Below, piece by piece: positions 1 through 64,000 of a stretch of 64,000 nt of DNA. The first letter of the stretch is position 1, and each line of letters starts with the position of its first letter. The notes beneath the pieces are model-generated. The model did not search any database. It was given only the letters and a program-made list of their open reading frames with translations, and was not told the DNA's origin. The position numbers and the translations under genes were made by a program. This stretch comes from Paenibacillus pasadenensis DSM 19293 (lineage in GTDB: Bacteria > Bacillota > Bacilli > Paenibacillales > Paenibacillaceae), in NCBI RefSeq assembly GCF_000422485.1, contig NZ_KE383850.1, forward strand, positions 62,001 through 126,000. The letters are read 5' to 3'.

Positions 1-3000
1 ACCGGATACTTGTGGATGGAGTTCAAGCACGGCGAGACCGGCTTGCATCGCACGATCGGCATCGGGCTGAGAGCGCGGCGCGGCGGAGCGCAGGTGCAGT
101 TCTGGGGGTTCGCGATCACCGACGGCAGGCGGATCGGACGCGATCTCTGGCTGTATGACCGTCCGGCCTGGCTGCAGGACAAGATCAAGACGCCGCTCGA
201 CCGCAAGGAGCTGGAGAAGCTCATCGGCGCAGGCGGGCAGGTCGTCCACGACCAGAAAGCCTATCAGGATCTCGTCAACAAGCAGCTGTTCGGCTTTCCG
301 GACAGCGACGCGTTCCAGGATTTGCTGCAGCTGATGATCCAGCTGCGCAGTCCGAAGCTGTCCAAGGACTTCAAGCCGTCCGCCATCTACCAGATCCTGC
401 ATCAGGCGCTGCCGCCTCTGCTCGAGGACGATCTGCGCCCGCTGTCCGAAGTGCTGGAGGACATGGACCAGATCACGGATCGGCTGGACGAGCTGCGCCG
501 GCACCGGGCGAGCGTGGACAAGCTGCAGCAGCGGTATGATTTCTACAACAAGCATCAGCTGCTGGAGCGGTCGGACCGCTATCGCGCCGCGGCGGCGGAG
601 CTGGAGCAGGCGCTGGCCAAGGTGCGGACATGTCAGCAGGAGCTGGACGCCGCCGGGCAGGATCGGGAGGCGGCGGAGTCGAGGCTGGCCGCGCTGCAGG
701 ATCAGGTCCGCACGCTGAACGCGGAGCGCGAGCTGCTGGGCCGGCATGAAGCGATCGGCAAGCAGCAGGAGTACGAGAAGGCGCAGGAGATGCTGGAGGA
801 TCTGGAGCGCCAGCTGGCTCGGGCCAGGGAGTCGCTGCGCAAGGCAGGAGCCCGGGAGGACCAGCTGCGGCGCGAGCAGGAGGCGCGGCAAGCGGATCTG
901 CAGCGGCTCGGCGGAGGGCAGCTAGAGCTGCTGGATGAGCTCGAGGCGCTGGCCGGCGAGTTGGAGTTCCAGGAGCATGCGGTCTATCACCGCTATTGGA
1001 TGCCGGATGTTCCGGCCGGGGATGCATGGCGCGAGCCTTGGCGCCGGGATCTGAGGCAGCATCGTCAGCGCATCGAGCAGGCGCTTGCCCGGGCGGTCCA
1101 GGAGCGGGAAGCCGGAGCGGCCGCCAGGGATCGGGAGATCGAGCTGGGCGAAGCGAGCCGCAGCCGTGACGAAGCGGAGCGGATTCGGGGAGATCGCGGA
1201 CGGAAGCTCGACGAGGCCAGGGAAGAGCTGAGAAACGAGCTGGCGATCTGGGCCGGCCGGCTGCAGGTTCTCCCGTTCGACGAGGCGTCGCTGCGGGCGG
1301 CGCTGGAAGCCGTCAGCGAGTACAGCGAGGAAAGCAGCTCGCTGGAGCCGCTGCGCGCGCCGCTGGCCGCCGCCTATGACGGGGAGCGCGAGCGTCTCGT
1401 CTCGGCGCGGCTGGAGCTGGAGAGGGAAAGCCGCCAGCTGGCCGCAGATCGCGAGCAGCTGGTCATGGAGAAGCGGCGCTGGGAGCAGAGCCGGGAGCCG
1501 GAGCCGCCTCGCAGCGAAGCGCGCAGCCGCTTTAGGTCCCGGCTGGCGGGCGAGATCGCCGGAGCTCCGCTTTATGCAGCTTGCGACTTTGCCTCGGGCC
1601 TGACGGAAGAGGCGCGGGCACGCATCGAGGAAGCGCTGGAAAAAAGCGGGCTGCTCGATGCCTGGATCGCGCCGGACGGGCGGATCGAAGCGGCGGCTGC
1701 CGGCGAGGAAGAGAGCTGGCTGGCTCCGGTTCCGTACGAGTTCGGCTATACGCTGGCCGATGTGCTGGTCGCGGATCCGCCGGAGGGCAGCGGTCTGAGC
1801 GCCGAGCGGATTCGGCAGGTGCTGCGCAGCTTCCTGTGGGACGAGAGCGGCGCGGCGGGCGACGGCGATTGGGGAGGCGCGATCGGAGCCGACGGCTCGT
1901 ATCGTCTCGGTCCGTTGTCCGGGCGGTCCGCCGTGAAGGAGCGGGCCGAATATATCGGCCGGGAGACGCGCAAGCGGACGAGGCTGCTGGAGATCGCCCG
2001 CCTCCAGCAGGAGATCTCGGAGCTGGACGGACAGCTTGCGGCTGCGGCGGCAAGGCTGGCAGCCGCGGCGGAGGCCGAGAGCAGGCTGGCGCAGGAGCGC
2101 GACGCCTACCCGTCTCCATCCATGATGGAAGCGGCGCGCAAGGAGCTGGAGGCAGCGGGGCATCGGCTGGCGGCAGCGCTGCATCAGGAGCAGCGGGCGC
2201 TCGAGCGGTTCAAGGCCAAGGCGGAGGAGTGGCATCGGCTGCAGCGGGAGCTCGCCGAAGCGACGGCAGACTGGAGCCGGCTGAAGCGGGAGCCCGAGCT
2301 AGCCGCGGCGCTGCGCTCGGCAGCGGACTACGAGGCGCAGCTGTCCGAGCTTGCCTCGCTCTGGAAAGAGCATGAGGGAACGGCGCGCGCGTTGGAACGC
2401 CTGTCCGAGGAGATCGCCTCCGCTGGACAGGAACGGGAGGATCTGCTGCAGCTCGAAGACGAGCTCGATCTCCGCCGCCGCGACCAGCAGGCGCAGACCG
2501 ATGCGCTGAAGAGGCTGATCGAGGAGCTGGGGCTGGCCGATGTGTCCAGGCGGCTGGAGGAGCTGCGCCAGCAGCTGCAAGCGCTGTTCCGGTCCGTACG
2601 CGACGAGGAGGCGGCCGTGGATCGGGCCAAGGGCGAAGCGGCGCGCGCGGATGCCCGGCTGGTCCTGCTGCGGGAGCAGCAGCAGGAGCGCGAGCATGCG
2701 GCTAGGCAGACGAGCGGGCAGCTGGAGCAGGAGATGGAGCTCGGGCTCGCCGGAGACTGGAAATCGCAGCTGCATCAGGCGCGCGCTGCCGGCAAGCCTG
2801 CGCTCGGACGGCTGGCGGCGGAGGTGAGGAGCGAGTACGCCGGGCTGTTCGAGAACCGCAACGTCGACAACATTACGAATCGCCTGCTGGAAGAGATGTC
2901 GGCGGCGCGGACGCAGCTGACCGATTATGTGCTGGAGCTGGCTGTCGACGAGCGAAGCGGCCGATTCATGGTCTGGTCGATGCGCAACCCGCAGCAGCCG

Positions 3001-3849
3001 CTCGCTCCGCAGCGTCTGCTGCAGGAGCTGGAGGAGCTGGAGGCGGAGCAGGACGCGCTGCTCAGCGAGAAGGATCGCGTGCTGTTCGAGGACATCATCC
3101 TGTCCAGCGTCGGCAAGGCGATCCGCCAGCGCATCCATCGGGCCGAGCAATGGGTGCGCGAGATGAACCGCCTCATGGAAGCGCGCGAGACTTCCAGCGG
3201 CCTCAGGCTGCGCCTGGAATGGGGGCCGAAAAGCGCCGCTACGGAGGAGCAGCTCGACGTCCATGATCTGGTCGAGCTGCTCAAGCGCGATTCGCAGCGG
3301 CTGCGGGAGGATGAGATCGAAGCGATGATCCGCCACTTCCGGGAGCAGATCCGCCTGGCCAAGGAAACGGCTCAGAACGAGCAGGAATCGCTGCGGCTGC
3401 ATCTTTACCGCATCCTCGATTACCGGAACTGGTTCGAGTTCGGACTGAAGTCCAAAAAAGGAACCCAAGCCGCCTATCGCCCGCTGACCGATGCCCGATT
3501 CAACGTCCTGAGCGGCGGAGAAAAAGCGATGGCGATGTACATCCCGCTGTTTGCGGCAGCCTGGTCGCGCTATTCGGATGCCCGTGAGGATGCGCCGAGG
3601 CTCATTTCACTGGACGAGGCTTTCGCCGGCGTCGACGAGGAGAACATGCGCGACATGTTCAAGCTGCTGACGGATATGGGCTTCGACTTCATGATGACCT
3701 CGCAGGTGCTGTGGGGCTGCTACGATACGGTTCCGCAGCTGGCGATCTATGAGATTTCCCGTCCGAAGGATGTCGACTTCGTCACGTTGTTCCACTATCG
3801 ATGGAACGGCAAGCGCAGGACGTATGTCGAGGCGGATGAGCCGTCGTGA
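1..3849 (+). CDS. jetC: Wadjet SMC-like ATPase JetC (TIGR02680-type), 5' truncated
   Basis: The frame is open to the left edge, so the N-terminus with the Walker A motif lies outside the window. About 1280 codons remain. Most is long Arg/Glu/Gln/Leu-rich coiled coil, followed by a C-terminal ATPase half with the signature LSGGEKAMAMY near residue 1167 and Walker B LISLDEAFAGVDEENM near 1197. This is the SMC/SbcC-like layout of the TIGR02680 family. In characterised Wadjet systems JetC is the motor subunit that, with JetA, JetB and the nuclease JetD, loop-extrudes and cleaves small circular plasmids. The stop overlaps the next gene by 4 nt (GTGA), so the two are translationally coupled. jetA and jetB would be expected just upstream. 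The exact Wadjet subtype (I believe the DUF2397/2398/2399 type) is from memory. Confidence 0.88.
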   Translation, partial: TGYLWMEFKHGETGLHRTIGIGLRARRGGAQVQFWGFAITDGRRIGRDLWLYDRPAWLQDKIKTPLDRKELEKLIGAGGQVVHDQKAYQDLVNKQLFGFPDSDAFQDLLQLMIQLRSPKLSKDFKPSAIYQILHQALPPLLEDDLRPLSEVLEDMDQITDRLDELRRHRASVDKLQQRYDFYNKHQLLERSDRYRAAAAELEQALAKVRTCQQELDAAGQDREAAESRLAALQDQVRTLNAERELLGRHEAIGKQQEYEKAQEMLEDLERQLARARESLRKAGAREDQLRREQEARQADLQRLGGGQLELLDELEALAGELEFQEHAVYHRYWMPDVPAGDAWREPWRRDLRQHRQRIEQALARAVQEREAGAAARDREIELGEASRSRDEAERIRGDRGRKLDEAREELRNELAIWAGRLQVLPFDEASLRAALEAVSEYSEESSSLEPLRAPLAAAYDGERERLVSARLELERESRQLAADREQLVMEKRRWEQSREPEPPRSEARSRFRSRLAGEIAGAPLYAACDFASGLTEEARARIEEALEKSGLLDAWIAPDGRIEAAAAGEEESWLAPVPYEFGYTLADVLVADPPEGSGLSAERIRQVLRSFLWDESGAAGDGDWGGAIGADGSYRLGPLSGRSAVKERAEYIGRETRKRTRLLEIARLQQEISELDGQLAAAAARLAAAAEAESRLAQERDAYPSPSMMEAARKELEAAGHRLAAALHQEQRALERFKAKAEEWHRLQRELAEATADWSRLKREPELAAALRSAADYEAQLSELASLWKEHEGTARALERLSEEIASAGQEREDLLQLEDELDLRRRDQQAQTDALKRLIEELGLADVSRRLEELRQQLQALFRSVRDEEAAVDRAKGEAARADARLVLLREQQQEREHAARQTSGQLEQEMELGLAGDWKSQLHQARAAGKPALGRLAAEVRSEYAGLFENRNVDNITNRLLEEMSAARTQLTDYVLELAVDERSGRFMVWSMRNPQQPLAPQRLLQELEELEAEQDALLSEKDRVLFEDIILSSVGKAIRQRIHRAEQWVREMNRLMEARETSSGLRLRLEWGPKSAATEEQLDVHDLVELLKRDSQRLREDEIEAMIRHFREQIRLAKETAQNEQESLRLHLYRILDYRNWFEFGLKSKKGTQAAYRPLTDARFNVLSGGEKAMAMYIPLFAAAWSRYSDAREDAPRLISLDEAFAGVDEENMRDMFKLLTDMGFDFMMTSQVLWGCYDTVPQLAIYEISRPKDVDFVTLFHYRWNGKRRTYVEADEPS

Positions 3850-5342
3850 CGCAAGGACAGGCCGAACAAGAGGCGAGGGCGTATTTCCTGCGGCCCGGCA
3901 TGAATCGATTGCTGCAGGCGATCTGGAAGCGGTACGAGGGCCTGGGGCGGATCGGCGGCAAGGCGGTCGTGCCGAAGCTGAGGCCGGAAGAGTGCGAAGC
4001 GCTGAATGGATTCTTCGGAACGTATTACAGGCCGGGGGAAAAAGCCGAAATCAGCCTGAGTGAGATGGAGCTCGAGCTTCGCCGCTCCGTGTTTGAATGC
4101 GGCCTGGAAGAGCTTTATCAGCGTCTTTACGGAGAGCCTTTGCTTAGCCGTTCAGATAGGAAACGGATGAGCCAGCAAAATTGGCAGGCTCTGTTCACCG
4201 CGGCTGAGCGCCGGCTGCATGCAGAAGGCTTGCTGCCCCCGCCTTTCGTCGAGGAATGGTGGCTCATGCTGAGAAGCGGGAAAGGGATGGGCTATCGAAC
4301 GTTGAAAGAACTGTGGGACCGGGGAGAAGCGGAGGCTTCGGAAGCGCTGCTGCACGCCACGCTGGCATGGTGCCGATTAAGCGGCGAGGAGGAGCGAGGG
4401 GCGAGGCGGCCGATCCGAAAGCCCGTGCTGGCGGCGGAAGTGTCGGGCAACCCGCATGCGCTCGATCGGGATCAGCCGGCCGGCCGCCTGTTTTTCCAGG
4501 CCCTGCTGTCGATGCCGGCTCCAAGCGGCCATTCAGAGAGGGCAGCTCGCGAGGCGGATCAGGCTTCACTTGTCGTTAGGGAAGGGGCGGAGGACTCGAC
4601 TCTGGAAGCTGCGGATAGGCAGGAAGAACCCCCGCTCGAGCGGATGGTTCGCGAGGCCGCCAAAGGGTTGGATACGCTGGCCGCGCGCGAAGTCTACCGA
4701 AGCTGGGGAGTGCTCGACGACGACTTCTCGTCCTACGTCCATCTGTATAGGCAAGGATCAGATCCGTCAGCCCAGTCGGGCCATCATGCCGTTTGGACGC
4801 TGGCTCATGTAGAAGAAGCGAGAATCCTTCCGCTCGTCTCGGAGCTGTTCGTGGTGGAGAATCCGGCCGTTTATGCCGCCTTGATCGATGAGCGTAGGAA
4901 CGGAGCCGTCATCGGGAACGCAGGGGCGAGGAGCGGCAGTCCGCTGCTGCTCTGTACGAGCGGGCCGGCAAGCGCTGCCGCGCTGCGGCTGATGGACCGG
5001 CTCGTGGAGTCCGGCAGGCTGAGCGGCATGATCCGCTACTCCGGCGATTATGATGGGAAAGGAATCGTCATGGCCAATGTGCTCTGCCGACGGTATCGGG
5101 AGCGCTTCCGGCCCTGGCGTTTCGATCGCGAGACGTATGCGGATTCGCTTGCGCAAGGGAAGCTGGCTGCCCGCGGCCTCCATTTTTCGCCGGAAGAGTG
5201 CCGGCAGCTTTCCAAATTGCGGGCAGAGTGGCAGCCGGATCTGACCGCCAGGCTGCTGCAATCGAAGAGGAAGCTGTTTCAGGAAGAGCTGCTCGATCTG
5301 CTCGTCTCGGATTGGATGGAGGCATTCAACCCGAATGCATGA
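3846..5342 (+). CDS. jetD: Wadjet nuclease subunit JetD (TIGR02679/DUF2399-type)
   Basis: 498 aa, GTG start inside the jetC stop. The N-terminal part, with an RPGMNRLLQAIWKRYEGLG-like opening, fits a DUF3323-type domain. The C-terminal part carries Toprim-like features: an acidic VVENPAV strand, LLLCTSGPAS, and GDYDGKG with Asp401 and Asp403 as likely metal ligands. JetD is the topoisomerase VI-like nuclease that cuts DNA recognised by the JetABC complex. The coupling to the SMC-like gene upstream supports the assignment over a stand-alone topoisomerase-like protein. No disruption is visible, so this end of the defence operon looks intact. Gene identity is firm at family level. Activity is inferred. 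Confidence 0.87.
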   Translation: MTQGQAEQEARAYFLRPGMNRLLQAIWKRYEGLGRIGGKAVVPKLRPEECEALNGFFGTYYRPGEKAEISLSEMELELRRSVFECGLEELYQRLYGEPLLSRSDRKRMSQQNWQALFTAAERRLHAEGLLPPPFVEEWWLMLRSGKGMGYRTLKELWDRGEAEASEALLHATLAWCRLSGEEERGARRPIRKPVLAAEVSGNPHALDRDQPAGRLFFQALLSMPAPSGHSERAAREADQASLVVREGAEDSTLEAADRQEEPPLERMVREAAKGLDTLAAREVYRSWGVLDDDFSSYVHLYRQGSDPSAQSGHHAVWTLAHVEEARILPLVSELFVVENPAVYAALIDERRNGAVIGNAGARSGSPLLLCTSGPASAAALRLMDRLVESGRLSGMIRYSGDYDGKGIVMANVLCRRYRERFRPWRFDRETYADSLAQGKLAARGLHFSPEECRQLSKLRAEWQPDLTARLLQSKRKLFQEELLDLLVSDWMEAFNPNA

Positions 5343-5363
5343 CAATGAAAGGAGAGAGGGTCT

Positions 5364-6272
5364 ATCGTCGCCTTTCTGATCATCCTGTCGGTCGTTGTCG
5401 TCATCGTGTACGCCTCGATGCTGGGCACCTATCTCCCGCAGGCCGCCTATCGCCATGGCATGCGGTTCGCGGTGGCGCTTCCTCCGGAAGCGGCGTCGCA
5501 TCCCGAGCTGGAGGCGGCGAGCGCCCGCTTCCGGCGCGAGATGAAGACCGCCGCGCTCGGCATGGCGCTGGCGCTGATCCCGCTCTACGCGCTCTATGAC
5601 TGGATTGCCTTCCAGTCCCTCTACTTCGTGGCTTGGCTGCTCGCCTTCGTCCTGCTGCTCGTCCGGCCGTTCCGCCGCGCGTTCCGGACGACGCTGGCGC
5701 TCAAGCGCCGCGAAGGCTGGTCCGCTCCGACGGCAAGGCCCGGCAAGCCGGAGGAAGAGGACGAATGGTGGGCGAACGGGTTCACCTATCATAATCCGCA
5801 TGATTCGGCCGTATTCGTCGCCAAGCGGGTCGGCATCGGGATGACGGTGAACTCGGCGTCGCGCGGCGGCAAGTGGTTCCTCGGCGTGACGCTGGGGCTC
5901 GCAGCGGCGGTGCTCGGCCTCGCCTGCGCCCTGCTGCTCGTGTCCGAGCTCGTCTCGCCGAAGCTGGAGCTGGCGGAGAAGCAGGTGCGCATCGACTATC
6001 CGCTGCACTCCGCCTCCTTTGACCTCGGCGAGGTCGCCGAGCTGAGCCTGACGGACGAGATTCCGCGAGGAGCCAAGCTCAGCGGGGAAGCGACGGGCAA
6101 GGTGCTGAGAGGCAGCTTCCGGCTGAGGGAGCTCGGCAAGGCGCAGCTGTTCGTCTATCGCGACCGCCCGCCGTACATCCGCTTCCGGCTGGATGGCCGC
6201 TATGTGTACTACAATGAAGAGGATCCCGCGCGGACGCGGGAGCTGTACGAGCGGCTGCAGGGCAGCCGCTGA
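5364..6272 (+). CDS. DUF5808-like membrane protein with C-terminal PH-like domain; possible ATC start
   Basis: The open frame runs from 5349, after an in-frame TGA at 5346. The first ATG/GTG/TTG is GTG at 5406, which has no ribosome site and would cut through a hydrophobic segment (VAFLIILSVVVVIVYASML). A good site (GGAG at 5351-5354) lies 9 nt before ATC at 5364, so I place the start there, tentatively. Visible parts are an N-terminal membrane segment, a second hydrophobic pair around residues 65-105, a soluble FTYHNPHDSAVFVAKRVGIGMTVN block typical of DUF5808, another membrane helix, and a C-terminal beta-rich domain resembling bacterial PH-like folds (YRDRPPYIRFRLDGRYVYYN). Function is unknown. 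It starts about 20 nt after jetD but ends at a strong terminator, and is not a known Wadjet component. Confidence 0.72.
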   Translation: MVAFLIILSVVVVIVYASMLGTYLPQAAYRHGMRFAVALPPEAASHPELEAASARFRREMKTAALGMALALIPLYALYDWIAFQSLYFVAWLLAFVLLLVRPFRRAFRTTLALKRREGWSAPTARPGKPEEEDEWWANGFTYHNPHDSAVFVAKRVGIGMTVNSASRGGKWFLGVTLGLAAAVLGLACALLLVSELVSPKLELAEKQVRIDYPLHSASFDLGEVAELSLTDEIPRGAKLSGEATGKVLRGSFRLRELGKAQLFVYRDRPPYIRFRLDGRYVYYNEEDPARTRELYERLQGSR

Positions 6273-6323
6273 TCCAGGCTCGCGCCGCCGCAATTCCCGC
6301 AGCGGCGGCAGCGCCGCCTCCGC

Positions 6324-6367
6324 AAAGCCGCAAACCCGCGCCATGGCGCGGGTTTGCGGCTTTTTTT
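6324..6367 (+). terminator. Rho-independent terminator after DUF5808-like gene
   Basis: A perfect 40-nt palindrome centred on CCATGG at 6341-6346 (arms AAAGCCGCAAACCCGCGCC and its complement) is followed by a T run at 6361-6367. It separates the defence/membrane block from the RiPP cluster. Confidence 0.92.
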
Positions 6368-6438
6368 CGGTTCTTTTCCGCAAGCCGTTTGTGGAATGAC
6401 GAAGCCTCGTTTTCGGTGTGAAATGGAAAAAGATCGCT

Positions 6439-6444
6439 TATAGT
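6439..6444 (+). promoter_or_regulatory. Candidate -10 element of the RiPP operon
   Basis: TATAGT lies 80 nt before the first RiPP gene. No convincing -35 is present at 17 nt (GTGTGA at 6416-6421), which would fit an activator-dependent promoter. Upstream, TTTCGG (6365-6370) and CCGCAA (6378-6383) resemble ComA half-sites, but their 7-nt spacing is not the usual 4. Confidence 0.3.
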
Positions 6445-6524
6445 GAAATCAAGGGAAACAACGACAGCACGAACCGGAAGCGGGCAACGGAACGAAGAGA
6501 CGACGAGGGCGAGGAGGAGACGGC

Positions 6525-8891
6525 ATGCAGGGATTTTCATTCGGAAGCGGATTGACGCTGGTCCATCTGGAGGCGAGCTCGCCGAGGCTGTTCGCAGCGA
6601 CGGACCAGCTGGACTGCCGGTACGTGAGGGCCTACTTCAGGCAGCAGGGCACGCCGACGGCGCAGTACATCCAGGCCAGCCTGGCCGGATTGTACGAGAC
6701 GGCCGAGGATCTGCTCTCGCTCGGCAACGATGCCGTCGCCTTCCACGTCACTCCGGCCTCCTACCGTCTCTGCCGGGAGCTGAGCGGGACGCTCGGAGCC
6801 CTGGACGGCTCGCTCCGGATCTTCTGGTTCGGCGAATGGGCGGCCGAGCTGCCGGACGGCTCGCTGCCGGACGCGGTGGAGCGGCTCGTCCGCTCGGAGC
6901 CCGAACGCGTCCTGCACCGGCTGCTGGAGCCGGACGCGCCGAGCGAGGAAGCGGACGAGGCCGACGCGCTCGATGCCATCGCCGGGGTATGGGAGGATGC
7001 GGCGTCCATGCGGCAGGCTCCGCTGCTGGCGGTCAAGGCGGCGGATCGCCTCGGAGGCGATGCGGCCCCGGGCGGCATCCGGCTGCATTCGCCGGAGCGG
7101 CTGCTCCGCGACATTCGGCTCGCGGCCGCCGCTTCCCGCCAGATGCGGCCGGAGCTGCAGCTGCTCGGCTACGAGGCGGCGACTGCCGACGAGGCGCGGG
7201 AGGCCGCTGTCGCCGAAGCGCTGGAGGCGTGCCGAGCAAGCGCGACCTGGTCGGCGGAGCTGACGCTGGAGCGCTGGCGGAGAGGCGGCGCCGCCCGCCT
7301 CGCGGAGCTGGGCGCCAGCACGCTGACGCTGCGGCTGCCGGACAGCTTGGCCGAGGCGGAGCCTTTTCTGGCCGACATGCTGCGGGAGCTGAGGATCGCC
7401 TACCCGGACCTGCGGCTGCGCATCGTGCTGGAGACAGCGCCTGGCAGCACGGAGTCGGGGGCGCGGCGGGTCGCCGGGCAGCTCAGACAGTGCCTGGACG
7501 AAGGACTGCTCGCCCGGGATGCGATCGCTGCTGCCGTCCCGGCTGCCGCCGGCGCGCAAGCCCGCACGCTGCTGCCGTCTCCGCTGGAGGAGCTGGCGCG
7601 CGAGCGATTCGGCTCCAGCCCGGAGACGGCGCTTGTGAACGGCTTTCTCGCCTTCATGACCGGGCACTATCCGGCCCATGTCCTCGGGGGCGGCGCGAAG
7701 CATATCGGCGTCGGCGAGGACGGCTGGAGGCCCGAGACGATTCGACGCATAGGCGAGCACTCCGCCCTCAACAGCGCCGTCTTCTTCGAACAAAACCAAG
7801 CATGCGGGGAAGAAAACTCGAATTCTGTCGAGCCCCCGATCTTCTATGACCAGGACGGCAAGTGGAAGCGGCTCGACCGCCGCTTCGATCAGGCGAGCAG
7901 CGAGGCGGAGCGCGAGGGAACCTATCTCTCCAACGCCAACCGGCTGGAACGCTTGGGCGGCGGCCGCTGGCAGCTTCAGCTGAACGACTTCCTGCTGGCC
8001 GAGCCGATCTCGCTGCTGCGCCAGCGCTACGAGGAAGCCGCAGCCGAGGAAGGCGCCGATGCTTCTGCGGACTTCCGGCTGCTGGACATCCGCAGCGAGC
8101 GCGACCTCGACCGGTTCCTGGAGGACGTCGACGCGTTCAGCCGCACGGGACGCTTCGCGCATGGCTACGAGGTCCAGTCGTACGTAACGGACAGCTGCCG
8201 CTGGTCGGCGGCGGGCGCCTGCTCGGCCCGCAAGCTGCCGAGGCTGTTCGCGGACGGGGAGGGCGATGTCGCCGCCTGCCGGGGCTGCGCGCCGATCGGC
8301 CATCTGGACGATACGCCCGACCAGCTGCTCATGCAGGCCGCGGTGCTGTCCGATCAGGAGCAGCTGCTGCGCGGATGCGCTTCCTGCGAGATTCGATCGA
8401 CCTGCTCCCAGTGCGCGTTCCTGCCGTCCTACATGACGGCGGCGCAGTACTGCTCCATCCGCCGCAAGCATGTCATGCTGCATCGCTACATGCAGGTGGT
8501 CCAGCTCGTCAAGGGACTCCGCCGCCATACGCAGGCGCTGTCCGCGCTGGACGCCGAGACGCTGCTCGTCTCGCTGCCGACCTGCACGCATTACTACCCG
8601 CTGGCCGGAGGCGCCGAGCGTCCCTCGCTCGTCAGCGAGGCGGTCTTTCTCCTGACGACGGACGGCACGCCGGTGCTCTACCAGGCTGTCAGCCAAAAGG
8701 TGCTCAAGCTGAGCGAGCCGATGGCGCTGCTGCTCGAAGGGCTCATGGTCGGCGCGACCGAAGCCGAGCTGGCCGGCGCGCTGCAAGCGGCGTACGGCAC
8801 GGAGCCGTCCTACGCGGCGGCCGCCGTCAGCCAGGCGATCGAGCTGTTCAGCCGCCAAGGCTGCCTCAATCTGCCCGCACGGGCATCGTGA
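6525..8891 (+). CDS. RiPP maturation protein with Cys-rich SPASM-like region and C-terminal RRE (PqqD-like)
   Basis: 788 aa, ATG preceded by GAGGAGGAGA. The N-terminal ~400 residues look like an alpha/beta scaffold reminiscent of B12-binding/radical-SAM proteins, but no CxxxCxxC cluster motif exists anywhere. Residues ~555-650 hold a dense cysteine set (CRW, ACS, ACRGC, GCASC, TCSQC, YC) like a SPASM/twitch auxiliary Fe-S domain. The last ~100 residues (FLLTTDGTPVLYQAVSQKVLKL onward, with an LSEPMALLLEGL helix) match the PqqD-like RiPP recognition element fold, which binds leader peptides. It opens the cluster, 17 nt before the aminotransferase. I infer a leader-binding partner for the tailoring enzymes, analogous to the RRE protein of daptide clusters. 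Catalysis by itself is doubtful without the radical-SAM motif. Confidence 0.7.
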   Translation: MQGFSFGSGLTLVHLEASSPRLFAATDQLDCRYVRAYFRQQGTPTAQYIQASLAGLYETAEDLLSLGNDAVAFHVTPASYRLCRELSGTLGALDGSLRIFWFGEWAAELPDGSLPDAVERLVRSEPERVLHRLLEPDAPSEEADEADALDAIAGVWEDAASMRQAPLLAVKAADRLGGDAAPGGIRLHSPERLLRDIRLAAAASRQMRPELQLLGYEAATADEAREAAVAEALEACRASATWSAELTLERWRRGGAARLAELGASTLTLRLPDSLAEAEPFLADMLRELRIAYPDLRLRIVLETAPGSTESGARRVAGQLRQCLDEGLLARDAIAAAVPAAAGAQARTLLPSPLEELARERFGSSPETALVNGFLAFMTGHYPAHVLGGGAKHIGVGEDGWRPETIRRIGEHSALNSAVFFEQNQACGEENSNSVEPPIFYDQDGKWKRLDRRFDQASSEAEREGTYLSNANRLERLGGGRWQLQLNDFLLAEPISLLRQRYEEAAAEEGADASADFRLLDIRSERDLDRFLEDVDAFSRTGRFAHGYEVQSYVTDSCRWSAAGACSARKLPRLFADGEGDVAACRGCAPIGHLDDTPDQLLMQAAVLSDQEQLLRGCASCEIRSTCSQCAFLPSYMTAAQYCSIRRKHVMLHRYMQVVQLVKGLRRHTQALSALDAETLLVSLPTCTHYYPLAGGAERPSLVSEAVFLLTTDGTPVLYQAVSQKVLKLSEPMALLLEGLMVGATEAELAGALQAAYGTEPSYAAAAVSQAIELFSRQGCLNLPARAS

Positions 8892-8908
8892 ACGAAAGGA
8901 GATCCGCT

Positions 8909-10327
8909 ATGCTGACACCTGCACCTGCACCTGCATCTGCGCCCGAGTCTGCGCCGGCGCCTGCATCCGTCCCTGCGCCGGGAAGCGCCGCCGCTCCGGT
9001 GGCTCCGCTGCCGCCGCCCGGCTACCCGATCGTCCATCCGCTCAAGGATGTCCGTCTGGGCGAAGCCTTCCCCTCCTTCGCGGCCGGCGAGGGCATCTAC
9101 GTCCAGGACACGAACGGCAAGACGTACATCGACGGCATCAGCGGGCTCTGGAACGTCTCGCTCGGCTATCGGCATCCCGGCATCCGCCAGGCGATCGTCG
9201 ACCAGCTCGACCGGCTGCCTTATGTCAACCCTGTCGACGGAGCGAACCCGACGACGCTCGCCTTTGCCGAGACGCTGCTGCGCCTGACGCCGCCGGCGCT
9301 GGCCAAGGTCGCGTACACCTGCACCGGCTCGGAGTCGGTGGAGCTGGCAATCAAGCTCATCCGCAAGTTCCATCAGCTGTCGGGCCGTCCGGAACGCACG
9401 CTCATCGCGGTGCTCGACAAGTCCTATCACGGCACGTACTACGGCTCGATGAGCGCGAGCGGCATCGACCAGGAGATCTCGGAGAGCTACGGCCCCCGAG
9501 TGCCCGGCTTCCGGTTCCATCCGGTGCCGCTCGGCGACGACGGCAAGCCCGCCGTGCTGGAGGGCGAGCTGCTGGAGCGCCGGCTGGCGGAGCTGGAGCG
9601 GCTGTTCGAGGAAGAGGAGGGCCGCCTCGGCGGCATCATCCTCGAGCCGATCATCGGCTCGGGCGGCATCCTGCCGCTGCCGGACCGCTACCTGCGGCGG
9701 GTCCGCGAGCTGTGCGACCGCTCCGGCGCGCTGCTCGCCTTCGACGAGGTGGCGACGGGCATGGGACGCACGGGACGCATGTTCGCCTTCGAGCACAGCG
9801 GCGCGGCGCCGGACATCCTCTGCCTGTCGAAGGGCATCAACAGCGGCTATCTGCCGCTCGGCGCGACGCTGTTCAGCGACGCGATCTACCAGGCGTTCGC
9901 CCGGGCCGGATCGCATATCGAGCATCTGTCGACGCAGAACGGCAATCCGATCGCCTGCGCCGCCGGCCTCGCGACTGTTGAGGCGCTGGAGCGGCCCGGC
10001 CTGCTGGCGGAGGTGACCCGCAAGGGCGAGCTGCTCCGCCGCCTGCTGGAGGAAGCGCTGGCTGCGAATCCGATGTTCCTCGAGACGCGGGGCAAAGGGC
10101 TCATGATCGGCGTCGCCCTGACCTCGGACCGCTCGGCCCGGGCGCTGCTCGATCCGGACCGCTTGCGGGAGGTCGTCGCCCGGCTGAGGCAGCGCGGCCT
10201 GCTCGTCTACCCGATCCACACGCCCGGCGTGACGACCGGCTTCCACCTGTTCCCTCCGCTGATCATCGAGGACGGCGAGATCCGCAAGATCGTCCAGATC
10301 GTCGCCCGCTCGCTGGGAGGGAGGTGA
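8909..10327 (+). CDS. Class III (omega-type) PLP aminotransferase of the RiPP cluster
   Basis: 472 aa, ATG 8 nt after AAAGGAG. A ~40-residue Ala/Pro-rich N-terminal tail precedes a complete class III fold: GISGLWNVSLGYRHP, CTGSESVELAIKL (cofactor phosphate region), DKSYHGTYYG, LAFDEVATGMGRTG with Asp279 for the pyridine nitrogen, and LSKGINSGYLPLGA with Lys308 as the Schiff-base lysine. In daptide biosynthesis such an enzyme aminates the ketone left after oxidative decarboxylation of the C-terminal Thr. The adjacent precursors all ending in Thr make that role likely here. A metabolic diamine or beta-alanine aminotransferase is the alternative, but the position between the RRE protein and the peptide genes argues against it. 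The Pro/Ala tail is unusual and may tether partners. Confidence 0.85.
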   Translation: MLTPAPAPASAPESAPAPASVPAPGSAAAPVAPLPPPGYPIVHPLKDVRLGEAFPSFAAGEGIYVQDTNGKTYIDGISGLWNVSLGYRHPGIRQAIVDQLDRLPYVNPVDGANPTTLAFAETLLRLTPPALAKVAYTCTGSESVELAIKLIRKFHQLSGRPERTLIAVLDKSYHGTYYGSMSASGIDQEISESYGPRVPGFRFHPVPLGDDGKPAVLEGELLERRLAELERLFEEEEGRLGGIILEPIIGSGGILPLPDRYLRRVRELCDRSGALLAFDEVATGMGRTGRMFAFEHSGAAPDILCLSKGINSGYLPLGATLFSDAIYQAFARAGSHIEHLSTQNGNPIACAAGLATVEALERPGLLAEVTRKGELLRRLLEEALAANPMFLETRGKGLMIGVALTSDRSARALLDPDRLREVVARLRQRGLLVYPIHTPGVTTGFHLFPPLIIEDGEIRKIVQIVARSLGGR

Positions 10328-10335
10328 GAGCGAGC

Positions 10336-10467
10336 ATGAGTCCGGCCAAGCATGACCTGGCCTCGCCGCTGGAGCTGACTCCGGCCGAGCCGGAGCCGGA
10401 GGCCGCCGTCATCTCCCGGCTGCGGGCCTGCCTGCACCGCATCGGCAGCTTCCTTTCCTTCCGCTGA
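10336..10467 (+). CDS. Small peptide 1 (43 aa), candidate RiPP precursor with single Cys
   Basis: Begins 8 nt after the aminotransferase stop with an excellent ribosome site (GGGAGGGAGGTGAG). The first half is acidic and Pro-rich (ELTPAEPEPEAAV). The C-terminal part is basic and amphipathic (RLRACLHRIGSFLSFR), with one Cys and three Ser/Thr-type residues. It does not share the LQLEELEAV leader of the six downstream peptides and does not end in Thr. It could be the heterocyclisable substrate for the YcaO enzyme of this cluster, or an independent peptide. No homologue is recognised. Confidence 0.55.
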   Translation: MSPAKHDLASPLELTPAEPEPEAAVISRLRACLHRIGSFLSFR

Positions 10468-10509
10468 CCCTTTTCGCAACGGCGACATTCCGCTCAGGAG
10501 GTGATGACC

Positions 10510-10590
10510 GTGATGGCAATCTGGCCGCTTCCGTTCCCGAAGCTTCCGATCCCGCTTCCGTTCCCGATCGACCCGATCATCCTGTTCTAA
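10510..10590 (+). CDS. Small peptide 2 (26 aa), hydrophobic Pro-alternating peptide
   Basis: A consensus AGGAGG at 10496-10501 sits 8 nt before GTG 10510 (ATG 10513 and ATG 10504 are alternatives). The product is almost entirely Pro alternating with Leu/Phe/Ile (WPLPFPKLPIPLPFPIDP, then IILF), with no Cys, Ser or Thr. It has no leader of the type seen downstream. It could be a leaderless membrane-active peptide, a small regulatory peptide, or a decayed precursor. The strong ribosome site and its place in a string of peptide genes are the reasons for calling it. Confidence 0.5.
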   Translation: MMAIWPLPFPKLPIPLPFPIDPIILF

Positions 10591-10631
10591 TCGCTCCCGC
10601 TCCGCCCATTCCCTTTCAGGAGGTGAGATCC

Positions 10632-10742
10632 ATGAACGAAATCTCCCTGCAGCTCGAAGAGCTGGAAGCCGTCGCGGCTCCAGGCTGGCAAGATACTGTC
10701 GTCATCATCGCCATCGGACTCGGCATCGCGGCCCTCACCTAG
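10632..10742 (+). CDS. RiPP precursor A1 (36 aa, ends ALT)
   Basis: GGAGGTGAG precedes the ATG. The leader MNEISLQLEELEAVAAPG is shared with the next peptides. The core-like part WQDTVVIIAIGLGIAALT is hydrophobic and ends in Thr. It is the most divergent of the six Thr-terminated precursors (ALT in place of AFT). C-terminal Thr is the residue that daptide enzymes convert to dimethyl-propanediamine. The Ala-Pro boundary as leader cleavage site is inferred from conservation. Confidence 0.8.
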   Translation: MNEISLQLEELEAVAAPGWQDTVVIIAIGLGIAALT

Positions 10743-10787
10743 TTCCGATTCCCGCATAGCGATATTCCTTGAGAGGAGGTGAAATCC

Positions 10788-10907
10788 ATGAAAAACCTGT
10801 CCCTGCAGCTCGAAGAGCTCGAGGCGGTCGCCGCTCCGGTCGATTGGGGCGATGTCGCGATCGGCATCGGCATCGGCATCGGCATCGGCGCCATCGCCTT
10901 CACGTAA
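10788..10907 (+). CDS. RiPP precursor A2 (39 aa, Ile-Gly repeat core, ends AFT)
   Basis: AGGAGGTGAAATCC precedes the ATG. The leader MKNLSLQLEELEAVAAP is followed by VDWGDVA and an uninterrupted alternating stretch IGIGIGIGIGAIAFT. Codons ATC-GGC are nearly perfectly repeated at DNA level (10880-10897). The core has no Cys or Ser. The only hydroxyl residue is the terminal Thr, so a modification directed to that Thr is the simplest reading. Confidence 0.85.
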   Translation: MKNLSLQLEELEAVAAPVDWGDVAIGIGIGIGIGAIAFT

Positions 10908-10952
10908 TCCGCGTTTCCCTGCATCCGACATTACGCCAAGGAGGTGAAATCC

Positions 10953-11069
10953 ATGAAAAACCTGTCCCTGCAGCTCGAGGAGCTGGAAGCTGTTTCCGCT
11001 CCGGACTGGAAAGACGTTGCCGTCGGCATCGGTATCGGCATCGGCATCGGCGCGATCGCCTTCACGTAA
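10953..11069 (+). CDS. RiPP precursor A3 (38 aa, Ile-Gly repeat core, ends AFT)
   Basis: AAGGAGGTGAAATCC precedes the ATG. The leader MKNLSLQLEELEAVSAP is almost identical to A2. The core is DWKDVAVGIGIGIGIGAIAFT-like (Gly-Ile alternation, terminal Phe-Thr). Leader and spacer DNA are nearly identical to the preceding gene, indicating tandem duplication. Confidence 0.85.
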   Translation: MKNLSLQLEELEAVSAPDWKDVAVGIGIGIGIGAIAFT

Positions 11070-11110
11070 TCCATTTATCCCATCCACTTTCATCCAAGGA
11101 GGAATGATCC

Positions 11111-11248
11111 ATGAATCCATCCCTGAACCTGCATATGGAACTGCTCGAGGACGTATCCGCTCCGGGCAGCGGCAAGGACTTTGTCGAAGGCGTAGCGGTC
11201 GGCCTGGGCGCCGTCGCGGCTGTCACGGCGATCATCGCCTTCACGTAA
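11111..11248 (+). CDS. RiPP precursor B1 (45 aa, ends IIAFT)
   Basis: Second peptide type. The leader MNPSLNLHMELLEDVSAP differs from the A-type (LHMELLEDV instead of LQLEELEAV). It is followed by GSGKDFVEGVAVGLG, then AVAAVTAIIAFT. It keeps the SAP(G) boundary and the terminal Phe-Thr. Ribosome site is AAGGAGGAATGATCC. It differs from B2 (11452) at one residue, so the pair arose by recent duplication. Confidence 0.85.
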   Translation: MNPSLNLHMELLEDVSAPGSGKDFVEGVAVGLGAVAAVTAIIAFT

Positions 11249-11286
11249 GAGCGACCCCGTACCTTTTCGGAAAGGAGGCCAAAACC

Positions 11287-11412
11287 ATGAACCAAGCTCT
11301 GTCCCTCCAACTGGAGGAAATGGAAAGCATCGCAGCACCGGGCGACGGCGCGTACATCGCCGGCGTAGCGGTAGGCGTCGCGATCGGCATCGGCATCATC
11401 GCCTTCACGTAA
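11287..11412 (+). CDS. RiPP precursor A4 (41 aa, ends IIAFT)
   Basis: Ribosome site GAAAGGAGG. The leader MNQALSLQLEEMESIAAPG is A-type. The core contains DGAYIAGVAVGVAIGIGIIAFT-type alternation (no Cys; Thr only at the end). It is intermediate between the Gly-Ile peptides and the B-type, suggesting recombination between family members. Confidence 0.85.
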   Translation: MNQALSLQLEEMESIAAPGDGAYIAGVAVGVAIGIGIIAFT

Positions 11413-11451
11413 TCGAAGCTTTACTTAACCCTATCCAAGGAGGAATCATCC

Positions 11452-11589
11452 ATGAACCAATCGCTGAACCTGCACATGGAGCTGCTGGAGGACGTATCCG
11501 CTCCGGGCAGCGGCAAAGATTTCGTCGAAGGCGTAGCGGTCGGCCTGGGCGCCGTCGCAGCCGTCACGGCCATCATCGCCTTCACCTAA
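11452..11589 (+). CDS. RiPP precursor B2 (45 aa, ends IIAFT)
   Basis: Near-identical to B1 (Gln for Pro at residue 3; silent DNA changes elsewhere). Ribosome site AAGGAGGAATCATCC. It is the last gene of the precursor array, which runs A1-A2-A3-B1-A4-B2. The repeated A-B order at the end hints at a two-peptide product or paired duplication. Confidence 0.85.
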   Translation: MNQSLNLHMELLEDVSAPGSGKDFVEGVAVGLGAVAAVTAIIAFT

Positions 11590-11650
11590 GAACCGCTTCG
11601 GACGAACAATCGCCCGCAAGACCCGGCTGAGCCTCTCAGCCGCTTCAGAT

Positions 11651-11701
11651 GGGAGACTCTCTCCCCGCCCGGACGATGGAGCCGGGCGGGGGAGTCCTCC
11701 C
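11651..11701 (+). terminator. Strong GC hairpin after the precursor array
   Basis: Arms CTCCCCGCCCGG (11661-11672) and CCGGGCGGGGGAG (11682-11694) extend outward with GACT/AGTC and GGGAG/CTCCC. No T run follows directly (the first poly-T is at 11724), so it may be a partial terminator or 3' stabiliser that gives high precursor mRNA relative to the protease/exporter genes. Confidence 0.5.
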
Positions 11702-11786
11702 CATGACGAGCATCGCCGCATTATTTTTTTCCTGGATTAACGATGAAGCCTGACCCGGACATTATCCACGATTCGAGGTGAACGAG

Positions 11787-12989
11787 ATGTCGACCGCATC
11801 ATCAGCCTTCGATATCCATGAGATCGAAAACAACCTATTCCTGGTTCAACATAAATCGAGCCGCAAGTTCATCCGCATGGGGCCGCGCGAGACGGAGTAC
11901 CTGCAGTTCCTCGCCGCCGTCCCCGCCGCCGCCGCGGACCCGCCGCAGGGCGAAGCGGCCGCCCAAGCCGCCCCGGCCTACGCCGGCAGCCTGACGGAGG
12001 AGGAGCGGGCCTATCTCGCCGCCAAATTCGGCGAATGGGGCTTCCTCGACCCGGCCTTGCCGGAGGAGGAGGCGGCCGGAGCCCGCAAGTGGCGCTTCAA
12101 CTGGCGCATCGACGACCTGACGACGATCAAGTTTTTCTCCGTCGATCCCGACGCCTGGCTGGACCGGCGGCTGCCGCTCATCCGCCTGCTGCTCCACCCG
12201 GCGGCAATCGCCGCCTACGGGCTCGTCATGCTCGGCGCGTTCGCGCTGCTGCTGTCGCAGCCGCAGCTGACCGTCGGCCTCGACCCGTACGGCCTCGGCT
12301 GGGGCCAGTACGCGGCGATCTACGCGATGATCGTCCTGACGACGGTCATCCACGAGCTCGGCCACGGCATGACGTGCAAATATTACGGCGGGCGCGTGAA
12401 GCAGATGGGCGCGATGCTGTTCTACTTCAGCCCGGCGATGTTCTGCGACGTGAGCGACACGTATACGTTCCGGCGCCGGCGGCATAAGCTGGCCGTGCTG
12501 GCGGCGGGCGTGTTCAGCCAGTGGCTGCTCTCCTCGCTCGCCATCCTCGCCTACGGCGCGCTCCAAGCGGCCGGAGCGCAGCCGTCGGAGCTGCTGCTGT
12601 ACTACGCCTTCGCCAACCTCGGCATGAGCGTGCTCAACCTGCTGCCGCTCGTCAAGCTCGACGGCTACTGGATGCTGAGCCACGGCCTCGGCATCGCCAA
12701 CCTGCGCGCCAAGGCGTTCCGCTCCCTGTGGAGCCTGCTGCGGCTGACGAAATTCCGCGGGGAGGCTGCCCAAAGCGGCGCCAGCCGCCGGGAGCGCGCG
12801 ATCCTGCTCGCCTACGGCGCGGCGGCGACGGCGTTCACTCCTTGCTTCTGGCTGTGGGGCATCCTGCAGGTGCAGCAGCGGCTGCAAGCCTGGATCGGCG
12901 CCTTCAGCTTCCTCGTGACCGCCTGCATCGCGGTCGTCATGCTCTATCATATGGGCAAGTTTTTCCGGACGATGAGACAGCCGGCCTGA
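11787..12989 (+). CDS. Membrane M50 (site-2-type) zinc metallopeptidase of the RiPP cluster
   Basis: 400 aa; ATG chosen over GTG 11778 because GAGGTG lies 6 nt upstream of the ATG. Residues ~8-95 look PqqD-like (IHEIENNLFLVQHKSSRKFIRMG). Then come a membrane helix near 145-165, the zinc motif HELGH (His189, Glu190, His193), further helices, and LDGYW with Asp292 as the third zinc ligand. This is the M50 arrangement found beside many RiPP exporters. In daptide-type clusters an M50 protease is the presumed leader peptidase. The gene follows the six precursor genes and precedes the ABC exporter, so leader removal at the membrane is the likely job. Self-protection is a less likely alternative. 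Confidence 0.82.
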   Translation: MSTASSAFDIHEIENNLFLVQHKSSRKFIRMGPRETEYLQFLAAVPAAAADPPQGEAAAQAAPAYAGSLTEEERAYLAAKFGEWGFLDPALPEEEAAGARKWRFNWRIDDLTTIKFFSVDPDAWLDRRLPLIRLLLHPAAIAAYGLVMLGAFALLLSQPQLTVGLDPYGLGWGQYAAIYAMIVLTTVIHELGHGMTCKYYGGRVKQMGAMLFYFSPAMFCDVSDTYTFRRRRHKLAVLAAGVFSQWLLSSLAILAYGALQAAGAQPSELLLYYAFANLGMSVLNLLPLVKLDGYWMLSHGLGIANLRAKAFRSLWSLLRLTKFRGEAAQSGASRRERAILLAYGAAATAFTPCFWLWGILQVQQRLQAWIGAFSFLVTACIAVVMLYHMGKFFRTMRQPA

Positions 12990-13022
12990 CCGGCTCCAAA
13001 CCAAGACAAGGTGGGATATGAG

Positions 13023-13919
13023 ATGGGACTGGAAATCAATCATCTGATCAAGCGCTACGGAGGGAAGACGGTGCTGCACGGCATCTCGCTCGAGGCTCGC
13101 ACCGGCCAGGCGTTCGGCCTGCTCGGCGGCAACGGGGCGGGCAAGACGACGACGATCCGCTCCGTCCTCGGCCTGGTCGAGTACGAGTCCGGCTCCATCA
13201 CGTGGGACGGCAAGCCGATCAAGGACAACCGCCCGAGCATCGGCTATTTGCCGGAGGAGCGCGGCCTGTATCCGAAGGAGAAGGTCAGCGAGCAGCTCGT
13301 CTACTTCGCCATGCTGGAAGGGCTGTCCCGGCCGGCGGCGGTCAAGGCGATGCGCGGCTGGCTGGAGCGGCTCGGCATCGCCGAGCATGAGGGCAAGCGC
13401 GTCGAGCAGCTGTCCAAGGGCAATCAGCAAAAGGTGCAGATCATCTCGTCGCTCATCCACGATCCCGAGCTGGTCATCCTCGACGAGCCGTTCAGCGGCC
13501 TCGACCCGGTCAACTCCGACATGCTGGCCGCCGTCGTGCAGGACCAGCTGAAGCTCGGCAAGACGATGATCTTCTCCAGCCACCAGATGGGCCAGGTCGA
13601 GCGGTTCTGCGACCAGGTGTGCATCCTGAAGCGCGGCGAGATGACGGTCTCCGGCAAGCTCGCCGACATCAAGCGCTCCTACGGGCGCACGAGCCTGCTG
13701 CTGCGCAGCGAGCAGGACCTGACCCCGCATCTGGCGACGTTCGGCGTGCGGCCGGTCGAGGAGTCGCTCCACGAGTGGCAGGTCAAGGTCGACAGCGAGG
13801 AGCAGGCCCACGGCCTCATGCAGTCGATGGCGGGCGCGGGCGTGAAGCTGCTCAAGTTCGAGATCAAGGAGCCGACGCTCCATGAAATCTTCATTGAAAA
13901 GGTAGGCGAAGGAGCATGA
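13023..13919 (+). CDS. ABC exporter ATP-binding protein (NatA/CcmA-type)
   Basis: 298 aa. ATG 13023 is preferred to GTG 13011 because AAGGTGG lies 9 nt before it. Walker A is GGNGAGKTT, the signature is LSKGNQQKVQ, Walker B is LVILDEPFSGLDP, and the switch histidine is in FSSHQM. The C-terminal ~80 residues form the extra domain usual in NatA-like subunits. It overlaps the permease gene by 4 nt (ATGA). As part of the RiPP cluster it probably powers export of, or immunity to, the mature peptides. Confidence 0.88.
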   Translation: MGLEINHLIKRYGGKTVLHGISLEARTGQAFGLLGGNGAGKTTTIRSVLGLVEYESGSITWDGKPIKDNRPSIGYLPEERGLYPKEKVSEQLVYFAMLEGLSRPAAVKAMRGWLERLGIAEHEGKRVEQLSKGNQQKVQIISSLIHDPELVILDEPFSGLDPVNSDMLAAVVQDQLKLGKTMIFSSHQMGQVERFCDQVCILKRGEMTVSGKLADIKRSYGRTSLLLRSEQDLTPHLATFGVRPVEESLHEWQVKVDSEEQAHGLMQSMAGAGVKLLKFEIKEPTLHEIFIEKVGEGA

Positions 13920-15157
13920 AGCAGTTCGGCCTCGTATTCCAGTACTCGTTCCGGGAGCGTCTCCGCTCCAAAGCGTTCACGCTGACGATCTACATCGCAG
14001 CGGTGCTGCTGGCGGCGCTCATCTTCCTCCCCAAGCTGCTGCAATCGGACAGCGAATCGGTGGACGGCACGATCGCCGTCGTCAACAAGACGGACCTGGC
14101 GGTCACGTCGGAAAGCCTCCAGCAGGGCGTATCGCCCTCCTACGCCTGGAAGCTGATCGAGCCGTCCGGAGAAGCCGAAGCCCTGGCGCAGCTGGCCAAG
14201 GACGACGACAGCCTGCTCGGCCTGGCGGCGATCGAGGAGAAGAACGGCAAGCCGGTGCTCTCGCTTACGGTCAACAAGCTCGACGACGCGCCTTACGCCG
14301 AAGCGCTCGGCACCTACCTGCAAGGGGCGTACACGGCGAGCGAGCTCGCCAAGCTGACGCTGGACCCGGCGCAGAAGGAGCGCGTGACCGCGGCCCTGCA
14401 GCTCGACGTGCAGGAGCTGAAGGCGGGCAGCAAGTCCATGTTCTCCATGTACATGCCGATTTACTTGATCAGCTTCATGCTCTATCTGCTGCTCTACATG
14501 TGCGGAGGCAGCGTGGCTACCTCCGTCTCGGTCGAGAAGAGCTCGCGCGTCAAAGAGATCCTCATCACCAAGGTGAAGCCGGAGCAGCTGCTGTTCGGCA
14601 AGGTGCTCGGCGTCGGCCTCGCCGGCCTGCTGCAGTTCGTCCTGATCCTCGGCATCGGCTACGGCATGATCCTCGCCTCCGGCTCGGGCAGCGGGCTCAG
14701 CCTGTTCGGCTTCACGGTCGACTTCTCGATGCTGGATGCCAAGACGATGGTCCTGCTCGTGATGTTCTTCATCCTCGGCTACTTCTTCTACGCGGCGCTG
14801 TTCGCCGCCTGCGGCTCGCTCGTCAGCCGCAGCGAGGAGGTCAACGCCGTGACCTTGCCGGTCTCGCTCCTCATGATGGGCGGCTTCGTGGTCGCGCTGC
14901 TCTCGCTCGGCTCCCCGGAAGGCAGCCTCGCCGTCGTCAGCTCCTACATCCCGTTCGCGACGCCGTTCGCGATGTTCGTCCGGATCGGCATGTCCGACCC
15001 GTCCTGGACGGAGATTCTCGTGCCGACGCTCATCCTGCTTGCCTCCTCCGTCCTCGCCTGCTGGATTTCCGCCAAGGTCTATCAGGTCGGCGTGCTGCTC
15101 TACGGGCAAAAGCCGACGCCGAAGCTGATCTACAAAGCGCTTCGGTCGACGATGTAA
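13916..15157 (+). CDS. ABC exporter permease (NatB-type, ABC-2 family)
   Basis: 413 aa. One N-terminal membrane helix is followed by a large extracellular domain (residues ~45-180), then a five-helix block (YLISFMLYLLLYM ... FVLILGIGYGMILAS ... VLLVMFFILGYFFYAALFAACGS ... LLMMGGFVVALLSL ... ILLASSVLACWIS). This is the ABC-2/NatB layout. It is coupled to the ATPase by an ATGA overlap and followed 12 nt later by the SDR gene. Export of RiPP products or self-resistance is inferred from context. Confidence 0.87.
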   Translation: MKQFGLVFQYSFRERLRSKAFTLTIYIAAVLLAALIFLPKLLQSDSESVDGTIAVVNKTDLAVTSESLQQGVSPSYAWKLIEPSGEAEALAQLAKDDDSLLGLAAIEEKNGKPVLSLTVNKLDDAPYAEALGTYLQGAYTASELAKLTLDPAQKERVTAALQLDVQELKAGSKSMFSMYMPIYLISFMLYLLLYMCGGSVATSVSVEKSSRVKEILITKVKPEQLLFGKVLGVGLAGLLQFVLILGIGYGMILASGSGSGLSLFGFTVDFSMLDAKTMVLLVMFFILGYFFYAALFAACGSLVSRSEEVNAVTLPVSLLMMGGFVVALLSLGSPEGSLAVVSSYIPFATPFAMFVRIGMSDPSWTEILVPTLILLASSVLACWISAKVYQVGVLLYGQKPTPKLIYKALRSTM

Positions 15158-15169
15158 GGAGGGGCGCAC

Positions 15170-16018
15170 ATGGCGATAGACATCACCAAGGAGACGCCGT
15201 CCGTCCGCCCCGTCCCGATTCCGCCCCCGGCCGTCCGGGGGGAGGAGGCGGCGGCCCGGCCGCTGCTCGGCCAGTGGGCGATGGTGACCGGAGCCGGGCG
15301 CGGCATCGGCGAGGAGATCGCGCGGCAGTTCGCCGCCTCCGGCGCGTCGCTCGTCCTGACCGAGCTGCCGGATCGCTTGCCGCTGCTGGAGGAGAGCGCC
15401 GCCGCGCTGCGGCGGGAGCATGGCGTGCAGGCGAGCTGCCTGCCGCTCGACCTGCGCCGATTCGAGCAGATCGAGGCGGCGGCGGCGCGCATCGGCGGCG
15501 AGGTTGAAGCGGGCGTGGACTACCTCGTCAACAACGCCGGCGTCAACCTGCTGCAGCCGGCGCTGTCGCTCACGCAGGAGGAATGGGACTTTGTCGTGGA
15601 CATCAACCTCAAGGGCACGTTTTTCCTGACCCGCGAGGTGGCCAAGGCGATGGTCCGCAAGAAGCGCGGCTCGATCGTCATGATCGCCTCGCAGCACGGC
15701 GTCGTCGCCAACGAGAACCGCGCTCCCTACTGCGCCAGCAAGGCCGGACTCATCCATCTGTCCAAGGCGCTCGCGGTCGAATGGGCCAAATACGGCATCC
15801 GCGTCAACACGGTGTCGCCGACGTTCGTGCTGACCGAGGCGAGCGAGCCGCATCTGACCGACCCGCAGTTCCTGCGGGCCAACCTGCCCAAGCTGCCGCT
15901 GCGCAAGTTCGCGACGCCGGAGGACATCGCCCGCTCGGCGCTGTTCCTGGCGACGGACGCGGCCGGCATGATCACCGGGCACAATCTCGTCGTCGACGGC
16001 GGCTGGACCGCCATCTGA
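15170..16018 (+). CDS. Short-chain dehydrogenase/reductase, candidate Thr oxidative decarboxylase
   Basis: 282 aa, ATG after AAGGAGG. After a ~30-residue Pro-rich tail comes the classical SDR fold: TGAGRGIG (40-47) for NAD(P), NNAG (121-124), and catalytic Ser174, Tyr187 and Lys191 in the YCASK motif, ending DGGWTAI. In the daptide pathway the first step oxidises the hydroxyl of the C-terminal Thr, whose beta-keto acid loses CO2. An SDR is chemically suited to this, as in threonine 3-dehydrogenase chemistry, and no other dehydrogenase is present. From memory the characterised daptide system uses a different oxidoreductase family, so this would be a replacement. A generic metabolic SDR is the alternative. 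Confidence 0.75.
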   Translation: MAIDITKETPSVRPVPIPPPAVRGEEAAARPLLGQWAMVTGAGRGIGEEIARQFAASGASLVLTELPDRLPLLEESAAALRREHGVQASCLPLDLRRFEQIEAAAARIGGEVEAGVDYLVNNAGVNLLQPALSLTQEEWDFVVDINLKGTFFLTREVAKAMVRKKRGSIVMIASQHGVVANENRAPYCASKAGLIHLSKALAVEWAKYGIRVNTVSPTFVLTEASEPHLTDPQFLRANLPKLPLRKFATPEDIARSALFLATDAAGMITGHNLVVDGGWTAI

Positions 16019-16078
16019 CGGCGGCAGCGCCTGAGGCGGCTGCCCGACCGGGAGCTCCGTTTCGAGGGTCCGCCACGC

Positions 16079-16228
16079 ATAAGCAGCACCGCAAGCCGGA
16101 TACCCGGCGAAGCGCATCCATAAGCAGCACCCGAGCCGGATACCCGGCGAAGAGCATCCATAAGCAGCGCCGAGAGCCGGATACCCGGCGGCCAGACGGC
16201 GGCGCAGCGCCCGGCCGGATACCCGGCC
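16079..16228 (+). repeat. Four ~40-nt tandem repeats with GCCGGATACCCGGC hairpin
   Basis: The 14-mer GCCGGATACCCGGC (self-complementary GCCGG/CCGGC around ATAC) occurs at 16095, 16135, 16176 and 16214, with surrounding CATAAGCAGC and GAAGMGCATC sequence conserved in the first three units. It occupies most of the 334-nt gap between the SDR and methyltransferase genes. No other gene is visible there. Possibly an mRNA-stabilising or attenuating hairpin array. Confidence 0.85.
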
Positions 16229-16352
16229 CGATCAAGCATCGTCCGCAGCGGAGCCGGTTCCCGGGCCTTGGCGCCCGGCGGCTTCCGCGAGGGCGGACGG
16301 CGCTTCAAAGCGGCACTTATCCCTATCCATTCGACGCGAGGAGGCGGTTGCG

Positions 16353-17177
16353 ATGTATTTCGGCGTATTCAAGGACCTGAGGAATTTGGGGCTGCCCGGC
16401 AGCCAGGATTTCGACCTGTATGAAGGGTACTATTCCGAGTTCTACGAGGCGGTGGCGGGCCGCACGGACTACGACATCCCGCTGCTGCTGGAGCAGGCGG
16501 CGGCCCTTGCGGGCGACGGCAAGGTGCTGGAGCTGGCCTGCGGCTCGGGCCGCGTTCTGATGCATCTGGCCAATCGCGGCTTCCAGACGGTCGGCCTCGA
16601 CCTGTCGGAGGATATGCTCAAGCTGTGCCGCCGCAAGAGCGAGCAGCTGCCGCCGCGCCTGAAGAACCGCATCGAAGTGCGCCAAGGCGACATGACGAGC
16701 TTCGAGCTCGGCGAGAAGTTCCCGCTCATCATCCTGTCGGCGACGAGCATCAGCCTGCTGCGCCAGCAGGCCGACCTGGAGCGCATGCTGCAGACGGTGG
16801 AGCGCCATCTGGCGGACGGCGGACGTTTCGTCTTCGACTACGTGCTGTCCAACGACATCCACAACAGCCAGCTGCGCGGCGGCCGCGTCAACGGCGTCAC
16901 GCTCGATCTCGGTCCCGACCACAAGCAGTTCGTGCTCATGGGCGAGGAGGAGAATCTGGACGATCAGAGCGCGGTCATGAATTTTTACGCCGAGGTCATC
17001 CAGGGGGGCCAGACGAAGCGCTATTTCGGCTCCACGTTCAAAAAATTCTTTCCCGAGCCGGACATCTACGCCAGCATCGCCGCTTCCGGCCTGCGCATCG
17101 TGGACACCCGCACGTACAGCGTCGAGGGCGACGGCAATGTGCGCTGCCTGATTCTGGAGAAGGAGGGCGCCCGATGA
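16353..17177 (+). CDS. Class I SAM-dependent methyltransferase of the RiPP cluster
   Basis: 274 aa, ATG after GAGGAGG. Motif I VLELACGSGRVLMHLA, motif II VGLDLSEDMLKLC, and a downstream RQGDMTSFEL acidic strand give a complete AdoMet-binding Rossmann fold. The C-terminal half (FVLMGEEENLDDQSAVMNFYAE) is typical of small-molecule N- or O-methyltransferases. In daptide biosynthesis the last step dimethylates the new terminal amine, and this gene would supply it. It overlaps the E1-like TOMM gene by 4 nt (ATGA), which physically ties the presumed daptide steps to the YcaO module. Confidence 0.84.
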   Translation: MYFGVFKDLRNLGLPGSQDFDLYEGYYSEFYEAVAGRTDYDIPLLLEQAAALAGDGKVLELACGSGRVLMHLANRGFQTVGLDLSEDMLKLCRRKSEQLPPRLKNRIEVRQGDMTSFELGEKFPLIILSATSISLLRQQADLERMLQTVERHLADGGRFVFDYVLSNDIHNSQLRGGRVNGVTLDLGPDHKQFVLMGEEENLDDQSAVMNFYAEVIQGGQTKRYFGSTFKKFFPEPDIYASIAASGLRIVDTRTYSVEGDGNVRCLILEKEGAR

Positions 17178-17764
17178 ACGCCTTCGTCACCCTTCTGGGC
17201 GGCTGGGGAGAGAGCGGCGAGGCCGAGCCGATCGCCGCCGCCCTGCGCGGCCTCGGCGTCGAAGCGCGCGCCGCGTCGGCGTTCGGCGAGATCGATCCCG
17301 GCAGCGACCTCGTGCTCGTGCTCCAGGCGGAGCGCCAGGGCGCCGCGTTCAACGCCTACGCCCTGGAGCATGGGCTGACGTGGCTGCCGGTCGCGTTCTC
17401 GCATACGGTCGGCCGGCTCGGACCGATCGTCGTCCCCGGCGAGACGGCCTGCTACGAATGCCTGGAGCTGCGCGGACGCGCGAACGGCGTGCCGCCGCTT
17501 GCGCCGAAGCCGAGCCGGTTCGATCCGAGCTGGTCGATGGTGGCGTCGCTGGCCGTCATGGAGACGGTCAAATGGCTGTCCCGCTCCACGAACAGCTTCG
17601 CGCCGCTGTCGCTCGGCCATCAGGTCGAGTTCGACGCCTTTCACCTGCAGGGCGAGGTGAACCCGGTGTACCGGCTGCCCACCTGCCCGTCCTGCGGGCT
17701 GCGCCATCAGGCGCGGCTCGCGGCCCAGCCGTGGACCGAGGCCGGGCTGGTGCATCGGCCATGA
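17174..17764 (+). CDS. E1-like TOMM cyclodehydratase partner (leader-binding/docking protein)
   Basis: 196 aa. The GLTWLPVAFSHTVGRLGPIVVPGETACYECLELRGR stretch region and a later LPTCPSCGL give the CxxC...CxxC zinc tetrad of the TOMM E1/Ocin-ThiF-like family. The domain is short, covering the E1-like core without an obvious N-terminal winged-helix RRE. Its neighbour is a YcaO protein coupled by an ATGA overlap, the usual pairing in which this protein delivers the precursor peptide to YcaO. Because the RRE is missing here, leader recognition may be supplied by the 6525 gene product. Confidence 0.8.
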   Translation: MNAFVTLLGGWGESGEAEPIAAALRGLGVEARAASAFGEIDPGSDLVLVLQAERQGAAFNAYALEHGLTWLPVAFSHTVGRLGPIVVPGETACYECLELRGRANGVPPLAPKPSRFDPSWSMVASLAVMETVKWLSRSTNSFAPLSLGHQVEFDAFHLQGEVNPVYRLPTCPSCGLRHQARLAAQPWTEAGLVHRP

Positions 17765-19140
17765 GCCGCCAGCTGATCCGCCGCTGGAGCGGCGCGGCGG
17801 CGGCGTCCCCAAGCGTCGCCAGCCGGCCGCTCGGCCTTGCCCTCGGCCTGACGGAGCCGCTGGCGCGGGCGATCAGCCCGCAGGGCGGCATGGTGCGCAG
17901 GCTGATGAGCCTCAGCACCGATCCCGGCGATCCGGCGCTGTTCCTCAGCCTCGCCGCTCCGGCCGATCCGAAGGCGTTCGGCGGCCGCCAGCACGGGCTG
18001 ATCGACCGGTTCGCCAGCGGCATGGGCTTCACGCTGCAGGAAGCGAACGTCTCGGCGGTCGCCGAAGCGGTCGAGCGCTACTGCGCCGCTTACGTCATGC
18101 CGGACCGCACCGTGTTCGCCTCGTGGAGCGAGCTGCGGGCGGAGGCGCTGCATCCGCGCGAGCTGCCGCTGTACACGCCGGAGCAGCACGCGGCCTGGCA
18201 GTTCCCCTACCAGCCGTTCACGGAACAGGCGCGCATCCGCTGGGTGCCGGCCGTATCGCTCGCGACCGGCCGCGAGAAGCTTGTGCCCGCCGCGATCGCG
18301 TGGGACTCCTATGTGCCGCAGAGCGACGACGAAGCGGCGATCTGCTTCGGCCTGATGACCGGATCGGCCGCCGGCTCGACGCTCGAGCAGGCGATGATCG
18401 GCGGGCTGCTGGAAATCGTCGAGCGCGACGCGTTCATGATGATGTGGTACAACATGGCCTCGCTGCCGCGGCTCGACATCCGGGATCATCCGCTGGCGCG
18501 GCCGTTCCGCGAGCTGCTCGACGAGAGCCGCTTCGAGCTGTCGATCGTGGACACGACCGGCGACACCGGCATTCCGTCGTCGTTCGGCCTGCTCCGGACG
18601 AACGACGGCCGCGTCAGCTTCGGCGGCTCGGCGCGTCTGTCCATGGAGGAGGCAGTCGTCAAGACGCTGATGGAGATCAGCCAGCTGTTCATCGGCAACA
18701 AGGCGCAGATCTACGCCGAGGGACTGCCGTCGCTGCTGCCGCATCAAATTACCGACTACGGCCTGCGGCTTCCGTATTACGAGCAGCCGTTCGCCCATGA
18801 GGAGCTGGCCTTCACGGCGGCCTCGCCGCTGCTGCGTCCGGTGCCGCCGGCTCCGGCCGTCGCTTCCGCCTCCGAGGCGGAGCGGCTCGCCTATCTCGTC
18901 GAAGCCCTGCAGGCGCGCGGCCTGGAGCCGCTCTGCGTCGACGTCACGACCGACGACGTGCGCGAGCTCGGGCTGCATGTCGTCAAGATGATCGTGCCCG
19001 GCACGATCCAGCTGCCGCGCAGCGAGCGCGAGCGGCTGATCGCCAGCCGCCGCATCTACGACGTGCCGGTGGAGCTCGGCTGGCGCAGCTCGCCGATCGC
19101 TCCTTCCGAGCTGAACGTCAGCCCGCATCCTTTTCCTTGA
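17761..19140 (+). CDS. YcaO-domain protein (ATP-dependent peptide backbone-modifying enzyme)
   Basis: 459 aa. ATP/Mg-binding glutamates are visible in EANVSAVAEAVERYC (Glu94, Glu102, Glu105) and GGLLEIVERDAF (Glu218, Glu221). The chain ends in a Pro-rich PHPFP tail, as in azoline-forming YcaO cyclodehydratases. YcaO enzymes phosphorylate a backbone amide oxygen, allowing attack by Cys/Ser/Thr side chains (azolines), sulfide (thioamides) or an amine (amidines). With an E1-like partner and a SagB-like protein, azol(in)e formation is the default reading. The Thr-ending precursors, however, offer almost no heterocyclisable residues, so the true substrate or chemistry is open. Confidence 0.88.
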   Translation: MSRQLIRRWSGAAAASPSVASRPLGLALGLTEPLARAISPQGGMVRRLMSLSTDPGDPALFLSLAAPADPKAFGGRQHGLIDRFASGMGFTLQEANVSAVAEAVERYCAAYVMPDRTVFASWSELRAEALHPRELPLYTPEQHAAWQFPYQPFTEQARIRWVPAVSLATGREKLVPAAIAWDSYVPQSDDEAAICFGLMTGSAAGSTLEQAMIGGLLEIVERDAFMMMWYNMASLPRLDIRDHPLARPFRELLDESRFELSIVDTTGDTGIPSSFGLLRTNDGRVSFGGSARLSMEEAVVKTLMEISQLFIGNKAQIYAEGLPSLLPHQITDYGLRLPYYEQPFAHEELAFTAASPLLRPVPPAPAVASASEAERLAYLVEALQARGLEPLCVDVTTDDVRELGLHVVKMIVPGTIQLPRSERERLIASRRIYDVPVELGWRSSPIAPSELNVSPHPFP

Positions 19141-19210
19141 TTGGCCTCGACCGGCGGCCTCGCGCCTCCCGCGCCTCGGCCGCACCATCAACCCATAAGG
19201 GCGTGATTCC

Positions 19211-19981
19211 ATGCAATCCAAGTTCATCGACTGGCGCGCCGACGCGCTCGCCGGCGAAGATTCTCTGTCCCTGACGTATCACCTCAACTCCAGCCATTAT
19301 CCCCAGCTCGAGGTGCTCACCCGCTCCCGGATGAAAATGCTGCGCAAGCTGTTCGCGCAGATGAACGCTCCCGCCACGCCCGCCAAGCGGTATTTCTCCG
19401 CGCCGCATTCCCGGCTGGCGGACGATCCGGAGGCGGAGGCAGAGGGCGGCCTGAACGACCATCCCGCGCTGCGCCGGCTGCTGGTCCGCCTGCGCCGCCA
19501 GCAGCCGCAGACGGCTCCGTTCGCGGACTTCGGTCCGCTCGAGGAGCTCGGCGGGGCGGCGCTCGACTCGCCGGAGCTGTACATCCTCTCGCGCAGCTTG
19601 GCGACGAAGCGGCTGGAGCTGTTCTACTTTCATCCGCACGGCGACTGCCTGCAGGAGCTCGGCGCTCCGGACGAGGAGCGCTGCTCCGCGCTGTTCGATC
19701 CGGCGGTGAATGCCGGTCCGCTGCAGGGCGCGATTTTCGTCGCCGCCAACCTGCATCGGTCGCTGCAGCTGTTCGGCGAGCGCGGCTACCGGCTGAGCCT
19801 GCTCGAAGGGGGCCGCATCACGGAAAGGCTGGCCGCCTGCTCGGCCGGCAGCGGGCTCAGGCTGCAGCCGGTGCTCGGCTTTTACGACAGCCGCGTGCAT
19901 CAGCTGCTCGGGCTTGACGGCCAGTACGAGGTCGCGCTGAGCTGCCTGCTGCTGCAGGCCGAGCCGGAGGCTTCCCGATGA
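19211..19981 (+). CDS. SagB-like nitroreductase-family protein (divergent TOMM dehydrogenase)
   Basis: 256 aa. The opening LTYHLNSSHYP corresponds to the SagB start. The C-terminal half (FGERGYRLSLLEGGRITERLA ... VLGFYDSRVHQLLGLDGQYEVALSCLLL) matches the nitroreductase/SagB dimer and FMN-binding core. The usual arginine-rich FMN motif near the N-terminus (RRSxR-type) is not evident; the equivalent region reads PAKRYFSAPHSR. SagB proteins oxidise azolines to azoles. This copy may be flavin-poor or have changed function. It follows ycaO after 70 nt and overlaps the regulator gene by 4 nt. Confidence 0.68.
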   Translation: MQSKFIDWRADALAGEDSLSLTYHLNSSHYPQLEVLTRSRMKMLRKLFAQMNAPATPAKRYFSAPHSRLADDPEAEAEGGLNDHPALRRLLVRLRRQQPQTAPFADFGPLEELGGAALDSPELYILSRSLATKRLELFYFHPHGDCLQELGAPDEERCSALFDPAVNAGPLQGAIFVAANLHRSLQLFGERGYRLSLLEGGRITERLAACSAGSGLRLQPVLGFYDSRVHQLLGLDGQYEVALSCLLLQAEPEASR

Positions 19982-20514
19982 CAGACCGCACCGAGCCGCT
20001 CCCCCTTCTCCCGGGGGAGCTGCCGCTGCGCGTCTCGCCGGATAGCGCGCAGCCGCTATACGCCCAGCTGGAGGCTCAGCTGCGCGAGCTGATCCACAGC
20101 GGGGCGCTGCCGGAGGATATGCAGCTGCCCAGCTTGCGGGATCTCGCCTCGAAATTGGGCTGCAGCCTCATCACTGTTCGCCGCGTCTACCTGGATCTGG
20201 AGCGGGAAGGGCTGCTGACGATCTCCAAAGGCATCGGCACCTTCGTCTGCCGCAGCGGCTCGGAGCGCTCCGCGCGGCGGTCATGGTCGCGGGCGCTCGT
20301 GCAGGAGTCGTTCCGCAGCGCGGTCGCGACCGGCTCGAAGTATGGCCTGAAGCCGGACGAGATGCGGCTGCTGCTCGAGGAGCAGCTCGAGAGATGCGCC
20401 TCGGGACCTGCGCCGGATCCGGGACCTGCGGGCGGCTCGGGCGGAGGCCAGCCGCGTGACGAGCGCCCGCTCGGCCCGCGTCCCCGCGACGGCGAGCCGA
20501 GCGGCGGTCCGTAA
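19978..20514 (+). CDS. GntR-family (YtrA-like) transcriptional regulator
   Basis: 178 aa, ATGA overlap with the SagB-like gene. Residues ~20-85 are a GntR winged helix: PLYAQLEAQLRELIHSG, LPSLRDLASKLGCSLITVRRVYLDLEREGLL, ISKGIGTFV. The short C-terminal part is helical (residues 95-145) and ends in a Gly/Pro-rich tail, fitting the YtrA subgroup, which often controls ABC exporter operons and responds to envelope-active compounds. As the last gene of the RiPP cluster it probably autoregulates the operon. A terminator follows. Confidence 0.82.
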   Translation: MTDRTEPLPLLPGELPLRVSPDSAQPLYAQLEAQLRELIHSGALPEDMQLPSLRDLASKLGCSLITVRRVYLDLEREGLLTISKGIGTFVCRSGSERSARRSWSRALVQESFRSAVATGSKYGLKPDEMRLLLEEQLERCASGPAPDPGPAGGSGGGQPRDERPLGPRPRDGEPSGGP

Positions 20515-20599
20515 GCGTCCCGGATGCAGAAAGCGGTTCCCGCGCCGGCGCAGGCGGGACTTTTCGGAGGCCGCGTGGAATGGCCTTGCGGTCCTATCC

Positions 20600-20638
20600 A
20601 GCCGTTTCCTTGCCTGCAGGCAAGGAAACGGCTTTTTT
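20600..20638 (+). terminator. Terminator at the end of the RiPP cluster
   Basis: Perfect palindrome with arms AGCCGTTTCCTTGCC / GGCAAGGAAACGGCT around TGCA, then TTTTTT (20633-20638). Confidence 0.92.
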
Positions 20639-20761
20639 CGGCTGTCCGCTCCCAGGGATTGAAGGATATGGATAATTTTCTGTGGAATAAGTCATGGGAC
20701 CTCATGCACACGCCGTAGTCGCTCACACCTGGGGCATAGGGATCAGATCGGGGGGGATTTG

Positions 20762-21682
20762 ATGGAGCAGACGATCAGACGGATGGAGCAGGCGATGAAG
20801 GAAAGCGTCGAGGCGCACTTCGTGCTGCCGCAGCTGCGCGAGATGGCGCTCGCCTGCCTGGAGCAGAAGCTGAGCGAATCGATGCTGTTCGGCAAGATGA
20901 CGATGCTGCATTACCGCATGTACAAGGGCGAGGACGACGAGCGGATCTACCGGGCCGCGGCGGCGGTGGAGCTGATGATCCTGAGCCTCGACATGATTGA
21001 CGACGTGCAGGACCAGGACAATCCGGCGGTCCCGTGGAGCGCGTACCGGCCGGAGATTGCGCTGAACCTGGCGCTCGGCATGCTGATGATCGCGCAGCGG
21101 CTGCTGCTCGAGAGCGGCTTCGAGCCGGAGCGGGCGCAGCAGGCCGCGCGGCTGCTCAGCATGCAGGTGCTGACCGCCGTGCACGGGCAGACGCTCGACC
21201 TGCTCAACGACATCCCCGACGAGGACGCCTATCTGGCGATGGTCAGCCAGAAATCGGCGGCGCTGCTCGTCTGCGGCTGCATGATCGGCACCGTGCTCGC
21301 CACCGGCGAGTGGAAGGAGCAGGTGCGCGGCTACGCCGAGCAGCTCGGCATCGCCGCCCAGATCAAGAACGACATCCGCGATCTGGCCAACTGGACGGAC
21401 AAGAACGACTTTTTGAACCGCAAGCTTACGCTGCCGACGCTGTTCCTGCTGCAGGCCGTCACGGACGAGGACCGCTGGGTAATCGACTACTACGAGGGCC
21501 GGCTCTCGATGGAGGAGGTCCGCCACCGGCGCGAGGAGCTGGAGGCGATTCTGGAGAAGACCGGCACGATGCTCTACTCGTCGGTCCGCATGCGCACGCA
21601 TTACTACCGTTTCCTGGAGCTGCTGGAGCAGCTGGAGCTGGAGGAAGGCTGGCGCGACCAGATGCTCGCTCTGGCGGAGTAA
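20762..21682 (+). CDS. comQ: ComQ-like isoprenyl transferase (ComX pheromone modification)
   Basis: 306 aa; ATG preferred to TTG 20759, with a G-rich AGATCGGGGGGG stretch upstream. The protein has the class I prenyl synthase fold with the first Asp-rich motif DDVQD (80-84, in MIDDVQDQDNPAV) and a second motif NDIRD (203-207). Length and motif spacing match ComQ rather than farnesyl/geranylgeranyl synthases. ComQ attaches an isoprenyl group to a Trp of the ComX precursor. The downstream genes are a small Trp-containing peptide, a ComP-like kinase and a ComA-like regulator, so the whole comQXPA order is preserved. The isoprenoid chain length cannot be read from sequence. Confidence 0.85.
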   Translation: MEQTIRRMEQAMKESVEAHFVLPQLREMALACLEQKLSESMLFGKMTMLHYRMYKGEDDERIYRAAAAVELMILSLDMIDDVQDQDNPAVPWSAYRPEIALNLALGMLMIAQRLLLESGFEPERAQQAARLLSMQVLTAVHGQTLDLLNDIPDEDAYLAMVSQKSAALLVCGCMIGTVLATGEWKEQVRGYAEQLGIAAQIKNDIRDLANWTDKNDFLNRKLTLPTLFLLQAVTDEDRWVIDYYEGRLSMEEVRHRREELEAILEKTGTMLYSSVRMRTHYYRFLELLEQLELEEGWRDQMLALAE

Positions 21683-21898
21683 AGGGCGGACTTTCCGTGC
21701 GGGAGCCGGCTCGGCCAAGTGCGGGCGAATGCTTCGGCGCGGGGGCGAGCCAGACCGAGTCGGGCGGACTCTTCGGTGCAAGAGAGGGCAACGCCGCCGG
21801 CCGAGGGGCTGAATCCCGCCATCCGGCATATCAGCGGCTCCGCCATCCCGCAGCCCGCCATCTCCGCAAGCAGCCGCATGCGGGGCGCGCAACAACGT

Positions 21899-21954
21899 TT
21901 GCGGCTTTCCCCTAGCTGCTTTTCGTTTCCGACATCCTGGCGCCTTGCTATAGT
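21899..21954 (+). promoter_or_regulatory. Putative comX promoter with ComA-box-like site
   Basis: TTGCGG-CTTT-CCCCTA at 21899-21914 resembles the ComA box (TTGCGG-N4-CCGCAA; left half exact, right half 4/6). A -10 TATAGT lies at 21949-21954 with a weak -35 TTTCCG (21926-21931), as expected for an activated promoter. An overlapping inverted repeat CGCAA-N6-TTGCG spans 21888-21903. The rest of the 320-nt comQ-comX gap shows nothing else recognisable. Confidence 0.4.
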
Positions 21955-22003
21955 GGAGTTAAGAGATGCGACGCTCTTAAAACCCAATTCGGAGGGATGT
22001 ACC

Positions 22004-22183
22004 ATGTTGAAAGAAATGATCCAATCTATCGTGAAGGAATCCGGCTCTGTGATGCGAATTCAAATGGGACAGCTTCAACTGGCAGGCCTCAGCGATGCGG
22101 AGCAAAGAGCGTTCGTAGACGTAGTGGAGCGCCGGGAGCAAGGCAAGGGAACCAGCTTGCTGCAATCGGGTATCTGGACTTAA
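22004..22183 (+). CDS. comX: ComX-like pheromone precursor (59 aa)
   Basis: ATG after GGAGGGATGTACC. A helical N-terminal pro-region (MLKEMIQSIVKESGSVM ... LAGLSDAEQRAFVDVV) ends in a short C-terminal segment QSGIWT with the only Trp at residue 58, next to last. ComX precursors are 50-75 aa with a C-terminal Trp that ComQ prenylates before release of a short peptide. The gene is AT-richer than its surroundings, which is common for this fast-evolving gene. It lies between comQ and comP. The mature peptide boundaries are not predictable. Confidence 0.82.
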   Translation: MLKEMIQSIVKESGSVMRIQMGQLQLAGLSDAEQRAFVDVVERREQGKGTSLLQSGIWT

Positions 22184-22208
22184 ACCATCCAAGGGTAGGT
22201 GAGTTAAG

Positions 22209-24566
22209 CTGTCTTTCAAGCTCAAGCCAGTCGGATTCATCCTGACAGTCTTACTGCTCGCCTTTTATCTCGTACAGACCATCGCCATTCATCCACTCCT
22301 CGGAGTAAACGTACAACGAAGCGAAGACGGCACATACACCGTCGAAAGCATCGAGCCGGAGTTCTGGGGTCATGGAAAAATTCAGGTTGGAGACCGGCTT
22401 GTTTCGACAGACGGGCAAGATCCGGACCATTTATTCAATCTTCGGACCTTTGGCTATTTGGAAATGGTATCTACAATAAATTTAGTCAGACAGACAGACG
22501 CTGGAGAGGAAAACCTGACCTTTGTCGTACCTCAAAGGCTTGTAGGAAATCAGTTGATCTTTTATCTCATTCTGCCTTCGATTGCTTTGCTCATCTTTAT
22601 CTCTTTTTCATCCTTTGTCTACAAGCGAAAAAAAGAAGACCCTGCTGCCCTCCGCCTGATTTTATTTTTCCTGTGCATCGGGTTCGCTTACCTCAGCGCC
22701 ATGGTTTCCGGGAGAGGGGATCTGGTCGGCAGAGTCGTGCTTACGGCTTCCTTTGCCGGAGTGCCGCTGACCTTCCTGCTCTTCCTGGACCGCTACTTGC
22801 AGCGCTTCGGCAAGCGGTTCGCCTCGAAGGCGGCTCTGCTCCTGATGCAAGCGGGCTTCATCGCGCAGCTTGCCGTTCAGGCGATCGAGATGACTGGGGC
22901 GGTACCATTCAAGTCGATCTTCCTGATGGCCTACTTCGTGCTCGGCAACGCATACATCATCTACAAGCTGGTCCGCTCGTACCTCGCTCATCGGCAGGAT
23001 GACTTGAAGTCGCTGTTCAAGCTGACGCTGCTCGGCCATCTGGTCGGGTTTCTGCCGTTTCTGCTGCTGTTCGGCGTGCCGCTGCTGTTCGGCGTGCCGA
23101 TCATCCCGGGGCAGGTGGCGGCGGCGTTCCTGCTTGGACTGCCGATCGTCTACCTGTACATGTTCACGACGCAGCGGCTGTTCGACATCGACTTTTTCCT
23201 GAGCCGGTTCTCGTACTACACGATCATCGCCTTCTTCCCGACGCTGCTCATCACGGGACTGGCGGTCGTGCTCACGAACCACCGCCAGCTCGCCTGGGTC
23301 GGCTGGGTGCAGCTGTTCCTCGTCGTGTACCTGCTCATCACGGCCTTCCTGTTCGGCAAGGAGTTCCTCGACTACCGGCTGCGGCCGAAATGGAACAAGG
23401 ACCTGAACAACTTCCAGGGCAGCCTCGACCGCTTCTCCTCGCGCATCTCGCGCGTCATGAAGCAGGCCGATCTCGAGCGGGTGCTCGAGCAGGAGGTGCG
23501 GTCCATCCTGCCTGTGCGCGAGGTCGCTTTTTTCCGGTATGAGCCGGAATCGGCGCCGCAGGCGCAAGACGCGGCCGAGACGCCCCAGGCGATCGCCGCC
23601 CGCGAGCTCGCCGCGAGCGGCCGCCGGCTTGGCGTCGGCGCCGCCGTTGTCCTGTCGACGGGGCTGGCCGTCGTCATCGGGCAGAAGCGCTCCTCCTACC
23701 AGATCCTCTGGATCGGAGACAAGACGAACCGCACTAAGTTCAATCCTGACGAGCTCGGGTGGCTCAAGACGCTGGCCAACTACAGCGCCATCGTATTCGA
23801 AAACCTGCATCTGATCGAGAATCTGATCGGAGATCTGGAGGCCGAGATGTCCAAGCGCCAAGGAACGCCCTCGTGGGTGCTGCGCATGATTTTCCAGCTG
23901 GCCGAGAGCGAGCGGCGCAAGCTGGCTTCGGATCTGCACGACACGGCGCTCCAGGACCAGCTCGTCTGGTACCGCAAGCTGGAGGCGGCGATGCTCGACC
24001 ACGACATGCCGCCGGAGATGCGCGGCCAGCTGACGGACATCCGCGAGGGGCTGCTGGACGTCATCCATCAGATCCGCGAGACGTGCAACGAGCTGCGGCC
24101 GCCGCTGCTCAAGGAGATGGGGCTCGTCGAATCGCTGCGCAGCCTGTTCGAGCAGCAGCAGATCCGCGCGAACTACGCGATCGAGTTCAACGCCGGCGAG
24201 CCGCCGGAGTCGCTCGGCGACGAGGAGACGCTGACGCTGTTCCGCATCGTGCAGGAGCTGCTCGTCAACGCGAGCAAGCATGCCCGCGCGACGCTCATCC
24301 GCATCGAGCTGCGCGAGGACGAGGGCGGCGTGCGGCTGCGCTACCGGGACGACGGCGTCGGGCTGGCGCTCGAGAAGCTGCAGGATTCGTATCAGCATAT
24401 GGGCCTCTCCGGCATCAAGGAAAGGGTGCGGAGCCATGCAGGGCGGATCCGGTTCCTGTCGGAGCCGGGCGAAGGACTGGAAGTCGATCTTTGGCTGCCG
24501 ATCGATTCGGCGGCTCATGAAGGAGAAGATGGGATAGATGAGCGCGATTCGAATCTTGCTGGTTGA
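22209..24566 (+). CDS. comP: ComP-like pheromone-sensing histidine kinase, probable CTG start
   Basis: The frame is open from 22203, after TGA at 22200-22202, but holds no ATG/GTG/TTG until TTG 22458, which would remove a membrane helix (PVGFILTVLLLAFYLVQTIA) and a PDZ-like loop (GKIQVGDRLVSTDGQDP). AGGTGAG at 22197-22203 sits 5 nt before CTG 22209, which I take as the start, giving 785 aa. After the loop come several membrane helices (to about residue 385), a GAF-like region, a HisKA_3 domain with phospho-acceptor His577 in SDLHDTALQDQ, and a HATPase (VQELLVNASKHA, DDGVGL, GLSGIKERV). In Bacillus, ComP senses ComX and phosphorylates ComA. The first ~500 nt are AT-rich, the remainder GC-rich. 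Confidence 0.83.
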   Translation: MSFKLKPVGFILTVLLLAFYLVQTIAIHPLLGVNVQRSEDGTYTVESIEPEFWGHGKIQVGDRLVSTDGQDPDHLFNLRTFGYLEMVSTINLVRQTDAGEENLTFVVPQRLVGNQLIFYLILPSIALLIFISFSSFVYKRKKEDPAALRLILFFLCIGFAYLSAMVSGRGDLVGRVVLTASFAGVPLTFLLFLDRYLQRFGKRFASKAALLLMQAGFIAQLAVQAIEMTGAVPFKSIFLMAYFVLGNAYIIYKLVRSYLAHRQDDLKSLFKLTLLGHLVGFLPFLLLFGVPLLFGVPIIPGQVAAAFLLGLPIVYLYMFTTQRLFDIDFFLSRFSYYTIIAFFPTLLITGLAVVLTNHRQLAWVGWVQLFLVVYLLITAFLFGKEFLDYRLRPKWNKDLNNFQGSLDRFSSRISRVMKQADLERVLEQEVRSILPVREVAFFRYEPESAPQAQDAAETPQAIAARELAASGRRLGVGAAVVLSTGLAVVIGQKRSSYQILWIGDKTNRTKFNPDELGWLKTLANYSAIVFENLHLIENLIGDLEAEMSKRQGTPSWVLRMIFQLAESERRKLASDLHDTALQDQLVWYRKLEAAMLDHDMPPEMRGQLTDIREGLLDVIHQIRETCNELRPPLLKEMGLVESLRSLFEQQQIRANYAIEFNAGEPPESLGDEETLTLFRIVQELLVNASKHARATLIRIELREDEGGVRLRYRDDGVGLALEKLQDSYQHMGLSGIKERVRSHAGRIRFLSEPGEGLEVDLWLPIDSAAHEGEDGIDERDSNLAG

Positions 24567-25203
24567 CGATCACCCTTCCGTAGGCGAAGGAACCAAGACG
24601 ATGATCGAACAAGACCCGGACATGAAGGTTACGGTTCTGCATTCCGCCATGGAAGCGCTGGAGATCGTCAAGGCGGAGGCCTTCGACGTCATGCTGTTCG
24701 ATCTCAACATGCCGGTCATCAGCGGCCTGGAGCTGACCAAGCGCCTGATGGCGTCCAATCCGGAGCACCGGATCCTGATCTACACCGGCTACGAGATCAG
24801 TCCCAACTTCAATCTGCTGATCGAGTCCGGCGTCAGCGGCTTCGTGAGCAAGACCGCCTCGCGCGAGCAGCTGCTCACCTCGATCCGCTGCGTCCTGCGG
24901 GGCGAAGCGATCGTGCCCGTGCAGCTGCTGCGCCAGCTGCGGCGCCGCGACATCCGGCTGCCGCAGGAGCATGGCGAGCGCGTGCTGGAGGAGGTCAGCA
25001 TCAACGAGCGCGAGACCGAGATCCTGCAGGAGGTCGCCAGCGGCAGCAGCAATCGCGATATCGCGAGCAAGCTGCTCATGAGCCAGCGCACGGTGGAATA
25101 CAATTTGACGCGCATCTTCGAGAAGCTCGGCGTGCGCTCCCGTTCCGAGGCGATCGTCGAGGCCAAGCGGCTCGGCATCTTGTCGGCGAGCGAGTTCCGG
25201 TGA
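24538..25203 (+). CDS. comA: ComA-like NarL/LuxR response regulator
   Basis: 221 aa, overlapping comP by 29 nt. The receiver domain has the acidic pocket VDDH, phospho-acceptor Asp55 in LFDLNMP, Thr in IYTGYE and Lys in SKTA. The C-terminal LuxR-type HTH is NERETEILQEVASGSSNRDIASKLLMSQRTVEYNLTRIFEKLGV-like (residues ~155-200). It completes the comQXPA locus. ComA~P activates target promoters, classically including antibiotic synthesis and competence, by binding TTGCGG-N4-CCGCAA boxes. Whether it controls the adjacent RiPP cluster is not known. Confidence 0.86.
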   Translation: MSAIRILLVDDHPSVGEGTKTMIEQDPDMKVTVLHSAMEALEIVKAEAFDVMLFDLNMPVISGLELTKRLMASNPEHRILIYTGYEISPNFNLLIESGVSGFVSKTASREQLLTSIRCVLRGEAIVPVQLLRQLRRRDIRLPQEHGERVLEEVSINERETEILQEVASGSSNRDIASKLLMSQRTVEYNLTRIFEKLGVRSRSEAIVEAKRLGILSASEFR

Positions 25204-25230
25204 AAAGTGGAACTTTTTCCAGCGGATTCT

Positions 25231-25260
25231 TTGCTTTTGGGTACCGGAACGTGCTACAAT
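25231..25260 (+). promoter_or_regulatory. Promoter of first cold-shock gene
   Basis: TTGCTT (25231-25236) and TACAAT (25255-25260), 18-nt spacer. It gives a ~110-nt 5' leader before the csp start, with a pyrimidine-rich TTTTTCTTTTG tract, as usual for cold-shock mRNAs. Confidence 0.6.
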
Positions 25261-25377
25261 AGGGGAATCGTATAGGAGACACCAGTCGCCTAGGCGAAGA
25301 GGGCCGGCGATGCTGCCCTTTTCCGAACGGCGGCTTTTTCTTTTGTTTACGTAAATCCCATCAAGGAGGAATGTTCC

Positions 25378-25581
25378 ATGCAACAAGGTACTGTAAAATG
25401 GTTCAACGCAGAAAAAGGCTACGGCTTCATCGAGGTAGAGGGCGGCGAAGACGTATTCGTACACTTCAGCGCCATCCAATCCGAAGGCTTCCGCACGCTG
25501 GATGAAGGCCAACGCGTTGAGTTCAACGTCGTTGCCGGCAACCGCGGCCCGCAAGCCGAGAACGTCGTTAAAATCTACTAA
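25378..25581 (+). CDS. Cold-shock protein (CspA family)
   Basis: 67 aa, AAGGAGGAATGTTCC before ATG. Single OB-fold with RNP1 [11 protein letters not shown]2 VFVHFSAI and the KWFNAEKG opening. It binds single-stranded RNA/DNA and acts as an RNA chaperone in the cytoplasm. Codons are less GC-biased than neighbours, as expected for a highly expressed gene. Its own promoter, long leader and terminator make it monocistronic. A paralogue lies at 58457. Confidence 0.96.
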
Positions 25582-25588
25582 TTGCCGC

Positions 25589-25613
25589 GCCCTGCATCAG
25601 CAGGGCTTTTTTT
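25589..25613 (+). terminator. Terminator after csp
   Basis: GCCCTGC-ATCA-GCAGGGC (25589-25606) followed by TTTTTTT. Confidence 0.92.
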
Positions 25614-25667
25614 CTCGAATTGCCGGCGCCAGGAGGCGGGCTACTTTGAACAGGAGGCGAAGCTCGA

Positions 25668-25898
25668 ATGTATTACTCCCGCAAGAAACCTCAGGCGGAG
25701 CTGCCGACCGAGATCACCGAGATCTGGTCCTGCGTAAGCGAGGACTGCAATGGATGGATGCGCAAAAATTTCGCTCTGGACGAAGTGCCGACATGCTTCT
25801 TATGCCAGTCTCCGATGGAGCACGCGACCCGCGAGCTGCCGGTGCTGCATGACAACAGCGCTTCCGCGCTGAAAAAGCAGGCTTCCGGCGACGAATAG
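25668..25898 (+). CDS. ydjO: YdjO-like cold-inducible zinc-ribbon protein
   Basis: 76 aa. Two CxxC-like pairs (WSCVSEDCNGWMR and PTCFLCQSPM) form a small zinc ribbon typical of the YdjO family of Bacillaceae, described as cold-inducible and often found beside csp genes, as here. The upstream GAGGCGAAGCTCGA ribosome site is moderate. Molecular function is not known. A terminator follows directly. Confidence 0.85.
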   Translation: MYYSRKKPQAELPTEITEIWSCVSEDCNGWMRKNFALDEVPTCFLCQSPMEHATRELPVLHDNSASALKKQASGDE

Positions 25899-25909
25899 GC
25901 CAGACCCGA

Positions 25910-25938
25910 AGACAGCCCCGAGCGGGCTGTCTTTTTTT
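25910..25938 (+). terminator. Terminator after ydjO
   Basis: AGACAGCCC-CGAGC-GGGCTGTCT (25910-25932), then T run. Confidence 0.92.
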
Positions 25939-26054
25939 ATGCCGCATTCGTGCATGTTTTTCCAGGCGGAAACGTGAGGACGATCACAGTCTCTCCTGCC
26001 TCGCGCCTCTACAATGGAGGCAAAGGCTAGCGCGCCACCGAAGGAGGAGCCCTC

Positions 26055-26891
26055 ATGTACGAACAACCGCTGGAGAAGCTGGCGAGGCTGGCTGCGGACA
26101 AAAGCCGGATGCAGCGCGAGCGGCCGCTGCGCTATCTCGTGCACTGCATGCTGGCCGGAGCGTATGTCGGCCTGGGAATCGTGCTGATCTTCCTGATCGG
26201 CGCGCCGCTGCTGGCGGCGCACTCGCCGGTCGTCTCGCTCGTCATGGGCGCGTTTTTCGGCATCGCGCTCACGCTTGTCGTATTCGCCGGAGCGGAGCTG
26301 TTCACCGGCAACAACATGTATTTCACGGTCGGCCGCCTCTCGGGAACGGTCACCTGGGGGGATGCGCTTCGCAACTGGGCGTTCGTGTTCGCCGGCAACC
26401 TGCTCGGCGCGCTCGTGCTGTGCGGACTCGTCGTCGGCGCCGGCGTCTTCCACGGCATCGGTCCGGATCATATCCTGTTCGCGATCGCGGCGAAAAAGAT
26501 GCATCTGGGCTATGCCGAGCTGTTCTTCCGCGGCATCCTCTGCAACATGCTCGTCTGCCTGGCGCTCTGGTGCGGAGCCCGCGCCAAGTCGGAGACGGCG
26601 AAGCTCATCCTCATCTGGTGGATGCTGCTGGCCTTCATCGCAAGCGGCTACGAGCACAGCGTCGCCAACATGACGCTGCTCAGCCTGTCGCTGCTGCTGC
26701 CGCATCCCGGCACGGTCACGCTCGCCGGATGGCTGCATAACCTGATTCCCGTCACGCTCGGCAACATCGTCGGCGGCGGCCTGTTCATCGGCGCGTCCTA
26801 CTGGTTCATCAGCCCGGTGCGGCTCGGAGGGAGCGCTCCGCGACCATCTGGCGGCAGCGACGGGCCGAAGCGCCGCCGCCAAGTGCTCTAA
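26055..26891 (+). CDS. Formate/nitrite transporter (FNT) family channel
   Basis: 278 aa, ATG after AAGGAGGAGCC. Six hydrophobic segments with the FNT hallmarks: GAELFTGNNMY after helix 2, RGILCNMLVCLALW, an IASGYEHSVANM segment carrying the conserved pore His, and HNLIPVTLGNIVGGGLF. The family moves formate, nitrite or hydrosulfide across the inner membrane as pentamers. Substrate cannot be assigned, and no nitrite reductase or formate lyase genes are nearby. A C-terminal basic tail of ~20 residues is present. Monocistronic, ended by a hairpin terminator. Confidence 0.88.
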   Translation: MYEQPLEKLARLAADKSRMQRERPLRYLVHCMLAGAYVGLGIVLIFLIGAPLLAAHSPVVSLVMGAFFGIALTLVVFAGAELFTGNNMYFTVGRLSGTVTWGDALRNWAFVFAGNLLGALVLCGLVVGAGVFHGIGPDHILFAIAAKKMHLGYAELFFRGILCNMLVCLALWCGARAKSETAKLILIWWMLLAFIASGYEHSVANMTLLSLSLLLPHPGTVTLAGWLHNLIPVTLGNIVGGGLFIGASYWFISPVRLGGSAPRPSGGSDGPKRRRQVL

Positions 26892-26900
26892 AGCGGCAAG

Positions 26901-26943
26901 AAGCGCCCGGATCCGCATTCCATGCGGGCCGAGGCGCTTTTTT
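26901..26943 (+). terminator. Terminator after FNT channel gene
   Basis: AAGCGCC / GGCGCTT outer stem with inner CCGCA/TGCGG stem, then a T run to 26943. Confidence 0.85.
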
Positions 26944-26975
26944 CGATTGGCCGTCCTGCTGCTGCAAACGGCCCG

Positions 26976-27004
26976 TTGACAGCCCGGGAGGGGTAAGCTA
27001 TAGT
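26976..27004 (+). promoter_or_regulatory. Sigma-A promoter of the lysR gene
   Basis: Consensus TTGACA (26976-26981), 17-nt spacer, TATAGT (26999-27004). One of the best promoters in the window. Confidence 0.85.
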
Positions 27005-27059
27005 CATACAAATTAAACCCACTATGTAGATGTGATAAATATACTTTGGGGGGCGGCCC

Positions 27060-27941
27060 ATGAACATCGACAATATCGAGGCATTCGTCTACGTCAACCA
27101 TTACGGCAGCTTCAACAAGGCGGCCGATGCGCTATACCTTTCCCAGCCGTCCGTTACCTCACGCATCCAAACGCTGGAACGGGACCTGGACGCCAAGCTG
27201 TTCGAGCGCCAGGCAAAGGGGGTGCAGCTGACGGACACGGGCAAGACGTTCCTTTCCTACGCGCAGCAGATCCTCCAGACGTATCGCAAGGGCAAGCTTC
27301 ATCTGCAGAAGAAGCCGTCCGTACCTCAGGAGCTGCGCATCGGAAGCACCGTCTCCGTCTCCACCTACATCATTCCGGAGCTTCTGCCCTTCCTCAAGGG
27401 CCTCTTCCCCGAGCTGACGTTCAAGCTGACGACGGCTACGACCGACGAGCTGGGCGCGCGGCTGCTCGAGCAGGAGATCGACATCGCGTTCGTGCGCAAG
27501 CTGACTCATCCCTCCCTCCGCTCCTATCCGCTCTACGACGATCCGATCCGGCTCTATGTCTACGACAGCCATCCGTTTGCCGCTCGCGGCCGGATCGAGC
27601 TGTCCGAGCTTGCGGGGGAGAAGCTGGTGTTCTTCGAATGCGGGTCGCTTGACTGGCTGCGGCTGCATCGGGTGTTCGAGAGCTTGGAGCAGCCGCCGGA
27701 TATCGTCTGCCATGCCGATCAATCCGAGACGGCCAAAAAGCTCGTGCTTGGCCGCGCGGGCATCGCTTTCCTGCCTGGCGTCTGCATTCGGGAGGAAGCG
27801 GCGAAAGGACGGCTCGTGCCCGTCGAGATCGCGGAGACGGCCGGCATCTCCCTGCAGACGAGCCTCAGCGTGCGCAGCGGCGAATATGCCGAGCTGGTGG
27901 AAGCGATCCGGAGCTTCCAAGCCTTTTCTATGATCGAATAG
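27060..27941 (+). CDS. LysR-family transcriptional regulator of the sulfur operon (YtlI-like)
   Basis: 293 aa, ATG after GGGGGGCGGCCC. N-terminal winged HTH: NIEAFVYVNHYGSFNKAADALYLSQPSVTSRIQTLERDLDAKLF-type (residues 1-60). The effector domain follows from ~90 (RIGSTVSVSTYIIPELLPFLK). It precedes a GNAT-tcy-cmo-like operon in the same direction, the place held by YtlI in Bacillus subtilis, where YtlI activates the ytmI operon under sulfur limitation. Orthology is inferred from neighbourhood. The 110-nt gap before the next gene contains an AATTC...GAATT inverted repeat (about 27994-28021) that could be its operator. Confidence 0.82.
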   Translation: MNIDNIEAFVYVNHYGSFNKAADALYLSQPSVTSRIQTLERDLDAKLFERQAKGVQLTDTGKTFLSYAQQILQTYRKGKLHLQKKPSVPQELRIGSTVSVSTYIIPELLPFLKGLFPELTFKLTTATTDELGARLLEQEIDIAFVRKLTHPSLRSYPLYDDPIRLYVYDSHPFAARGRIELSELAGEKLVFFECGSLDWLRLHRVFESLEQPPDIVCHADQSETAKKLVLGRAGIAFLPGVCIREEAAKGRLVPVEIAETAGISLQTSLSVRSGEYAELVEAIRSFQAFSMIE

Positions 27942-28052
27942 AACAAGTCTATTGGCCGGGCGGCGGCAGACGGTGCTACAGTAGACACAGGGCTTAATTC
28001 TTACTAATTGCATAGGAATTGTTATGAAATTAATGGCTGAGGAGGAATCAGG

Positions 28053-28556
28053 ATGGGGGAGCTGTACCGGATCGCCGTCGAAAAGGATGCGCCGCGCCTG
28101 CAGCAGATCGTCTACGGCGCCTACGAGCAGATCCGCGAGCTGAAACTGAGCTGGCCTGCCGCCCATGCGGATGAGGAATTGATCCGAAGCAACATCCGCG
28201 AACATGAATGCTACGTGCTGGAGCTGGACGGGGAGTTGGCCGCGACGATCACGCTGTCGAAGGGCGAGGAGGCGAAGGCGATTACCGACCTGCCCTTCCT
28301 GAAATGGTTCGCGGTCGCCCCGGAGCTGCAGAGCCGCGGCGTCGGCTCCAAGCTGCTGTCTTGGGTCGAGCAGGAGGTGCTGGCGCGCCGCTTGGGCGCA
28401 GAGGCGGTCACGCTGGCGACTGCGGAGCGGCATCCGTGGCTGCTCTCGATGTACGAGCGCAAAGGCTACGAGCGGTATCGAGCGATCGACTTCGGCAACG
28501 GCGACGGGACGATGCATCTGCTGCGCAAACGGCTGCAGCCGCAGCTGCAAGACTAA
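28053..28556 (+). CDS. GNAT N-acetyltransferase (SnaA-like)
   Basis: 167 aa, ATG after GAGGAGGAATCAGG. GNAT fold with acetyl-CoA loop VAPELQSRGVGSKLL (motif A, Q/RxxGxG/A) and a C-terminal LSMYERKGYERY motif B. First gene of the sulfur operon. In Bacillus subtilis the first gene (SnaA/YtmI) N-acetylates S-modified cysteines such as S-(2-succino)cysteine before oxidative cleavage. The same neighbours occur here (importer, flavin monooxygenases, M20 deacetylase), so the role is likely conserved. Confidence 0.8.
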   Translation: MGELYRIAVEKDAPRLQQIVYGAYEQIRELKLSWPAAHADEELIRSNIREHECYVLELDGELAATITLSKGEEAKAITDLPFLKWFAVAPELQSRGVGSKLLSWVEQEVLARRLGAEAVTLATAERHPWLLSMYERKGYERYRAIDFGNGDGTMHLLRKRLQPQLQD

Positions 28557-28584
28557 GCGAACGATTGAAAAAGGGGAGATTCCG

Positions 28585-29490
28585 ATGAACAGACGACTTT
28601 CACCATCCTGGACTTATTCGGCACGGCCGCTGCTGCTGTCCGCCGCGCTGCTCGCGGGGCTGGCGCTGGCCGGCTGCGGAGCCGGAACCAATGCCGATGC
28701 CAATGGCGGAATCGCCGATACCGGCGCTTCGAAGGCCAGTGCGGCGCCCGGAGCGGAAGGCTCGGCGCAGCCGGCGAAAAAGATCATCGTCGGCACGGGC
28801 ACGCAGTTCCCTCAGGTGTGCTTCATCGACGCCAACGGCAAGCTGACCGGGTTCGACGTGGAGCTGGTGCGGGAGCTCGACAAGCGTTTGCCCGCCTACG
28901 AGTTCGAGTTTCAGACGCTGGAGTTCAAGAGCCTGCTGCTCAGCCTCGAGACGGGCAAGATCGACTTCGCCGCGCATGAGTTCGAGAAAAATCCGGAGCG
29001 GACGGAGAAGTACCTGTTCAACAAGGAGCCTTACGCCCATTGGCGCAACAAGATCGTCGTCGCCAAGGACAATAACGATCCGATCGAGTCGCTGGCCGAC
29101 CTGCACGGCAAGAAGTTCCTGACCTCGCCGACGAGCGCGCAGGCGCAGATTCTGGAAAACTACAACAAGGAGCACGGCGATCCGCTGAAAATCGTCTACT
29201 CCAGCGGAGTGGCCAACGATACGGTGAATCAGATCACGAGCGGCCGCGTGGACGCGGCGCTCGCAGCCGACTTCTCGCTGTCGCTGATCGATCCCCAGGG
29301 CAAGCTGAAGCGGGTCGGCAAGGCGTTGTCGGAGGCGGACATCTTGTTTGTCTTCCGTAAGAACGAGCCCGAGTCGCAAAAGCTCGCTGACGACATTGAC
29401 GCCGCGCTCAAGGAAGTGAAGGCTGACGGCACGCTGGCGAAGCTGAGCGAGCAGTGGCTCGGAGCGGACTTCACCTCCGAAGAGGACTAA
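28585..29490 (+). CDS. Amino-acid ABC transporter substrate-binding lipoprotein (cystine-type, TcyJ/K-like)
   Basis: 301 aa. Signal peptide with lipobox LALAGC (Cys31). Family 3 solute-binding protein: VGTGTQFPQVCFIDANGKLTGFDVEL, then FKSLLLSLETGKIDFAAHEFEKNPERTEKYLF and KKFLTSPTSAQAQILENYN. The region ending ALKEVKADGTLAKLSEQWLG is typical. Captures cystine or an S-modified cysteine outside the membrane for the two permeases and ATPase that follow. One binding protein is seen, where Bacillus subtilis has two (TcyJ and TcyK). Confidence 0.88.
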   Translation: MNRRLSPSWTYSARPLLLSAALLAGLALAGCGAGTNADANGGIADTGASKASAAPGAEGSAQPAKKIIVGTGTQFPQVCFIDANGKLTGFDVELVRELDKRLPAYEFEFQTLEFKSLLLSLETGKIDFAAHEFEKNPERTEKYLFNKEPYAHWRNKIVVAKDNNDPIESLADLHGKKFLTSPTSAQAQILENYNKEHGDPLKIVYSSGVANDTVNQITSGRVDAALAADFSLSLIDPQGKLKRVGKALSEADILFVFRKNEPESQKLADDIDAALKEVKADGTLAKLSEQWLGADFTSEED

Positions 29491-29528
29491 CAGCCCGAGC
29501 CGGCTTCGGGAACGAGGAGGACCTGCCG

Positions 29529-30314
29529 ATGGGCGGATTGCCGTTTGACTTTGCCTATGTGATCGACTTCATCCCCAAGCTGCTCGGCACGCTCGGGCTG
29601 ACGCTGCGGATCGTCGCCGGCTCCTTGCTGCTCGGCCTGCTGGCCGGCCTGCTGGCGGCGTTGCCGCGGCTGTACCGGATCCCCGTGCTGGCGCAGCTTT
29701 CGCAGCTGTACGCGTCGTTTTTCCGGGGGACGCCGATCCTCATCCAGCTGTTCCTGTTCTACTACGGGCTGCCGGAGCTGCTGAAGCTGGCGCATGTGGA
29801 CGTGAGCAAGACGCCGGTGCTCGTTTTTGTCATCCTGACGTACGGGCTTCATACCGGGGCGTACGTTTCCGAGACGATCCGCGCGTCGATCCAGGCGGTC
29901 GACCGCGGGCAGGTGGAGGCCGCCTACACGGTCGGCATGACCGGCGTGCAGGCATTCCGCCGCATCGTCGCGCCGCAGGCGCTGGCGATCGCGGTGCCGG
30001 TGCTGTCCAACCTGACGCTGGCGCTGCTCAAGGACACCTCGCTCGCCTTCACGCTCGGCGTCATGGAGATGACCGGCAAGTCGCAGACGCTGGCCTCGCT
30101 CACGCAGCATTTCGCCGAAGCGTATTTGGCGCTGGCGCTCGTGTACTTCGTCGTCGCGTTCGTGCTGGAAAAGCTGATGAAGCTCGGCGAGCGCCGGCTG
30201 CTGCGGCATGAGCGGAGCGGAGATGAGCCGGGGAGCCCCCGCCGCTTCGCGGGCCTGAGGCCGTCCGTGCGGCCATCTCCGATCCAGGAGCTGAAAGGAG
30301 GGAACGCGCCATGA
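29529..30314 (+). CDS. Amino-acid ABC transporter permease (TcyL-like)
   Basis: 261 aa; ATG chosen after GAGGAGGACCTGCC. HisM/ArtM-type permease with five membrane segments (LLGTLGLTLRIVAGSLLLGLLAG ... ALALVYFVVAFVLEKLM) and the EAA loop AYTVGMTGVQAFRRIVAPQALA that docks the ATPase. FRGTPILIQLFLFYYGLPEL is a family hallmark. A ~25-residue basic C-terminal tail is extra. Overlaps the next permease by 4 nt. Confidence 0.9.
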   Translation: MGGLPFDFAYVIDFIPKLLGTLGLTLRIVAGSLLLGLLAGLLAALPRLYRIPVLAQLSQLYASFFRGTPILIQLFLFYYGLPELLKLAHVDVSKTPVLVFVILTYGLHTGAYVSETIRASIQAVDRGQVEAAYTVGMTGVQAFRRIVAPQALAIAVPVLSNLTLALLKDTSLAFTLGVMEMTGKSQTLASLTQHFAEAYLALALVYFVVAFVLEKLMKLGERRLLRHERSGDEPGSPRRFAGLRPSVRPSPIQELKGGNAP

Positions 30315-31021
30315 ATCTGGACCTGGCGTTCATCGCGGAGGCGCTGCTGAAGCTGCTGCCCGCCGTGCCGACGACGCTGCTGCTGACGGCGGTGTCGGCC
30401 TTCTGCGGCCTTGCGGCAGGCAGCGTGCTGGCGCTGCTGCGATTTTTCTCGGTGCCGGTGCTGGGCCGGCTCGCCGCCGGCTGGGTGACGGTCATCCGGG
30501 GCACGCCGATGCTGACGCATCTGCTGCTGCTCTACGTCGGGCTGCCGCTGCTGATCGACAGCGTGGCCGGTCAGCTCGGCTCGTCGTGGACGTCGGCGCG
30601 CATTCCGATGATCGCGTTCGCGATGCTGTCGTTCTCGATCACGGCATCCGCGTACGGCTCGGAGGTGATCCGCTCCGGCCTGCTCGCCGTCAGCCGCGGG
30701 CAGATGGAGGCGGCGCTTTCGGTCGGCATGACCGTGCCGCAGGCGCTGCGGCGCATCGTCTTTCCGCAGGCGCTGGCGGCGAGCGTGCCGAACCTGACGA
30801 ACTTCGTCATCGGCATGCTGCACGCCTCGACGCTCGCCTTTGTCGTGTCGGTCGTCGACATCAACGCGCAGGCCGAGATCGTCGCTTCGACGAACTGGAA
30901 GTACTTTGAGGCGTTCCTGGCCGCGGCGGTGCTGTTCTGGGCGATGACGCTCGTGCTGGAGCGGATCGGGGCGGTATTGGAGAAGCGCGTCAGTCGTTAC
31001 CATCGGGGGGGAGTCGCATGA
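30311..31021 (+). CDS. Amino-acid ABC transporter permease (TcyM-like)
   Basis: 236 aa, ATGA-coupled. Same family as the previous gene: [21 protein letters not shown], then the EAA loop [22 protein letters not shown]. Forms the heterodimeric membrane channel with TcyL. Overlaps the ATPase gene by 4 nt. Confidence 0.9.
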
Positions 31022-31770
31022 TTCGGCTGAAGGGAATCCGCAAGTCGTTCGGACGGACGGAGGTGCTCAAGGGCATTGACCTGAGCGTGGAAAAAGGAGA
31101 GGTGCTCGCGATCCTCGGCCCGAGCGGTTCGGGCAAGACAACGCTGCTGCGCTGCCTGAACTTTTTGGAGCGGCCGTCGGAGGGCAGCATCCATATCGGC
31201 GGCTTCTCCGCCGACTGCCGCTCGATCCGCCGCCGGGACATCCACGAGCTGCGCCGCCGCACGGCGATGGTGTTCCAGCAGTACAACCTGTTCCGCCACA
31301 AGACGGCGCTCGAGAACGTGATGGAGGGGCTGGTCGTCGCCCGCCGGATGCCCCGGGAGGAAGCGCGCCGGCGCAGCGTCGAGCTGCTGGAGAAGGTCGG
31401 GCTCGGCGAGCGGCTGGACGCCTATCCGAGCCAGCTGTCGGGCGGGCAGCAGCAGCGGGTCGGCATCGCCCGGGCGCTGGCGCTCGAGCCGGAGGTCATC
31501 CTGTTCGACGAGCCGACGTCGGCGCTCGATCCCGAGCTCGTCGGCGAGGTGCTGGCGGTGCTCCGCCGCATCGCCCGCGAGGGCATCACGATGATCGTCG
31601 TCACCCACGAGATGGGCTTCGCGCAGGATGTCGCGAGCCGCGTCGTGTTCATGGACGACGGGGCCGTCGTCGAGGAGGGGCCGCCGGAGGAGCTGTTCCG
31701 CAGGCCCAAGGAGGAGCGCACGCGGCAGTTCCTGCGGCGCATCACGCCGGAGGCGACGTATTCAATCTGA
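31018..31770 (+). CDS. Amino-acid ABC transporter ATP-binding protein (TcyN-like)
   Basis: 250 aa. Walker [11 protein letters not shown]-loop MVFQQYNLF, signature LSGGQQQR, Walker [14 protein letters not shown], and switch His in VVTHEM: the complete polar amino acid ATPase pattern. Coupled to the permease genes. It powers import of cystine-type substrates. Confidence 0.93.
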
Positions 31771-31787
31771 AATAGGGAGGTTCCGCC

Positions 31788-32891
31788 ATGTCTTCGTTGT
31801 CCATCAGCGTGCTTGACCAGAGTCCGATCCATCCCGGCGAGACGCCGGAGCAGGCGCTGGCCCATACCGTGCGGCTGGCGCGCCGCGCCGAGGAGCTCGG
31901 GCTGCGGCGCTTCTGGGTCGCCGAGCATCATGACAGCGAGCAGCTCGCCGGCTCGTCGCCGGAAGCGCTCATCGGCTACCTGCTGGCCCGCACGGAGCGC
32001 ATCCGCATCGGCTCGGGCGGCGTCATGCTGCAGCATTACAGTCCGTACAAGGTAGCGGAGACGTTCCACGTGCTGGCGGCGCTGGCGCCGGGCCGCGTCG
32101 ATCTCGGCGTCGGCCGCGCGCCCGGCGGGCTGCCCCGCAGCACGCAGGCGCTGCGGCAGGGAGCGGGCAGCGCGGGCGGGCCGCTCGAAGGCAAGCTTGA
32201 GGAGCTGAGCGGCTACCTCGGCGGCCGTCCGCTCGCCGAGCCGCATCCGCTGGCGGGCCTGCGCGCCGCGCCGGCACCGGCGCAGCCGCCGCTGCTGCAT
32301 GTGCTCGGGGCGAGCGAGGAAAGCGCCCGCTCGGCCGGGAAGCTCGGCTTGCCTTATGTATTCTCGCTGTTCATCGGCGCAGACGAGGAATTGGCAATAC
32401 GAGCGGCGCAGGCGTACCGCGAAAGCTTCGACGCCTCCTCCGGGCGGCAGCCGGAGCTGATCGTCGCCGTCGCGGCGGTCGCTGCCGATACGGACGCGGC
32501 GGCCGAGGCGCAGCTGACGCCGCAGAAGGTCGTCAAGACGCATCTGCAGGACGGGCGCACGGTGACGCTCGGGACGCGGGAGCAGGCCGAGGAGTTCGGC
32601 CGCCAGTCCGGCCTCGAGTACCGGATCGAGGAGAAGGAAGCGATCGTCTACGCCGGCTCCAAGGAGACGGTGGGACGCAAGCTGCGGTCGCTGCAGGCAG
32701 CGACCGGGGCGGCGGAGTTCATCGTGGTCACGAACGTGCCGGACTTCTCCGCGCGGCTGCGCTCGTTCGAGCTGCTGGCGGAGCTGGTTGCGGAGCCGGC
32801 GGCGGGGCTGGAAGCCGGGGCGGATGCAGGATTGGGGGTCGAAGCGGCAGCGGGGCTGGAAGCCGGGGCGGCCGCCGGAGAGCCGGCGTGA
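31788..32891 (+). CDS. Luciferase-like flavin monooxygenase (CmoO-like)
   Basis: 367 aa, ATG after GGGAGGTTCCGCC. Bacterial luciferase-like TIM barrel of the 'group 1' type: SVLDQSPI, FWVAEHHDSEQLAGSSPEALIGYLLAR, RIRIGSGGVMLQHYSPYKVAE, LGVGRAPGG. FMNH2-dependent. In Bacillus the homologous operon position is CmoO, which takes part in oxidative cleavage of S-modified cysteines. The C-terminal ~40 residues are a low-complexity Ala/Gly/Glu repeat (GLEAGAD-like, three copies) not usual for the family. Overlaps the M20 gene by 4 nt. Confidence 0.83.
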   Translation: MSSLSISVLDQSPIHPGETPEQALAHTVRLARRAEELGLRRFWVAEHHDSEQLAGSSPEALIGYLLARTERIRIGSGGVMLQHYSPYKVAETFHVLAALAPGRVDLGVGRAPGGLPRSTQALRQGAGSAGGPLEGKLEELSGYLGGRPLAEPHPLAGLRAAPAPAQPPLLHVLGASEESARSAGKLGLPYVFSLFIGADEELAIRAAQAYRESFDASSGRQPELIVAVAAVAADTDAAAEAQLTPQKVVKTHLQDGRTVTLGTREQAEEFGRQSGLEYRIEEKEAIVYAGSKETVGRKLRSLQAATGAAEFIVVTNVPDFSARLRSFELLAELVAEPAAGLEAGADAGLGVEAAAGLEAGAAAGEPA

Positions 32892-34132
32892 GCGGGACGG
32901 ACCAGGAGCTGGAGGCGCGGCTCGTCGCCGTCCGGCGGGAGCTGCACCGCCATCCGGAGCTGTCCCGCGAGGAGCGGGAGACGACGCGCCGCCTGCAGGC
33001 CTGGCTGGAGGAGGCGGGCATTCGCCCGCTCGGCCGCTACGGGCTCCGCACTGGCCTGATCGCCGAGATCGGCGGGCCGGGTCCGGTCGTGGCGCTGCGC
33101 GCGGATATCGACGCGCTGCCGATCCAGGAGGAGACAGGGCTGCCGTTCGCCTCGCTGGCGCCGGGCGTCATGCATGCATGCGGGCATGACTTCCACGCGG
33201 CGGCCCTCGTCGGAGCCGCGCTTCTGTTGCAGCGCCGGGCGGGCGAGCTTCCCGGCACGGTGCGGCTGCTGTTCCAGCCGGCGGAGGAAAAGGCGAGCGG
33301 CGCCCGCGAGCTGATCGCCGCCGGCGCTCTCGACGGCGCGCGCGCCGTGTTCGGGCTGCACAACAAGCCCGACTTGCCGGTCGGCGCTGCCGGCATCAAG
33401 GCCGGCCCGCTCATGGCCGCCGCCGACGGCTTCGTCGTCGAGGTGAGGGGCCGCGCCGCGCATGCGGCCGTGCCGGAAGCGGGCCTCGATCCGATCGCGG
33501 CGGCGGCGCATGTCGTGACGGCGCTGCAGACGATCGCGAGCCGCAGCGTCGGTCCGCTGGACAGCGTCGTCGTCAGCGTGACGAAGCTCCATAGCGGCAC
33601 GTCATGGAACATCATTCCCGACCTGGCGGTGCTGGAGGGCACGATCCGCACGTTCGACGAGGCGGTGCGCCGGCGCGTGCTGGAGCGCTTCGAGGCGATC
33701 GTCGTCGGCGTCGCCTCGGCGCTCGGAACGGAGGCGACGCTGCGCTGGGTGCAAGGTCCGCCGCCGGTGCTGAACGATCCGTCGCTGGCGGAGCTGGGAC
33801 GCGAGGCGGCCGCGGCGGCCGGCCTGGAGCCGGTCGAGCCCTCGCCATCGCTGGCGGGCGAGGACTTCGCGTTCTACCAGCGCGAGGTCCCGGGCCTGTT
33901 CGTGTTCCTGGGGACGAACGGGCCGCAGGAGTGGCATCATCCCCGCTTCGACGTCGACGAGCGGGCGCTGCTGCCGGCGGCGCGGCTGCTGGCCGAGCTG
34001 GCCGAGCGGGCGCTGCGGCGGTTCGCGGCAGAGGGGGATGGGACGGGGACCGAAGAAAGCGGAGAGTCGAAGCATGGAGGAGGAGAAGCGCATGAGCGCG
34101 ATCGATCTGCAAGCCTTTCGCCAGACGCATGA
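32888..34132 (+). CDS. M20-family amidohydrolase (SndA-like N-acetyl-cysteine-derivative deacetylase)
   Basis: 414 aa, ATGA/GTGA-coupled start (GTG 32888). M20D amidohydrolase: ALRADIDALPIQEETGLPFAS, metal ligands in HACGHDFHA and PAEEKASG, FGLHNKPDLPVG, and the C-terminal SLAGEDFAFY motif. In the Bacillus pathway SndA removes the acetyl group after C-S bond cleavage, releasing cysteine. Neighbouring GNAT and monooxygenase genes support the same role. The last ~40 residues are hydrophilic, not conserved, and overlap the next gene by 41 nt. Confidence 0.83.
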   Translation: MSGTDQELEARLVAVRRELHRHPELSREERETTRRLQAWLEEAGIRPLGRYGLRTGLIAEIGGPGPVVALRADIDALPIQEETGLPFASLAPGVMHACGHDFHAAALVGAALLLQRRAGELPGTVRLLFQPAEEKASGARELIAAGALDGARAVFGLHNKPDLPVGAAGIKAGPLMAAADGFVVEVRGRAAHAAVPEAGLDPIAAAAHVVTALQTIASRSVGPLDSVVVSVTKLHSGTSWNIIPDLAVLEGTIRTFDEAVRRRVLERFEAIVVGVASALGTEATLRWVQGPPPVLNDPSLAELGREAAAAAGLEPVEPSPSLAGEDFAFYQREVPGLFVFLGTNGPQEWHHPRFDVDERALLPAARLLAELAERALRRFAAEGDGTGTEESGESKHGGGEAHERDRSASLSPDA

Positions 34133-34562
34133 GCAGCTGGCGCAGGCCATCGAGGGACTGGACGAGCGGCAGCTGAAGGAAAAGGAGGCTCCCGGCAAGT
34201 GGAGCGTGACGGAGGTTCTGGCCCATCTGGCCGACCACAGCATCGTCGTGTCGTTCCGCATCCGCGACATCCTCGCCGATACGGAGGCCGGGCTGCCGCG
34301 CTTCGATCAGGACCGCTGGGTGTCGGGCCAGCATGGCAACGAGGAGGAGGCAGCGGAGCATCTGGCGGCGTTCGCGGCGCTGCTGCGGGCGAACGCCCGG
34401 CTGCTGGAGCGGCTGGATGCGGGGGAGCTGGCCAAGCGGGGCATTACGTTCAAAGGCGACCCGATCGACCTGCGAGGCATCGTGGACGGCTTCGTCCGGC
34501 ATGTCGGCACGCATCTGGCGCAGATCGCCCGCATAAGGCGGGCCGTGGAAGCCGTGCGCTGA
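34092..34562 (+). CDS. DinB-superfamily protein (possible thiol S-transferase)
   Basis: 156 aa; ATG chosen after GGAGGAGGAGAAGCGC. Four-helix DinB fold with candidate metal ligands in VLAHLADH near residue 45 and [12 protein letters not shown] near 140. DinB proteins include bacillithiol and mycothiol S-transferases. A thiol-transfer or detoxifying role would fit a sulfur-salvage operon, but Bacillus subtilis has no DinB gene at this position. The gene overlaps the M20 gene and precedes a flavin monooxygenase by 26 nt. Confidence 0.75.
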
Positions 34563-34588
34563 ACGCGGAAAACAAGGGGGAATTCGAG

Positions 34589-35968
34589 ATGGGCAAGCGC
34601 AAACAGCTGCGCCTGGGAGCGATGCTCCACGGCGTCGGCAGCAGCACGTCGCTATGGAGGCATCCTGATATCCAGGCGGATGCGAGCACGAACTTCAAGC
34701 TGTACCGGGAGTGGACGCGCAAGGCGGAGGAGGGCCGGTTCGACCTCGTGTTCGTCGCCGACGGTCTGTACATCAACGAAAAGTCGATTCCGCACTTCCT
34801 CGACCGCTTCGAGCCGATCACGATTTTGAGCGCGCTCGCCGCCGCCAGCGAGCGGATCGGCCTCGTCGGCACGCTCTCGACGTCGTACAGCGAGCCGTTC
34901 ACGGTCGCCCGGCAGTTCGGCTCGCTCGACAAGATCAGCGGCGGCCGCGCCGGCTGGAACATCGTCACCTCGCCGCTCGAGGGCTCGGCGCTCAACTTCG
35001 GGCCGAAGCGGCATCCGCAGCATGACGAGCGGTACCGCATCGCCAAGGAGCATCTGGACGTCGTGCGCGGGTTGTGGGACTCGTGGGAGGACGATGCGTT
35101 TCCGCGAGACAAGGAGCGGGGCATCTACTTCGACCGCAGCCGGCTGCATGAGCTGAACCACGAGGGCGAGTTCTTCTCCGTCAAGGGGCCGCTGAACATC
35201 TCGCGCTCGCCGCAGGGGCATCCCGTGCTGTTCCAGGCGGGAGCCTCGGAGGTCGGGCGGGACTACGCGGCTCGGGAGGCGGATGCGATTTTCGCCGGCC
35301 ACGATACGTTGGAGGAGGCGGCTGCTTTTTATGCGGACGTCAAAAGGCGCGCGGCCTCGTTCGGCCGGAATCCGGACGACCTGCTCGTCTTTCCGGGCAT
35401 CGGGCCGATCGTCGGCTCTACGGAGGAGGAGGCCGAGCGCAAGTACCGCGAGACGGCGGAGCTCGTCTCGGCCGAGGACGCGCTGCTTTATCTGGGCCGC
35501 TTCTTCGAGCATCATGACTTCTCGCAGTACGAGCTTGACGCTCCGTTCCCGGATCTCGGGGAGCTCGGGCAGAACAGCTTCCGCAGCACGACCGACCGCA
35601 TCAAGGCGACGGCCCGCGAGCAGGGACTGACGCTGCGCGAGGCGGCGCTGCAGGTGGCGACGCCGCGGACGCCGTTCATCGGCACGCCGGAGCAGGTCGC
35701 GGACCGCGTACAGGCGTGGTTTGAGGCGGACGCGGCGGATGGCTTCATGATCGGCGCGAGCGTGCCGCGGGCGTTGGAGGACTTCATCGACCATGTCGTG
35801 CCGATCCTGCAGGCGCGCGGCCTGTTCCGCCACGAGTATGAGGCGGATACGCTTCGCGGCAACCTCGGCTTGCCGGTTCCGGAAACCCGTTACGCCGCCG
35901 CCCGACGTGCGGAAGTGCGGACGAATGCGGGGGCAGCGGTGGATGCGAGGACGCCGGCGGAGGCATAG
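34589..35968 (+). CDS. NtaA/SnaA/DszA-type FMN monooxygenase (CmoJ-like)
   Basis: 459 aa, ATG after AACAAGGGGGAATTCGAG. Motifs of the nitrilotriacetate monooxygenase family: [78 protein letters not shown]. It uses FMNH2 supplied by a reductase. In Bacillus subtilis CmoJ cleaves the C-S bond of N-acetylated S-(2-succino)cysteine. Last gene of the operon. A flavin reductase gene is not seen nearby. A Thr/Ala-rich tail of ~25 residues is extra. Confidence 0.86.
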
Positions 35969-36204
35969 GCTGCGAAAGCGGCCGGATCAGGCGCAGGGCT
36001 GAGGAAGCAGGGCTGAGGAAGCAGGTCTGCGGAGGCGGCAGCGACGATCGGCGGGCGGATGCGCCTGCGCCGAGCGGCAGACTGGAGCGGGGCCAAGCCC
36101 CGCTTCTTTTTCGCGTATTCGCGAAAGTCGATTCCGCCGTAGACAGACGCCGGACAGCCATGATACAACCATGGGTAGATCGAACCAGACGAGGAGTCCC
36201 GTCC

Positions 36205-37794
36205 ATGCCTAAGATGCCCCGCCTTTGCTTGCCTCCTGCCCGCAAGCTGCTGCTTGCGGGCGCCGCGGCGCTGCTGCTGGCAGCCGCATGCCCGCTCCAT
36301 CCTTCGCTGCCGGCCGCTTCCGCAGCCCAGGCTCATGCCGATGGTTCGAAGCCGTCCCTCGGCTTCGAGCTCAAGATCGAGCCGATCTGGCTGTCGGGCC
36401 AGATGATGCTGCCCGCCAAAGCGTTCGCCAAAGGAGCCGGCGCCAGCCTGGTCTTCTCGAAAGGCGCCATCACGCTGAAAAAAGGGGCGATCCAGGTAAA
36501 CGGAGCGGTCGGATCGCCTAAAGCGGTCGCGAACGGCCAGTCGGTCCGACTGCCCTATTCGCCGAAGCTGATCCAAGGCGCGCTCTATATTCCGGTCCTC
36601 ATGGCCGCGAAGACGCTGGGAATGGATCAAAGCGCCTATGAGAAAGCGACAGGAAAGCTGACGTTTTCCTACAGCCCTTACCAGGCGATGGAATTCGAGG
36701 AACGGATGTTTCATGCGGCCAGAGATGGAGAGGCGGCCACGGTCAAGGAGATGCTGCGGCGCGGAGCCGATCCGCTGGCGCGCGGACATGGCTACGGCGA
36801 CTCGACGGCTCTGGATGTGGCGATCCGCCTCGCTCGGATGGATGCGGTCGAAGCTCTGCTCGCCGCCGGGTCGACGTTCGATCCGCAGCTTGCCGCCGAC
36901 TTCCTCGAGCCGTCTCAGAGAGCGGGCAAGAGCGGCCTGCTGCGGCTGCTGCTGGAGCATGGCCTGGATCCGAACACGATCGAGCCGGTGTCAGGACGCT
37001 CCCTCCTGGAAATCGCGAGCTCGGGCGGCGCTTATACCGTCGACGGCAAGGACGTCTTCTTCGAGATCGACCCGGAGCTCGTCCGGCTGCTGCTGCAGCA
37101 TGGCGCCGACCCGAACGTAGGCTCGCCGCTTGCCCAAGCGGTGTTTGGCGGAAGCTTCGAAGCGACGCAGCTGCTGCTGGCGAGCGGAGCCGATCCCGAG
37201 CGCTCCGTCGGGAACCGGGGAAGCGCCGCAGGCACGGCTCGCATGCAGGGCCTGTCGAAGTGGCTCCGCCCAAGTCAAGCCAAGCCAGCGATTCCCGAGC
37301 TGTCCTTCCTGGACGACCAAGGAAACGCGCTGATTTATGGAAGCTATCTGCTCGGCCTGGACGCGCAGCCGGAGTTCCCGCTGTATTGGAACGGCCCTGC
37401 TGCATATGTGGATCGGGCGGACGGGGCTTATCGGCTGCGCAACGTCACGAGCGGTCCGGCAGCGTGGCTGCTGAGCGATCAGACGATCGCTCTTTCAGCG
37501 GGCAAGGCCGTGCCATCCCAGCTGCGGCTGCCTGCGTTCAACGTGTCGGTCTCCGTGGAAGCAGAGCGCGCCGACCTCTGGTCCGGCTACGGCGGGCTCT
37601 ATGACGCGCAGGGCAGCCTGCTGCTCTCGCTGTCCGTCCACTACGGGAAGTGCCGGCTGCATCTTCCGCCGGGCCGCTATGATCTCGTCGTCTCCGGCTC
37701 GGCCGGTCCCTACAGCGGGAACGAGAGAAAGGTCGCTTCCATCGTCGTACCGGCGGACGGAAGCGCGGTTCAAGCGGTGGCGGTGACGAAATAA
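36205..37794 (+). CDS. Exported ankyrin-repeat protein with copper-amine-oxidase-like N-terminal domain
   Basis: 529 aa; ATG 36205 chosen after ACGAGGAG (36187-36194) in preference to ATG 36160. Signal peptide (KLLLAGAAALLLAAACPLHP). Residues ~50-155 resemble the copper amine oxidase N-terminal/stalk domain common in Paenibacillus surface proteins (LSGQMMLPAKAFAKGAGA, GALYIPVLMAAKTLG). Ankyrin repeats span ~165-350 (MFHAARDGEAATVKEMLRRGADPLA, LLRLLLEHGLDPN, LVRLLLQHGADPNVGSPLAQAVFGG). The C-terminal ~170 residues are beta-rich. Probably a cell-wall or extracellular binding protein. The 236 nt before it hold only Ala-codon-rich sequence and AGGAAGCAGG repeats. Confidence 0.75.
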   Translation: MPKMPRLCLPPARKLLLAGAAALLLAAACPLHPSLPAASAAQAHADGSKPSLGFELKIEPIWLSGQMMLPAKAFAKGAGASLVFSKGAITLKKGAIQVNGAVGSPKAVANGQSVRLPYSPKLIQGALYIPVLMAAKTLGMDQSAYEKATGKLTFSYSPYQAMEFEERMFHAARDGEAATVKEMLRRGADPLARGHGYGDSTALDVAIRLARMDAVEALLAAGSTFDPQLAADFLEPSQRAGKSGLLRLLLEHGLDPNTIEPVSGRSLLEIASSGGAYTVDGKDVFFEIDPELVRLLLQHGADPNVGSPLAQAVFGGSFEATQLLLASGADPERSVGNRGSAAGTARMQGLSKWLRPSQAKPAIPELSFLDDQGNALIYGSYLLGLDAQPEFPLYWNGPAAYVDRADGAYRLRNVTSGPAAWLLSDQTIALSAGKAVPSQLRLPAFNVSVSVEAERADLWSGYGGLYDAQGSLLLSLSVHYGKCRLHLPPGRYDLVVSGSAGPYSGNERKVASIVVPADGSAVQAVAVTK

Positions 37795-37815
37795 AGCGAT
37801 ATTTTCAACTGCCCG

Positions 37816-37844
37816 TTGTATACCCGACTATTCCGATATATAAT
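37816..37844 (+). promoter_or_regulatory. Sigma-A promoter of the UPF0397 ECF operon
   Basis: TTGTAT (37816-37821), 17-nt spacer, TATAAT (37839-37844), 50 nt before the start codon. Confidence 0.78.
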
Positions 37845-37893
37845 CTGCTTACATCAACGCTACATGGGGATCATTCGGGGGAGGAATTCAATC

Positions 37894-38448
37894 ATGGCAA
37901 GAAAAGCTTCGCCGGTGGAGCAGGTCGTCGCCATCGGCATCGGCGCGGCGCTGTTCGTCGTGCTGGGAAGGTTCGGCTCGATTCCGTCCGGCATACCGGA
38001 CACGAACATCGAGACGACCTACGCCCTGCTGGCGCTGTTCGCGGTGCTGTACGGACCGCTCGCGGGCCTGCTGATCGGCCTCATCGGCCACACGATCAAG
38101 GACGCGATTTCATTCGGCCCGTGGTTCAGCTGGATCATCGCCTCGGCGGTGGTCGGCCTGATCATCGGCCTGGCGGCGCGCAAGATCGACGTGCGGGACG
38201 GGGAGTTCGGCAAAAAAGACCTGATCCGCTTCAACCTGTACCAGATCATCGCGAACGCGGCCGCCTGGTTCGTCGTAGCGCCGGTGCTGGACATCGTCAT
38301 CTACGCCGAACCGGTGAACAAGGTGTTCACGCAAGGGCTCGTCGCCGGCCTGTCCAACATCGTGACGGTCGCGGTCCTCGGCTCGCTGCTGCTGGCGGCC
38401 TACGCCAAGACCCGCACCAAAAAAGGCAGCCTGACGCGCGAGCTGTAA
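37894..38448 (+). CDS. ECF transporter S component, UPF0397 family
   Basis: 184 aa; ATG chosen after GGGGGAGGAATTCAATC. UPF0397 hallmarks: [34 protein letters not shown], then [33 protein letters not shown], five to six membrane helices. S components bind a vitamin or other trace nutrient and work with the A-A'-T module encoded by the next two genes. Annotations of the family as riboflavin transporter are not experimentally secure, and no riboswitch is seen in the leader, so the substrate is open. Confidence 0.87.
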
Positions 38449-38536
38449 TTGCCCTGCAGGCACGAGATCAATCGAGACAAGCTTGGGGCCGGCGCGCTGC
38501 GCCGGCTCCGCTGCTTTTTCAGAGGAGGACATCATC

Positions 38537-40345
38537 ATGAACGAACGCATGGACGAGACGGCTCCGCATGCGGGCGGCATCGGCCTGGCCGCGCCGCCGG
38601 CAGCGGCGGGCCGCGCTGCCGGAGCCCGCGCCGACAACGGGCCGCCGGTCATCGAGCTGGACGGCTTCGGCTTCCAGTACCGCAGCCAGCAGGAGCCGAC
38701 GCTGCATGACATCACCCTGACGATCGCCGCCGGCGAGAAGGTGCTCATCGTCGGTCCGTCCGGCTCGGGCAAAAGCACGCTCGCCCACTGCCTGAACGGC
38801 CTCGCGCCGCATGTGCATTCCGGCGAGATGACGGGCCGGGCGCGCGTCTGCGGCCGGGAGCTGGCCGGACTCGGCATCCTCGAGCTGTCGAGGCTGATCG
38901 GCACGGTGCTGCAGGATTCCGACGGGCAGTTCGTCGGCATGACGGTCGGCGAGGACATCGCCTTCGAGCTGGAAAACCGCGCCGTGCCGCAGACGGAGAT
39001 GCGGGAGCGCGTGGAGCGGGCCGCGCGCGCCGTCGGCATGGAGGCGCATCTGGGCGCTTCGCCGCAGACGCTGTCGGGCGGCCAGAAGCAGCGCGTCTCG
39101 ATGGCGGGCGTGCTCGTCAGCGACACGCCGGTGCTGCTGTTCGACGAGCCGCTGGCCAGCCTCGATCCCGAGGCCGGACGGCAGGCGGTGGAGCGGATCG
39201 ACGCCATCCACCGCGAGACGGGCAAGACGATCGTCATCGTCGAGCATCGGCTGGAGGAGGTGCTCCATCGCCCGGTCGACCGCATCGTCGTTTTCGCCGA
39301 CGGCCGGATCGTGGCCGACCTGCCGCCGGCGGAGCTGCTCAGCTCGCCGCTGCTGGCCGAGACGGGCTTGCGCGAGCCGCTGTATGTGACCGCGCTGCGG
39401 CATGCGGGCTGCGCGATCTCGCCGGAGCTGCATCCGGAGAGCCTCGAGCGGCTGGAGCTCGCCAGCATCCGCGAGCCGCTGCGCGACTGGCATGAGGCGG
39501 CGCCGTCCGACCCGCCTCCGCCTCGCCGCTCGCCCGTGCTGGAGCTGGAGGACGTGCAGTTCGCCTATGACGACGAGGGACCGGCGGTGCTGAGCGGGCT
39601 GTCGCTGCAGCTCGGCGAGGGCGAGCTGCTGGCCGTCGCGGGGCATAACGGAGCGGGCAAGTCGACGCTGGCGCGGCTCATCTGCGGCTTTTACCGGCCG
39701 ACGTCCGGGCGCATCCTCCACCGGGGGCGCGACCTGGCGGGCGACACGATCAAGGAACGCTCGGAGCGGATCGGATTCGTCATGCAGAACCCGAACCACA
39801 TGCTGTCCAAGACGCTGCTCTACGACGAGGTCGCGCTCGGCCTGCGGCTGCGCGGCGTGCCCGAGGACGAGGCGCGGGAGCGGGTGCTGGAGACGCTGCG
39901 CATCTGCGGCCTCCATCCCTTCCGCAGCTGGCCGGTCTCGGCGCTCAGCTACGGCCAGAAGAAGCGGGTGACGATCGCCTCCATCCTCGTGCTGGATCCC
40001 GACATCCTGCTGCTGGACGAGCCGACGGCCGGGCAGGACTACCGCCATTACAACGAGATGATGGAGTTCGTGCTGCAGCTCAAGGAACGGGGGAAAAGCA
40101 TCCTCGTCATCACGCATGACATGCATCTGATGATGGAGTACGCCGAGCGCACCGTCGTCATCGGAGACGGCCGGGTGCTGGCGGACGCGCCTCCCGCGAC
40201 GATCCTGACTGATGCGGAGCTCGTGCGCCGGGCGAGCCTGCGCGAGACGTCGCTGCAGCGGCTCGCCGAGCGCGCGGGCATCGGGGCGCCGGCGGAATTC
40301 GTCGGGCGGTTCATCCGCCGCGACCGGGAGGGGAGAGGACGATGA
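38537..40345 (+). CDS. ECF transporter double ATPase (fused A-A' subunits)
   Basis: 602 aa; ATG after AGAGGAGGACATCATC. Two ABC domains in one chain: first Walker A GPSGSGKST, signature LSGGQKQR, Walker B VLLFDEPLASLDP; second Walker A GHNGAGKST, signature LSYGQKKR, Walker B ILLLDEPTAGQD. CbiO-type energising unit of the ECF transporter, with YkoD-like fusion. A GC hairpin (GCCGGCGC / GCGCCGGC) with a short T run sits in the 88-nt gap upstream and may trim expression relative to the S component. Overlaps the T gene by 4 nt. Confidence 0.9.
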   Translation: MNERMDETAPHAGGIGLAAPPAAAGRAAGARADNGPPVIELDGFGFQYRSQQEPTLHDITLTIAAGEKVLIVGPSGSGKSTLAHCLNGLAPHVHSGEMTGRARVCGRELAGLGILELSRLIGTVLQDSDGQFVGMTVGEDIAFELENRAVPQTEMRERVERAARAVGMEAHLGASPQTLSGGQKQRVSMAGVLVSDTPVLLFDEPLASLDPEAGRQAVERIDAIHRETGKTIVIVEHRLEEVLHRPVDRIVVFADGRIVADLPPAELLSSPLLAETGLREPLYVTALRHAGCAISPELHPESLERLELASIREPLRDWHEAAPSDPPPPRRSPVLELEDVQFAYDDEGPAVLSGLSLQLGEGELLAVAGHNGAGKSTLARLICGFYRPTSGRILHRGRDLAGDTIKERSERIGFVMQNPNHMLSKTLLYDEVALGLRLRGVPEDEARERVLETLRICGLHPFRSWPVSALSYGQKKRVTIASILVLDPDILLLDEPTAGQDYRHYNEMMEFVLQLKERGKSILVITHDMHLMMEYAERTVVIGDGRVLADAPPATILTDAELVRRASLRETSLQRLAERAGIGAPAEFVGRFIRRDREGRGR

Positions 40346-41172
40346 AGGCCAAGCTGATCGCCTATACGGGACAAGACTCGCCGATCCACCGGCTGACGGG
40401 CGCGGCCAAGCTGGTCGTTTTCGCCGTCTGGTCCGTCACCGCCATGATCACCTACGACACCCGGGTGCTGCTCGTGCTGCTCGCGCTCGGCCTGATCGCC
40501 TTCCGCGTCTCGCGCGTCCGCTTCCGGGACTTCTCGTTCGTGCTTGCGCTCATCCTCGTCTTCTTCCTGATGAACCATGTCGCGATCTTCCTGTTCTCGC
40601 CGCTGGAGGGCGTCCGCATCTACGGGACCCGGCACGACCTGCTGCACCTGGTCGGCCGCTGGTGGGTGACGGAGGAGCAGCTGTTCTACCAGCTCAACGT
40701 GGCGCTCAAGTACCTGGCCGTCATCCCGATGGCGCTGCTGTTCATCCTGACGACCGATCCCGGCGAGTTCGCCTCGTCGCTGAACCGGGTCGGCGTCAGC
40801 TACCGGATCGCCTGCTCGGTGTCGATCGCGATGCGCTACATCCCCGACATCCAGCGCGATTTCCAGAACATCCGCTTCGCGGCGCAGGCGCGCGGCCTCG
40901 ACATCTCCCGCAAGGAGAAGCTGGTCAAACGAGTGCGCCATATGGTCGGCATCCTGCTGCCGCTCATCCTGACGAGCGTGCAGCGGATCGAGACGGTCAG
41001 CGCCGCGATGGAGCTGCGCGGCTTCGGCCAAGGGCCGAAGCGCACCTGGTACAGCGCGCGGCCGCTGCGCGCCGCCGATATCGCGGCGATCGCCTTCGTC
41101 GTCCTGCTCGCGGCGGCGTCGTTCTGGCTGACGTTCGAGGACGGCTCGCGCTTTTATAATCCGTTTGCGTAG
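40342..41172 (+). CDS. ECF transporter T component (CbiQ family)
   Basis: 276 aa, ATGA-coupled. Several membrane helices at the N-terminus, then the coupling-helix region SIAMRYIPDIQRDFQNIRFAAQARGLD with the two Ala-Arg-Gly type motifs (QARG and ELRGFG) that contact the ATPases. It completes the S-AA'-T operon. Confidence 0.9.
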   Translation: MKAKLIAYTGQDSPIHRLTGAAKLVVFAVWSVTAMITYDTRVLLVLLALGLIAFRVSRVRFRDFSFVLALILVFFLMNHVAIFLFSPLEGVRIYGTRHDLLHLVGRWWVTEEQLFYQLNVALKYLAVIPMALLFILTTDPGEFASSLNRVGVSYRIACSVSIAMRYIPDIQRDFQNIRFAAQARGLDISRKEKLVKRVRHMVGILLPLILTSVQRIETVSAAMELRGFGQGPKRTWYSARPLRAADIAAIAFVVLLAAASFWLTFEDGSRFYNPFA

Positions 41173-41258
41173 CGCCGCCGCCGCCGTTTGGAGGCGGCCG
41201 CCGGGCGGGGCATAATGAAGAAGAAGCGACGCGGCGCGCGGAAGGAGCGGATAGGCGC

Positions 41259-41921
41259 ATGAATGGAACCGAGGCGAAGGCAGCGGCAGGGCGAAAGGAA
41301 AGAACGGCGGCGTTCTCGATGGGATGCTTCTGGAGTCCCGAGGCGCTGTTCGGCGCGCAGGAAGGCGTGCTCGCCACGCAGACCGGCTATGCCGGCGGCT
41401 CCTCGGAGGCGCCGACGTACCGCGAGATGGGAGACCATTCGGAGACGGTGCTCGTCCGTTATGACGCGGCGGCCGTTTCGTACGAGGAGCTGCTGCGGCT
41501 GTTCCGGGAGCATCACGATCCGGCCAATACGAACGGCTACAAGGGCCGCCAGTACCAGTCCATCGTTCATTGGAGCGAGCCGGAGCAGCTCGCGGCGATC
41601 GAGGGCTGGCTGGAGGAGCGGCGCTTGGCGGGACTGCCGGAGCCGGATACGGAGGTCAGGGAGCTGGGGCGGTTCTTCCCCGCGGAGGAGCGCCATCAGA
41701 AGCATTCCCTCAAGCGCTACCCCGATGCCTGGACAAAGCTGCTCGGCCTGTTCCCGTCCGAAGCGGAGGCGGAAAGCTCCCGGCTGGCTTGCCGGCTGAA
41801 CGGGCTGGCCAAGGGCTTTGCCAACCGCTCCGCGCTGCTGGACGAGCTGGAGCGGTGGACCGGCGAAGCTCCGGAGCGCCGGCGCGAGCTCGCCGCCGCC
41901 GTGCGCAGCATCCGCTGGTAG
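41259..41921 (+). CDS. msrA: Peptide methionine (S)-S-oxide reductase
   Basis: 220 aa, ATG after AAGGAGCGGATAGGCGC. Catalytic motif GCFWSPE with nucleophile Cys23, then GYAGGSSEAPTYREMGDHSETV and HHDPANTNGYKGRQYQSIV. Repairs oxidised methionine in the cytoplasm. The reducing cysteines often present near the C-terminus reduce to one (ACRLNG), so regeneration may use an external thiol. Monocistronic; followed by a tandem repeat and a small hairpin. Confidence 0.93.
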   Translation: MNGTEAKAAAGRKERTAAFSMGCFWSPEALFGAQEGVLATQTGYAGGSSEAPTYREMGDHSETVLVRYDAAAVSYEELLRLFREHHDPANTNGYKGRQYQSIVHWSEPEQLAAIEGWLEERRLAGLPEPDTEVRELGRFFPAEERHQKHSLKRYPDAWTKLLGLFPSEAEAESSRLACRLNGLAKGFANRSALLDELERWTGEAPERRRELAAAVRSIRW

Positions 41922-41993
41922 CGGGCCGGCCGCGGGCTCAAAAGGATGGCGAGCGTGATCGGGCTGGCCGTACGGCTCGCCAAGCCGCCAACC

Positions 41994-42141
41994 GACGCTG
42001 CCGAGCGAAGCGGTGACGCTGCCGAGCAAAGCGGGACGCTGCCGAGCGAAGCGGGGACGCTGCCGAGCGAAGCGGGGACGCTGCCGAGCGAAGCGGGGAC
42101 GTTGCCGAGCGAAGCGGGGACGCTGCCGCATGATGCGGCAG
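41994..42141 (+). repeat. 20-21-nt tandem repeat array and hairpin downstream of msrA
   Basis: GACGCTGCCGAGCGAAGCGG units start at 41994, 42015, 42035, 42056, 42077, 42098 and 42119 (spacing 21, 20, 21, 21, 21, 21). The array ends in the palindrome CTGCCGCA-TGA-TGCGGCAG (42123-42141). A 77-codon frame (41946-42179) reads through as TLPSEAG repeats, but the one 20-nt unit and lack of a clear ribosome site argue against coding. Confidence 0.85.
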
Positions 42142-42145
42142 CCGC

Positions 42146-42175
42146 TTGCCAAGCCGCGCGCCACCCCGTTATAAT
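42146..42175 (+). promoter_or_regulatory. Promoter of the 42307 gene
   Basis: TTGCCA (42146-42151), 18-nt spacer, TATAAT (42170-42175). Transcription would start near 42182, leaving a ~125-nt leader. Confidence 0.65.
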
Positions 42176-42221
42176 CTAGCTATATGATAAATCTATAGCA
42201 CAGACCAGGCCGTGAAGCACA

Positions 42222-42278
42222 CGCCGCCTCTGCTCGTTCCCGTCTTCGGGAGCGCGCGGGGCGGCGTTCGCTTTTTTT
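42222..42278 (+). terminator. Leader hairpin/attenuator before the 42307 gene
   Basis: ACGCCGCC ... GGCGGCGT stem with an inner CTCGTTCCCG/CGGGAGCG stem is followed by TTTTTTT (42272-42278), 28 nt before the start codon. It looks like an intrinsic terminator inside the 5' leader, so expression may be attenuated. No known riboswitch aptamer was recognised. Confidence 0.55.
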
Positions 42279-42306
42279 AACGGCACCTGGCGAGGAGGAG
42301 ACGAGC

Positions 42307-43026
42307 GTGGCAGACTTCAAGCAAGCGTATACGGCATGGCTGGAGGAGGTGGTGGAACGGGAGGAGAATGTCCGCCGCAGGGAGCGGCTGGCAGAAGGAC
42401 TGGGGCACGGCACGGTAGAGTTTCTGCGCAGAGCATGGTTCCCGGCCATCGGAGGGTTCCAGCACCTGCACCCGGAGTGGGAAGTCCGCGACATGGGGGG
42501 AGGCTGCCGCTACATCGATCTGGCTTACTTGCCCCCGGCCGGCGGAAGAGGCGCGTTCGAGATCCAGGGGTACGGTCCTCACGCCCGGGATCTGGACGTG
42601 CGTCGTTTCAAGGACTTGAGCTGGAGACATAGCTATCTCGCGATAGACAGCTGGGTGGTCCTCCCGGTCGCCTATCCGTCGATTCTGGAGGAGCCGAAGC
42701 GCTGCCAGCAGCTGGTGCTCGCCTTCGTCGGCCGATTTGTGGCGATGAGCGTATCCCGGGAGCTGGACTGGCAAGAAGCGGAGATTCTGAGGTTCGCGTT
42801 TCGGCAGATGGTGCCTTTCTCTGCGATGGAGCTGTCCAGCCATCTGAGGACATCCGAATCCCATACTCGGAAGCTGCTCGGGAAGATGGTCGACGGAGGC
42901 TATCTGAGCATCGTCAGCGGAAAGCTGCGCTATCGGCTGTACGGACTGTCGGAACGCTCCCTTGCCGAGGGTCTGGCGACGAATCAGATCGTTAGAAGGC
43001 CGAAATCGGGCGGCCAGGAATTTTAA
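42307..43026 (+). CDS. Putative regulator: nuclease-like N-terminal domain plus C-terminal winged helix
   Basis: 239 aa; GTG start after GCGAGGAGGAGACGAGC. Residues ~20-130 contain RAWFPAIGGFQHLHPEWEVRD, YIDLAYLP, AFEIQGYGPHARD and SYLAIDSWVVLPVAY, an alternation of strands with D...E-x-Q that recalls a PD-(D/E)xK nuclease or a GIY/VSR-like fold. This is a fold guess only. Residues ~155-225 form a winged helix (MVPFSAMELSSHLRTSESHTRKLLGKMVDGGYLSIVSG). Similar proteins are often labelled transcriptional regulator in Paenibacillus. Function is not known. Confidence 0.7.
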   Translation: MADFKQAYTAWLEEVVEREENVRRRERLAEGLGHGTVEFLRRAWFPAIGGFQHLHPEWEVRDMGGGCRYIDLAYLPPAGGRGAFEIQGYGPHARDLDVRRFKDLSWRHSYLAIDSWVVLPVAYPSILEEPKRCQQLVLAFVGRFVAMSVSRELDWQEAEILRFAFRQMVPFSAMELSSHLRTSESHTRKLLGKMVDGGYLSIVSGKLRYRLYGLSERSLAEGLATNQIVRRPKSGGQEF

Positions 43027-43180
43027 CGACGCGTGGTGGGCTTAGCGGTGCCAAAGGGACGGAACTGCCGACAAAAAAGAGGCTGTTGGCTGCTGTAAGC
43101 GTCTGACGCGTCGTTAGCTTTCTGGAGGCGTGGAAAAGGGGCTTCTAAGCATCTCAGCCGTCGTTAGCGAGGAGATGTGC

Positions 43181-43230
43181 GATGCAAAAGCCCGTTCCCC
43201 GCCGTCGAGGCAGGAACGGGCTTTTGCATC
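43181..43230 (+). terminator. Long inverted repeat, probable bidirectional terminator
   Basis: GATGCAAAAGCCCGTTCC (43181-43198) and its exact complement (43213-43230) flank a 14-nt loop, between two convergent genes. The arm CAAAAG/CTTTTG gives short U-tracts on both strands. Confidence 0.7.
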
Positions 43231-43275
43231 GTCGCAAACGGTTAGGGCGGACCAACGCGCTGCGGGCAAGTCTCG

Positions 43276-43400
43276 CCATGCGCGGCATTCGTGCGCGCGT
43301 CCGCCGCCATGCGCGACATTCGTGTGAGCGTCCGCCGTCATACGCGTCCGCCGCCATGCGCGGCATCCGCCGTCAGCGCGGCGAGCGTGCCTCCGCCATG
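43276..43400 (+). repeat. Degenerate CGTCCGCCGCCATGCGCG repeats
   Basis: Imperfect copies of GCGTCCGCCGYCATGCGCGRCATTCGTG occupy the end of the convergent intergenic region beside the GH20 stop. The 43027-43180 part holds two CGTCGTTAGC copies and no gene. Confidence 0.6.
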
Positions 43401-43404
43401 CGCG

Positions 43405-45477
43405 TCAGAAAGGATTCTGCACGTGGTAGAACACGTTCGGGCTGGCCATGCGGTAGTAGTAGCTGCACCAGCCGAGGCTGCCGCCCTGCTCCAGGTTCAC
43501 GGTGCTGTACGGGAGCCGCTCCTGCTCCAGCTCCTCGAGCCGCGCCGCGCGGCCGTCCAGGTAGTCGCGCAGGCGCAGCGCCGCCGTGTCGAGGCGCGTC
43601 AGCACGCCGCCGTAGCGGATGTCGAGCACCTCCCAGCCGAACGGCTTGAACATCGACAGCCACTGGCGGCGATGCGCCTCGCGCAGCGCCCGCACCGCCT
43701 CGGCGATGCGCGGCAGCAGCTCCGACGCGAGCCGCTCCAGCTCCGCGCGGTCGTCCGCGTCGTAGGCGGCCTTGAGCCGGAGGCCGGCCTGGCTTTTCCA
43801 GCGCAGCACCCCGCATAGCCGCTCCGGCACCTCGAACAGCGGATCGAGCGCCGCGCCCGGCCGCCGCGACGCGGCGATCTCCGCTTCCAGCTCCGCATAA
43901 TGCGCATCCAGCTCCAGGCCGGCGATCTGGCGGTCGAACAGGCCGAGCAGCACGTCCTGGTACAGCAGAAACTTGGACGGGTTCGTCTGCTTGCGGTTGC
44001 CCGGCTCCGCGCCCGGCGTCTCGTCGAGGCCGTTCAGCAGCAGGAACGCCGCCGCCTCGGTGCCCGTGCAGGCCAGCGTCCGGGCCTCGACCCGGCTCCA
44101 CTCCGGCCTGCCGTCGCAGTACGCCTGCTCCGCGTAGTATTGCAGGCCGAGCAGCGCGATGAACGGGTTGCTCTCCATGCCGTCGTCGCCCCACATCGTC
44201 GCATACACCTCGTCGACTCCCTCGGCCTTGCAGGCGAGCAGCGCCGCTTCCGTCGCCGCCAGCGACAGGCCGTAGTTGACGCCGAACGTGTTGAACACCC
44301 AGACGCCGCCCGCGAACACGACGCGGCAGCCGAGCGGACGGTGCTTGCCGAGCTGCGCCTCGTAGTGCTCGGGCTCGAAGTGGTTGTAGTCCCAGTACAC
44401 CATGTCGACGTCGGACGGGATCTGGCGGGCCATCTCCTCGGGAATGACCGTGTTCCGGTCGAAATGCTCCTCCCCGTTCGCGGAAGCGAGCTTGAGGAAC
44501 ATGTCGCTCCACATCATCGGCGACAGGCCGCGGCGGCGCACGATGTCCAGCACGGCCTGCAGATGCCCCGCGATGATCGGGAAGCGGCCGTCGAAGCCGT
44601 GCAGGTCCAGATGCTTGCCGCGCCCGACCTCCTCCGCCTCGTCCATGCCGATGTGGATCTTGCGGCTGCGGAACGGCGCCGTCGCCCGCTCGATCATCCG
44701 CTCGACCAGCTCCAGGACGCGATCGTCCTGGGCGAGCAGCGCGCCCTTGGTGTCCTTGTAGCCTTTGACCGGCTCCCACTTGAGGAACTCCTCCAGATGG
44801 GCGAGCGTCTGGATGCTCGGGAACGCCTCGATGCCGAACAGATCCGCGTAATCGTCGATCGCCCGCAGCTCCTCCGCGCTGTAGCGCCCGCGCATGTAGC
44901 CGAAGTACGGCTCGCCCGGAATCTCGTACGTGTCCTCCATATACAGCATGACGCTGTTCAGCCCCATGAGCGCCATGCGGCGCAGCAGGCTGCGCCAGGC
45001 GTCGAGCGTAAGCACGCCGTTGCGCGACAGGTCGAACATCGGTCCGACCGTCCCGATCCGCTGCTGCTCGGCCAGCTCCCAGGCCGGGCCGTCGACGCCT
45101 TTTTCCAGCAGCAGCGAGAACGCGCGGAAAAACTGATGCTTGCGCTCATAACGAATCCACGCCCGTCCGTCCGCATAGCCGGCCGCCAGCCCTTCGCCGC
45201 CCCGCTCGACGCGGACCGTCACGGCCCGCTCGGCCTCCGTCGTTCCGTCGCCGCGACTGTGGCCGCCGGCTTCCCGTGCCGCTCGATCGTCCGCGGCCTC
45301 GCTGCGTCCGATCGCCTCGGCTCCTCCAGCCATGTTTTCCCCGCGTCCGATCGCCTCGGCTCCTCCCGCCTTGCCTTCCTCGCCGAGCTCGATCTTCAGC
45401 TTCAGCTCGTCCGCCAGCTCGCGCAGTCCGGCTTCCACCTCGCCGAGCTCGCCGATCCATGTCCATGTCGTCTTCAT
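43405..45477 (-). CDS. Glycoside hydrolase family 20 beta-N-acetylhexosaminidase
   Basis: 690 aa, no signal peptide seen. ATG preceded by AGGGGG. GH20 barrel from ~residue 115: VGPMFDLSRNGVLTLDAWRSLLRRMALMGLN-type opening, then HIGMDEAEEVG with the catalytic Asp-Glu pair at 279-280 (acid/base Glu280; Asp polarises the substrate acetamido group), MMWSDMFLKL and a long helical C-terminal part typical of the larger cytosolic Paenibacillus enzymes. Removes terminal GlcNAc/GalNAc from glycans or chitin fragments. An acidic insertion at ~35-65 contains the duplicated octapeptide GGAEAIGR. Monocistronic, convergent with the regulator gene. Confidence 0.86.
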   Translation of the reverse strand: MKTTWTWIGELGEVEAGLRELADELKLKIELGEEGKAGGAEAIGRGENMAGGAEAIGRSEAADDRAAREAGGHSRGDGTTEAERAVTVRVERGGEGLAAGYADGRAWIRYERKHQFFRAFSLLLEKGVDGPAWELAEQQRIGTVGPMFDLSRNGVLTLDAWRSLLRRMALMGLNSVMLYMEDTYEIPGEPYFGYMRGRYSAEELRAIDDYADLFGIEAFPSIQTLAHLEEFLKWEPVKGYKDTKGALLAQDDRVLELVERMIERATAPFRSRKIHIGMDEAEEVGRGKHLDLHGFDGRFPIIAGHLQAVLDIVRRRGLSPMMWSDMFLKLASANGEEHFDRNTVIPEEMARQIPSDVDMVYWDYNHFEPEHYEAQLGKHRPLGCRVVFAGGVWVFNTFGVNYGLSLAATEAALLACKAEGVDEVYATMWGDDGMESNPFIALLGLQYYAEQAYCDGRPEWSRVEARTLACTGTEAAAFLLLNGLDETPGAEPGNRKQTNPSKFLLYQDVLLGLFDRQIAGLELDAHYAELEAEIAASRRPGAALDPLFEVPERLCGVLRWKSQAGLRLKAAYDADDRAELERLASELLPRIAEAVRALREAHRRQWLSMFKPFGWEVLDIRYGGVLTRLDTAALRLRDYLDGRAARLEELEQERLPYSTVNLEQGGSLGWCSYYYRMASPNVFYHVQNPF

Positions 45478-45692
45478 TGACGTTGCCCCCTATGCCTTCC
45501 GCTGCCGCGCGGCTGTCCCCGTCGGCGCGGACTCCTCGATCCTGTCCTTCATTGTACCGGATGGCGGCTCGGCGCTGAACGGTGAGAAATCAACGAAATA
45601 GGGGGTGAAATCGCGGGGAATTGCGTCGGGGACCGGGAAAGGATAAGCTGGGGGAAATGCAGCGGCAGCAACGGAGACGAGGAGGACAAGGA

Positions 45693-46538
45693 ATGGACGA
45701 CATGCTGGAAACGATCCTGGACAGCCTTGGGCTGGAGGGCAGGATGGCCGAGGTGCAGCGGGTCCAGACCGCGCATCGCATGAGGCTGGCGGAGTTCTGG
45801 GGCATCCGGCAAGGCGCTCGCGTGCTGGAGATCGGATGCGGGCAAGGAGACACGACCGCGGTGCTCGCTTGCCGGGTCGGTCCGTCCGGCCTCGTGCGCG
45901 GGGTCGACATCGCGCCGCCCGGATACGGAGCGCCGATGACCGTCGGCGAAGCGGCGGCAAGGCTGCAGCAGTCCCGGATCGGCGGTCCGGTGCGGATGGA
46001 GTTCGGCCTCGACGTGCTGCAGGACGACGTGGATTTCGGAGAAAATGCCTATGACGAGATCGTCTTCTCGCACAGCTCCTGGTACCTGCAGTCGCCGGAG
46101 CAGCTGGAGCGGCTGCTCGCCCGCGCGCGGCGCTGGGGCCGCCGGCTCTGCTTCGCCGAGTGGGACCCGCGCATCGGCCGGATCGGGCAGCTGCCGCATC
46201 TGCTCGCCGTGCTCGTGCAGGCGCAGGCCGAGTGCTTCAAAACGGACAGCGAGGCCAACGTCCGCACGCTGCTCGCGCCGGCGGACATCCGGCGAATCGC
46301 GCACAGCGCCGGTTGGAGCGTGGACGAGGAGGCGACGCTTCCGGCAAGCGGCCTTCAGGACGGAGGGTGGGAGGTCGATCTGGCGCTGGGAGAGCTGGCC
46401 GAGGAGCTGCCGCGGCTGCACGGCCTCCCCCGCAAGAGCCGTCAGCTGCTGGAGTCGCAGCTCGGCCTGCTCGCCGCATACGCCTCCGCCGGCTCAAGCT
46501 TCGAATCGATGGACAGCTGGGCGATGACGGCCGGCTGA
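45693..46538 (+). CDS. Class I SAM-dependent methyltransferase
   Basis: 281 aa; ATG chosen after GACGAGGAGGACAAGG. Motif I VLEIGCGQGDTTAVLACRVG, motif II RGVDIAPP, and a FSHSSWYLQSPEQLERLL post-I region: a full AdoMet-binding fold. The C-terminal ~80 residues are helical and unassigned. Substrate not known. The 215 nt between it and the divergent GH20 gene contain no further gene. The tail after the stop (46539-46660) holds a TATAAT-like element (46625-46630) for the next gene. Confidence 0.8.
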   Translation: MDDMLETILDSLGLEGRMAEVQRVQTAHRMRLAEFWGIRQGARVLEIGCGQGDTTAVLACRVGPSGLVRGVDIAPPGYGAPMTVGEAAARLQQSRIGGPVRMEFGLDVLQDDVDFGENAYDEIVFSHSSWYLQSPEQLERLLARARRWGRRLCFAEWDPRIGRIGQLPHLLAVLVQAQAECFKTDSEANVRTLLAPADIRRIAHSAGWSVDEEATLPASGLQDGGWEVDLALGELAEELPRLHGLPRKSRQLLESQLGLLAAYASAGSSFESMDSWAMTAG

Positions 46539-46672
46539 GCTTCGGACGGCTTCGGCGAGACGCCGCGGCGGCCGAGATAGGCAAGATTCAACGTGTTGTC
46601 ACACATGAAGGACATGCCGTTGCCTATAATGAAGAGTATCAACAGGCAATGCGAGAAGGAGGACCATCCGCC

Positions 46673-47239
46673 TTGAACGAGTCTCCGAATTCCATCCAGC
46701 CGACATCCGGCCGCAATTTCACGACCTGGATCATCGGCATTTCCTTGGTGGCGAACGTCATCATTCTGGCGCTGTTCTTCGGGCCGATCGGCTACAAAGG
46801 CAGCGTCGGCTGGGACATCACCGTCCTGCCGCGGATCAACGCCATCCTGAACAGCTTCACGTTCATCTTCCTCGTGGCCGCGCTGGTGTCGATCCTGCGC
46901 AAGAACATCAAGCTCCACAAGGGCTTCATCCTGGCGGCGTTCTCGTCGACGCTGCTGTTCCTGGTCACGTACCTGACGTTCCACTACCTGTCGCCCGAGA
47001 CGGCGAAGTTCGGCGGCGAAGGCATCGTGCGGCCGATCTACTTCACGATCCTCATCACGCACAGCTTCCTGGCTGCGGTCATCGTGCCGCTCGCGCTGTT
47101 CTCGCTCGTCTGGGGCTGGACGATGCAGGTAAAGAAGCATAAGCGCATCGTGCGCTGGGCGATGCCGATCTGGCTGTACGTCAGCTTCACCGGCGTCATC
47201 GTGTATCTGTTCATGGCGCCTTATTATGTGAGCGGCTGA
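46673..47239 (+). CDS. DUF420 (YozB-like) membrane protein
   Basis: 188 aa. TTG start chosen because AGAAGGAGG (46655-46662) sits 10 nt before it; ATG 46649 in the same frame has no ribosome site. Five membrane segments with DUF420 features: INAILNSFTFIFLVAALVSI, KNIKLHKGFILAAFSSTLLFLVTY, VRPIYFTILITHSFLAAVIVPLAL, and a last helix WLYVSFTGVIVYLFM. Family members are linked to cytochrome oxidase assembly or respiratory functions, without a proven role. No oxidase genes adjoin here. Confidence 0.86.
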   Translation: MNESPNSIQPTSGRNFTTWIIGISLVANVIILALFFGPIGYKGSVGWDITVLPRINAILNSFTFIFLVAALVSILRKNIKLHKGFILAAFSSTLLFLVTYLTFHYLSPETAKFGGEGIVRPIYFTILITHSFLAAVIVPLALFSLVWGWTMQVKKHKRIVRWAMPIWLYVSFTGVIVYLFMAPYYVSG

Positions 47240-47436
47240 AACCACGCTGATGCGGAAGCTGGTCGATTCGTGATGGAACGGAGGATGGGTCCGGCATAAG
47301 CATCGGTTCACTGCTCTTGCAGATGCCGGTTTCCGAATGTTCCACGAGCCCGACTCCCTCCTCATCCGATGCGAACGATTCCTGAAGCCTGGCGGCGCGG
47401 CGGTTCTGGAAGCGCAGCGCGCCCTCCTGAGAATTC

Positions 47437-47482
47437 AAAAAAACACCCTCTGGCATTTTTTAATTGCTAGAGGGTGTTTTTT
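47437..47482. terminator. Bidirectional terminator between DUF420 and DUF6376 genes
   Basis: AAAAAACACCCTCT ... AGAGGGTGTTTTTT with an inner GCA/TGC pair around TTTTTTAAT; A and T runs on both sides serve both convergent genes. The 200 nt before it (47240-47436) show no gene. Confidence 0.88.
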
Positions 47483-47495
47483 ATCTAAGCAGAAT

Positions 47496-48008
47496 TCAGC
47501 CGCCCAGCCGCTGGACCTGGTCCAGGATGGCGGTAATTTGCGACAGCGTCTGGCCGATCTGCGACTGCTCGATCGCCTGCGCGGTCAGCTGGCCGCTGTT
47601 CACCGCCTGCAGCAGGCCGTCGATCTGTCCGCTCAGCACGCCGTTGTACTGCTCGAGCTTGGCGTCGATCGCCGAGGCGAACTCCGGCGCGGTCAAGCCG
47701 TTGAAGGCGGCGATGTCCGCCTTCATGGCGCCGAGCTCCGTCTCCAGGCTCGCCAGCGCGTCCGGATCGGTCAGCGCCTGCTGGGCCAGGCCGGGCAGCT
47801 CGTTGGAAAACTGGTTCGCTTCGTTGATATAGGTGGTCGCTTCATTCACATACGTCAGGGAATCGTTCACGCCGCCGAGCGCTTCGTCGACGCTGCCCGG
47901 CAGCGAGCAGCCGGCCAGCAGGGCGGGCGCGAGCAGCAGCGCCAGCAGCCGCCGGCGGCCGAGAGATACGGCTCGCGCGGGAAGGCGGAGCCGGTGGTTT
48001 TGCTTCAT
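47496..48008 (-). CDS. DUF6376-type lipoprotein
   Basis: 170 aa. Basic N-terminus, hydrophobic stretch, lipobox LLAGC with Cys34. The mature part is helical, with alternating short hydrophobic heptads (LTYVNEATTYINEANQFSNELPGL, LSQITAILDQVQRL), as in the DUF6376 family of Bacillaceae and Paenibacillaceae. Role unknown, probably on the outer face of the membrane. Divergent from the response-regulator gene, 140 nt apart. Confidence 0.78.
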   Translation of the reverse strand: MKQNHRLRLPARAVSLGRRRLLALLLAPALLAGCSLPGSVDEALGGVNDSLTYVNEATTYINEANQFSNELPGLAQQALTDPDALASLETELGAMKADIAAFNGLTAPEFASAIDAKLEQYNGVLSGQIDGLLQAVNSGQLTAQAIEQSQIGQTLSQITAILDQVQRLGG

Positions 48009-48148
48009 CGGTTCATCATCCTTTCGCGGTGTCGTTCCTCTCCTTTACTCCCCGCAGGGCCGGATGGTTTCACCTTTCGGCGCCGGGCGTCCCTTTTCAA
48101 CCGGGTCGAGTCGGGTATACTTGTAGCAGAAGGGAGCGTGAATGCCCG

Positions 48149-48847
48149 ATGCAGACGCGCGTGCTCGTCGTCGACGACGAGAAAAGCATCGCCTCCGCCG
48201 TGGCCTACGCCCTCGGGCGGGAGGGCTACGAGGTGCAGACGGCGCAGGACGGGGAAGAGGCGCTCGCCAAGGTCGAGAGCTTCCGTCCGCGCGTCGTCGT
48301 GCTCGACGTGATGATGCCCAAGCTGAACGGCTACGAGGTGTGCCGCCGCCTGGACGGACGCGAGGACATCGGCATCATCCTGCTGACCGTCAAGAACGAT
48401 ATCGTCGACAAGGTCGTCGGCCTGGAGCTCGGCGCGGACGACTACATGACCAAGCCGTTCGAGATCCGCGAGCTGCTCGCGCGCGTCAAGGCGCTGGCGC
48501 GCCGGCTCGAGCGCATCCCCGAGGCGGCGCAGGAGGCCGCTGCGGAGGGCGGCCTGCGGGTGCTGCCCGAGCGGCGCGCCGCCTATGCGGACGGCCGTCA
48601 GCTCGATCTGACGCCCAAGGAGTTCGATCTGCTCGCCGCGCTGCTGCATCATCCGGAGCGCGTGTACACGCGCGAGGAGCTGCTCGATCTCGTCTGGGGC
48701 ATGGATTACGCCGGCGGCACGCGCACGGTGGACATCCATATCCAGCGGCTGCGCAAAAAGCTTGGCGAGCCCTGGCAGGCGGCGCTGCAGACCGTCTACG
48801 GCATCGGCTACAAGGCGTCGCCCTCCGCGGCCGGAGGCTCGGACTAA
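48149..48847 (+). CDS. OmpR/PhoB-family response regulator
   Basis: 232 aa; ATG 48149 chosen after AGAAGGGAG. Receiver domain: VVDDE, phospho-acceptor Asp53 in VVLDVMMP, LTVKN, and Lys in TKPFEIREL. C-terminal winged helix: RQLDLTPKEFDLLAALLHHPERVYTREELLDLVWG, then TVDIHIQRLRKKL. Its stop shares one base with the kinase start (TAATG), so the pair is coupled. Confidence 0.92.
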   Translation: MQTRVLVVDDEKSIASAVAYALGREGYEVQTAQDGEEALAKVESFRPRVVVLDVMMPKLNGYEVCRRLDGREDIGIILLTVKNDIVDKVVGLELGADDYMTKPFEIRELLARVKALARRLERIPEAAQEAAAEGGLRVLPERRAAYADGRQLDLTPKEFDLLAALLHHPERVYTREELLDLVWGMDYAGGTRTVDIHIQRLRKKLGEPWQAALQTVYGIGYKASPSAAGGSD

Positions 48848-50337
48848 TGCGGCTCGGCCTGAGGCTGCGGCTGACGCTGTTCCTCGCGGCGCTGCTGCTG
48901 CTCGCGGCCGGCCTGCTGAGCCTGCTCGTCGAGCGCGGCATCCAGGACAACCAGCAGGCGCGCATGGAGCAGGAGCTGGCGCAGCAGACCCGCATGGCGA
49001 ACCTGCGCATCCGCCAGGCGTATTACTCCGGCTCCGGAGGCGATCCGCAGGAATTCCTGCGGCGCAGCGGCCGTCAGCTCGCGCAGGAGCTGTACGCTTA
49101 CGGCGGCTTGCCGCTGACGCTTTACGACATGGGGGGCACGGTCGCAGGCAGCTCGCTGCAGGACGGGACGGGAGCCGCTCCGCCCGCCGGCTCGCCCGCG
49201 AGCGAGCTGCTCGGCTACGCGCTGGACAATAAAGTCGCCTTCACCGAATCGGACGGGACGCTGATCTACCTCGCTCCGCTCGAAGGGCCGGACGGACAGC
49301 TCGGCGCGGTGCAGCTGCAGTATTCGCTGCGCGGCTCGGAGCAGTTCCGCCAGGAGATCCGGCGGCTGTTCCTCGTCATCGGCGGCGGCGTGCTGGCGGC
49401 GGCGTTCGCGCTCGGCTACCTGTACTTCAGCCGCATCGCGTCCGCGGTCGTCCGCTTGAAGGGCGCGGCGGACCGCATCCGCCGCCAGGATTTCATCGCA
49501 GCGTCGCCGGTGCGGCGGCGGGACGAGCTGGGCGAGCTCGGCGAAGGCATCGCCTTCATGAGCCGGGAGCTCGAGAGCGGCATCGGCGCGATGGAGCGCG
49601 AGCGGCGCAACCTGCAGCTCGCCGTCGACAAGCTGCAGGCGCTGGAGCGCCAGCAGAAGCAGTTCATCGGCAGCATCAGCCATGAGTTCAAGACGCCGCT
49701 CACCTCGATCAAGGCGTATGTCGAGCTCGTCGGCATGTACAAGGACGACCCGGAGCTGCTGGGCGAGGCGCATCGCAACATCGGCAAGGAGACCGACCGT
49801 CTGTACGACATGGTCGAAAAGGCGCTCCAGCTGTCCTCGCTCGAGCGCTACGAGTTCGAGTCCCGGGCCGAGCGGCTCGACGCCCGCGAGCTGCTGGAGG
49901 ATGTGGCCGGCCGCATGCGCGGCAAGGCGGAGAAGTTCGGCCTGCGGCTGGAGCTTGAGCTGCGGGACGCGCAGGCATGGTGCGACCGCGAGAGCCTCAT
50001 GCATATGCTCGTCAATCTGATCGACAACGCGATCAAGTACAACCGGCCGGGCGGCTTCGTCCGGCTCGGCAGCCGCGCCGAGGACGGCTGGGCGGTGCTC
50101 GACGTCGAAGACGGAGGCATCGGCATCCCCGAGGAGCTGCTGGAGCGGGTGTTCGAGCCGTTCTATACGGTGAGCCGCGACCGCAGCCGCGAGACGGGCG
50201 GCACCGGCCTCGGCCTGCCGCTCGTGCGCGAGCTGGCCGCCAAGGAGGGCGGCTCCGTGGAGGCGGGCCGGCGCGCAGGCGGCGGCATGCGGTTCACGCT
50301 GCGGCTGCCGCTTGCGGACGGGCGGAGCGGGGAGTGA
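48847..50337 (+). CDS. Sensor histidine kinase partner of the OmpR-type regulator
   Basis: 496 aa. N-terminal helix, ~140-residue extracellular sensor, second helix (LFLVIGGGVLAAAFALGYLYF), HAMP linker, HisKA with phospho-acceptor His279 in SISHEFKTPLTSIKAYVEL, and HATPase boxes (LIDNAIKYN, DVEDGGIGIP, GTGLGLPLVRELA). A classical membrane sensor. The signal is not evident. The downstream lipoprotein is a candidate target or accessory sensor. Confidence 0.92.
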   Translation: MRLGLRLRLTLFLAALLLLAAGLLSLLVERGIQDNQQARMEQELAQQTRMANLRIRQAYYSGSGGDPQEFLRRSGRQLAQELYAYGGLPLTLYDMGGTVAGSSLQDGTGAAPPAGSPASELLGYALDNKVAFTESDGTLIYLAPLEGPDGQLGAVQLQYSLRGSEQFRQEIRRLFLVIGGGVLAAAFALGYLYFSRIASAVVRLKGAADRIRRQDFIAASPVRRRDELGELGEGIAFMSRELESGIGAMERERRNLQLAVDKLQALERQQKQFIGSISHEFKTPLTSIKAYVELVGMYKDDPELLGEAHRNIGKETDRLYDMVEKALQLSSLERYEFESRAERLDARELLEDVAGRMRGKAEKFGLRLELELRDAQAWCDRESLMHMLVNLIDNAIKYNRPGGFVRLGSRAEDGWAVLDVEDGGIGIPEELLERVFEPFYTVSRDRSRETGGTGLGLPLVRELAAKEGGSVEAGRRAGGGMRFTLRLPLADGRSGE

Positions 50338-50426
50338 GGCATTTGTTTACAACTCGGAAACATCCTCGACATCGCGCCGACGCATCCTACGGTTAAGCTG
50401 AAAGCAACAACCGCAAGGGGGAACCG

Positions 50427-51560
50427 ATGATGATGAAAGCCAACCCGAACAAGATGCGCCGCTCGGCGCTCGCCGTCCTGACGACCGCCGCTCTGCTGTC
50501 CGCCGTCGCCTGCGCCTCCGGCAACGCTCCCGACCGCGAGACGGTCGAGAAGCCGGGCTCCAAGGTGACCGTCGTCGAGAACAAGCAGGAGTCGGTGTAC
50601 GACACCGGACTGGAGATCGACAAGGTCAGCACGCTCGAGGGCGTGCGCGGCCAGGAATGGCTGGACGAGGAGCGCATCGTCGCGATGGCTCCGAACGCCG
50701 AGCAGCCGCCGACCGCGACGGAGGGCGAGCAGCGCCAGCCTTTCAACCTGTATATTCGCGCGGTGGCGGAAGGAAGCGAGCTCGAGACGCTGCAGGCTTC
50801 TCCGTCGGATACCGGCTTCGCCGCGCTGTCGCCGGACAAGAAGCATCTGTTCTTCAAGAAGACCGAGGAGGCGACCGGCTTCGGCCGGATCCTGAACCTC
50901 GAGACGGGAGCGGTGACGGAGCTCGACAACATCCACATCCCCGCCACCGAAGGCGCATGGGCGGATGACAGCACCGTGATTTTCCCGACGCTCGAAGGAG
51001 AGCTCATGCAGGTCGATCTCCAGGGCAAGGCGACGGTCGTAGTGAAGGAGAAGGACAAGTTCATCCGCGGCTTGGCCGTATCGGGTGCTACCTGGTATTA
51101 CATCGCGGGCGAGAACCAGACGCTGTTTGCCTATGACAAAGAGACCAAGGAGAAAAAAGCCGTGGCCGAGGGCATCGATTGGGTCGTTCCGTCTCCGGAC
51201 GGCAGCCGCCTCGCCCTCGTGAAGCGGTCCGGACAGGCCGGCGTCAAGCTCGTCCTGTCCGATGCCGGCGGCGCCGAGCAGAAGGAGCTCGCCTCCGGCA
51301 CGCAGATCTTCGGCACGAGCTGGTCCCCGGACGGCCAGACGCTCGCCTACTCGCTCAGCGCGGAGGGCGTCGAGGATCAGGGGCTGTTCATGTCCGAGGC
51401 CGAGACCGGCAAGCAGACGAGTCTCGTCAGCACGCGGGACCTCGCGGGCGATGCCGTCCGCTGGAGCCCTTCCGGCAAGCAGCTGATGATGACGACGTCC
51501 TCCTACGGCGGCCAGGGCATCGAGTTCAAGACGACGATCGTTCGCTTCAAGGATCAATAA
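50427..51560 (+). CDS. TolB-like beta-propeller lipoprotein
   Basis: 377 aa, ATG after AAGGGGGAACCG. Lipobox LLSAVAC (Cys29). Repeated propeller strands with SPDKKHLFF, SPDGSRLALV, SPDGQTLAYSL and SPSGKQLMM blades resembling TolB/WD40-like folds. Probably anchored outside the membrane. It follows the two-component pair by 90 nt and may be regulated by it or sense for it. A terminator follows. Confidence 0.82.
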   Translation: MMMKANPNKMRRSALAVLTTAALLSAVACASGNAPDRETVEKPGSKVTVVENKQESVYDTGLEIDKVSTLEGVRGQEWLDEERIVAMAPNAEQPPTATEGEQRQPFNLYIRAVAEGSELETLQASPSDTGFAALSPDKKHLFFKKTEEATGFGRILNLETGAVTELDNIHIPATEGAWADDSTVIFPTLEGELMQVDLQGKATVVVKEKDKFIRGLAVSGATWYYIAGENQTLFAYDKETKEKKAVAEGIDWVVPSPDGSRLALVKRSGQAGVKLVLSDAGGAEQKELASGTQIFGTSWSPDGQTLAYSLSAEGVEDQGLFMSEAETGKQTSLVSTRDLAGDAVRWSPSGKQLMMTTSSYGGQGIEFKTTIVRFKDQ

Positions 51561-51571
51561 AAGGCGGCAGG

Positions 51572-51609
51572 CGCCGGAATTCCGCACCAAGCGGGATTCC
51601 GGCGTTTTT
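51572..51609 (+). terminator. Terminator after the TolB-like gene
   Basis: CGCCGGAATTCCGC / GCGGGATTCCGGCG stem (51572-51604), then TTTTT. Confidence 0.87.
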
Positions 51610-51748
51610 GGTGCGGGGTGAGCGGGACTAGGCCATGCTTCACCGATAGATGAAGCTTGCCTCCGTATGATTTTACGTAACTTATTGGGTGAACTTATAG
51701 TATACTGGATGCATCTGACGGAATACTATGACAAAGGAGAAGATGAGA

Positions 51749-52048
51749 ATGGTGGTGAAGGTTTTGGCGAAACCGACGTTTACGGTGGATCAGTTAACCT
51801 CCTCTTCGGAAGCTTCCAAAAAATTCGGTGAGCTGCGGAAGAAAGCGAAGCAAGTTCCACAGTATATTACGGAAAATGGAACGGTCGATACGGTCTTGCT
51901 CAGCTATTCTTTGTTCGAGGATATTTATGATCGCTTGAGCCGGTTGGAGGCGGAGGAGGAAGAGCGTACTCTCCTTCATCGTCTGGAGCGCATAGAGCGG
52001 GATCCAGAGTCCGCGAAGTCCTGGAAAAACGTCAGGCGGGAGAGGTAG
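51749..52048 (+). CDS. Phd/YefM-type antitoxin
   Basis: 99 aa; ATG 51749 chosen because AAGGAG lies 9 nt before it (ATG 51728 and 51743 are alternatives). The N-terminal part TFTVDQLTSSSEASKKFGELRKKA, then QYITENGTVDTVLLSYSLFEDIYDRL, fits the Phd/YefM DNA-binding fold. The charged C-terminal helix would wrap the toxin. AT-richer than the surrounding chromosome, with a TATACT -10 element at 51701-51706. Paired with the next gene 6 nt downstream. Confidence 0.82.
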   Translation: MVVKVLAKPTFTVDQLTSSSEASKKFGELRKKAKQVPQYITENGTVDTVLLSYSLFEDIYDRLSRLEAEEEERTLLHRLERIERDPESAKSWKNVRRER

Positions 52049-52054
52049 CGTTCC

Positions 52055-52486
52055 GTGACGTTGGAAGATCGCTTCGATGTTCGGCTGGATGTGGATGCGG
52101 AAAAGGAATATGGCCGACTGGACGGTTCTGTTCTAGCTATTGTCAACGCTGCGATCGACGAGCTTGTTTGTCGGGCCGATGAAGTAGGCAAAGTTCTGAG
52201 CAATTCTACCCATACGAAACTTGCGGGCTGCAGAGAGATCAAGCTTCGCGACGCTGGAATACGAATCATCTATCGAGTGACGGACGAGATCGTGCATGTG
52301 CTCCGAATCGTGTATATCCTGACTATTGAAAGGCGCACTCGCGATATGGCGTTCAAAATCGCTCATTCGCGTTATAAACAGTATCGGAAAATCAGCAAGA
52401 AGGATCTTATACGATTTCACGAAGAACAACATACATGGCCGCTTCGAGCTTCTACTCGAAGAGGGAAAAAAGGAGGAGCGACTTGA
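52055..52486 (+). CDS. RelE/ParE-family toxin
   Basis: 143 aa, GTG start after GGGAGAGG. RelE-like core with KLAGCREIKLRDAGIRIIYRVTDEIVHVLRIVYI, where basic Arg/Lys residues replace the usual catalytic set. Toxins of this superfamily cut mRNA at the ribosome or inhibit gyrase. The C-terminal ~50 residues (FKIAHSRYKQYRKISKKDLIRFHEEQ) extend beyond the minimal fold. Forms a typical antitoxin-toxin operon with the upstream gene. Low GC suggests acquisition by transfer. Confidence 0.82.
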   Translation: MTLEDRFDVRLDVDAEKEYGRLDGSVLAIVNAAIDELVCRADEVGKVLSNSTHTKLAGCREIKLRDAGIRIIYRVTDEIVHVLRIVYILTIERRTRDMAFKIAHSRYKQYRKISKKDLIRFHEEQHTWPLRASTRRGKKGGAT

Positions 52487-52655
52487 TTCGTTCCTCCTTT
52501 CTTCTGCCTGCAGAGCGGGACGCCTTCGAATGCCCAAGCCCCTGGCCGCATGGCAGACTGGTCTCGGGTCCAGACCGGCTTGCGGCTGCAGCCGCTTCCG
52601 GGGCCGCCGTCCGCGATGGTAATCTGTTTCCATCGAGCCAAGGAGGCGAAGAGGC

Positions 52656-53288
52656 ATGGGCACGGGCATTCCCGAGGAGCAGCAAGGGAGAAGGCTGTAC
52701 ATCCTTCTCACGGATACCGGCACGCTGTTCACGCGGCTGATCAAAGCCTATACGGGAGCGCCCTGCAATCACGCCTCCTTGGCGCTGGATCCGAGCCTGC
52801 GGCATATGTACAGCTTCGGACGGAAGGATCAATCCCATCCTCTGGCGGCCGGATTCGTCCGGGAGGAAGCGGCAGGCATGTGCCTGGAGTACCCGAGGAC
52901 GGCTTGCGTGCTGCTCCGGCTCGAAGCGACGGAGGAGCAGTTCCGGCGAGCCTGCGGCGTCATCCGCTATTTCGAACAGACCGTGGACCGGTACGGCTAC
53001 AACCTGCTCGGACTGCTCGGCTTCGTGCTGAACCTGCGCTTCGAGCCGCAGGATCGTTACTTCTGCTCGCAGTTCGTCGCCGATGCGCTCGAGCGGAGCG
53101 GAATCGCCTTGTTCGACCAGCCGCCGGCGCTGACCGCTCCGCATCATTTCCTGGAGCATCCCGAGCTGCAGGTCGTGTACGAGGGCCTGCTCTCCGACTA
53201 CCCGCTGCTCGACCGGGACGGCCGTCGCGCCGGATCGGCCGAGGGGGAGAGCCTTCCTTTGCGGCTGCCGAAGAGGGCTGCGGTCTGA
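52656..53288 (+). CDS. YiiX/YebB-like permuted NlpC/P60 cysteine peptidase
   Basis: 210 aa, ATG after AAGGAGG. Starts LYILLTDTGTLFTRLIKAYTG, with His in CNHASLALD and the downstream Cys in RYFCSQFVADALERSGI: the circularly permuted papain-like order of the YiiX family. Members are amidases acting on peptidoglycan or lipids. No signal peptide is evident, so location is unclear. It stands alone between the toxin-antitoxin pair and the mannanase. Confidence 0.78.
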   Translation: MGTGIPEEQQGRRLYILLTDTGTLFTRLIKAYTGAPCNHASLALDPSLRHMYSFGRKDQSHPLAAGFVREEAAGMCLEYPRTACVLLRLEATEEQFRRACGVIRYFEQTVDRYGYNLLGLLGFVLNLRFEPQDRYFCSQFVADALERSGIALFDQPPALTAPHHFLEHPELQVVYEGLLSDYPLLDRDGRRAGSAEGESLPLRLPKRAAV

Positions 53289-53446
53289 GCGGGCGGCGAT
53301 CTAACGGAAAGCTAACAAACGCGACAATACAATCCCATAAATCGCAAGGAGCGCCCTGTTTCTTCCTGCAGCGGTGCTTTATTCTTTTCTTATATGTAAC
53401 CGCTTCCAGTCTGTTCTCGGGCGGTGTCAGAATCAGGAGGGATGAG

Positions 53447-56400
53447 ATGAAAAAGAAGACGACTTGGCTTGCCGGAGCGCTAGCCGCTGCCCTGGCCGCC
53501 GCGCCTGTCGCCGCTGCCGCCGCAGGCGGACAGGGAGAAAGAGCCGCCGCTGCCGAAGCGGCGGGAGGCGCGCCGTCCGCAGCGGCAACGGCGGCCGGAC
53601 AAGCCGCAGCGGCCCCGTCCGCGGACACGCAGGGACACTGGGCTCGGGAAGCGATCGCCCGCTGGGCGGACGCGGGCATCCTGAGCGGCTACCCGGACGG
53701 ACAATTCCGGCCGTCCAGGACGATCACCCGGGCCGAGCTCGCGGCGGTCGTCAACCGCTTGTTCGGCTATTCGGCGGATGGCTCCGCCGCCGCCTTCAGC
53801 GACGTGTCGGCGTCCGCCTGGTACGCCGAGGCGCTTGCCGCTGCGCGTGAGGCCGGGTATTACCAGGGCGACGGCGCGAACAAGGCGCTGCCGGAAGCTG
53901 CCGTCAGTCGCCAGGACGCGGCGGCGCTGCTGGCGCGCGCCTTCGGGCTGCAGGCGGCGGACGGAGCCGGGACGGCAGGCTTCTCGGACAGCGCGAGCAT
54001 CCGCGCCTATGCCCGGGACGCGGTCGAGGCGCTGCGGCCGGCGCTCGGCGGCTATCCGGACGGCACGTTCCGTCCTGCCGGGCCGCTGACGCGGGCCGAA
54101 GCGGCTCAGCTGCTCGACCGTCTGGTCGCGGCCTATGAGGGCAAGCCGGGCACGGAGCGCGCCGCCGATGCGGACGGCCATGCCATCGTGAACGCGGACG
54201 GCGTAAAGCTGAAGGATATGGCCATCGACGGCAACCTGTACCTCGCGCCGGGCATCGGGGACGGCGACGCCAGCCTCGAGCGCGTGCAGGTGGCGGGCAC
54301 GACCCGAATCGCGGGCGGCGGCGAGCATTCCATCCGCGTGACGGACTCGGCGCTGGGCGAGACGGTCGTCGAGCGCAAGCAGGGCAAGGTGCGGCTCGTG
54401 CTGACGGGCGGCACGGTCCAGCGGCTGTCCGTGCGGGGCTCGGCGCTCATCGAGCTGGCCGGCGACGCGCGCGTGGAGATGCTGGAGCTGAGCGGCCAAG
54501 CCGAGCTGACTGTCGGCGGCCAAGCCCGCATCGGCAGGCTCGTCGTGCCGCAGGGCGGAGCGCTGGTGAACGGCCAAGCCGTCTCCGCCGGCGAGTACCG
54601 CTGGGCCGACGGAGCGCTAGCGCCGCTCGGCGCCGCTTCGCCTGCGCCGTCGGCGGCGCCGAGCGCGACGCCGGGGCCGACCGCCGCGCCGACCTTCGTG
54701 CCGACCGCGACGCCAACGCCGACGCCGGCGCAGACCGCGACGCCAACCCCGACGGCATCGCCGACCGCGACGCCGACGGCATCGCCGCAGACGATCGACT
54801 TCGTCGACCGCCAGGCGACGGCGGAGACCCGCTCGCTTTTCAGCTATCTGAACGAAATCCGCGGCACGGGCATCCTGTTCGGCCAGCAGCATGCGACGAC
54901 CGAGGGCCTCAGCATCACGGAGCGCGACGGCACGCAGTCGGACGCCAAAAACGCCGTCGGCGACTACCCGGCCGTGTTCGGCTGGGACACGCTCAGCCTG
55001 GAAGGCCATGAGAAGCCGGGCGTCCAAGGCGATCCGATCCAGAGCCGCGACAATCTCGTTGCCGTCATGAAAAAAGCCTACGAAAGCGGAGGCGTGCTGA
55101 CGCTGAGCTCGCATATGCCGAACTTCGTCACCGGCGGCGACTTCTACGACCTGCGCGGCAACGTCGTCTCGACGATCCTGCCGGGCGGCAGCAACCATGG
55201 CGCCTACAACGAGTTCCTCGACCTCATCGCGGACTTCGCGCTGCATCTGAAGGATGACGGCGGCAAGCCGATTCCGGTCGTCTTCCGTCCGTTCCACGAG
55301 CAGAGCGGCAGCTGGTTCTGGTGGGGCGCGGCGTTCACGACCAAGGAGGAGTACAAGGAGATCTACCGCTACACGGTCGAGTACCTGCGCGACCTCAAGG
55401 GCGTGCGCAACTTCCTGTACGCCTACTCGCCGGGCGGCGGCTTCGGCACGGACGAGGCGCGCTACCTGGAGACGTATCCGGGCGACGACTACGTCGATCT
55501 GCTCGGCTTCGACAGCTACTACAACGGCGAGGGCCAGTCGTGGTTCGACGGCGTGGCCGTCGAGGCGGCGACCGTCTCCCGCGTCGCGGACGCGAAGGGC
55601 AAGATCGCGGCGCTGACCGAGTTCGGCTACCAGAAGATGAAGACTTCGGGCAACGCGACGCCGGACTTCTATACCCGCCTGACCGCCGCCCTGCAGTCCG
55701 ATCCCGATGCGAAGCGGATGGCCTACATGCTCACCTGGGCCAACTTCGGCGACACGTCGACCTACGTCCCGTATCCGCGCGCCGAGGGCGAGCCGAACGA
55801 GATGCTGCCGGACTTCATCCGCTTCTACGAGGAGCCGTACACGCTGTTCGCGCGGGAGGTGCGGCAGGCGTACGAGCGTCAGACCGAGGCGGCGGAGGAA
55901 AAGCCGTTCGTGCATGTCGCTTCGCCGACCAACCAAGCGTCCGTCCGCACGCCGAGCTTCAAGGTGCGGGTGCGCGTGCAAAACGCCGAGGGAGCCCGCG
56001 TCGTCATGACGGCGGACGGCATGACGCAGGAGCAGCCGCTGGTACTCAATCCGGCGACCGGCTTCTATGAGGCGGACTGGCAGCTGGACGGCCGGCTGAA
56101 CGGCACGGCGGCGGCCGTGACGGTGCGGGCGTATGCCGCGGACGGCGAATTGCTGCAGGAGGAGACCAAGACGGTGGCCGTCAAGATTCCGGAGGCGCCG
56201 CTCGGGGAGTACATGTTCGACGAAGGGCTGGAAGGAGCGTCGAGCGGCGGCGGCTGGAAGGCCGACGTCGGCGAGGCGCAGCAGGTGCAGTGGAACGGCG
56301 GAGGCGCGCTCAAGCTCGACGTCGGCGGGCTCGATCCGGCTGAGACGTGGCAGGAGATCAAGCTGCAGCTGAACGGAGCCGCGGCCAAGCTCGGCTTGGC

Positions 56401-57754
56401 CGACATGAGCCAGGTGCGGCGCGTCAAGCTGGACGCGTACATCCCGCTGGATTTTGCGGCGGCGAGCGGCGACGAGGCGAAGATCCAGGCGTTCGGCATG
56501 CTGCCGCCCGACTTCGAGGCGAAATACGGCATGGGCACGACGCAGGTCCGCTTGAGCGAGCTGCCGACGGTGACGGTCGGGCAGCAGGTCTACGCGCATT
56601 ACGCGCCGGAGTTCGACCTGACCGATCTCGCCAAGCTGCAAGCCTCGCAGGAGCTGTTCGTCTCGCTGGCAGGCAGCGGCCTGTCCGGCGCGGGCAGCGT
56701 GTACATCGACCGCATCGGGCTGTACAGCACGTTCGTCGACGCTTCGCTCGATCCGGCGTCGGTCGATGACTTCGAGGGCTACATGGGACAGGATGCCGCG
56801 CTCCAGACGAAGTTCGTCCATGCCGGCGGCGACAGCGCCTCGGCGGCGCTGGACAGCTCGCGCAAGCATGGCGGCGGCTACGGCCTGAAGTACACGTACA
56901 CGCTCGGCTCGAGCGGGTACGCGGGCATCACCAAGTCGATGGGCGGCGCCGACTGGTCCGACTACAACGCGCTCCAGTTCTGGTACGAGCCGGACGGCAA
57001 GGGGCAGAAGCTCGTCATGCAGATCAACGCCTCCGGCAAGACGTACGAGTACTACCCGGACACGACCGGCACCGAGCCGCAGCTGATCGTCGCTCCGTTC
57101 CGCGACTTTCAGCCGGCCAACGGCGCGACCGGCACGCTGACGAGGCTGAACCTGAAGAGCGTGAACGCCTTCTCGATCTATACGAACGCGGTGCCGGACG
57201 GCAACCGGCTGACGAGCTCGATGTACTTCGACGACATCCGGGCGCTGAACGATCCGGCTGCCGGCACGGTGCCGAGCGGCGAAGGCGGAGCCGGCCTGCC
57301 GAAAGGCGTGCTGCAGGACTTCGAGCAGTCGCTCGGCGGCTGGGCCATCGGCGGCAACGACATCGGCCTCGGCGCGGCGGCGCTCGCTGCCGATGGCGGC
57401 GGCCAGGCGCTGGCCGTGACGATCGGCGCCAGTCCGGCCGCCGGCAAAAACGGCGAGATCGCCCGCGTCGGCGCGCTCGATCTGAGCAGCGGGTCCAAGC
57501 TGCGGCTGCGGGCCCGCATCGAGGGCGGCAGCGCTTCGGCGCAGCTGTTCCTCAAGCATGGCGGCGGCTGGTCGTGGGCGGCGGCGGGCGGCAAGCCGCT
57601 GACGAGCGAGTACCAGTGGTACGAGATCGACCTGGACGGCCCGGACAGCTACGGCAAGCCGATCGACAAGTCGTTCCTGCAGGCGATCGGCCTGCAGGTG
57701 TACGACGCGGCCGGCGGCGGCACGGTGTACATCGACGACGTGACGCTGGAGTAG
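53447..57754 (+). CDS. SLH-anchored GH26 beta-mannanase with CBM modules
   Basis: 1435 aa; ATG after AGGAGGGA (53436-53442). Order: signal peptide (1-~25), Ala-rich linker, three SLH domains (~60-105, ~115-165, ~175-225, with GYPDGQFRPSRTITRAE and GYPDGTFRPAGPLTRAE motifs) that bind cell-wall polymer, a beta-helix-like segment (~240-390), a Pro/Thr/Ala linker (PTATPTPTP), a GH26 barrel (~445-790) with acid/base Glu618 in FRPFHEQSGSWFWWG and nucleophile Glu725 in LTEFGYQ, then C-terminal carbohydrate-binding modules (CBM27-like ~910-1100, a second beta-sandwich ~1105-1270, and a third ending ...VYIDDVTLE). Hydrolyses beta-1,4-mannan at the cell surface. Confidence 0.9.
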   Translation: MKKKTTWLAGALAAALAAAPVAAAAAGGQGERAAAAEAAGGAPSAAATAAGQAAAAPSADTQGHWAREAIARWADAGILSGYPDGQFRPSRTITRAELAAVVNRLFGYSADGSAAAFSDVSASAWYAEALAAAREAGYYQGDGANKALPEAAVSRQDAAALLARAFGLQAADGAGTAGFSDSASIRAYARDAVEALRPALGGYPDGTFRPAGPLTRAEAAQLLDRLVAAYEGKPGTERAADADGHAIVNADGVKLKDMAIDGNLYLAPGIGDGDASLERVQVAGTTRIAGGGEHSIRVTDSALGETVVERKQGKVRLVLTGGTVQRLSVRGSALIELAGDARVEMLELSGQAELTVGGQARIGRLVVPQGGALVNGQAVSAGEYRWADGALAPLGAASPAPSAAPSATPGPTAAPTFVPTATPTPTPAQTATPTPTASPTATPTASPQTIDFVDRQATAETRSLFSYLNEIRGTGILFGQQHATTEGLSITERDGTQSDAKNAVGDYPAVFGWDTLSLEGHEKPGVQGDPIQSRDNLVAVMKKAYESGGVLTLSSHMPNFVTGGDFYDLRGNVVSTILPGGSNHGAYNEFLDLIADFALHLKDDGGKPIPVVFRPFHEQSGSWFWWGAAFTTKEEYKEIYRYTVEYLRDLKGVRNFLYAYSPGGGFGTDEARYLETYPGDDYVDLLGFDSYYNGEGQSWFDGVAVEAATVSRVADAKGKIAALTEFGYQKMKTSGNATPDFYTRLTAALQSDPDAKRMAYMLTWANFGDTSTYVPYPRAEGEPNEMLPDFIRFYEEPYTLFAREVRQAYERQTEAAEEKPFVHVASPTNQASVRTPSFKVRVRVQNAEGARVVMTADGMTQEQPLVLNPATGFYEADWQLDGRLNGTAAAVTVRAYAADGELLQEETKTVAVKIPEAPLGEYMFDEGLEGASSGGGWKADVGEAQQVQWNGGGALKLDVGGLDPAETWQEIKLQLNGAAAKLGLADMSQVRRVKLDAYIPLDFAAASGDEAKIQAFGMLPPDFEAKYGMGTTQVRLSELPTVTVGQQVYAHYAPEFDLTDLAKLQASQELFVSLAGSGLSGAGSVYIDRIGLYSTFVDASLDPASVDDFEGYMGQDAALQTKFVHAGGDSASAALDSSRKHGGGYGLKYTYTLGSSGYAGITKSMGGADWSDYNALQFWYEPDGKGQKLVMQINASGKTYEYYPDTTGTEPQLIVAPFRDFQPANGATGTLTRLNLKSVNAFSIYTNAVPDGNRLTSSMYFDDIRALNDPAAGTVPSGEGGAGLPKGVLQDFEQSLGGWAIGGNDIGLGAAALAADGGGQALAVTIGASPAAGKNGEIARVGALDLSSGSKLRLRARIEGGSASAQLFLKHGGGWSWAAAGGKPLTSEYQWYEIDLDGPDSYGKPIDKSFLQAIGLQVYDAAGGGTVYIDDVTLE

Positions 57755-57878
57755 GCGGCGCTTGGTTCCGATGCGAGCAAGCCGCGCCGATTTCGTGTAG
57801 GATGGAGGAAAGAAATCGGCGCGCGTCCCGCTGCCCGGCAAAGGCGGAGCGGACAAGCGCGCTGCGGGAGGATGCGGC

Positions 57879-58253
57879 ATGAGCGAGAGCAAGAAGGTTG
57901 AAGCAGGCGAGATTGTGGACGAGCAAGCCGCCGGCAGCGGCGGCGCTGCGGCTGAGGTCGAGGAAGGCACGACTGCAGAGGGACAGGGCGAAGGAACGGA
58001 AGGCTCCGCTGAGAAAAGCCTGAGCAAGGAAGCCGAGATCGCGCAGTGGATGGTCGAGACGATCCGCGACAGGGGGATGCTGCGCCAGGAGGAAGCGATC
58101 GAGCATGTGCGCGGCGTCTACGGCGAGGCGTACGTGTTCGTCAACGAGGCGGGCAACGTCTCGCTGGAGAAGGAGGTCAAGAAGGCGTTCCGCAAGCTCC
58201 ATCGCGGGCGGATCGCCTGGGACCGGGACGGCTTTTTCTGGGCTTGGACGTAG
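57879..58253 (+). CDS. DUF6953-like small protein
   Basis: 124 aa, ATG after GGGAGGATGCGGC. The first ~50 residues are an acidic, Ala/Gly/Glu-rich low-complexity tail. The conserved part (EIAQWMVETIRDRGMLRQEEAIEHVRGVYGEAYVFVNEAGNVSLEKEVKKAFRKLHRG-type) resembles DUF6953 and ends RDGFFWAW. Possibly nucleic-acid associated by its helix-rich, basic character, but function is unknown. Confidence 0.75.
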   Translation: MSESKKVEAGEIVDEQAAGSGGAAAEVEEGTTAEGQGEGTEGSAEKSLSKEAEIAQWMVETIRDRGMLRQEEAIEHVRGVYGEAYVFVNEAGNVSLEKEVKKAFRKLHRGRIAWDRDGFFWAWT

Positions 58254-58309
58254 AGGAAGGAACAGGGCGGCCGAAGTCAGAAAATTTTCCCTTTTTGCTG
58301 GAAGTCCGG

Positions 58310-58339
58310 TTGCAATTGCTTTCATGGATATGCTACCAT
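58310..58339 (+). promoter_or_regulatory. Candidate promoter of the second cold-shock gene
   Basis: TTGCAA (58310-58315) and TACCAT (58334-58339), 18-nt spacer, giving a ~110-nt AT-rich leader like that of the first csp gene. Confidence 0.4.
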
Positions 58340-58456
58340 AACCGTAATAACCACTCGGCTGAATCTTCATATTGGTTGCGTTATTGCTTAATAACCCTGA
58401 ATATGTTGCATCTCAGATACAAAGGTTAGATCTCAGTACGGCAGGAGGTGTAACAC

Positions 58457-58657
58457 ATGCAAAGAGGTACAGTAAAATGGTTCAACGCTGAGAAAGGCTA
58501 CGGCTTTATCGAAGTTGAAGGCGGTAGCGACGTATTCGTACACTACTCCGCCATCACGGGCGAAGGCTTCAAGACGCTGGACGAAGGCCAAGCGGTCGAG
58601 TTCAACGTTGTTGACGGAAGCCGCGGACCGCAAGCCGAAAACGTCGTGAAGCTGTAA
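58457..58657 (+). CDS. Cold-shock protein (CspA family), second copy
   Basis: 66 aa, ATG after [30 protein letters not shown] and [13 protein letters not shown] motifs of the cold-shock OB fold. About three quarters identical by eye to the product at 25378, and also lower in GC than neighbours. Ends in a strong terminator. A monocistronic RNA chaperone gene. Confidence 0.96.
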
Positions 58658-58678
58658 GCTTCCGATTCGGCAAGCGCC

Positions 58679-58725
58679 AAAAAGGCTGCCTGCTCATCCT
58701 CGAGATGAGCGGGCAGCCTTTTTTT
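58679..58725 (+). terminator. Terminator after second csp
   Basis: AAAAAGGCTGCC ... GGCAGCCTTTTTTT outer stem with inner CTCATC/GATGAG around CTCGA. Confidence 0.92.
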
Positions 58726-58836
58726 GCGTTGGGCGGGTGCAGAGTTTCGTAGTGCCGCTTACCGTGAAGGAAGGCGATTCTAAAATCGAGTCAGCGGGCG
58801 GGTGAAGTGAGGTAGGCGGAGGGAACGATGTTGACG

Positions 58837-59028
58837 GGAGTTGCGCGGAAAAACCGAGCAACTCTGCTCGGGCGGTCGCCCTGACGCCGGAGTTGCGCGG
58901 AAAAACCGAGCAACTCTGCTCAAGCAGGCGCCCTGAGGCCGGAATTGCGCGGAAAAACCGAGCAACTCTGCTCGAGCAGACGCCCTGACGCCGGAGTTGC
59001 GCGGAAAAACTCCGCTCGAGCGTCCCTG
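58837..59028. repeat. 52-nt tandem repeat, each unit with two palindromes
   Basis: Copies of GGAGTTGCGCGGAAAAACCG begin at 58837, 58889, 58941 and 58993, exactly 52 nt apart. The fourth is truncated at the ykoC stop. Each full unit can fold as GAGTTGC-(13 nt)-GCAACTC and as TCTGCTCGAGCAGA. The units are contiguous, so this is not a CRISPR array. The preceding 58726-58836 contains no gene. Confidence 0.93.
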
Positions 59029-59826
59029 TCAGACAACGCTCTTGACCGGCAGCAGCGGCCAATGCTGGCCAAGCTGCCAGGCGAGCAGCGTCGAGGCGAG
59101 CACATAGAGCGCATAGCCGGCGTCGGCGGCGGACAGGCGATAGCGGTAATAGAAGGTGCGCGCGCCCGCGCCGCTGGCGAAGCGCTTGGCCCCCATCGCC
59201 GCTGCCGTCCGATGGGCGCGCCGGATGCACTGCGCCAGCAGCGGAATCGCGTACATGCGCAGCCGCTCGTACAAGCCGCGCAGGCCGCGCGGCCTGCGGC
59301 CGCCGCGGATCTGCAGCGCCTGACGCAGCGTGACGAACTCCTCCGCGAGTAGCGGCAGCATGTTGAACGCCGCGAGGAAGCTGTAGGCGTAGCGCGCCGG
59401 CAGCTGCAGCTGCTGCATGAGCGAGTAGAACAGCGCGACCGGCCGCGTCGTCAGCGCGAACGCGAGGCCGACGGCCGCCACCTGCAGCGAGCGGAAGCCG
59501 AGATGCAGGCCGCGGTAGAAGCTTTCCTCGGTGATGCGGATCAGGCCGTACTGGAACCAGACGGTCTCGCCGCTGCCGAACATCATCATGCCGGACGCGG
59601 AGCTGACGAACAGCAGCAGGAACGGCGAGGCGTACAGCAGCAGCCGCAGCGGCGGATGCCCGGAGAACAGCGCCAGCGGCAGCAGCGCGGCGACGGCGAG
59701 CAGCAGCATGACGTTCGGGTCATGCGTCAGCAGCACGAGCAGGAACAGCAGCGCCGACACCGCCAGCTTATGCGTCGGATTGACACGGTGCAGCCACGTT
59801 TCGCGGTACGGAAAGGAAAGGTTCAT
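59029..59826 (-). CDS. ykoC: ECF transporter T component YkoC (thiamine/HMP)
   Basis: 265 aa. CbiQ-family membrane protein: FPYRETWLHRVNPTHKLAVSALLFLLVLL, several helices, then YSFLAAFNMLPLLAEEFVTLRQALQIRGG and MGAKRFASG, matching the coupling motifs (QIRGG/ARxF-like). Last gene of the minus-strand ykoEDC operon, overlapping ykoD by 4 nt. Delivers hydroxymethylpyrimidine or thiamine with YkoE and YkoD. Confidence 0.88.
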   Translation of the reverse strand: MNLSFPYRETWLHRVNPTHKLAVSALLFLLVLLTHDPNVMLLLAVAALLPLALFSGHPPLRLLLYASPFLLLFVSSASGMMMFGSGETVWFQYGLIRITEESFYRGLHLGFRSLQVAAVGLAFALTTRPVALFYSLMQQLQLPARYAYSFLAAFNMLPLLAEEFVTLRQALQIRGGRRPRGLRGLYERLRMYAIPLLAQCIRRAHRTAAAMGAKRFASGAGARTFYYRYRLSAADAGYALYVLASTLLAWQLGQHWPLLPVKSVV

Positions 59827-61790
59827 CGGGTCGGCGCTCCTTTCGGCAAGACGGAACGGGCCAAGGCCGCCTCGGGAGAGCCTGTCGGCGAGGCTTCTGC
59901 AGCGGGATCCGCTCCGTAATCCGGTTCGTAATCCGGTTTGTGATCCGATGCGGGGGCCGCTCCGCGGCCCGGTCGACGACTCGCTCCGTCATCGGGCGGC
60001 GAGGAGGGAGCAGGCCGCGCCGGAGCGGGAAGCTCCCGCACGACGCCCTGCTCCACCTGCCAGCGGCGGGTGGCGAAGCGGCGGACAAGCTCGTCGTCAT
60101 GCGTCACCATGAGGATGGCGCAGCCGCTGCGGCGCAGCTCCTCGAGCTGCTCCATCATCGAAACGGTGCCGGCGGCGTCGAGGCCGAACGTCGGCTCGTC
60201 GAGCAGCAGCAGCCGCTGGCCGCAAGCCATCGCGGAGGCGACGCTCAGCCGGCGCTTCTGCCCCATCGACAGCTGGTACGGATGGCGCCGCTCCAGCCCG
60301 GCGAGCGCGAACCGCTCCAGCAGCGTCCGGACCCGGCCGTCCCGCTCGGGCGGTGACAGCCGCTCCGGCATCGAGAACGCCAGCTCCTCGGCGACGCTGT
60401 CCGTGACGAGCTGGAACTCGGGGTTCTGAAAGCAGTACGCCGCCAGCTCCGCCGCCTGCCGGGGCTTGCGCAGCCGGGCCTCCGGCGCGCCCAAAAGGCG
60501 CATCCGCCCTTCGCTGCGGACGAGCCGCATGATGGCGAGCAGCAGCGTGCTTTTGCCGGCGCCGTTGGCTCCGGTGACGGCGATCCAGTCGCCGGCGCAG
60601 ACGGACAGCCGGTCGGCGCGCACCTTGACCTCGCGGCCCCGCATCCCGGCGAAGCCGTCCAGCTCCAGCAGCGGGGCGGGAAGCGGCGGCGTGCCTGCAG
60701 CGGGTGCAGCCGCGGCAGAAGCGTCCGCGCCTGGCGCTGCCGCTGCCGCTGCGAGAAGCGTCCCGCCGCCGGCCGGAACGGGCGCATGCGGCAAGACATG
60801 AGTCTCGTCGGCCGCATCGAGCGGAGCCGCCGCTCCCGCATGCGCTCCGCCGTCCGTGGAGCCGAAGCGGCCTGCCTTTGCCGCTGCCTCATCGTCCCAG
60901 AAGCCCGGGTACCAGACGCCGTAGCGACGCAGCTGCGCGCGGCAGTCGCGAAAGATCTCCTCCGGCGGGCCGTCCGCCTCCAGCCGTCCGTCCGGCGAGA
61001 ACAGCAGGATGCGGTCCATATCCCCGGCGATGAGGTCGATCTTGTGCTCGACGATGAGCACGGTCCGGCCGTCCCAGATGCGGCGCAGCGCGTCCCATAC
61101 CTGAGCTGTGCCTTCCGGGTCGAGCAGCGCGGTCGGCTCGTCGAGCAGCAGCGCGTCAGGATCGACGGCCAGCATCGAGGCGACGGCGAGCCGCTGCTTC
61201 ATGCCTTGGGACAGCTCCGAGACGGCCGTGTGCGGGTCGGGCAGCTCTAGCCCGGCCTGCTCGAGGCAGGCCGCGATCCGCTCCGGCATCTGTTCGCGGG
61301 GGACGGCTTGGTTCTCCAGCGCAAAAGCGATCTCTTCGTCCGCATAAGGCATGCAGAACTGCGCTTCGGGATCCTGGAACACGTAGCCGGGCCGCTCCGG
61401 CACGACGAGCCGCTCCGCCTTCAGCGGAATCGGGATCGCTGACGGCACGAGGCCGCCGAGCACCTGCAGCAGCGTCGACTTGCCGCAGCCGCTCGGTCCG
61501 AGCAGCAGCACCTTCTCTCCGCGCCGGATCGTCACGTCGAGGTCGCGGAACAGCAGCGGCGCTTCTTCGCCGGGGTACTTGAGCCGCAGGCCGATCGCCT
61601 CGGCCGCGACCGGCACGGCCGCAGCGCCGCTCCGGGCAGGCGCTCCGGCGGCTTCCGTCCGCAGCGAGCCGGCAGCCGCGCGCTCCGCGTCCTGACTGGC
61701 CGCTTTTCCCGACTCCTCCGCGTTCCCCGACTCCGCCTCGTTACCCGGCGCTGCCGCGCCCCGGTTGAGGCCGCTCATCCGCTCAGCCAT
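59823..61790 (-). CDS. ykoD: ECF transporter double ATPase YkoD
   Basis: 655 aa. Two ABC domains: Walker A GPSGCGKST, signature LSQGMKQR, Walker B ALLLDEPTALLDP; then Walker A GANGAGKST, signature LSMGQKRR, Walker B LLLLDEPTFGLD. An Ala/Glu-rich N-terminal tail (~65 residues), an Ala/Pro linker between the domains, and a disordered C-terminus make it longer than Bacillus subtilis YkoD. Start overlaps ykoE by 8 nt. Confidence 0.9.
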   Translation of the reverse strand: MAERMSGLNRGAAAPGNEAESGNAEESGKAASQDAERAAAGSLRTEAAGAPARSGAAAVPVAAEAIGLRLKYPGEEAPLLFRDLDVTIRRGEKVLLLGPSGCGKSTLLQVLGGLVPSAIPIPLKAERLVVPERPGYVFQDPEAQFCMPYADEEIAFALENQAVPREQMPERIAACLEQAGLELPDPHTAVSELSQGMKQRLAVASMLAVDPDALLLDEPTALLDPEGTAQVWDALRRIWDGRTVLIVEHKIDLIAGDMDRILLFSPDGRLEADGPPEEIFRDCRAQLRRYGVWYPGFWDDEAAAKAGRFGSTDGGAHAGAAAPLDAADETHVLPHAPVPAGGGTLLAAAAAAPGADASAAAAPAAGTPPLPAPLLELDGFAGMRGREVKVRADRLSVCAGDWIAVTGANGAGKSTLLLAIMRLVRSEGRMRLLGAPEARLRKPRQAAELAAYCFQNPEFQLVTDSVAEELAFSMPERLSPPERDGRVRTLLERFALAGLERRHPYQLSMGQKRRLSVASAMACGQRLLLLDEPTFGLDAAGTVSMMEQLEELRRSGCAILMVTHDDELVRRFATRRWQVEQGVVRELPAPARPAPSSPPDDGASRRPGRGAAPASDHKPDYEPDYGADPAAEASPTGSPEAALARSVLPKGAPTR

Positions 61791-62400
61791 CCAGCGCGTC
61801 GTAGTCCTTGGCCGAAGCCGGACGCAGCAGGCTCGTCACGCCGGTGCGCTCCAGCGCGCGGGCGAGCGCCCAGGCGAACAGCCCGGCGATGACGACGCTG
61901 CCGAGCAGCCGCATGGAGACGAACAGCGCGTAGTTCCAGAACGCGAGCTGGTCGATGTAGCCGTAGTAGCGGTCGATGAAGATCGAGGCGACGGCGGCGC
62001 CGACGGAGGCGAGCACGGCGACGATCGGACCGGCCTTGCGGTACAGGAACAGCGCGAAGAACAGCTCGGCGCCGAGGCCCTGGAACAGGCCGTACCAGAG
62101 CGTCGAGATGCCCCACGATCCGCCGAGGAACGCCTCGATCGCGGCGGCGGCGACTTCCGCGAGGATGGCGACGCCGGGCTTGCGGATGAGCAGGAACGCG
62201 AACGTGCCGGCCATGAACCACATGCCGTAGCTGAGCTGCTCGGCGTGCAGGCCGAGCGGCTTGAGGACGTCGTACATCGGCCCCCAGATCTTGTAGACGA
62301 GGCCGAAGACGACCGAGACGACGATCGTGACGAGGATGTCGGCGAGGGTGAGGCGATTGCCGGCGCGCGTCGCGCGGCCGGAGGCTGGTGCGGTGGACAT
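61783..62400 (-). CDS. ykoE: ECF transporter S component YkoE (thiamine precursor)
   Basis: 205 aa, ATG after AAAGGAAG. Five to six helices: LADILVTIVVSVVFGLVYKIWGP, YGMWFMAGTFAFLLIRKPG, the conserved WGISTLWYGLFQGLGAELFFALF, and AFWNYALFVSMRLLGSVVIAG. YkoE binds thiamine precursors (HMP). The gene is preceded by a TPP riboswitch and a terminator, which fixes the pathway. Confidence 0.92.
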   Translation of the reverse strand: MSTAPASGRATRAGNRLTLADILVTIVVSVVFGLVYKIWGPMYDVLKPLGLHAEQLSYGMWFMAGTFAFLLIRKPGVAILAEVAAAAIEAFLGGSWGISTLWYGLFQGLGAELFFALFLYRKAGPIVAVLASVGAAVASIFIDRYYGYIDQLAFWNYALFVSMRLLGSVVIAGLFAWALARALERTGVTSLLRPASAKDYDALDG

Positions 62401-62478
62401 GGGATCAGCTTCCTTTCGGATGGGGAATCGGTCTCTCACAGCGGCATGATCCCGGAGCGGCTGCTGTCGGCGGATGCG

Positions 62479-62507
62479 AAAAAAAGCCCGCCGGACAGCC
62501 GGCGGGC
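62479..62507 (-). terminator. Riboswitch expression-platform terminator before ykoE
   Basis: On the minus strand GCCCGCCGG-CTGT-CCGGCGGGC is followed by TTTTTTT, between the TPP aptamer and ykoE. TPP binding would favour this hairpin and stop transcription. Confidence 0.88.
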
Positions 62508-62659
62508 AGATGGAATCGGACAGGCGCGCCTCGCGTCCCCCTATGGCGGCGGAACGCAGGACTCGGCCGGCCTGCACGCGGCAGGCCGGACAGGAAAGGC
62601 TCCGCCCGCCCGGACGGAGCGGCGGACGGAAGTCCCTAAGCGGACAGGGCCTTTCCCAA

Positions 62660-62760
62660 GTTGGCGCGATGCATTCTCTCTACGCTGGCATTACCCAGAT
62701 CAGATCAATGGTCAGCGGCATGCGGCCGCAGTCTCAGCCCGACTTCATCGAGCCCCCATG
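62660..62760 (-). ncRNA. TPP riboswitch (THI element)
   Basis: Read on the minus strand, it has the conserved GGGCTGAGA box and, downstream, CTGATCTGGGTAATGCCAGC, then GTAGAGAGA. These are the pyrimidine- and pyrophosphate-sensor arms of the thiamine pyrophosphate aptamer. A terminator follows about 155 nt later, before ykoE. Represses the transporter when TPP is abundant. Confidence 0.94.
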
Positions 62761-62920
62761 CATGCTATGAAAGTGCTCTTACTATACCTTGGAAAATCCG
62801 GTTCGGCAATAGGGAGTGCCGGCGGGCGGCAGGACGGGCATTGCGGACGGAGTTGAGGGCGTCGGCGGTTGCATCCGTTTTCAAAGGCGGGTAAGCTGGA
62901 AGAAAAGGAGGGATTGGCCA

Positions 62921-63853
62921 ATGAAATATCGTCGCTTGGGCAAAACGGAGCTGAACGTGTCGGTCGTCGGCATCGGCACCTGGCAATTCGGCGGGGAGTG
63001 GGGCATGGACTTCTCGCAGGACGAGGCGGACGCGATTCTCGACAAGGGCGCGGAGCTCGGCATCAACCTCATCGACACGGCGGAATGCTACGGAGACCAT
63101 CTGTCGGAGCAGCTCATCGGAGGGTACCTCAGCCGCCGCAGGCGCGAGGACTGGATCGTCGCCACGAAGTTCGGCCATCATTTCCACGAGCGGTTCAAGC
63201 GGACCGACGTGTACGACGCGGAGGATGTCGTGCGGCAGCTCGACGCCTCGCTCAAAGCGCTGCGCACCGACTACGTGGACCTGTACCAGTTCCACTCGGG
63301 TCCGGACGCGGCGTTCGACAACGACGACCTGTGGACGGCGCTGGACAAGCAGGTGCAGGCAGGCAAGATCCGCCATCTGGGCACCTCCATCGGCAGCAAC
63401 GACAACCTCCACCAGACCGAGGCCTCGACGCGGGTCGGCTCGCAGGCGATCCAGGTCGTCTACAATCGGCTCGACCGCAAGCCGGAGGAGCGCGTCTTCC
63501 CGGCCTGCGAGGCGCAGGATCTCGGCGTGCTGGCGCGGGTGCCGCTAGCGAGCGGCTTCCTGAGCGGCAAGTACAAGCCGGGCACGGAGTTCGGCGCGAC
63601 CGACGTGCGCCACCGCCAGGATGCGGAGCAGGTGCGCCGCCGCCTCGAGGAAGTGGAGCGCATCGCTGCGGAAGAAGTGCCGGAGGGCGTCGACATGGCG
63701 GCATGGGCGCTCGCCTGGTGCCTGCGCCATCCGGCGGTGACGTCGGTCATCCCCGGCTGCAAAAATCCGCAGCAGGTGCAGAGCAACGCCGATGCCGTCG
63801 CGCTGGTGACGGAGCCGCATCCGCAGGATGTCCCGGCTCCGGCGCGGGCGTAA
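62921..63853 (+). CDS. Aldo/keto reductase
   Basis: 310 aa, ATG after AAAAGGAGG. AKR barrel: MKYRRLGKTELNVSVVGIGTWQFGG, catalytic Asp and Tyr in LIDTAECYGDHLSE, Lys in WIVATKFGHH, His in YQFHSG, and the C-terminal cofactor segment VTSVIPGCKNPQQVQSNA. An NADPH-dependent reductase of unassigned substrate. The remaining 63854-64000 is GC-rich sequence in which no gene was identified. Confidence 0.9.
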   Translation: MKYRRLGKTELNVSVVGIGTWQFGGEWGMDFSQDEADAILDKGAELGINLIDTAECYGDHLSEQLIGGYLSRRRREDWIVATKFGHHFHERFKRTDVYDAEDVVRQLDASLKALRTDYVDLYQFHSGPDAAFDNDDLWTALDKQVQAGKIRHLGTSIGSNDNLHQTEASTRVGSQAIQVVYNRLDRKPEERVFPACEAQDLGVLARVPLASGFLSGKYKPGTEFGATDVRHRQDAEQVRRRLEEVERIAAEEVPEGVDMAAWALAWCLRHPAVTSVIPGCKNPQQVQSNADAVALVTEPHPQDVPAPARA

Positions 63854-64000
63854 GGCGGGGGACGGCAGCGTGCGGACGCAGGGGCGGGCGTAGGCGCGGA
63901 GCGAGCGTAGGCGGCGCGGCCCGCGCCTAAGCGCCGGCGAGGCGCAGGCGAGCGTCAAGCCTGCCAGGGCCGCCGATGCCCAGGGCCGGCGGCTCGCGAA

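Follow-up and report, generated by a model that had tools for sequence, protein, structure and literature searches.

A Bacillota-type daptide cluster with an E1/YcaO/SagB-like trio in Paenibacillus pasadenensis and its predicted C-terminal imidazoline product

The gene block at positions 6525-20514 of the window, by which we mean the whole 64,000-nucleotide stretch of Paenibacillus pasadenensis DSM 19293 that was analyzed, is well supported as a Bacillota-type daptide cluster. The block also encodes an E1-like protein, a YcaO cyclodehydratase and a SagB-like protein, and this full trio occurs both in the window and in each of the 11 other Paenibacillaceae daptide clusters located via the protease DapP, which lends good support to the original proposal that the YcaO module belongs to the daptide pathway. 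Paenibacillus solani, P. auburnensis and Saccharibacillus sacchari are among the carriers of a cluster of this kind. We consider the chances slightly better than even (roughly 0.55) that the product carries a C-terminal imidazoline and that the SagB-like protein serves as a non-oxidizing subunit.

All the genes named in the original prediction are present in the block and co-directional on the forward strand (Table 1), including the six precursors ending in Thr at 10632-11589. The daptide assignment was borne out by the precursors (6/6 at 28.3-40.4 bits, against the NF041808 cut-off of 25 bits), the aminotransferase, the methyltransferase and the intramembrane protease, all of which score above the NCBIfam daptide cut-offs; the YcaO and the E1-like protein also exceed their family cut-offs, whereas the RRE protein and the SagB-like protein fall below the cut-offs of their families. 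The predicted 4-nt overlap of the methyltransferase gene with the E1-like gene was found (ATGA at 17174), and an identical overlap is present at three more junctions, namely in the ABC gene pair (13916), between the E1-like and YcaO genes (17761) and between the SagB-like and GntR-type genes (19978). The GntR-type regulator that closes the block had been left unnamed; a related gene lies 3' of sagB in 5 of the 11 complete neighbor clusters, tblastn having matched six loci (L031, L035, L037-L040), of which L035 is from the same genus. Two extra small ORFs (10336-10467 and 10504-10590) matched no NCBIfam model at E 10.

Table 1. Features of the daptide block, in window coordinates, with the family matches that identify them.
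Feature	Position	Strand	Family match
DapB-like protein, 788 aa	6525..8891	+	daptide_RRE NF041823, 46.7 bits (cut-off 150)
DapD, class III aminotransferase	8909..10327	+	NF041821, 515.7 bits (cut-off 450)
Daptide precursor 1, ends ALT	10632..10742	+	NF041808, 28.3 bits
Daptide precursor 2, ends AFT	10788..10907	+	NF041808, 38.2 bits
Daptide precursor 3, ends AFT	10953..11069	+	NF041808, 38.7 bits
Daptide precursor 4, ends AFT	11111..11248	+	NF041808, 36.4 bits
Daptide precursor 5, ends AFT	11287..11412	+	NF041808, 40.4 bits
Daptide precursor 6, ends AFT	11452..11589	+	NF041808, 36.4 bits
DapP, intramembrane metalloprotease (M50)	11787..12989	+	NF041824, 436.5 bits (cut-off 300)
ABC exporter ATPase	13023..13919	+	PF00005 and PF13732
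ABC exporter permease	13916..15157	+	PF12698
SDR, Bacillota DapC class	15170..16018	+	PF13561, 217 bits
DapM, SAM methyltransferase	16353..17177	+	NF041820, 254.9 bits (cut-off 175)
E1-like (ThiF-type) protein, 196 aa	17174..17764	+	TIGR03882, 48.1 bits (cut-off 36.9)
YcaO cyclodehydratase, C-terminal PHPFP	17761..19140	+	TIGR03604, 277.4 bits (cut-off 219.25)
SagB-like protein, degenerate	19211..19981	+	TIGR03605, 46.9 bits (cut-off 78.4)
GntR-type regulator, last gene of block	19978..20514	+	GntR-type HTH models, each match below its cut-off

Among the maturation enzymes, DapD carries the SKGxNSG motif in 11 of 11 sequences and DapP, the predicted leader peptidase, its HExxH motif in 12 of 12. 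The SDR, whose TGAxRGIG and YxASK motifs are intact in 12/12, is predicted from its sequence to be the oxidative decarboxylase, PF13561 being the oxidoreductase class given for Bacillota daptides (Ren et al. 2023, PMC10036551). Its predicted partner, the DapB-like protein, consists of an N-terminal part of no known family, a cysteine-rich stretch and a putative C-terminal, PqqD-like RRE; the family profile matches the TfuB1 RRE weakly (E 0.023) over the C-terminal part, and no DapB match was returned by a plasmid search. In the clusters examined, the enzyme set was not seen conserved without the precursors, a pattern that the original prediction had regarded as evidence against itself. In the trio, the E1-like proteins retain a four-Cys metal site (C..C/C..CG; 12/12), their profile matches TruD and MccB, and no N-terminal RRE was recognized in them. 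The YcaO is intact by motif, with a PxPxP end in 12/12, and its profile gives TruD, MusD and LynD, the closest solved YcaOs, as top matches. The pair thus has the composition of a TOMM cyclodehydratase, a SagD-type YcaO with its PxPxP end and an E1-like partner, both above their family cut-offs.

The combination of daptide and YcaO genes, which the original prediction took to be undescribed, is already in print, as a genomic class in Ren et al. (2023), where a YcaO and an azoline dehydrogenase are counted among the daptide genes, and as biochemistry of the actinobacterial DapY in Dommaraju et al. (2025, PMC12338566 / PMC12670281). In the latter study, daptide YcaOs close a C-terminal dimethylimidazoline; TfDapY and SaDapY form Diz at a Leu-Thr terminus from the mono-methylated amine, which is thereby diverted from Dmp. 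The tfDap and saDap clusters resemble the window in their Thr-ended precursors, DapB, D, M and P, exporter and PxPxP YcaO, and their Leu-Thr termini become imidazolines; unlike the window, they are actinobacterial and have a PF00465-type decarboxylase and a YcaO of a divergent group, and the text of Dommaraju et al. (2025) makes no mention of an E1-like or SagB protein. Closer in other respects are the Bacillota daptide clusters of Ren et al. (2023), whose known product is hominicin and which share with the window the PF13561 decarboxylase, a short protease and several precursors; the main text of that study gives no account of the trio as a unit, of its conservation in Paenibacillaceae or of the residue state of SagB. 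TOMM synthetases (microcin B17 McbBCD, cyanobactin TruD/LynD and micrococcin TclI/TclJ/TclN) likewise combine an E1-like, a YcaO and a SagB-type protein, but their substrates are Cys, Ser or Thr within the core, whereas window-type cores have no Cys, and their oxidase is catalytic, whereas that of the window cluster is degenerate.

We propose that the leader would be held by the RRE domains of DapB, and perhaps also of DapP, while the C-terminal Thr is oxidized by DapB and the SDR and loses CO2 to give aminoacetone, which DapD would convert by transamination to diaminopropane and to which DapM would add a single methyl group. In an ATP-driven reaction of the E1-like/YcaO pair, the methylated amine would react with the carbonyl of the penultimate residue, Leu or Phe, to yield a dimethylimidazoline, with the SagB-like protein as a structural subunit in the YcaO complex; DapP would cut off the leader, and the ABC pair would export the peptide. 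More tentatively, and short of an even chance, the trio may constitute a three-protein C-terminal imidazoline synthetase, in which a TOMM-type E1/YcaO pair has moved to the peptide end and SagB is a retained, flavin-less subunit.

The precursors combine an ELExMEAP-like leader with an invariant C-terminal Thr, and in the 13 clusters compared, all from the single family Paenibacillaceae, every one of the 78 precursors ends in Leu-Thr or Phe-Thr. None of the 78 cores contains Cys, and in 26, spread over 10 of the 13 clusters, the last Thr is the sole Ser, Thr or Cys, so that these are not the Cys/Ser/Thr-rich cores of TOMM products; given these features, the modified terminus is the most likely site of YcaO action. 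The trio could instead make ordinary oxazolines at internal Ser/Thr of some precursors, the termini being Dmp as originally envisaged: internal Ser or Thr occurs in 52 of the 78 cores, and in 3 of the 13 clusters in every core, so that internal azolines may be formed, which counts against the imidazoline reading, and the YcaO belongs, with a score above the cut-off, to the SagD type found in TOMM pathways. The positions of these residues vary among cores, however, whereas the final two are fixed as [LF]T, and a Dmp terminus accompanied by separate heterocycles is improbable because characterized daptide YcaOs divert the mono-methylated amine and the cores offer few substrates; together with the 26 cores that offer no internal site, this leads us to regard the oxazoline explanation as unlikely. 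We give still less credence to another near-terminal backbone change, either Miz, the imidazoline of the unmethylated amine, or an amidine formed with an exogenous amine. YcaO enzymes are known to use exogenous nucleophiles, and DapY yields Miz in vitro without the methyltransferase (Dommaraju et al. 2025), but DapM is present and above its family cut-off, and the PxPxP end and TOMM SagD family indicate cyclodehydration with an internal nucleophile. Three further points weigh against the imidazoline reading itself, namely that the characterized DapYs, as described, function without E1 or SagB, that the window YcaO scores nearer to TOMM cyclodehydratases than to actinobacterial daptide-linked YcaOs and that the clusters compared represent a single family.

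The remaining question concerns the SagB-like protein, which in the window lies below the cut-off of the SagB/ThcOx family (Table 1). The columns of the Lys-Tyr motif, which has been called important for TOMM dehydrogenases (PMC11055893) and is present in McbC, BmdC and three SagBs from plasmids, read LF or LL in 12/12 SagB-like proteins, and two other SagB motifs, PSGG and RRSxR, are absent from all 12; with catalytic residues lost in the supposed oxidase, an unusual peptide ending is predicted. It is doubtful, in our view, that the protein still functions as a flavin oxidase by way of changed catalytic residues, so that the product would bear an aromatic C-terminal dimethylimidazole, although the gene is retained in 12/12 clusters despite its degeneracy, always with a TIGR03605 match, the GERGYR and C-terminal FYD...LDG regions are conserved, and Ren et al. 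(2023) class the protein as an azoline dehydrogenase. Such retention counts against the non-oxidizing reading, as the protein could be an enzyme with other residues; judged by the residues lost, a structural role within the YcaO complex is more likely than that of an azoline oxidase converting the ring to an imidazole.

As to its origin, the window YcaO scores 192 bits against TOMM cyclodehydratases, and 53 and 35 bits against two actinobacterial daptide-linked YcaOs other than TfDapY and SaDapY. This score gap suggests that the Bacillota YcaO may have been recruited independently, which the clade test does not establish, a common clade of the Paenibacillaceae and two actinobacterial YcaOs being neither rejected nor supported (p-AU 0.393). 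In the reverse search, the YcaO of the actinobacterial locus L124 matched Paenibacillaceae YcaOs at up to 63 bits and TOMM ones at up to 55.5 bits. A penultimate Leu or Phe was rejected as a strict marker of imidazoline daptides. The [LF]T ends of all 78 precursors in trio clusters fit such a rule, as do the four LT endings at the actinobacterial locus L111, which has a YcaO close by, and the AT or TT endings of L061, L063 and L064, where no YcaO match lies within the locus; L112, however, has an LT ending in a genome without any YcaO match, and L062 an AT ending with a YcaO present. The Massilia locus L059, whose VT ending is a further exception, was ruled out as a YcaO-free daptide core by a divergent YcaO at 4525-5847. 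Searches for Bacillus cereus-type clusters in two guessed genera gave 0/26 and 0/5, and the controls likewise gave no signal. In the class and phylum samples, 2/398 genomes each were above the cut-off, these being the source genome and a single relative within its family; methyltransferase matches at E 1e-30 were obtained in 46/398 class genomes, 44 of them below the cut-off.

Relative to the published accounts consulted, the conservation of the trio in Paenibacillaceae daptide clusters, the statistics of the precursor ends and the residue losses in SagB are new. The terminus can be read by mass spectrometry, as M-49 for an imidazoline (Dommaraju et al. 2025) and, as computed from the masses in that study, M-51 for an imidazole and M-17 for Dmp. 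If the imidazoline reading is true, C-terminal imidazoline formation would extend from actinobacterial YcaOs that act without E1 or SagB to a differently built machine in Bacillota, and the SagB-like protein would represent a natural RiPP oxidase that has turned into a pseudoenzyme and is still retained in every cluster found.

The co-directional block on which the original prediction rested is indeed present, and runs on the forward strand from a dapB-like gene through dapD, six precursor genes, dapP, ABC ATPase and permease genes, an SDR gene (the predicted oxidative decarboxylase), dapM, the E1-like gene, ycaO and the sagB-like gene to gntR. The aminotransferase, methyltransferase, protease and all six precursors scored above the cut-offs of NCBIfam daptide families; the dapB-like and sagB-like assignments lie below them. 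This cluster is best read as an SDR-type daptide pathway that would end in imidazoline closure by the E1-like protein and YcaO, with a SagB-like subunit that does not oxidise. According to Ren et al. 2023 (PMC10036551), Bacillota daptide clusters carry a PF13561 oxidoreductase in place of the PF00465 enzyme of Actinomycetota, together with a shorter protease; the Fig. 1 legend lists YcaO and an azoline dehydrogenase (TIGR03605) among the common hits, and YcaO subgroups are named. Actinobacterial pathways have since been reconstituted (Dommaraju et al. 2025, preprint PMC12338566; journal version PMC12670281): the preprint describes NAD-dependent decarboxylation to aminoacetone, Lys-dependent transamination and methylation, and a YcaO that closes the mono-methylated amine onto the preceding carbonyl to give a dimethylimidazoline (M-49). 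Because both papers report YcaO in daptide clusters, the earlier claim that no daptide-YcaO hybrid had been described was wrong. The words SagB, imidazole, Bacillota and E1-like do not occur in the main text of PMC12670281, and our literature search, which covered main texts and few subscription journals, returned nothing in print on SagB in daptide clusters.

Coordinates of the block, of features within it and of related loci (L numbers denote comparison loci)
Feature	Locus	Positions	Copies
Block of co-directional genes	window	6525-20514	
DapB-like protein	window	6525-8891	
ORF directly after dapD	window	10336-10467	
Pro-rich ORF before first precursor	window	10513-10590	
39-40 bp tandem repeat	window	16078-16190	2.8
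39-40 bp tandem repeat	L035	13725-13878	3.8
Daptide locus, Massilia sp. ST3	L059	4525-13817	

The DapP model matched in 111 of 394 Paenibacillaceae genomes, 11 of them, including the strain's own, above the cut-off. Twenty regions were compared, comprising the ten other genomes above the cut-off, genome G251 just below it (295.9 bits vs 300) and nine weaker ones; 90 further weaker genomes were left out. By tblastn with the window proteins, the E1-like, YcaO and SagB-like genes were present in the ten genomes and in G251, and thus, with the window, in 12/12 clusters, which are not 12 independent events because they come from one family and include several close relatives. In L036, the contig begins within the cluster, so that dapB and dapD are out of view. 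A decayed daptide cluster of the same genus (L047, genome G291) retains recognisable fragments of dapB, dapP and the ATPase gene, together with the sagB-like gene and gntR, and gave no tblastn match to YcaO. The remaining eight weaker regions gave no match to DapB or DapM by tblastn, with only scattered matches to an aminotransferase (L043 and L044), a short E1-like protein and an SDR (L043) and to YcaO at 26% (L050). A thirteenth cluster, L097, frameshifted in places, was found through a YcaO profile search of the order (10/296 genomes at E 1e-80) and was kept out of the 12/12 count because the trio had served as bait. Outside the family, nothing exceeded the cut-offs in class and phylum samples (2/398 genomes did so in each, both of them family members); in an actinobacterial sample, DapB did so in 3/396 genomes, and in one of these (L111/L124) a PxPxP YcaO lies some 4 kb from the protease gene. 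The Pseudomonadota locus L059 encodes an SDR 45% identical to that of the window, two precursors ending in VT and a different type of YcaO, which stays under the SagD cut-off.

The DapB-like protein is much longer than the daptide_RRE model (331 positions). A cysteine cluster, GC..C......C..C.FLP, is conserved (9/11 by pattern) and recalls a SPASM domain, and a pattern search for the radical-SAM CxxxCxxC found it in 0/11; perhaps this protein descends from a degenerate radical-SAM ancestor. Between the SDR gene and dapM lies the tandem repeat, which contains the palindrome-like GCCGGATACCCGGC.

Precursors were collected by a script using the leader motif and a length filter (30-60 aa), with a final Thr not among its criteria; it yielded 78 of them (53 distinct) in 13 clusters. 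Every one ends in Thr, preceded by Leu (41) or Phe (37), and none has Cys in the core. With the core start set after the AP/TP of the leader, as the daptide leader motif suggests, 26 of the 78 (spread over 10 of the 13 clusters) have a core without Ser, Thr or Cys apart from the last Thr, so that one third of the precursors would offer a YcaO no conventional substrate except the terminal residue. The Pro-rich ORF (25 aa) has a strong ribosome-binding site and no Ser, Thr or Cys; relatives occur once in L035 (27 aa) and four times in L031 (20-31 aa), where they are interleaved with the precursors and mostly end in IDPI..LF. A codon alignment of this ORF between the window and L035 shows 2, 0 and 5 differing sites at codon positions 1, 2 and 3. 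The ORF after dapD (32-43 aa across the loci), also with a ribosome-binding site, has counterparts at the same place in L031-L033, L035 and L038-L040, of common position and unlike sequence outside the genus; against L035, it showed 5 non-synonymous and 2 synonymous changed codons, which gives no indication that a protein is conserved.

YcaO keeps PxPxP and two further motifs, which we take to be ATP-site motifs, in 12/12 clusters. Among solved structures, its profile found TruD, MusD and LynD first, and that of the E1-like protein matched TruD, MusD, LynD and MccB; the pair therefore resembles a cyanobactin-type heterocyclase that is split and whose E1-like portion is short. A tree of 24 YcaO sequences (30 rows collected, six omitted beforehand: one near copy and five that were off-family or poorly delimited) placed the daptide YcaOs of Paenibacillaceae in one supported group and two daptide-linked YcaOs from actinobacteria in another. 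Scores favour the TOMM side for the window YcaO; a common clade of both daptide groups was not rejected (p-AU 0.393), in a tree with long branches.

The SagB-like protein has lost residues of azoline dehydrogenases. McbC, BmdC and three plasmid-borne SagB proteins carry Lys-Tyr in the central helix, presumably K201/Y202 of McbC, which agrees with the numbering found here. At these columns, Leu-Phe stands in 8 of the 12 daptide-linked proteins and Leu-Leu in the other 4; in the nitroreductase 3eo7, they read Arg-Tyr and Gln-Tyr. For TOMM dehydrogenases, a Lys-Tyr motif is described as important (PMC11055893). PSGG and RRSxR, which we assume to be flavin contacts, are both absent from the daptide-linked proteins (0/12 each); PSGG occurs in 3/3 plasmid SagBs and RRSxR in two, the third having RKSxR. 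A looser pattern, [KR]Y with a later aromatic residue, occurs in 2/12 daptide-linked proteins near residue 60, off the Lys-Tyr columns.

The gene content and these residue losses are observed, and the chemistry would follow the characterised pathway: the SDR-type daptide pathway would modify the precursor terminus, mono-methylation would come next, and the E1-like protein and YcaO would then close the imidazoline, with SagB as a non-oxidising subunit. Retention of the degenerate SagB in 12/12 clusters argues for a structural role. Such a role may be likened to the three-protein complex of the microcin B17 synthetase, in which an E1-like protein, a YcaO and an oxidase are held together (PMC10634744).
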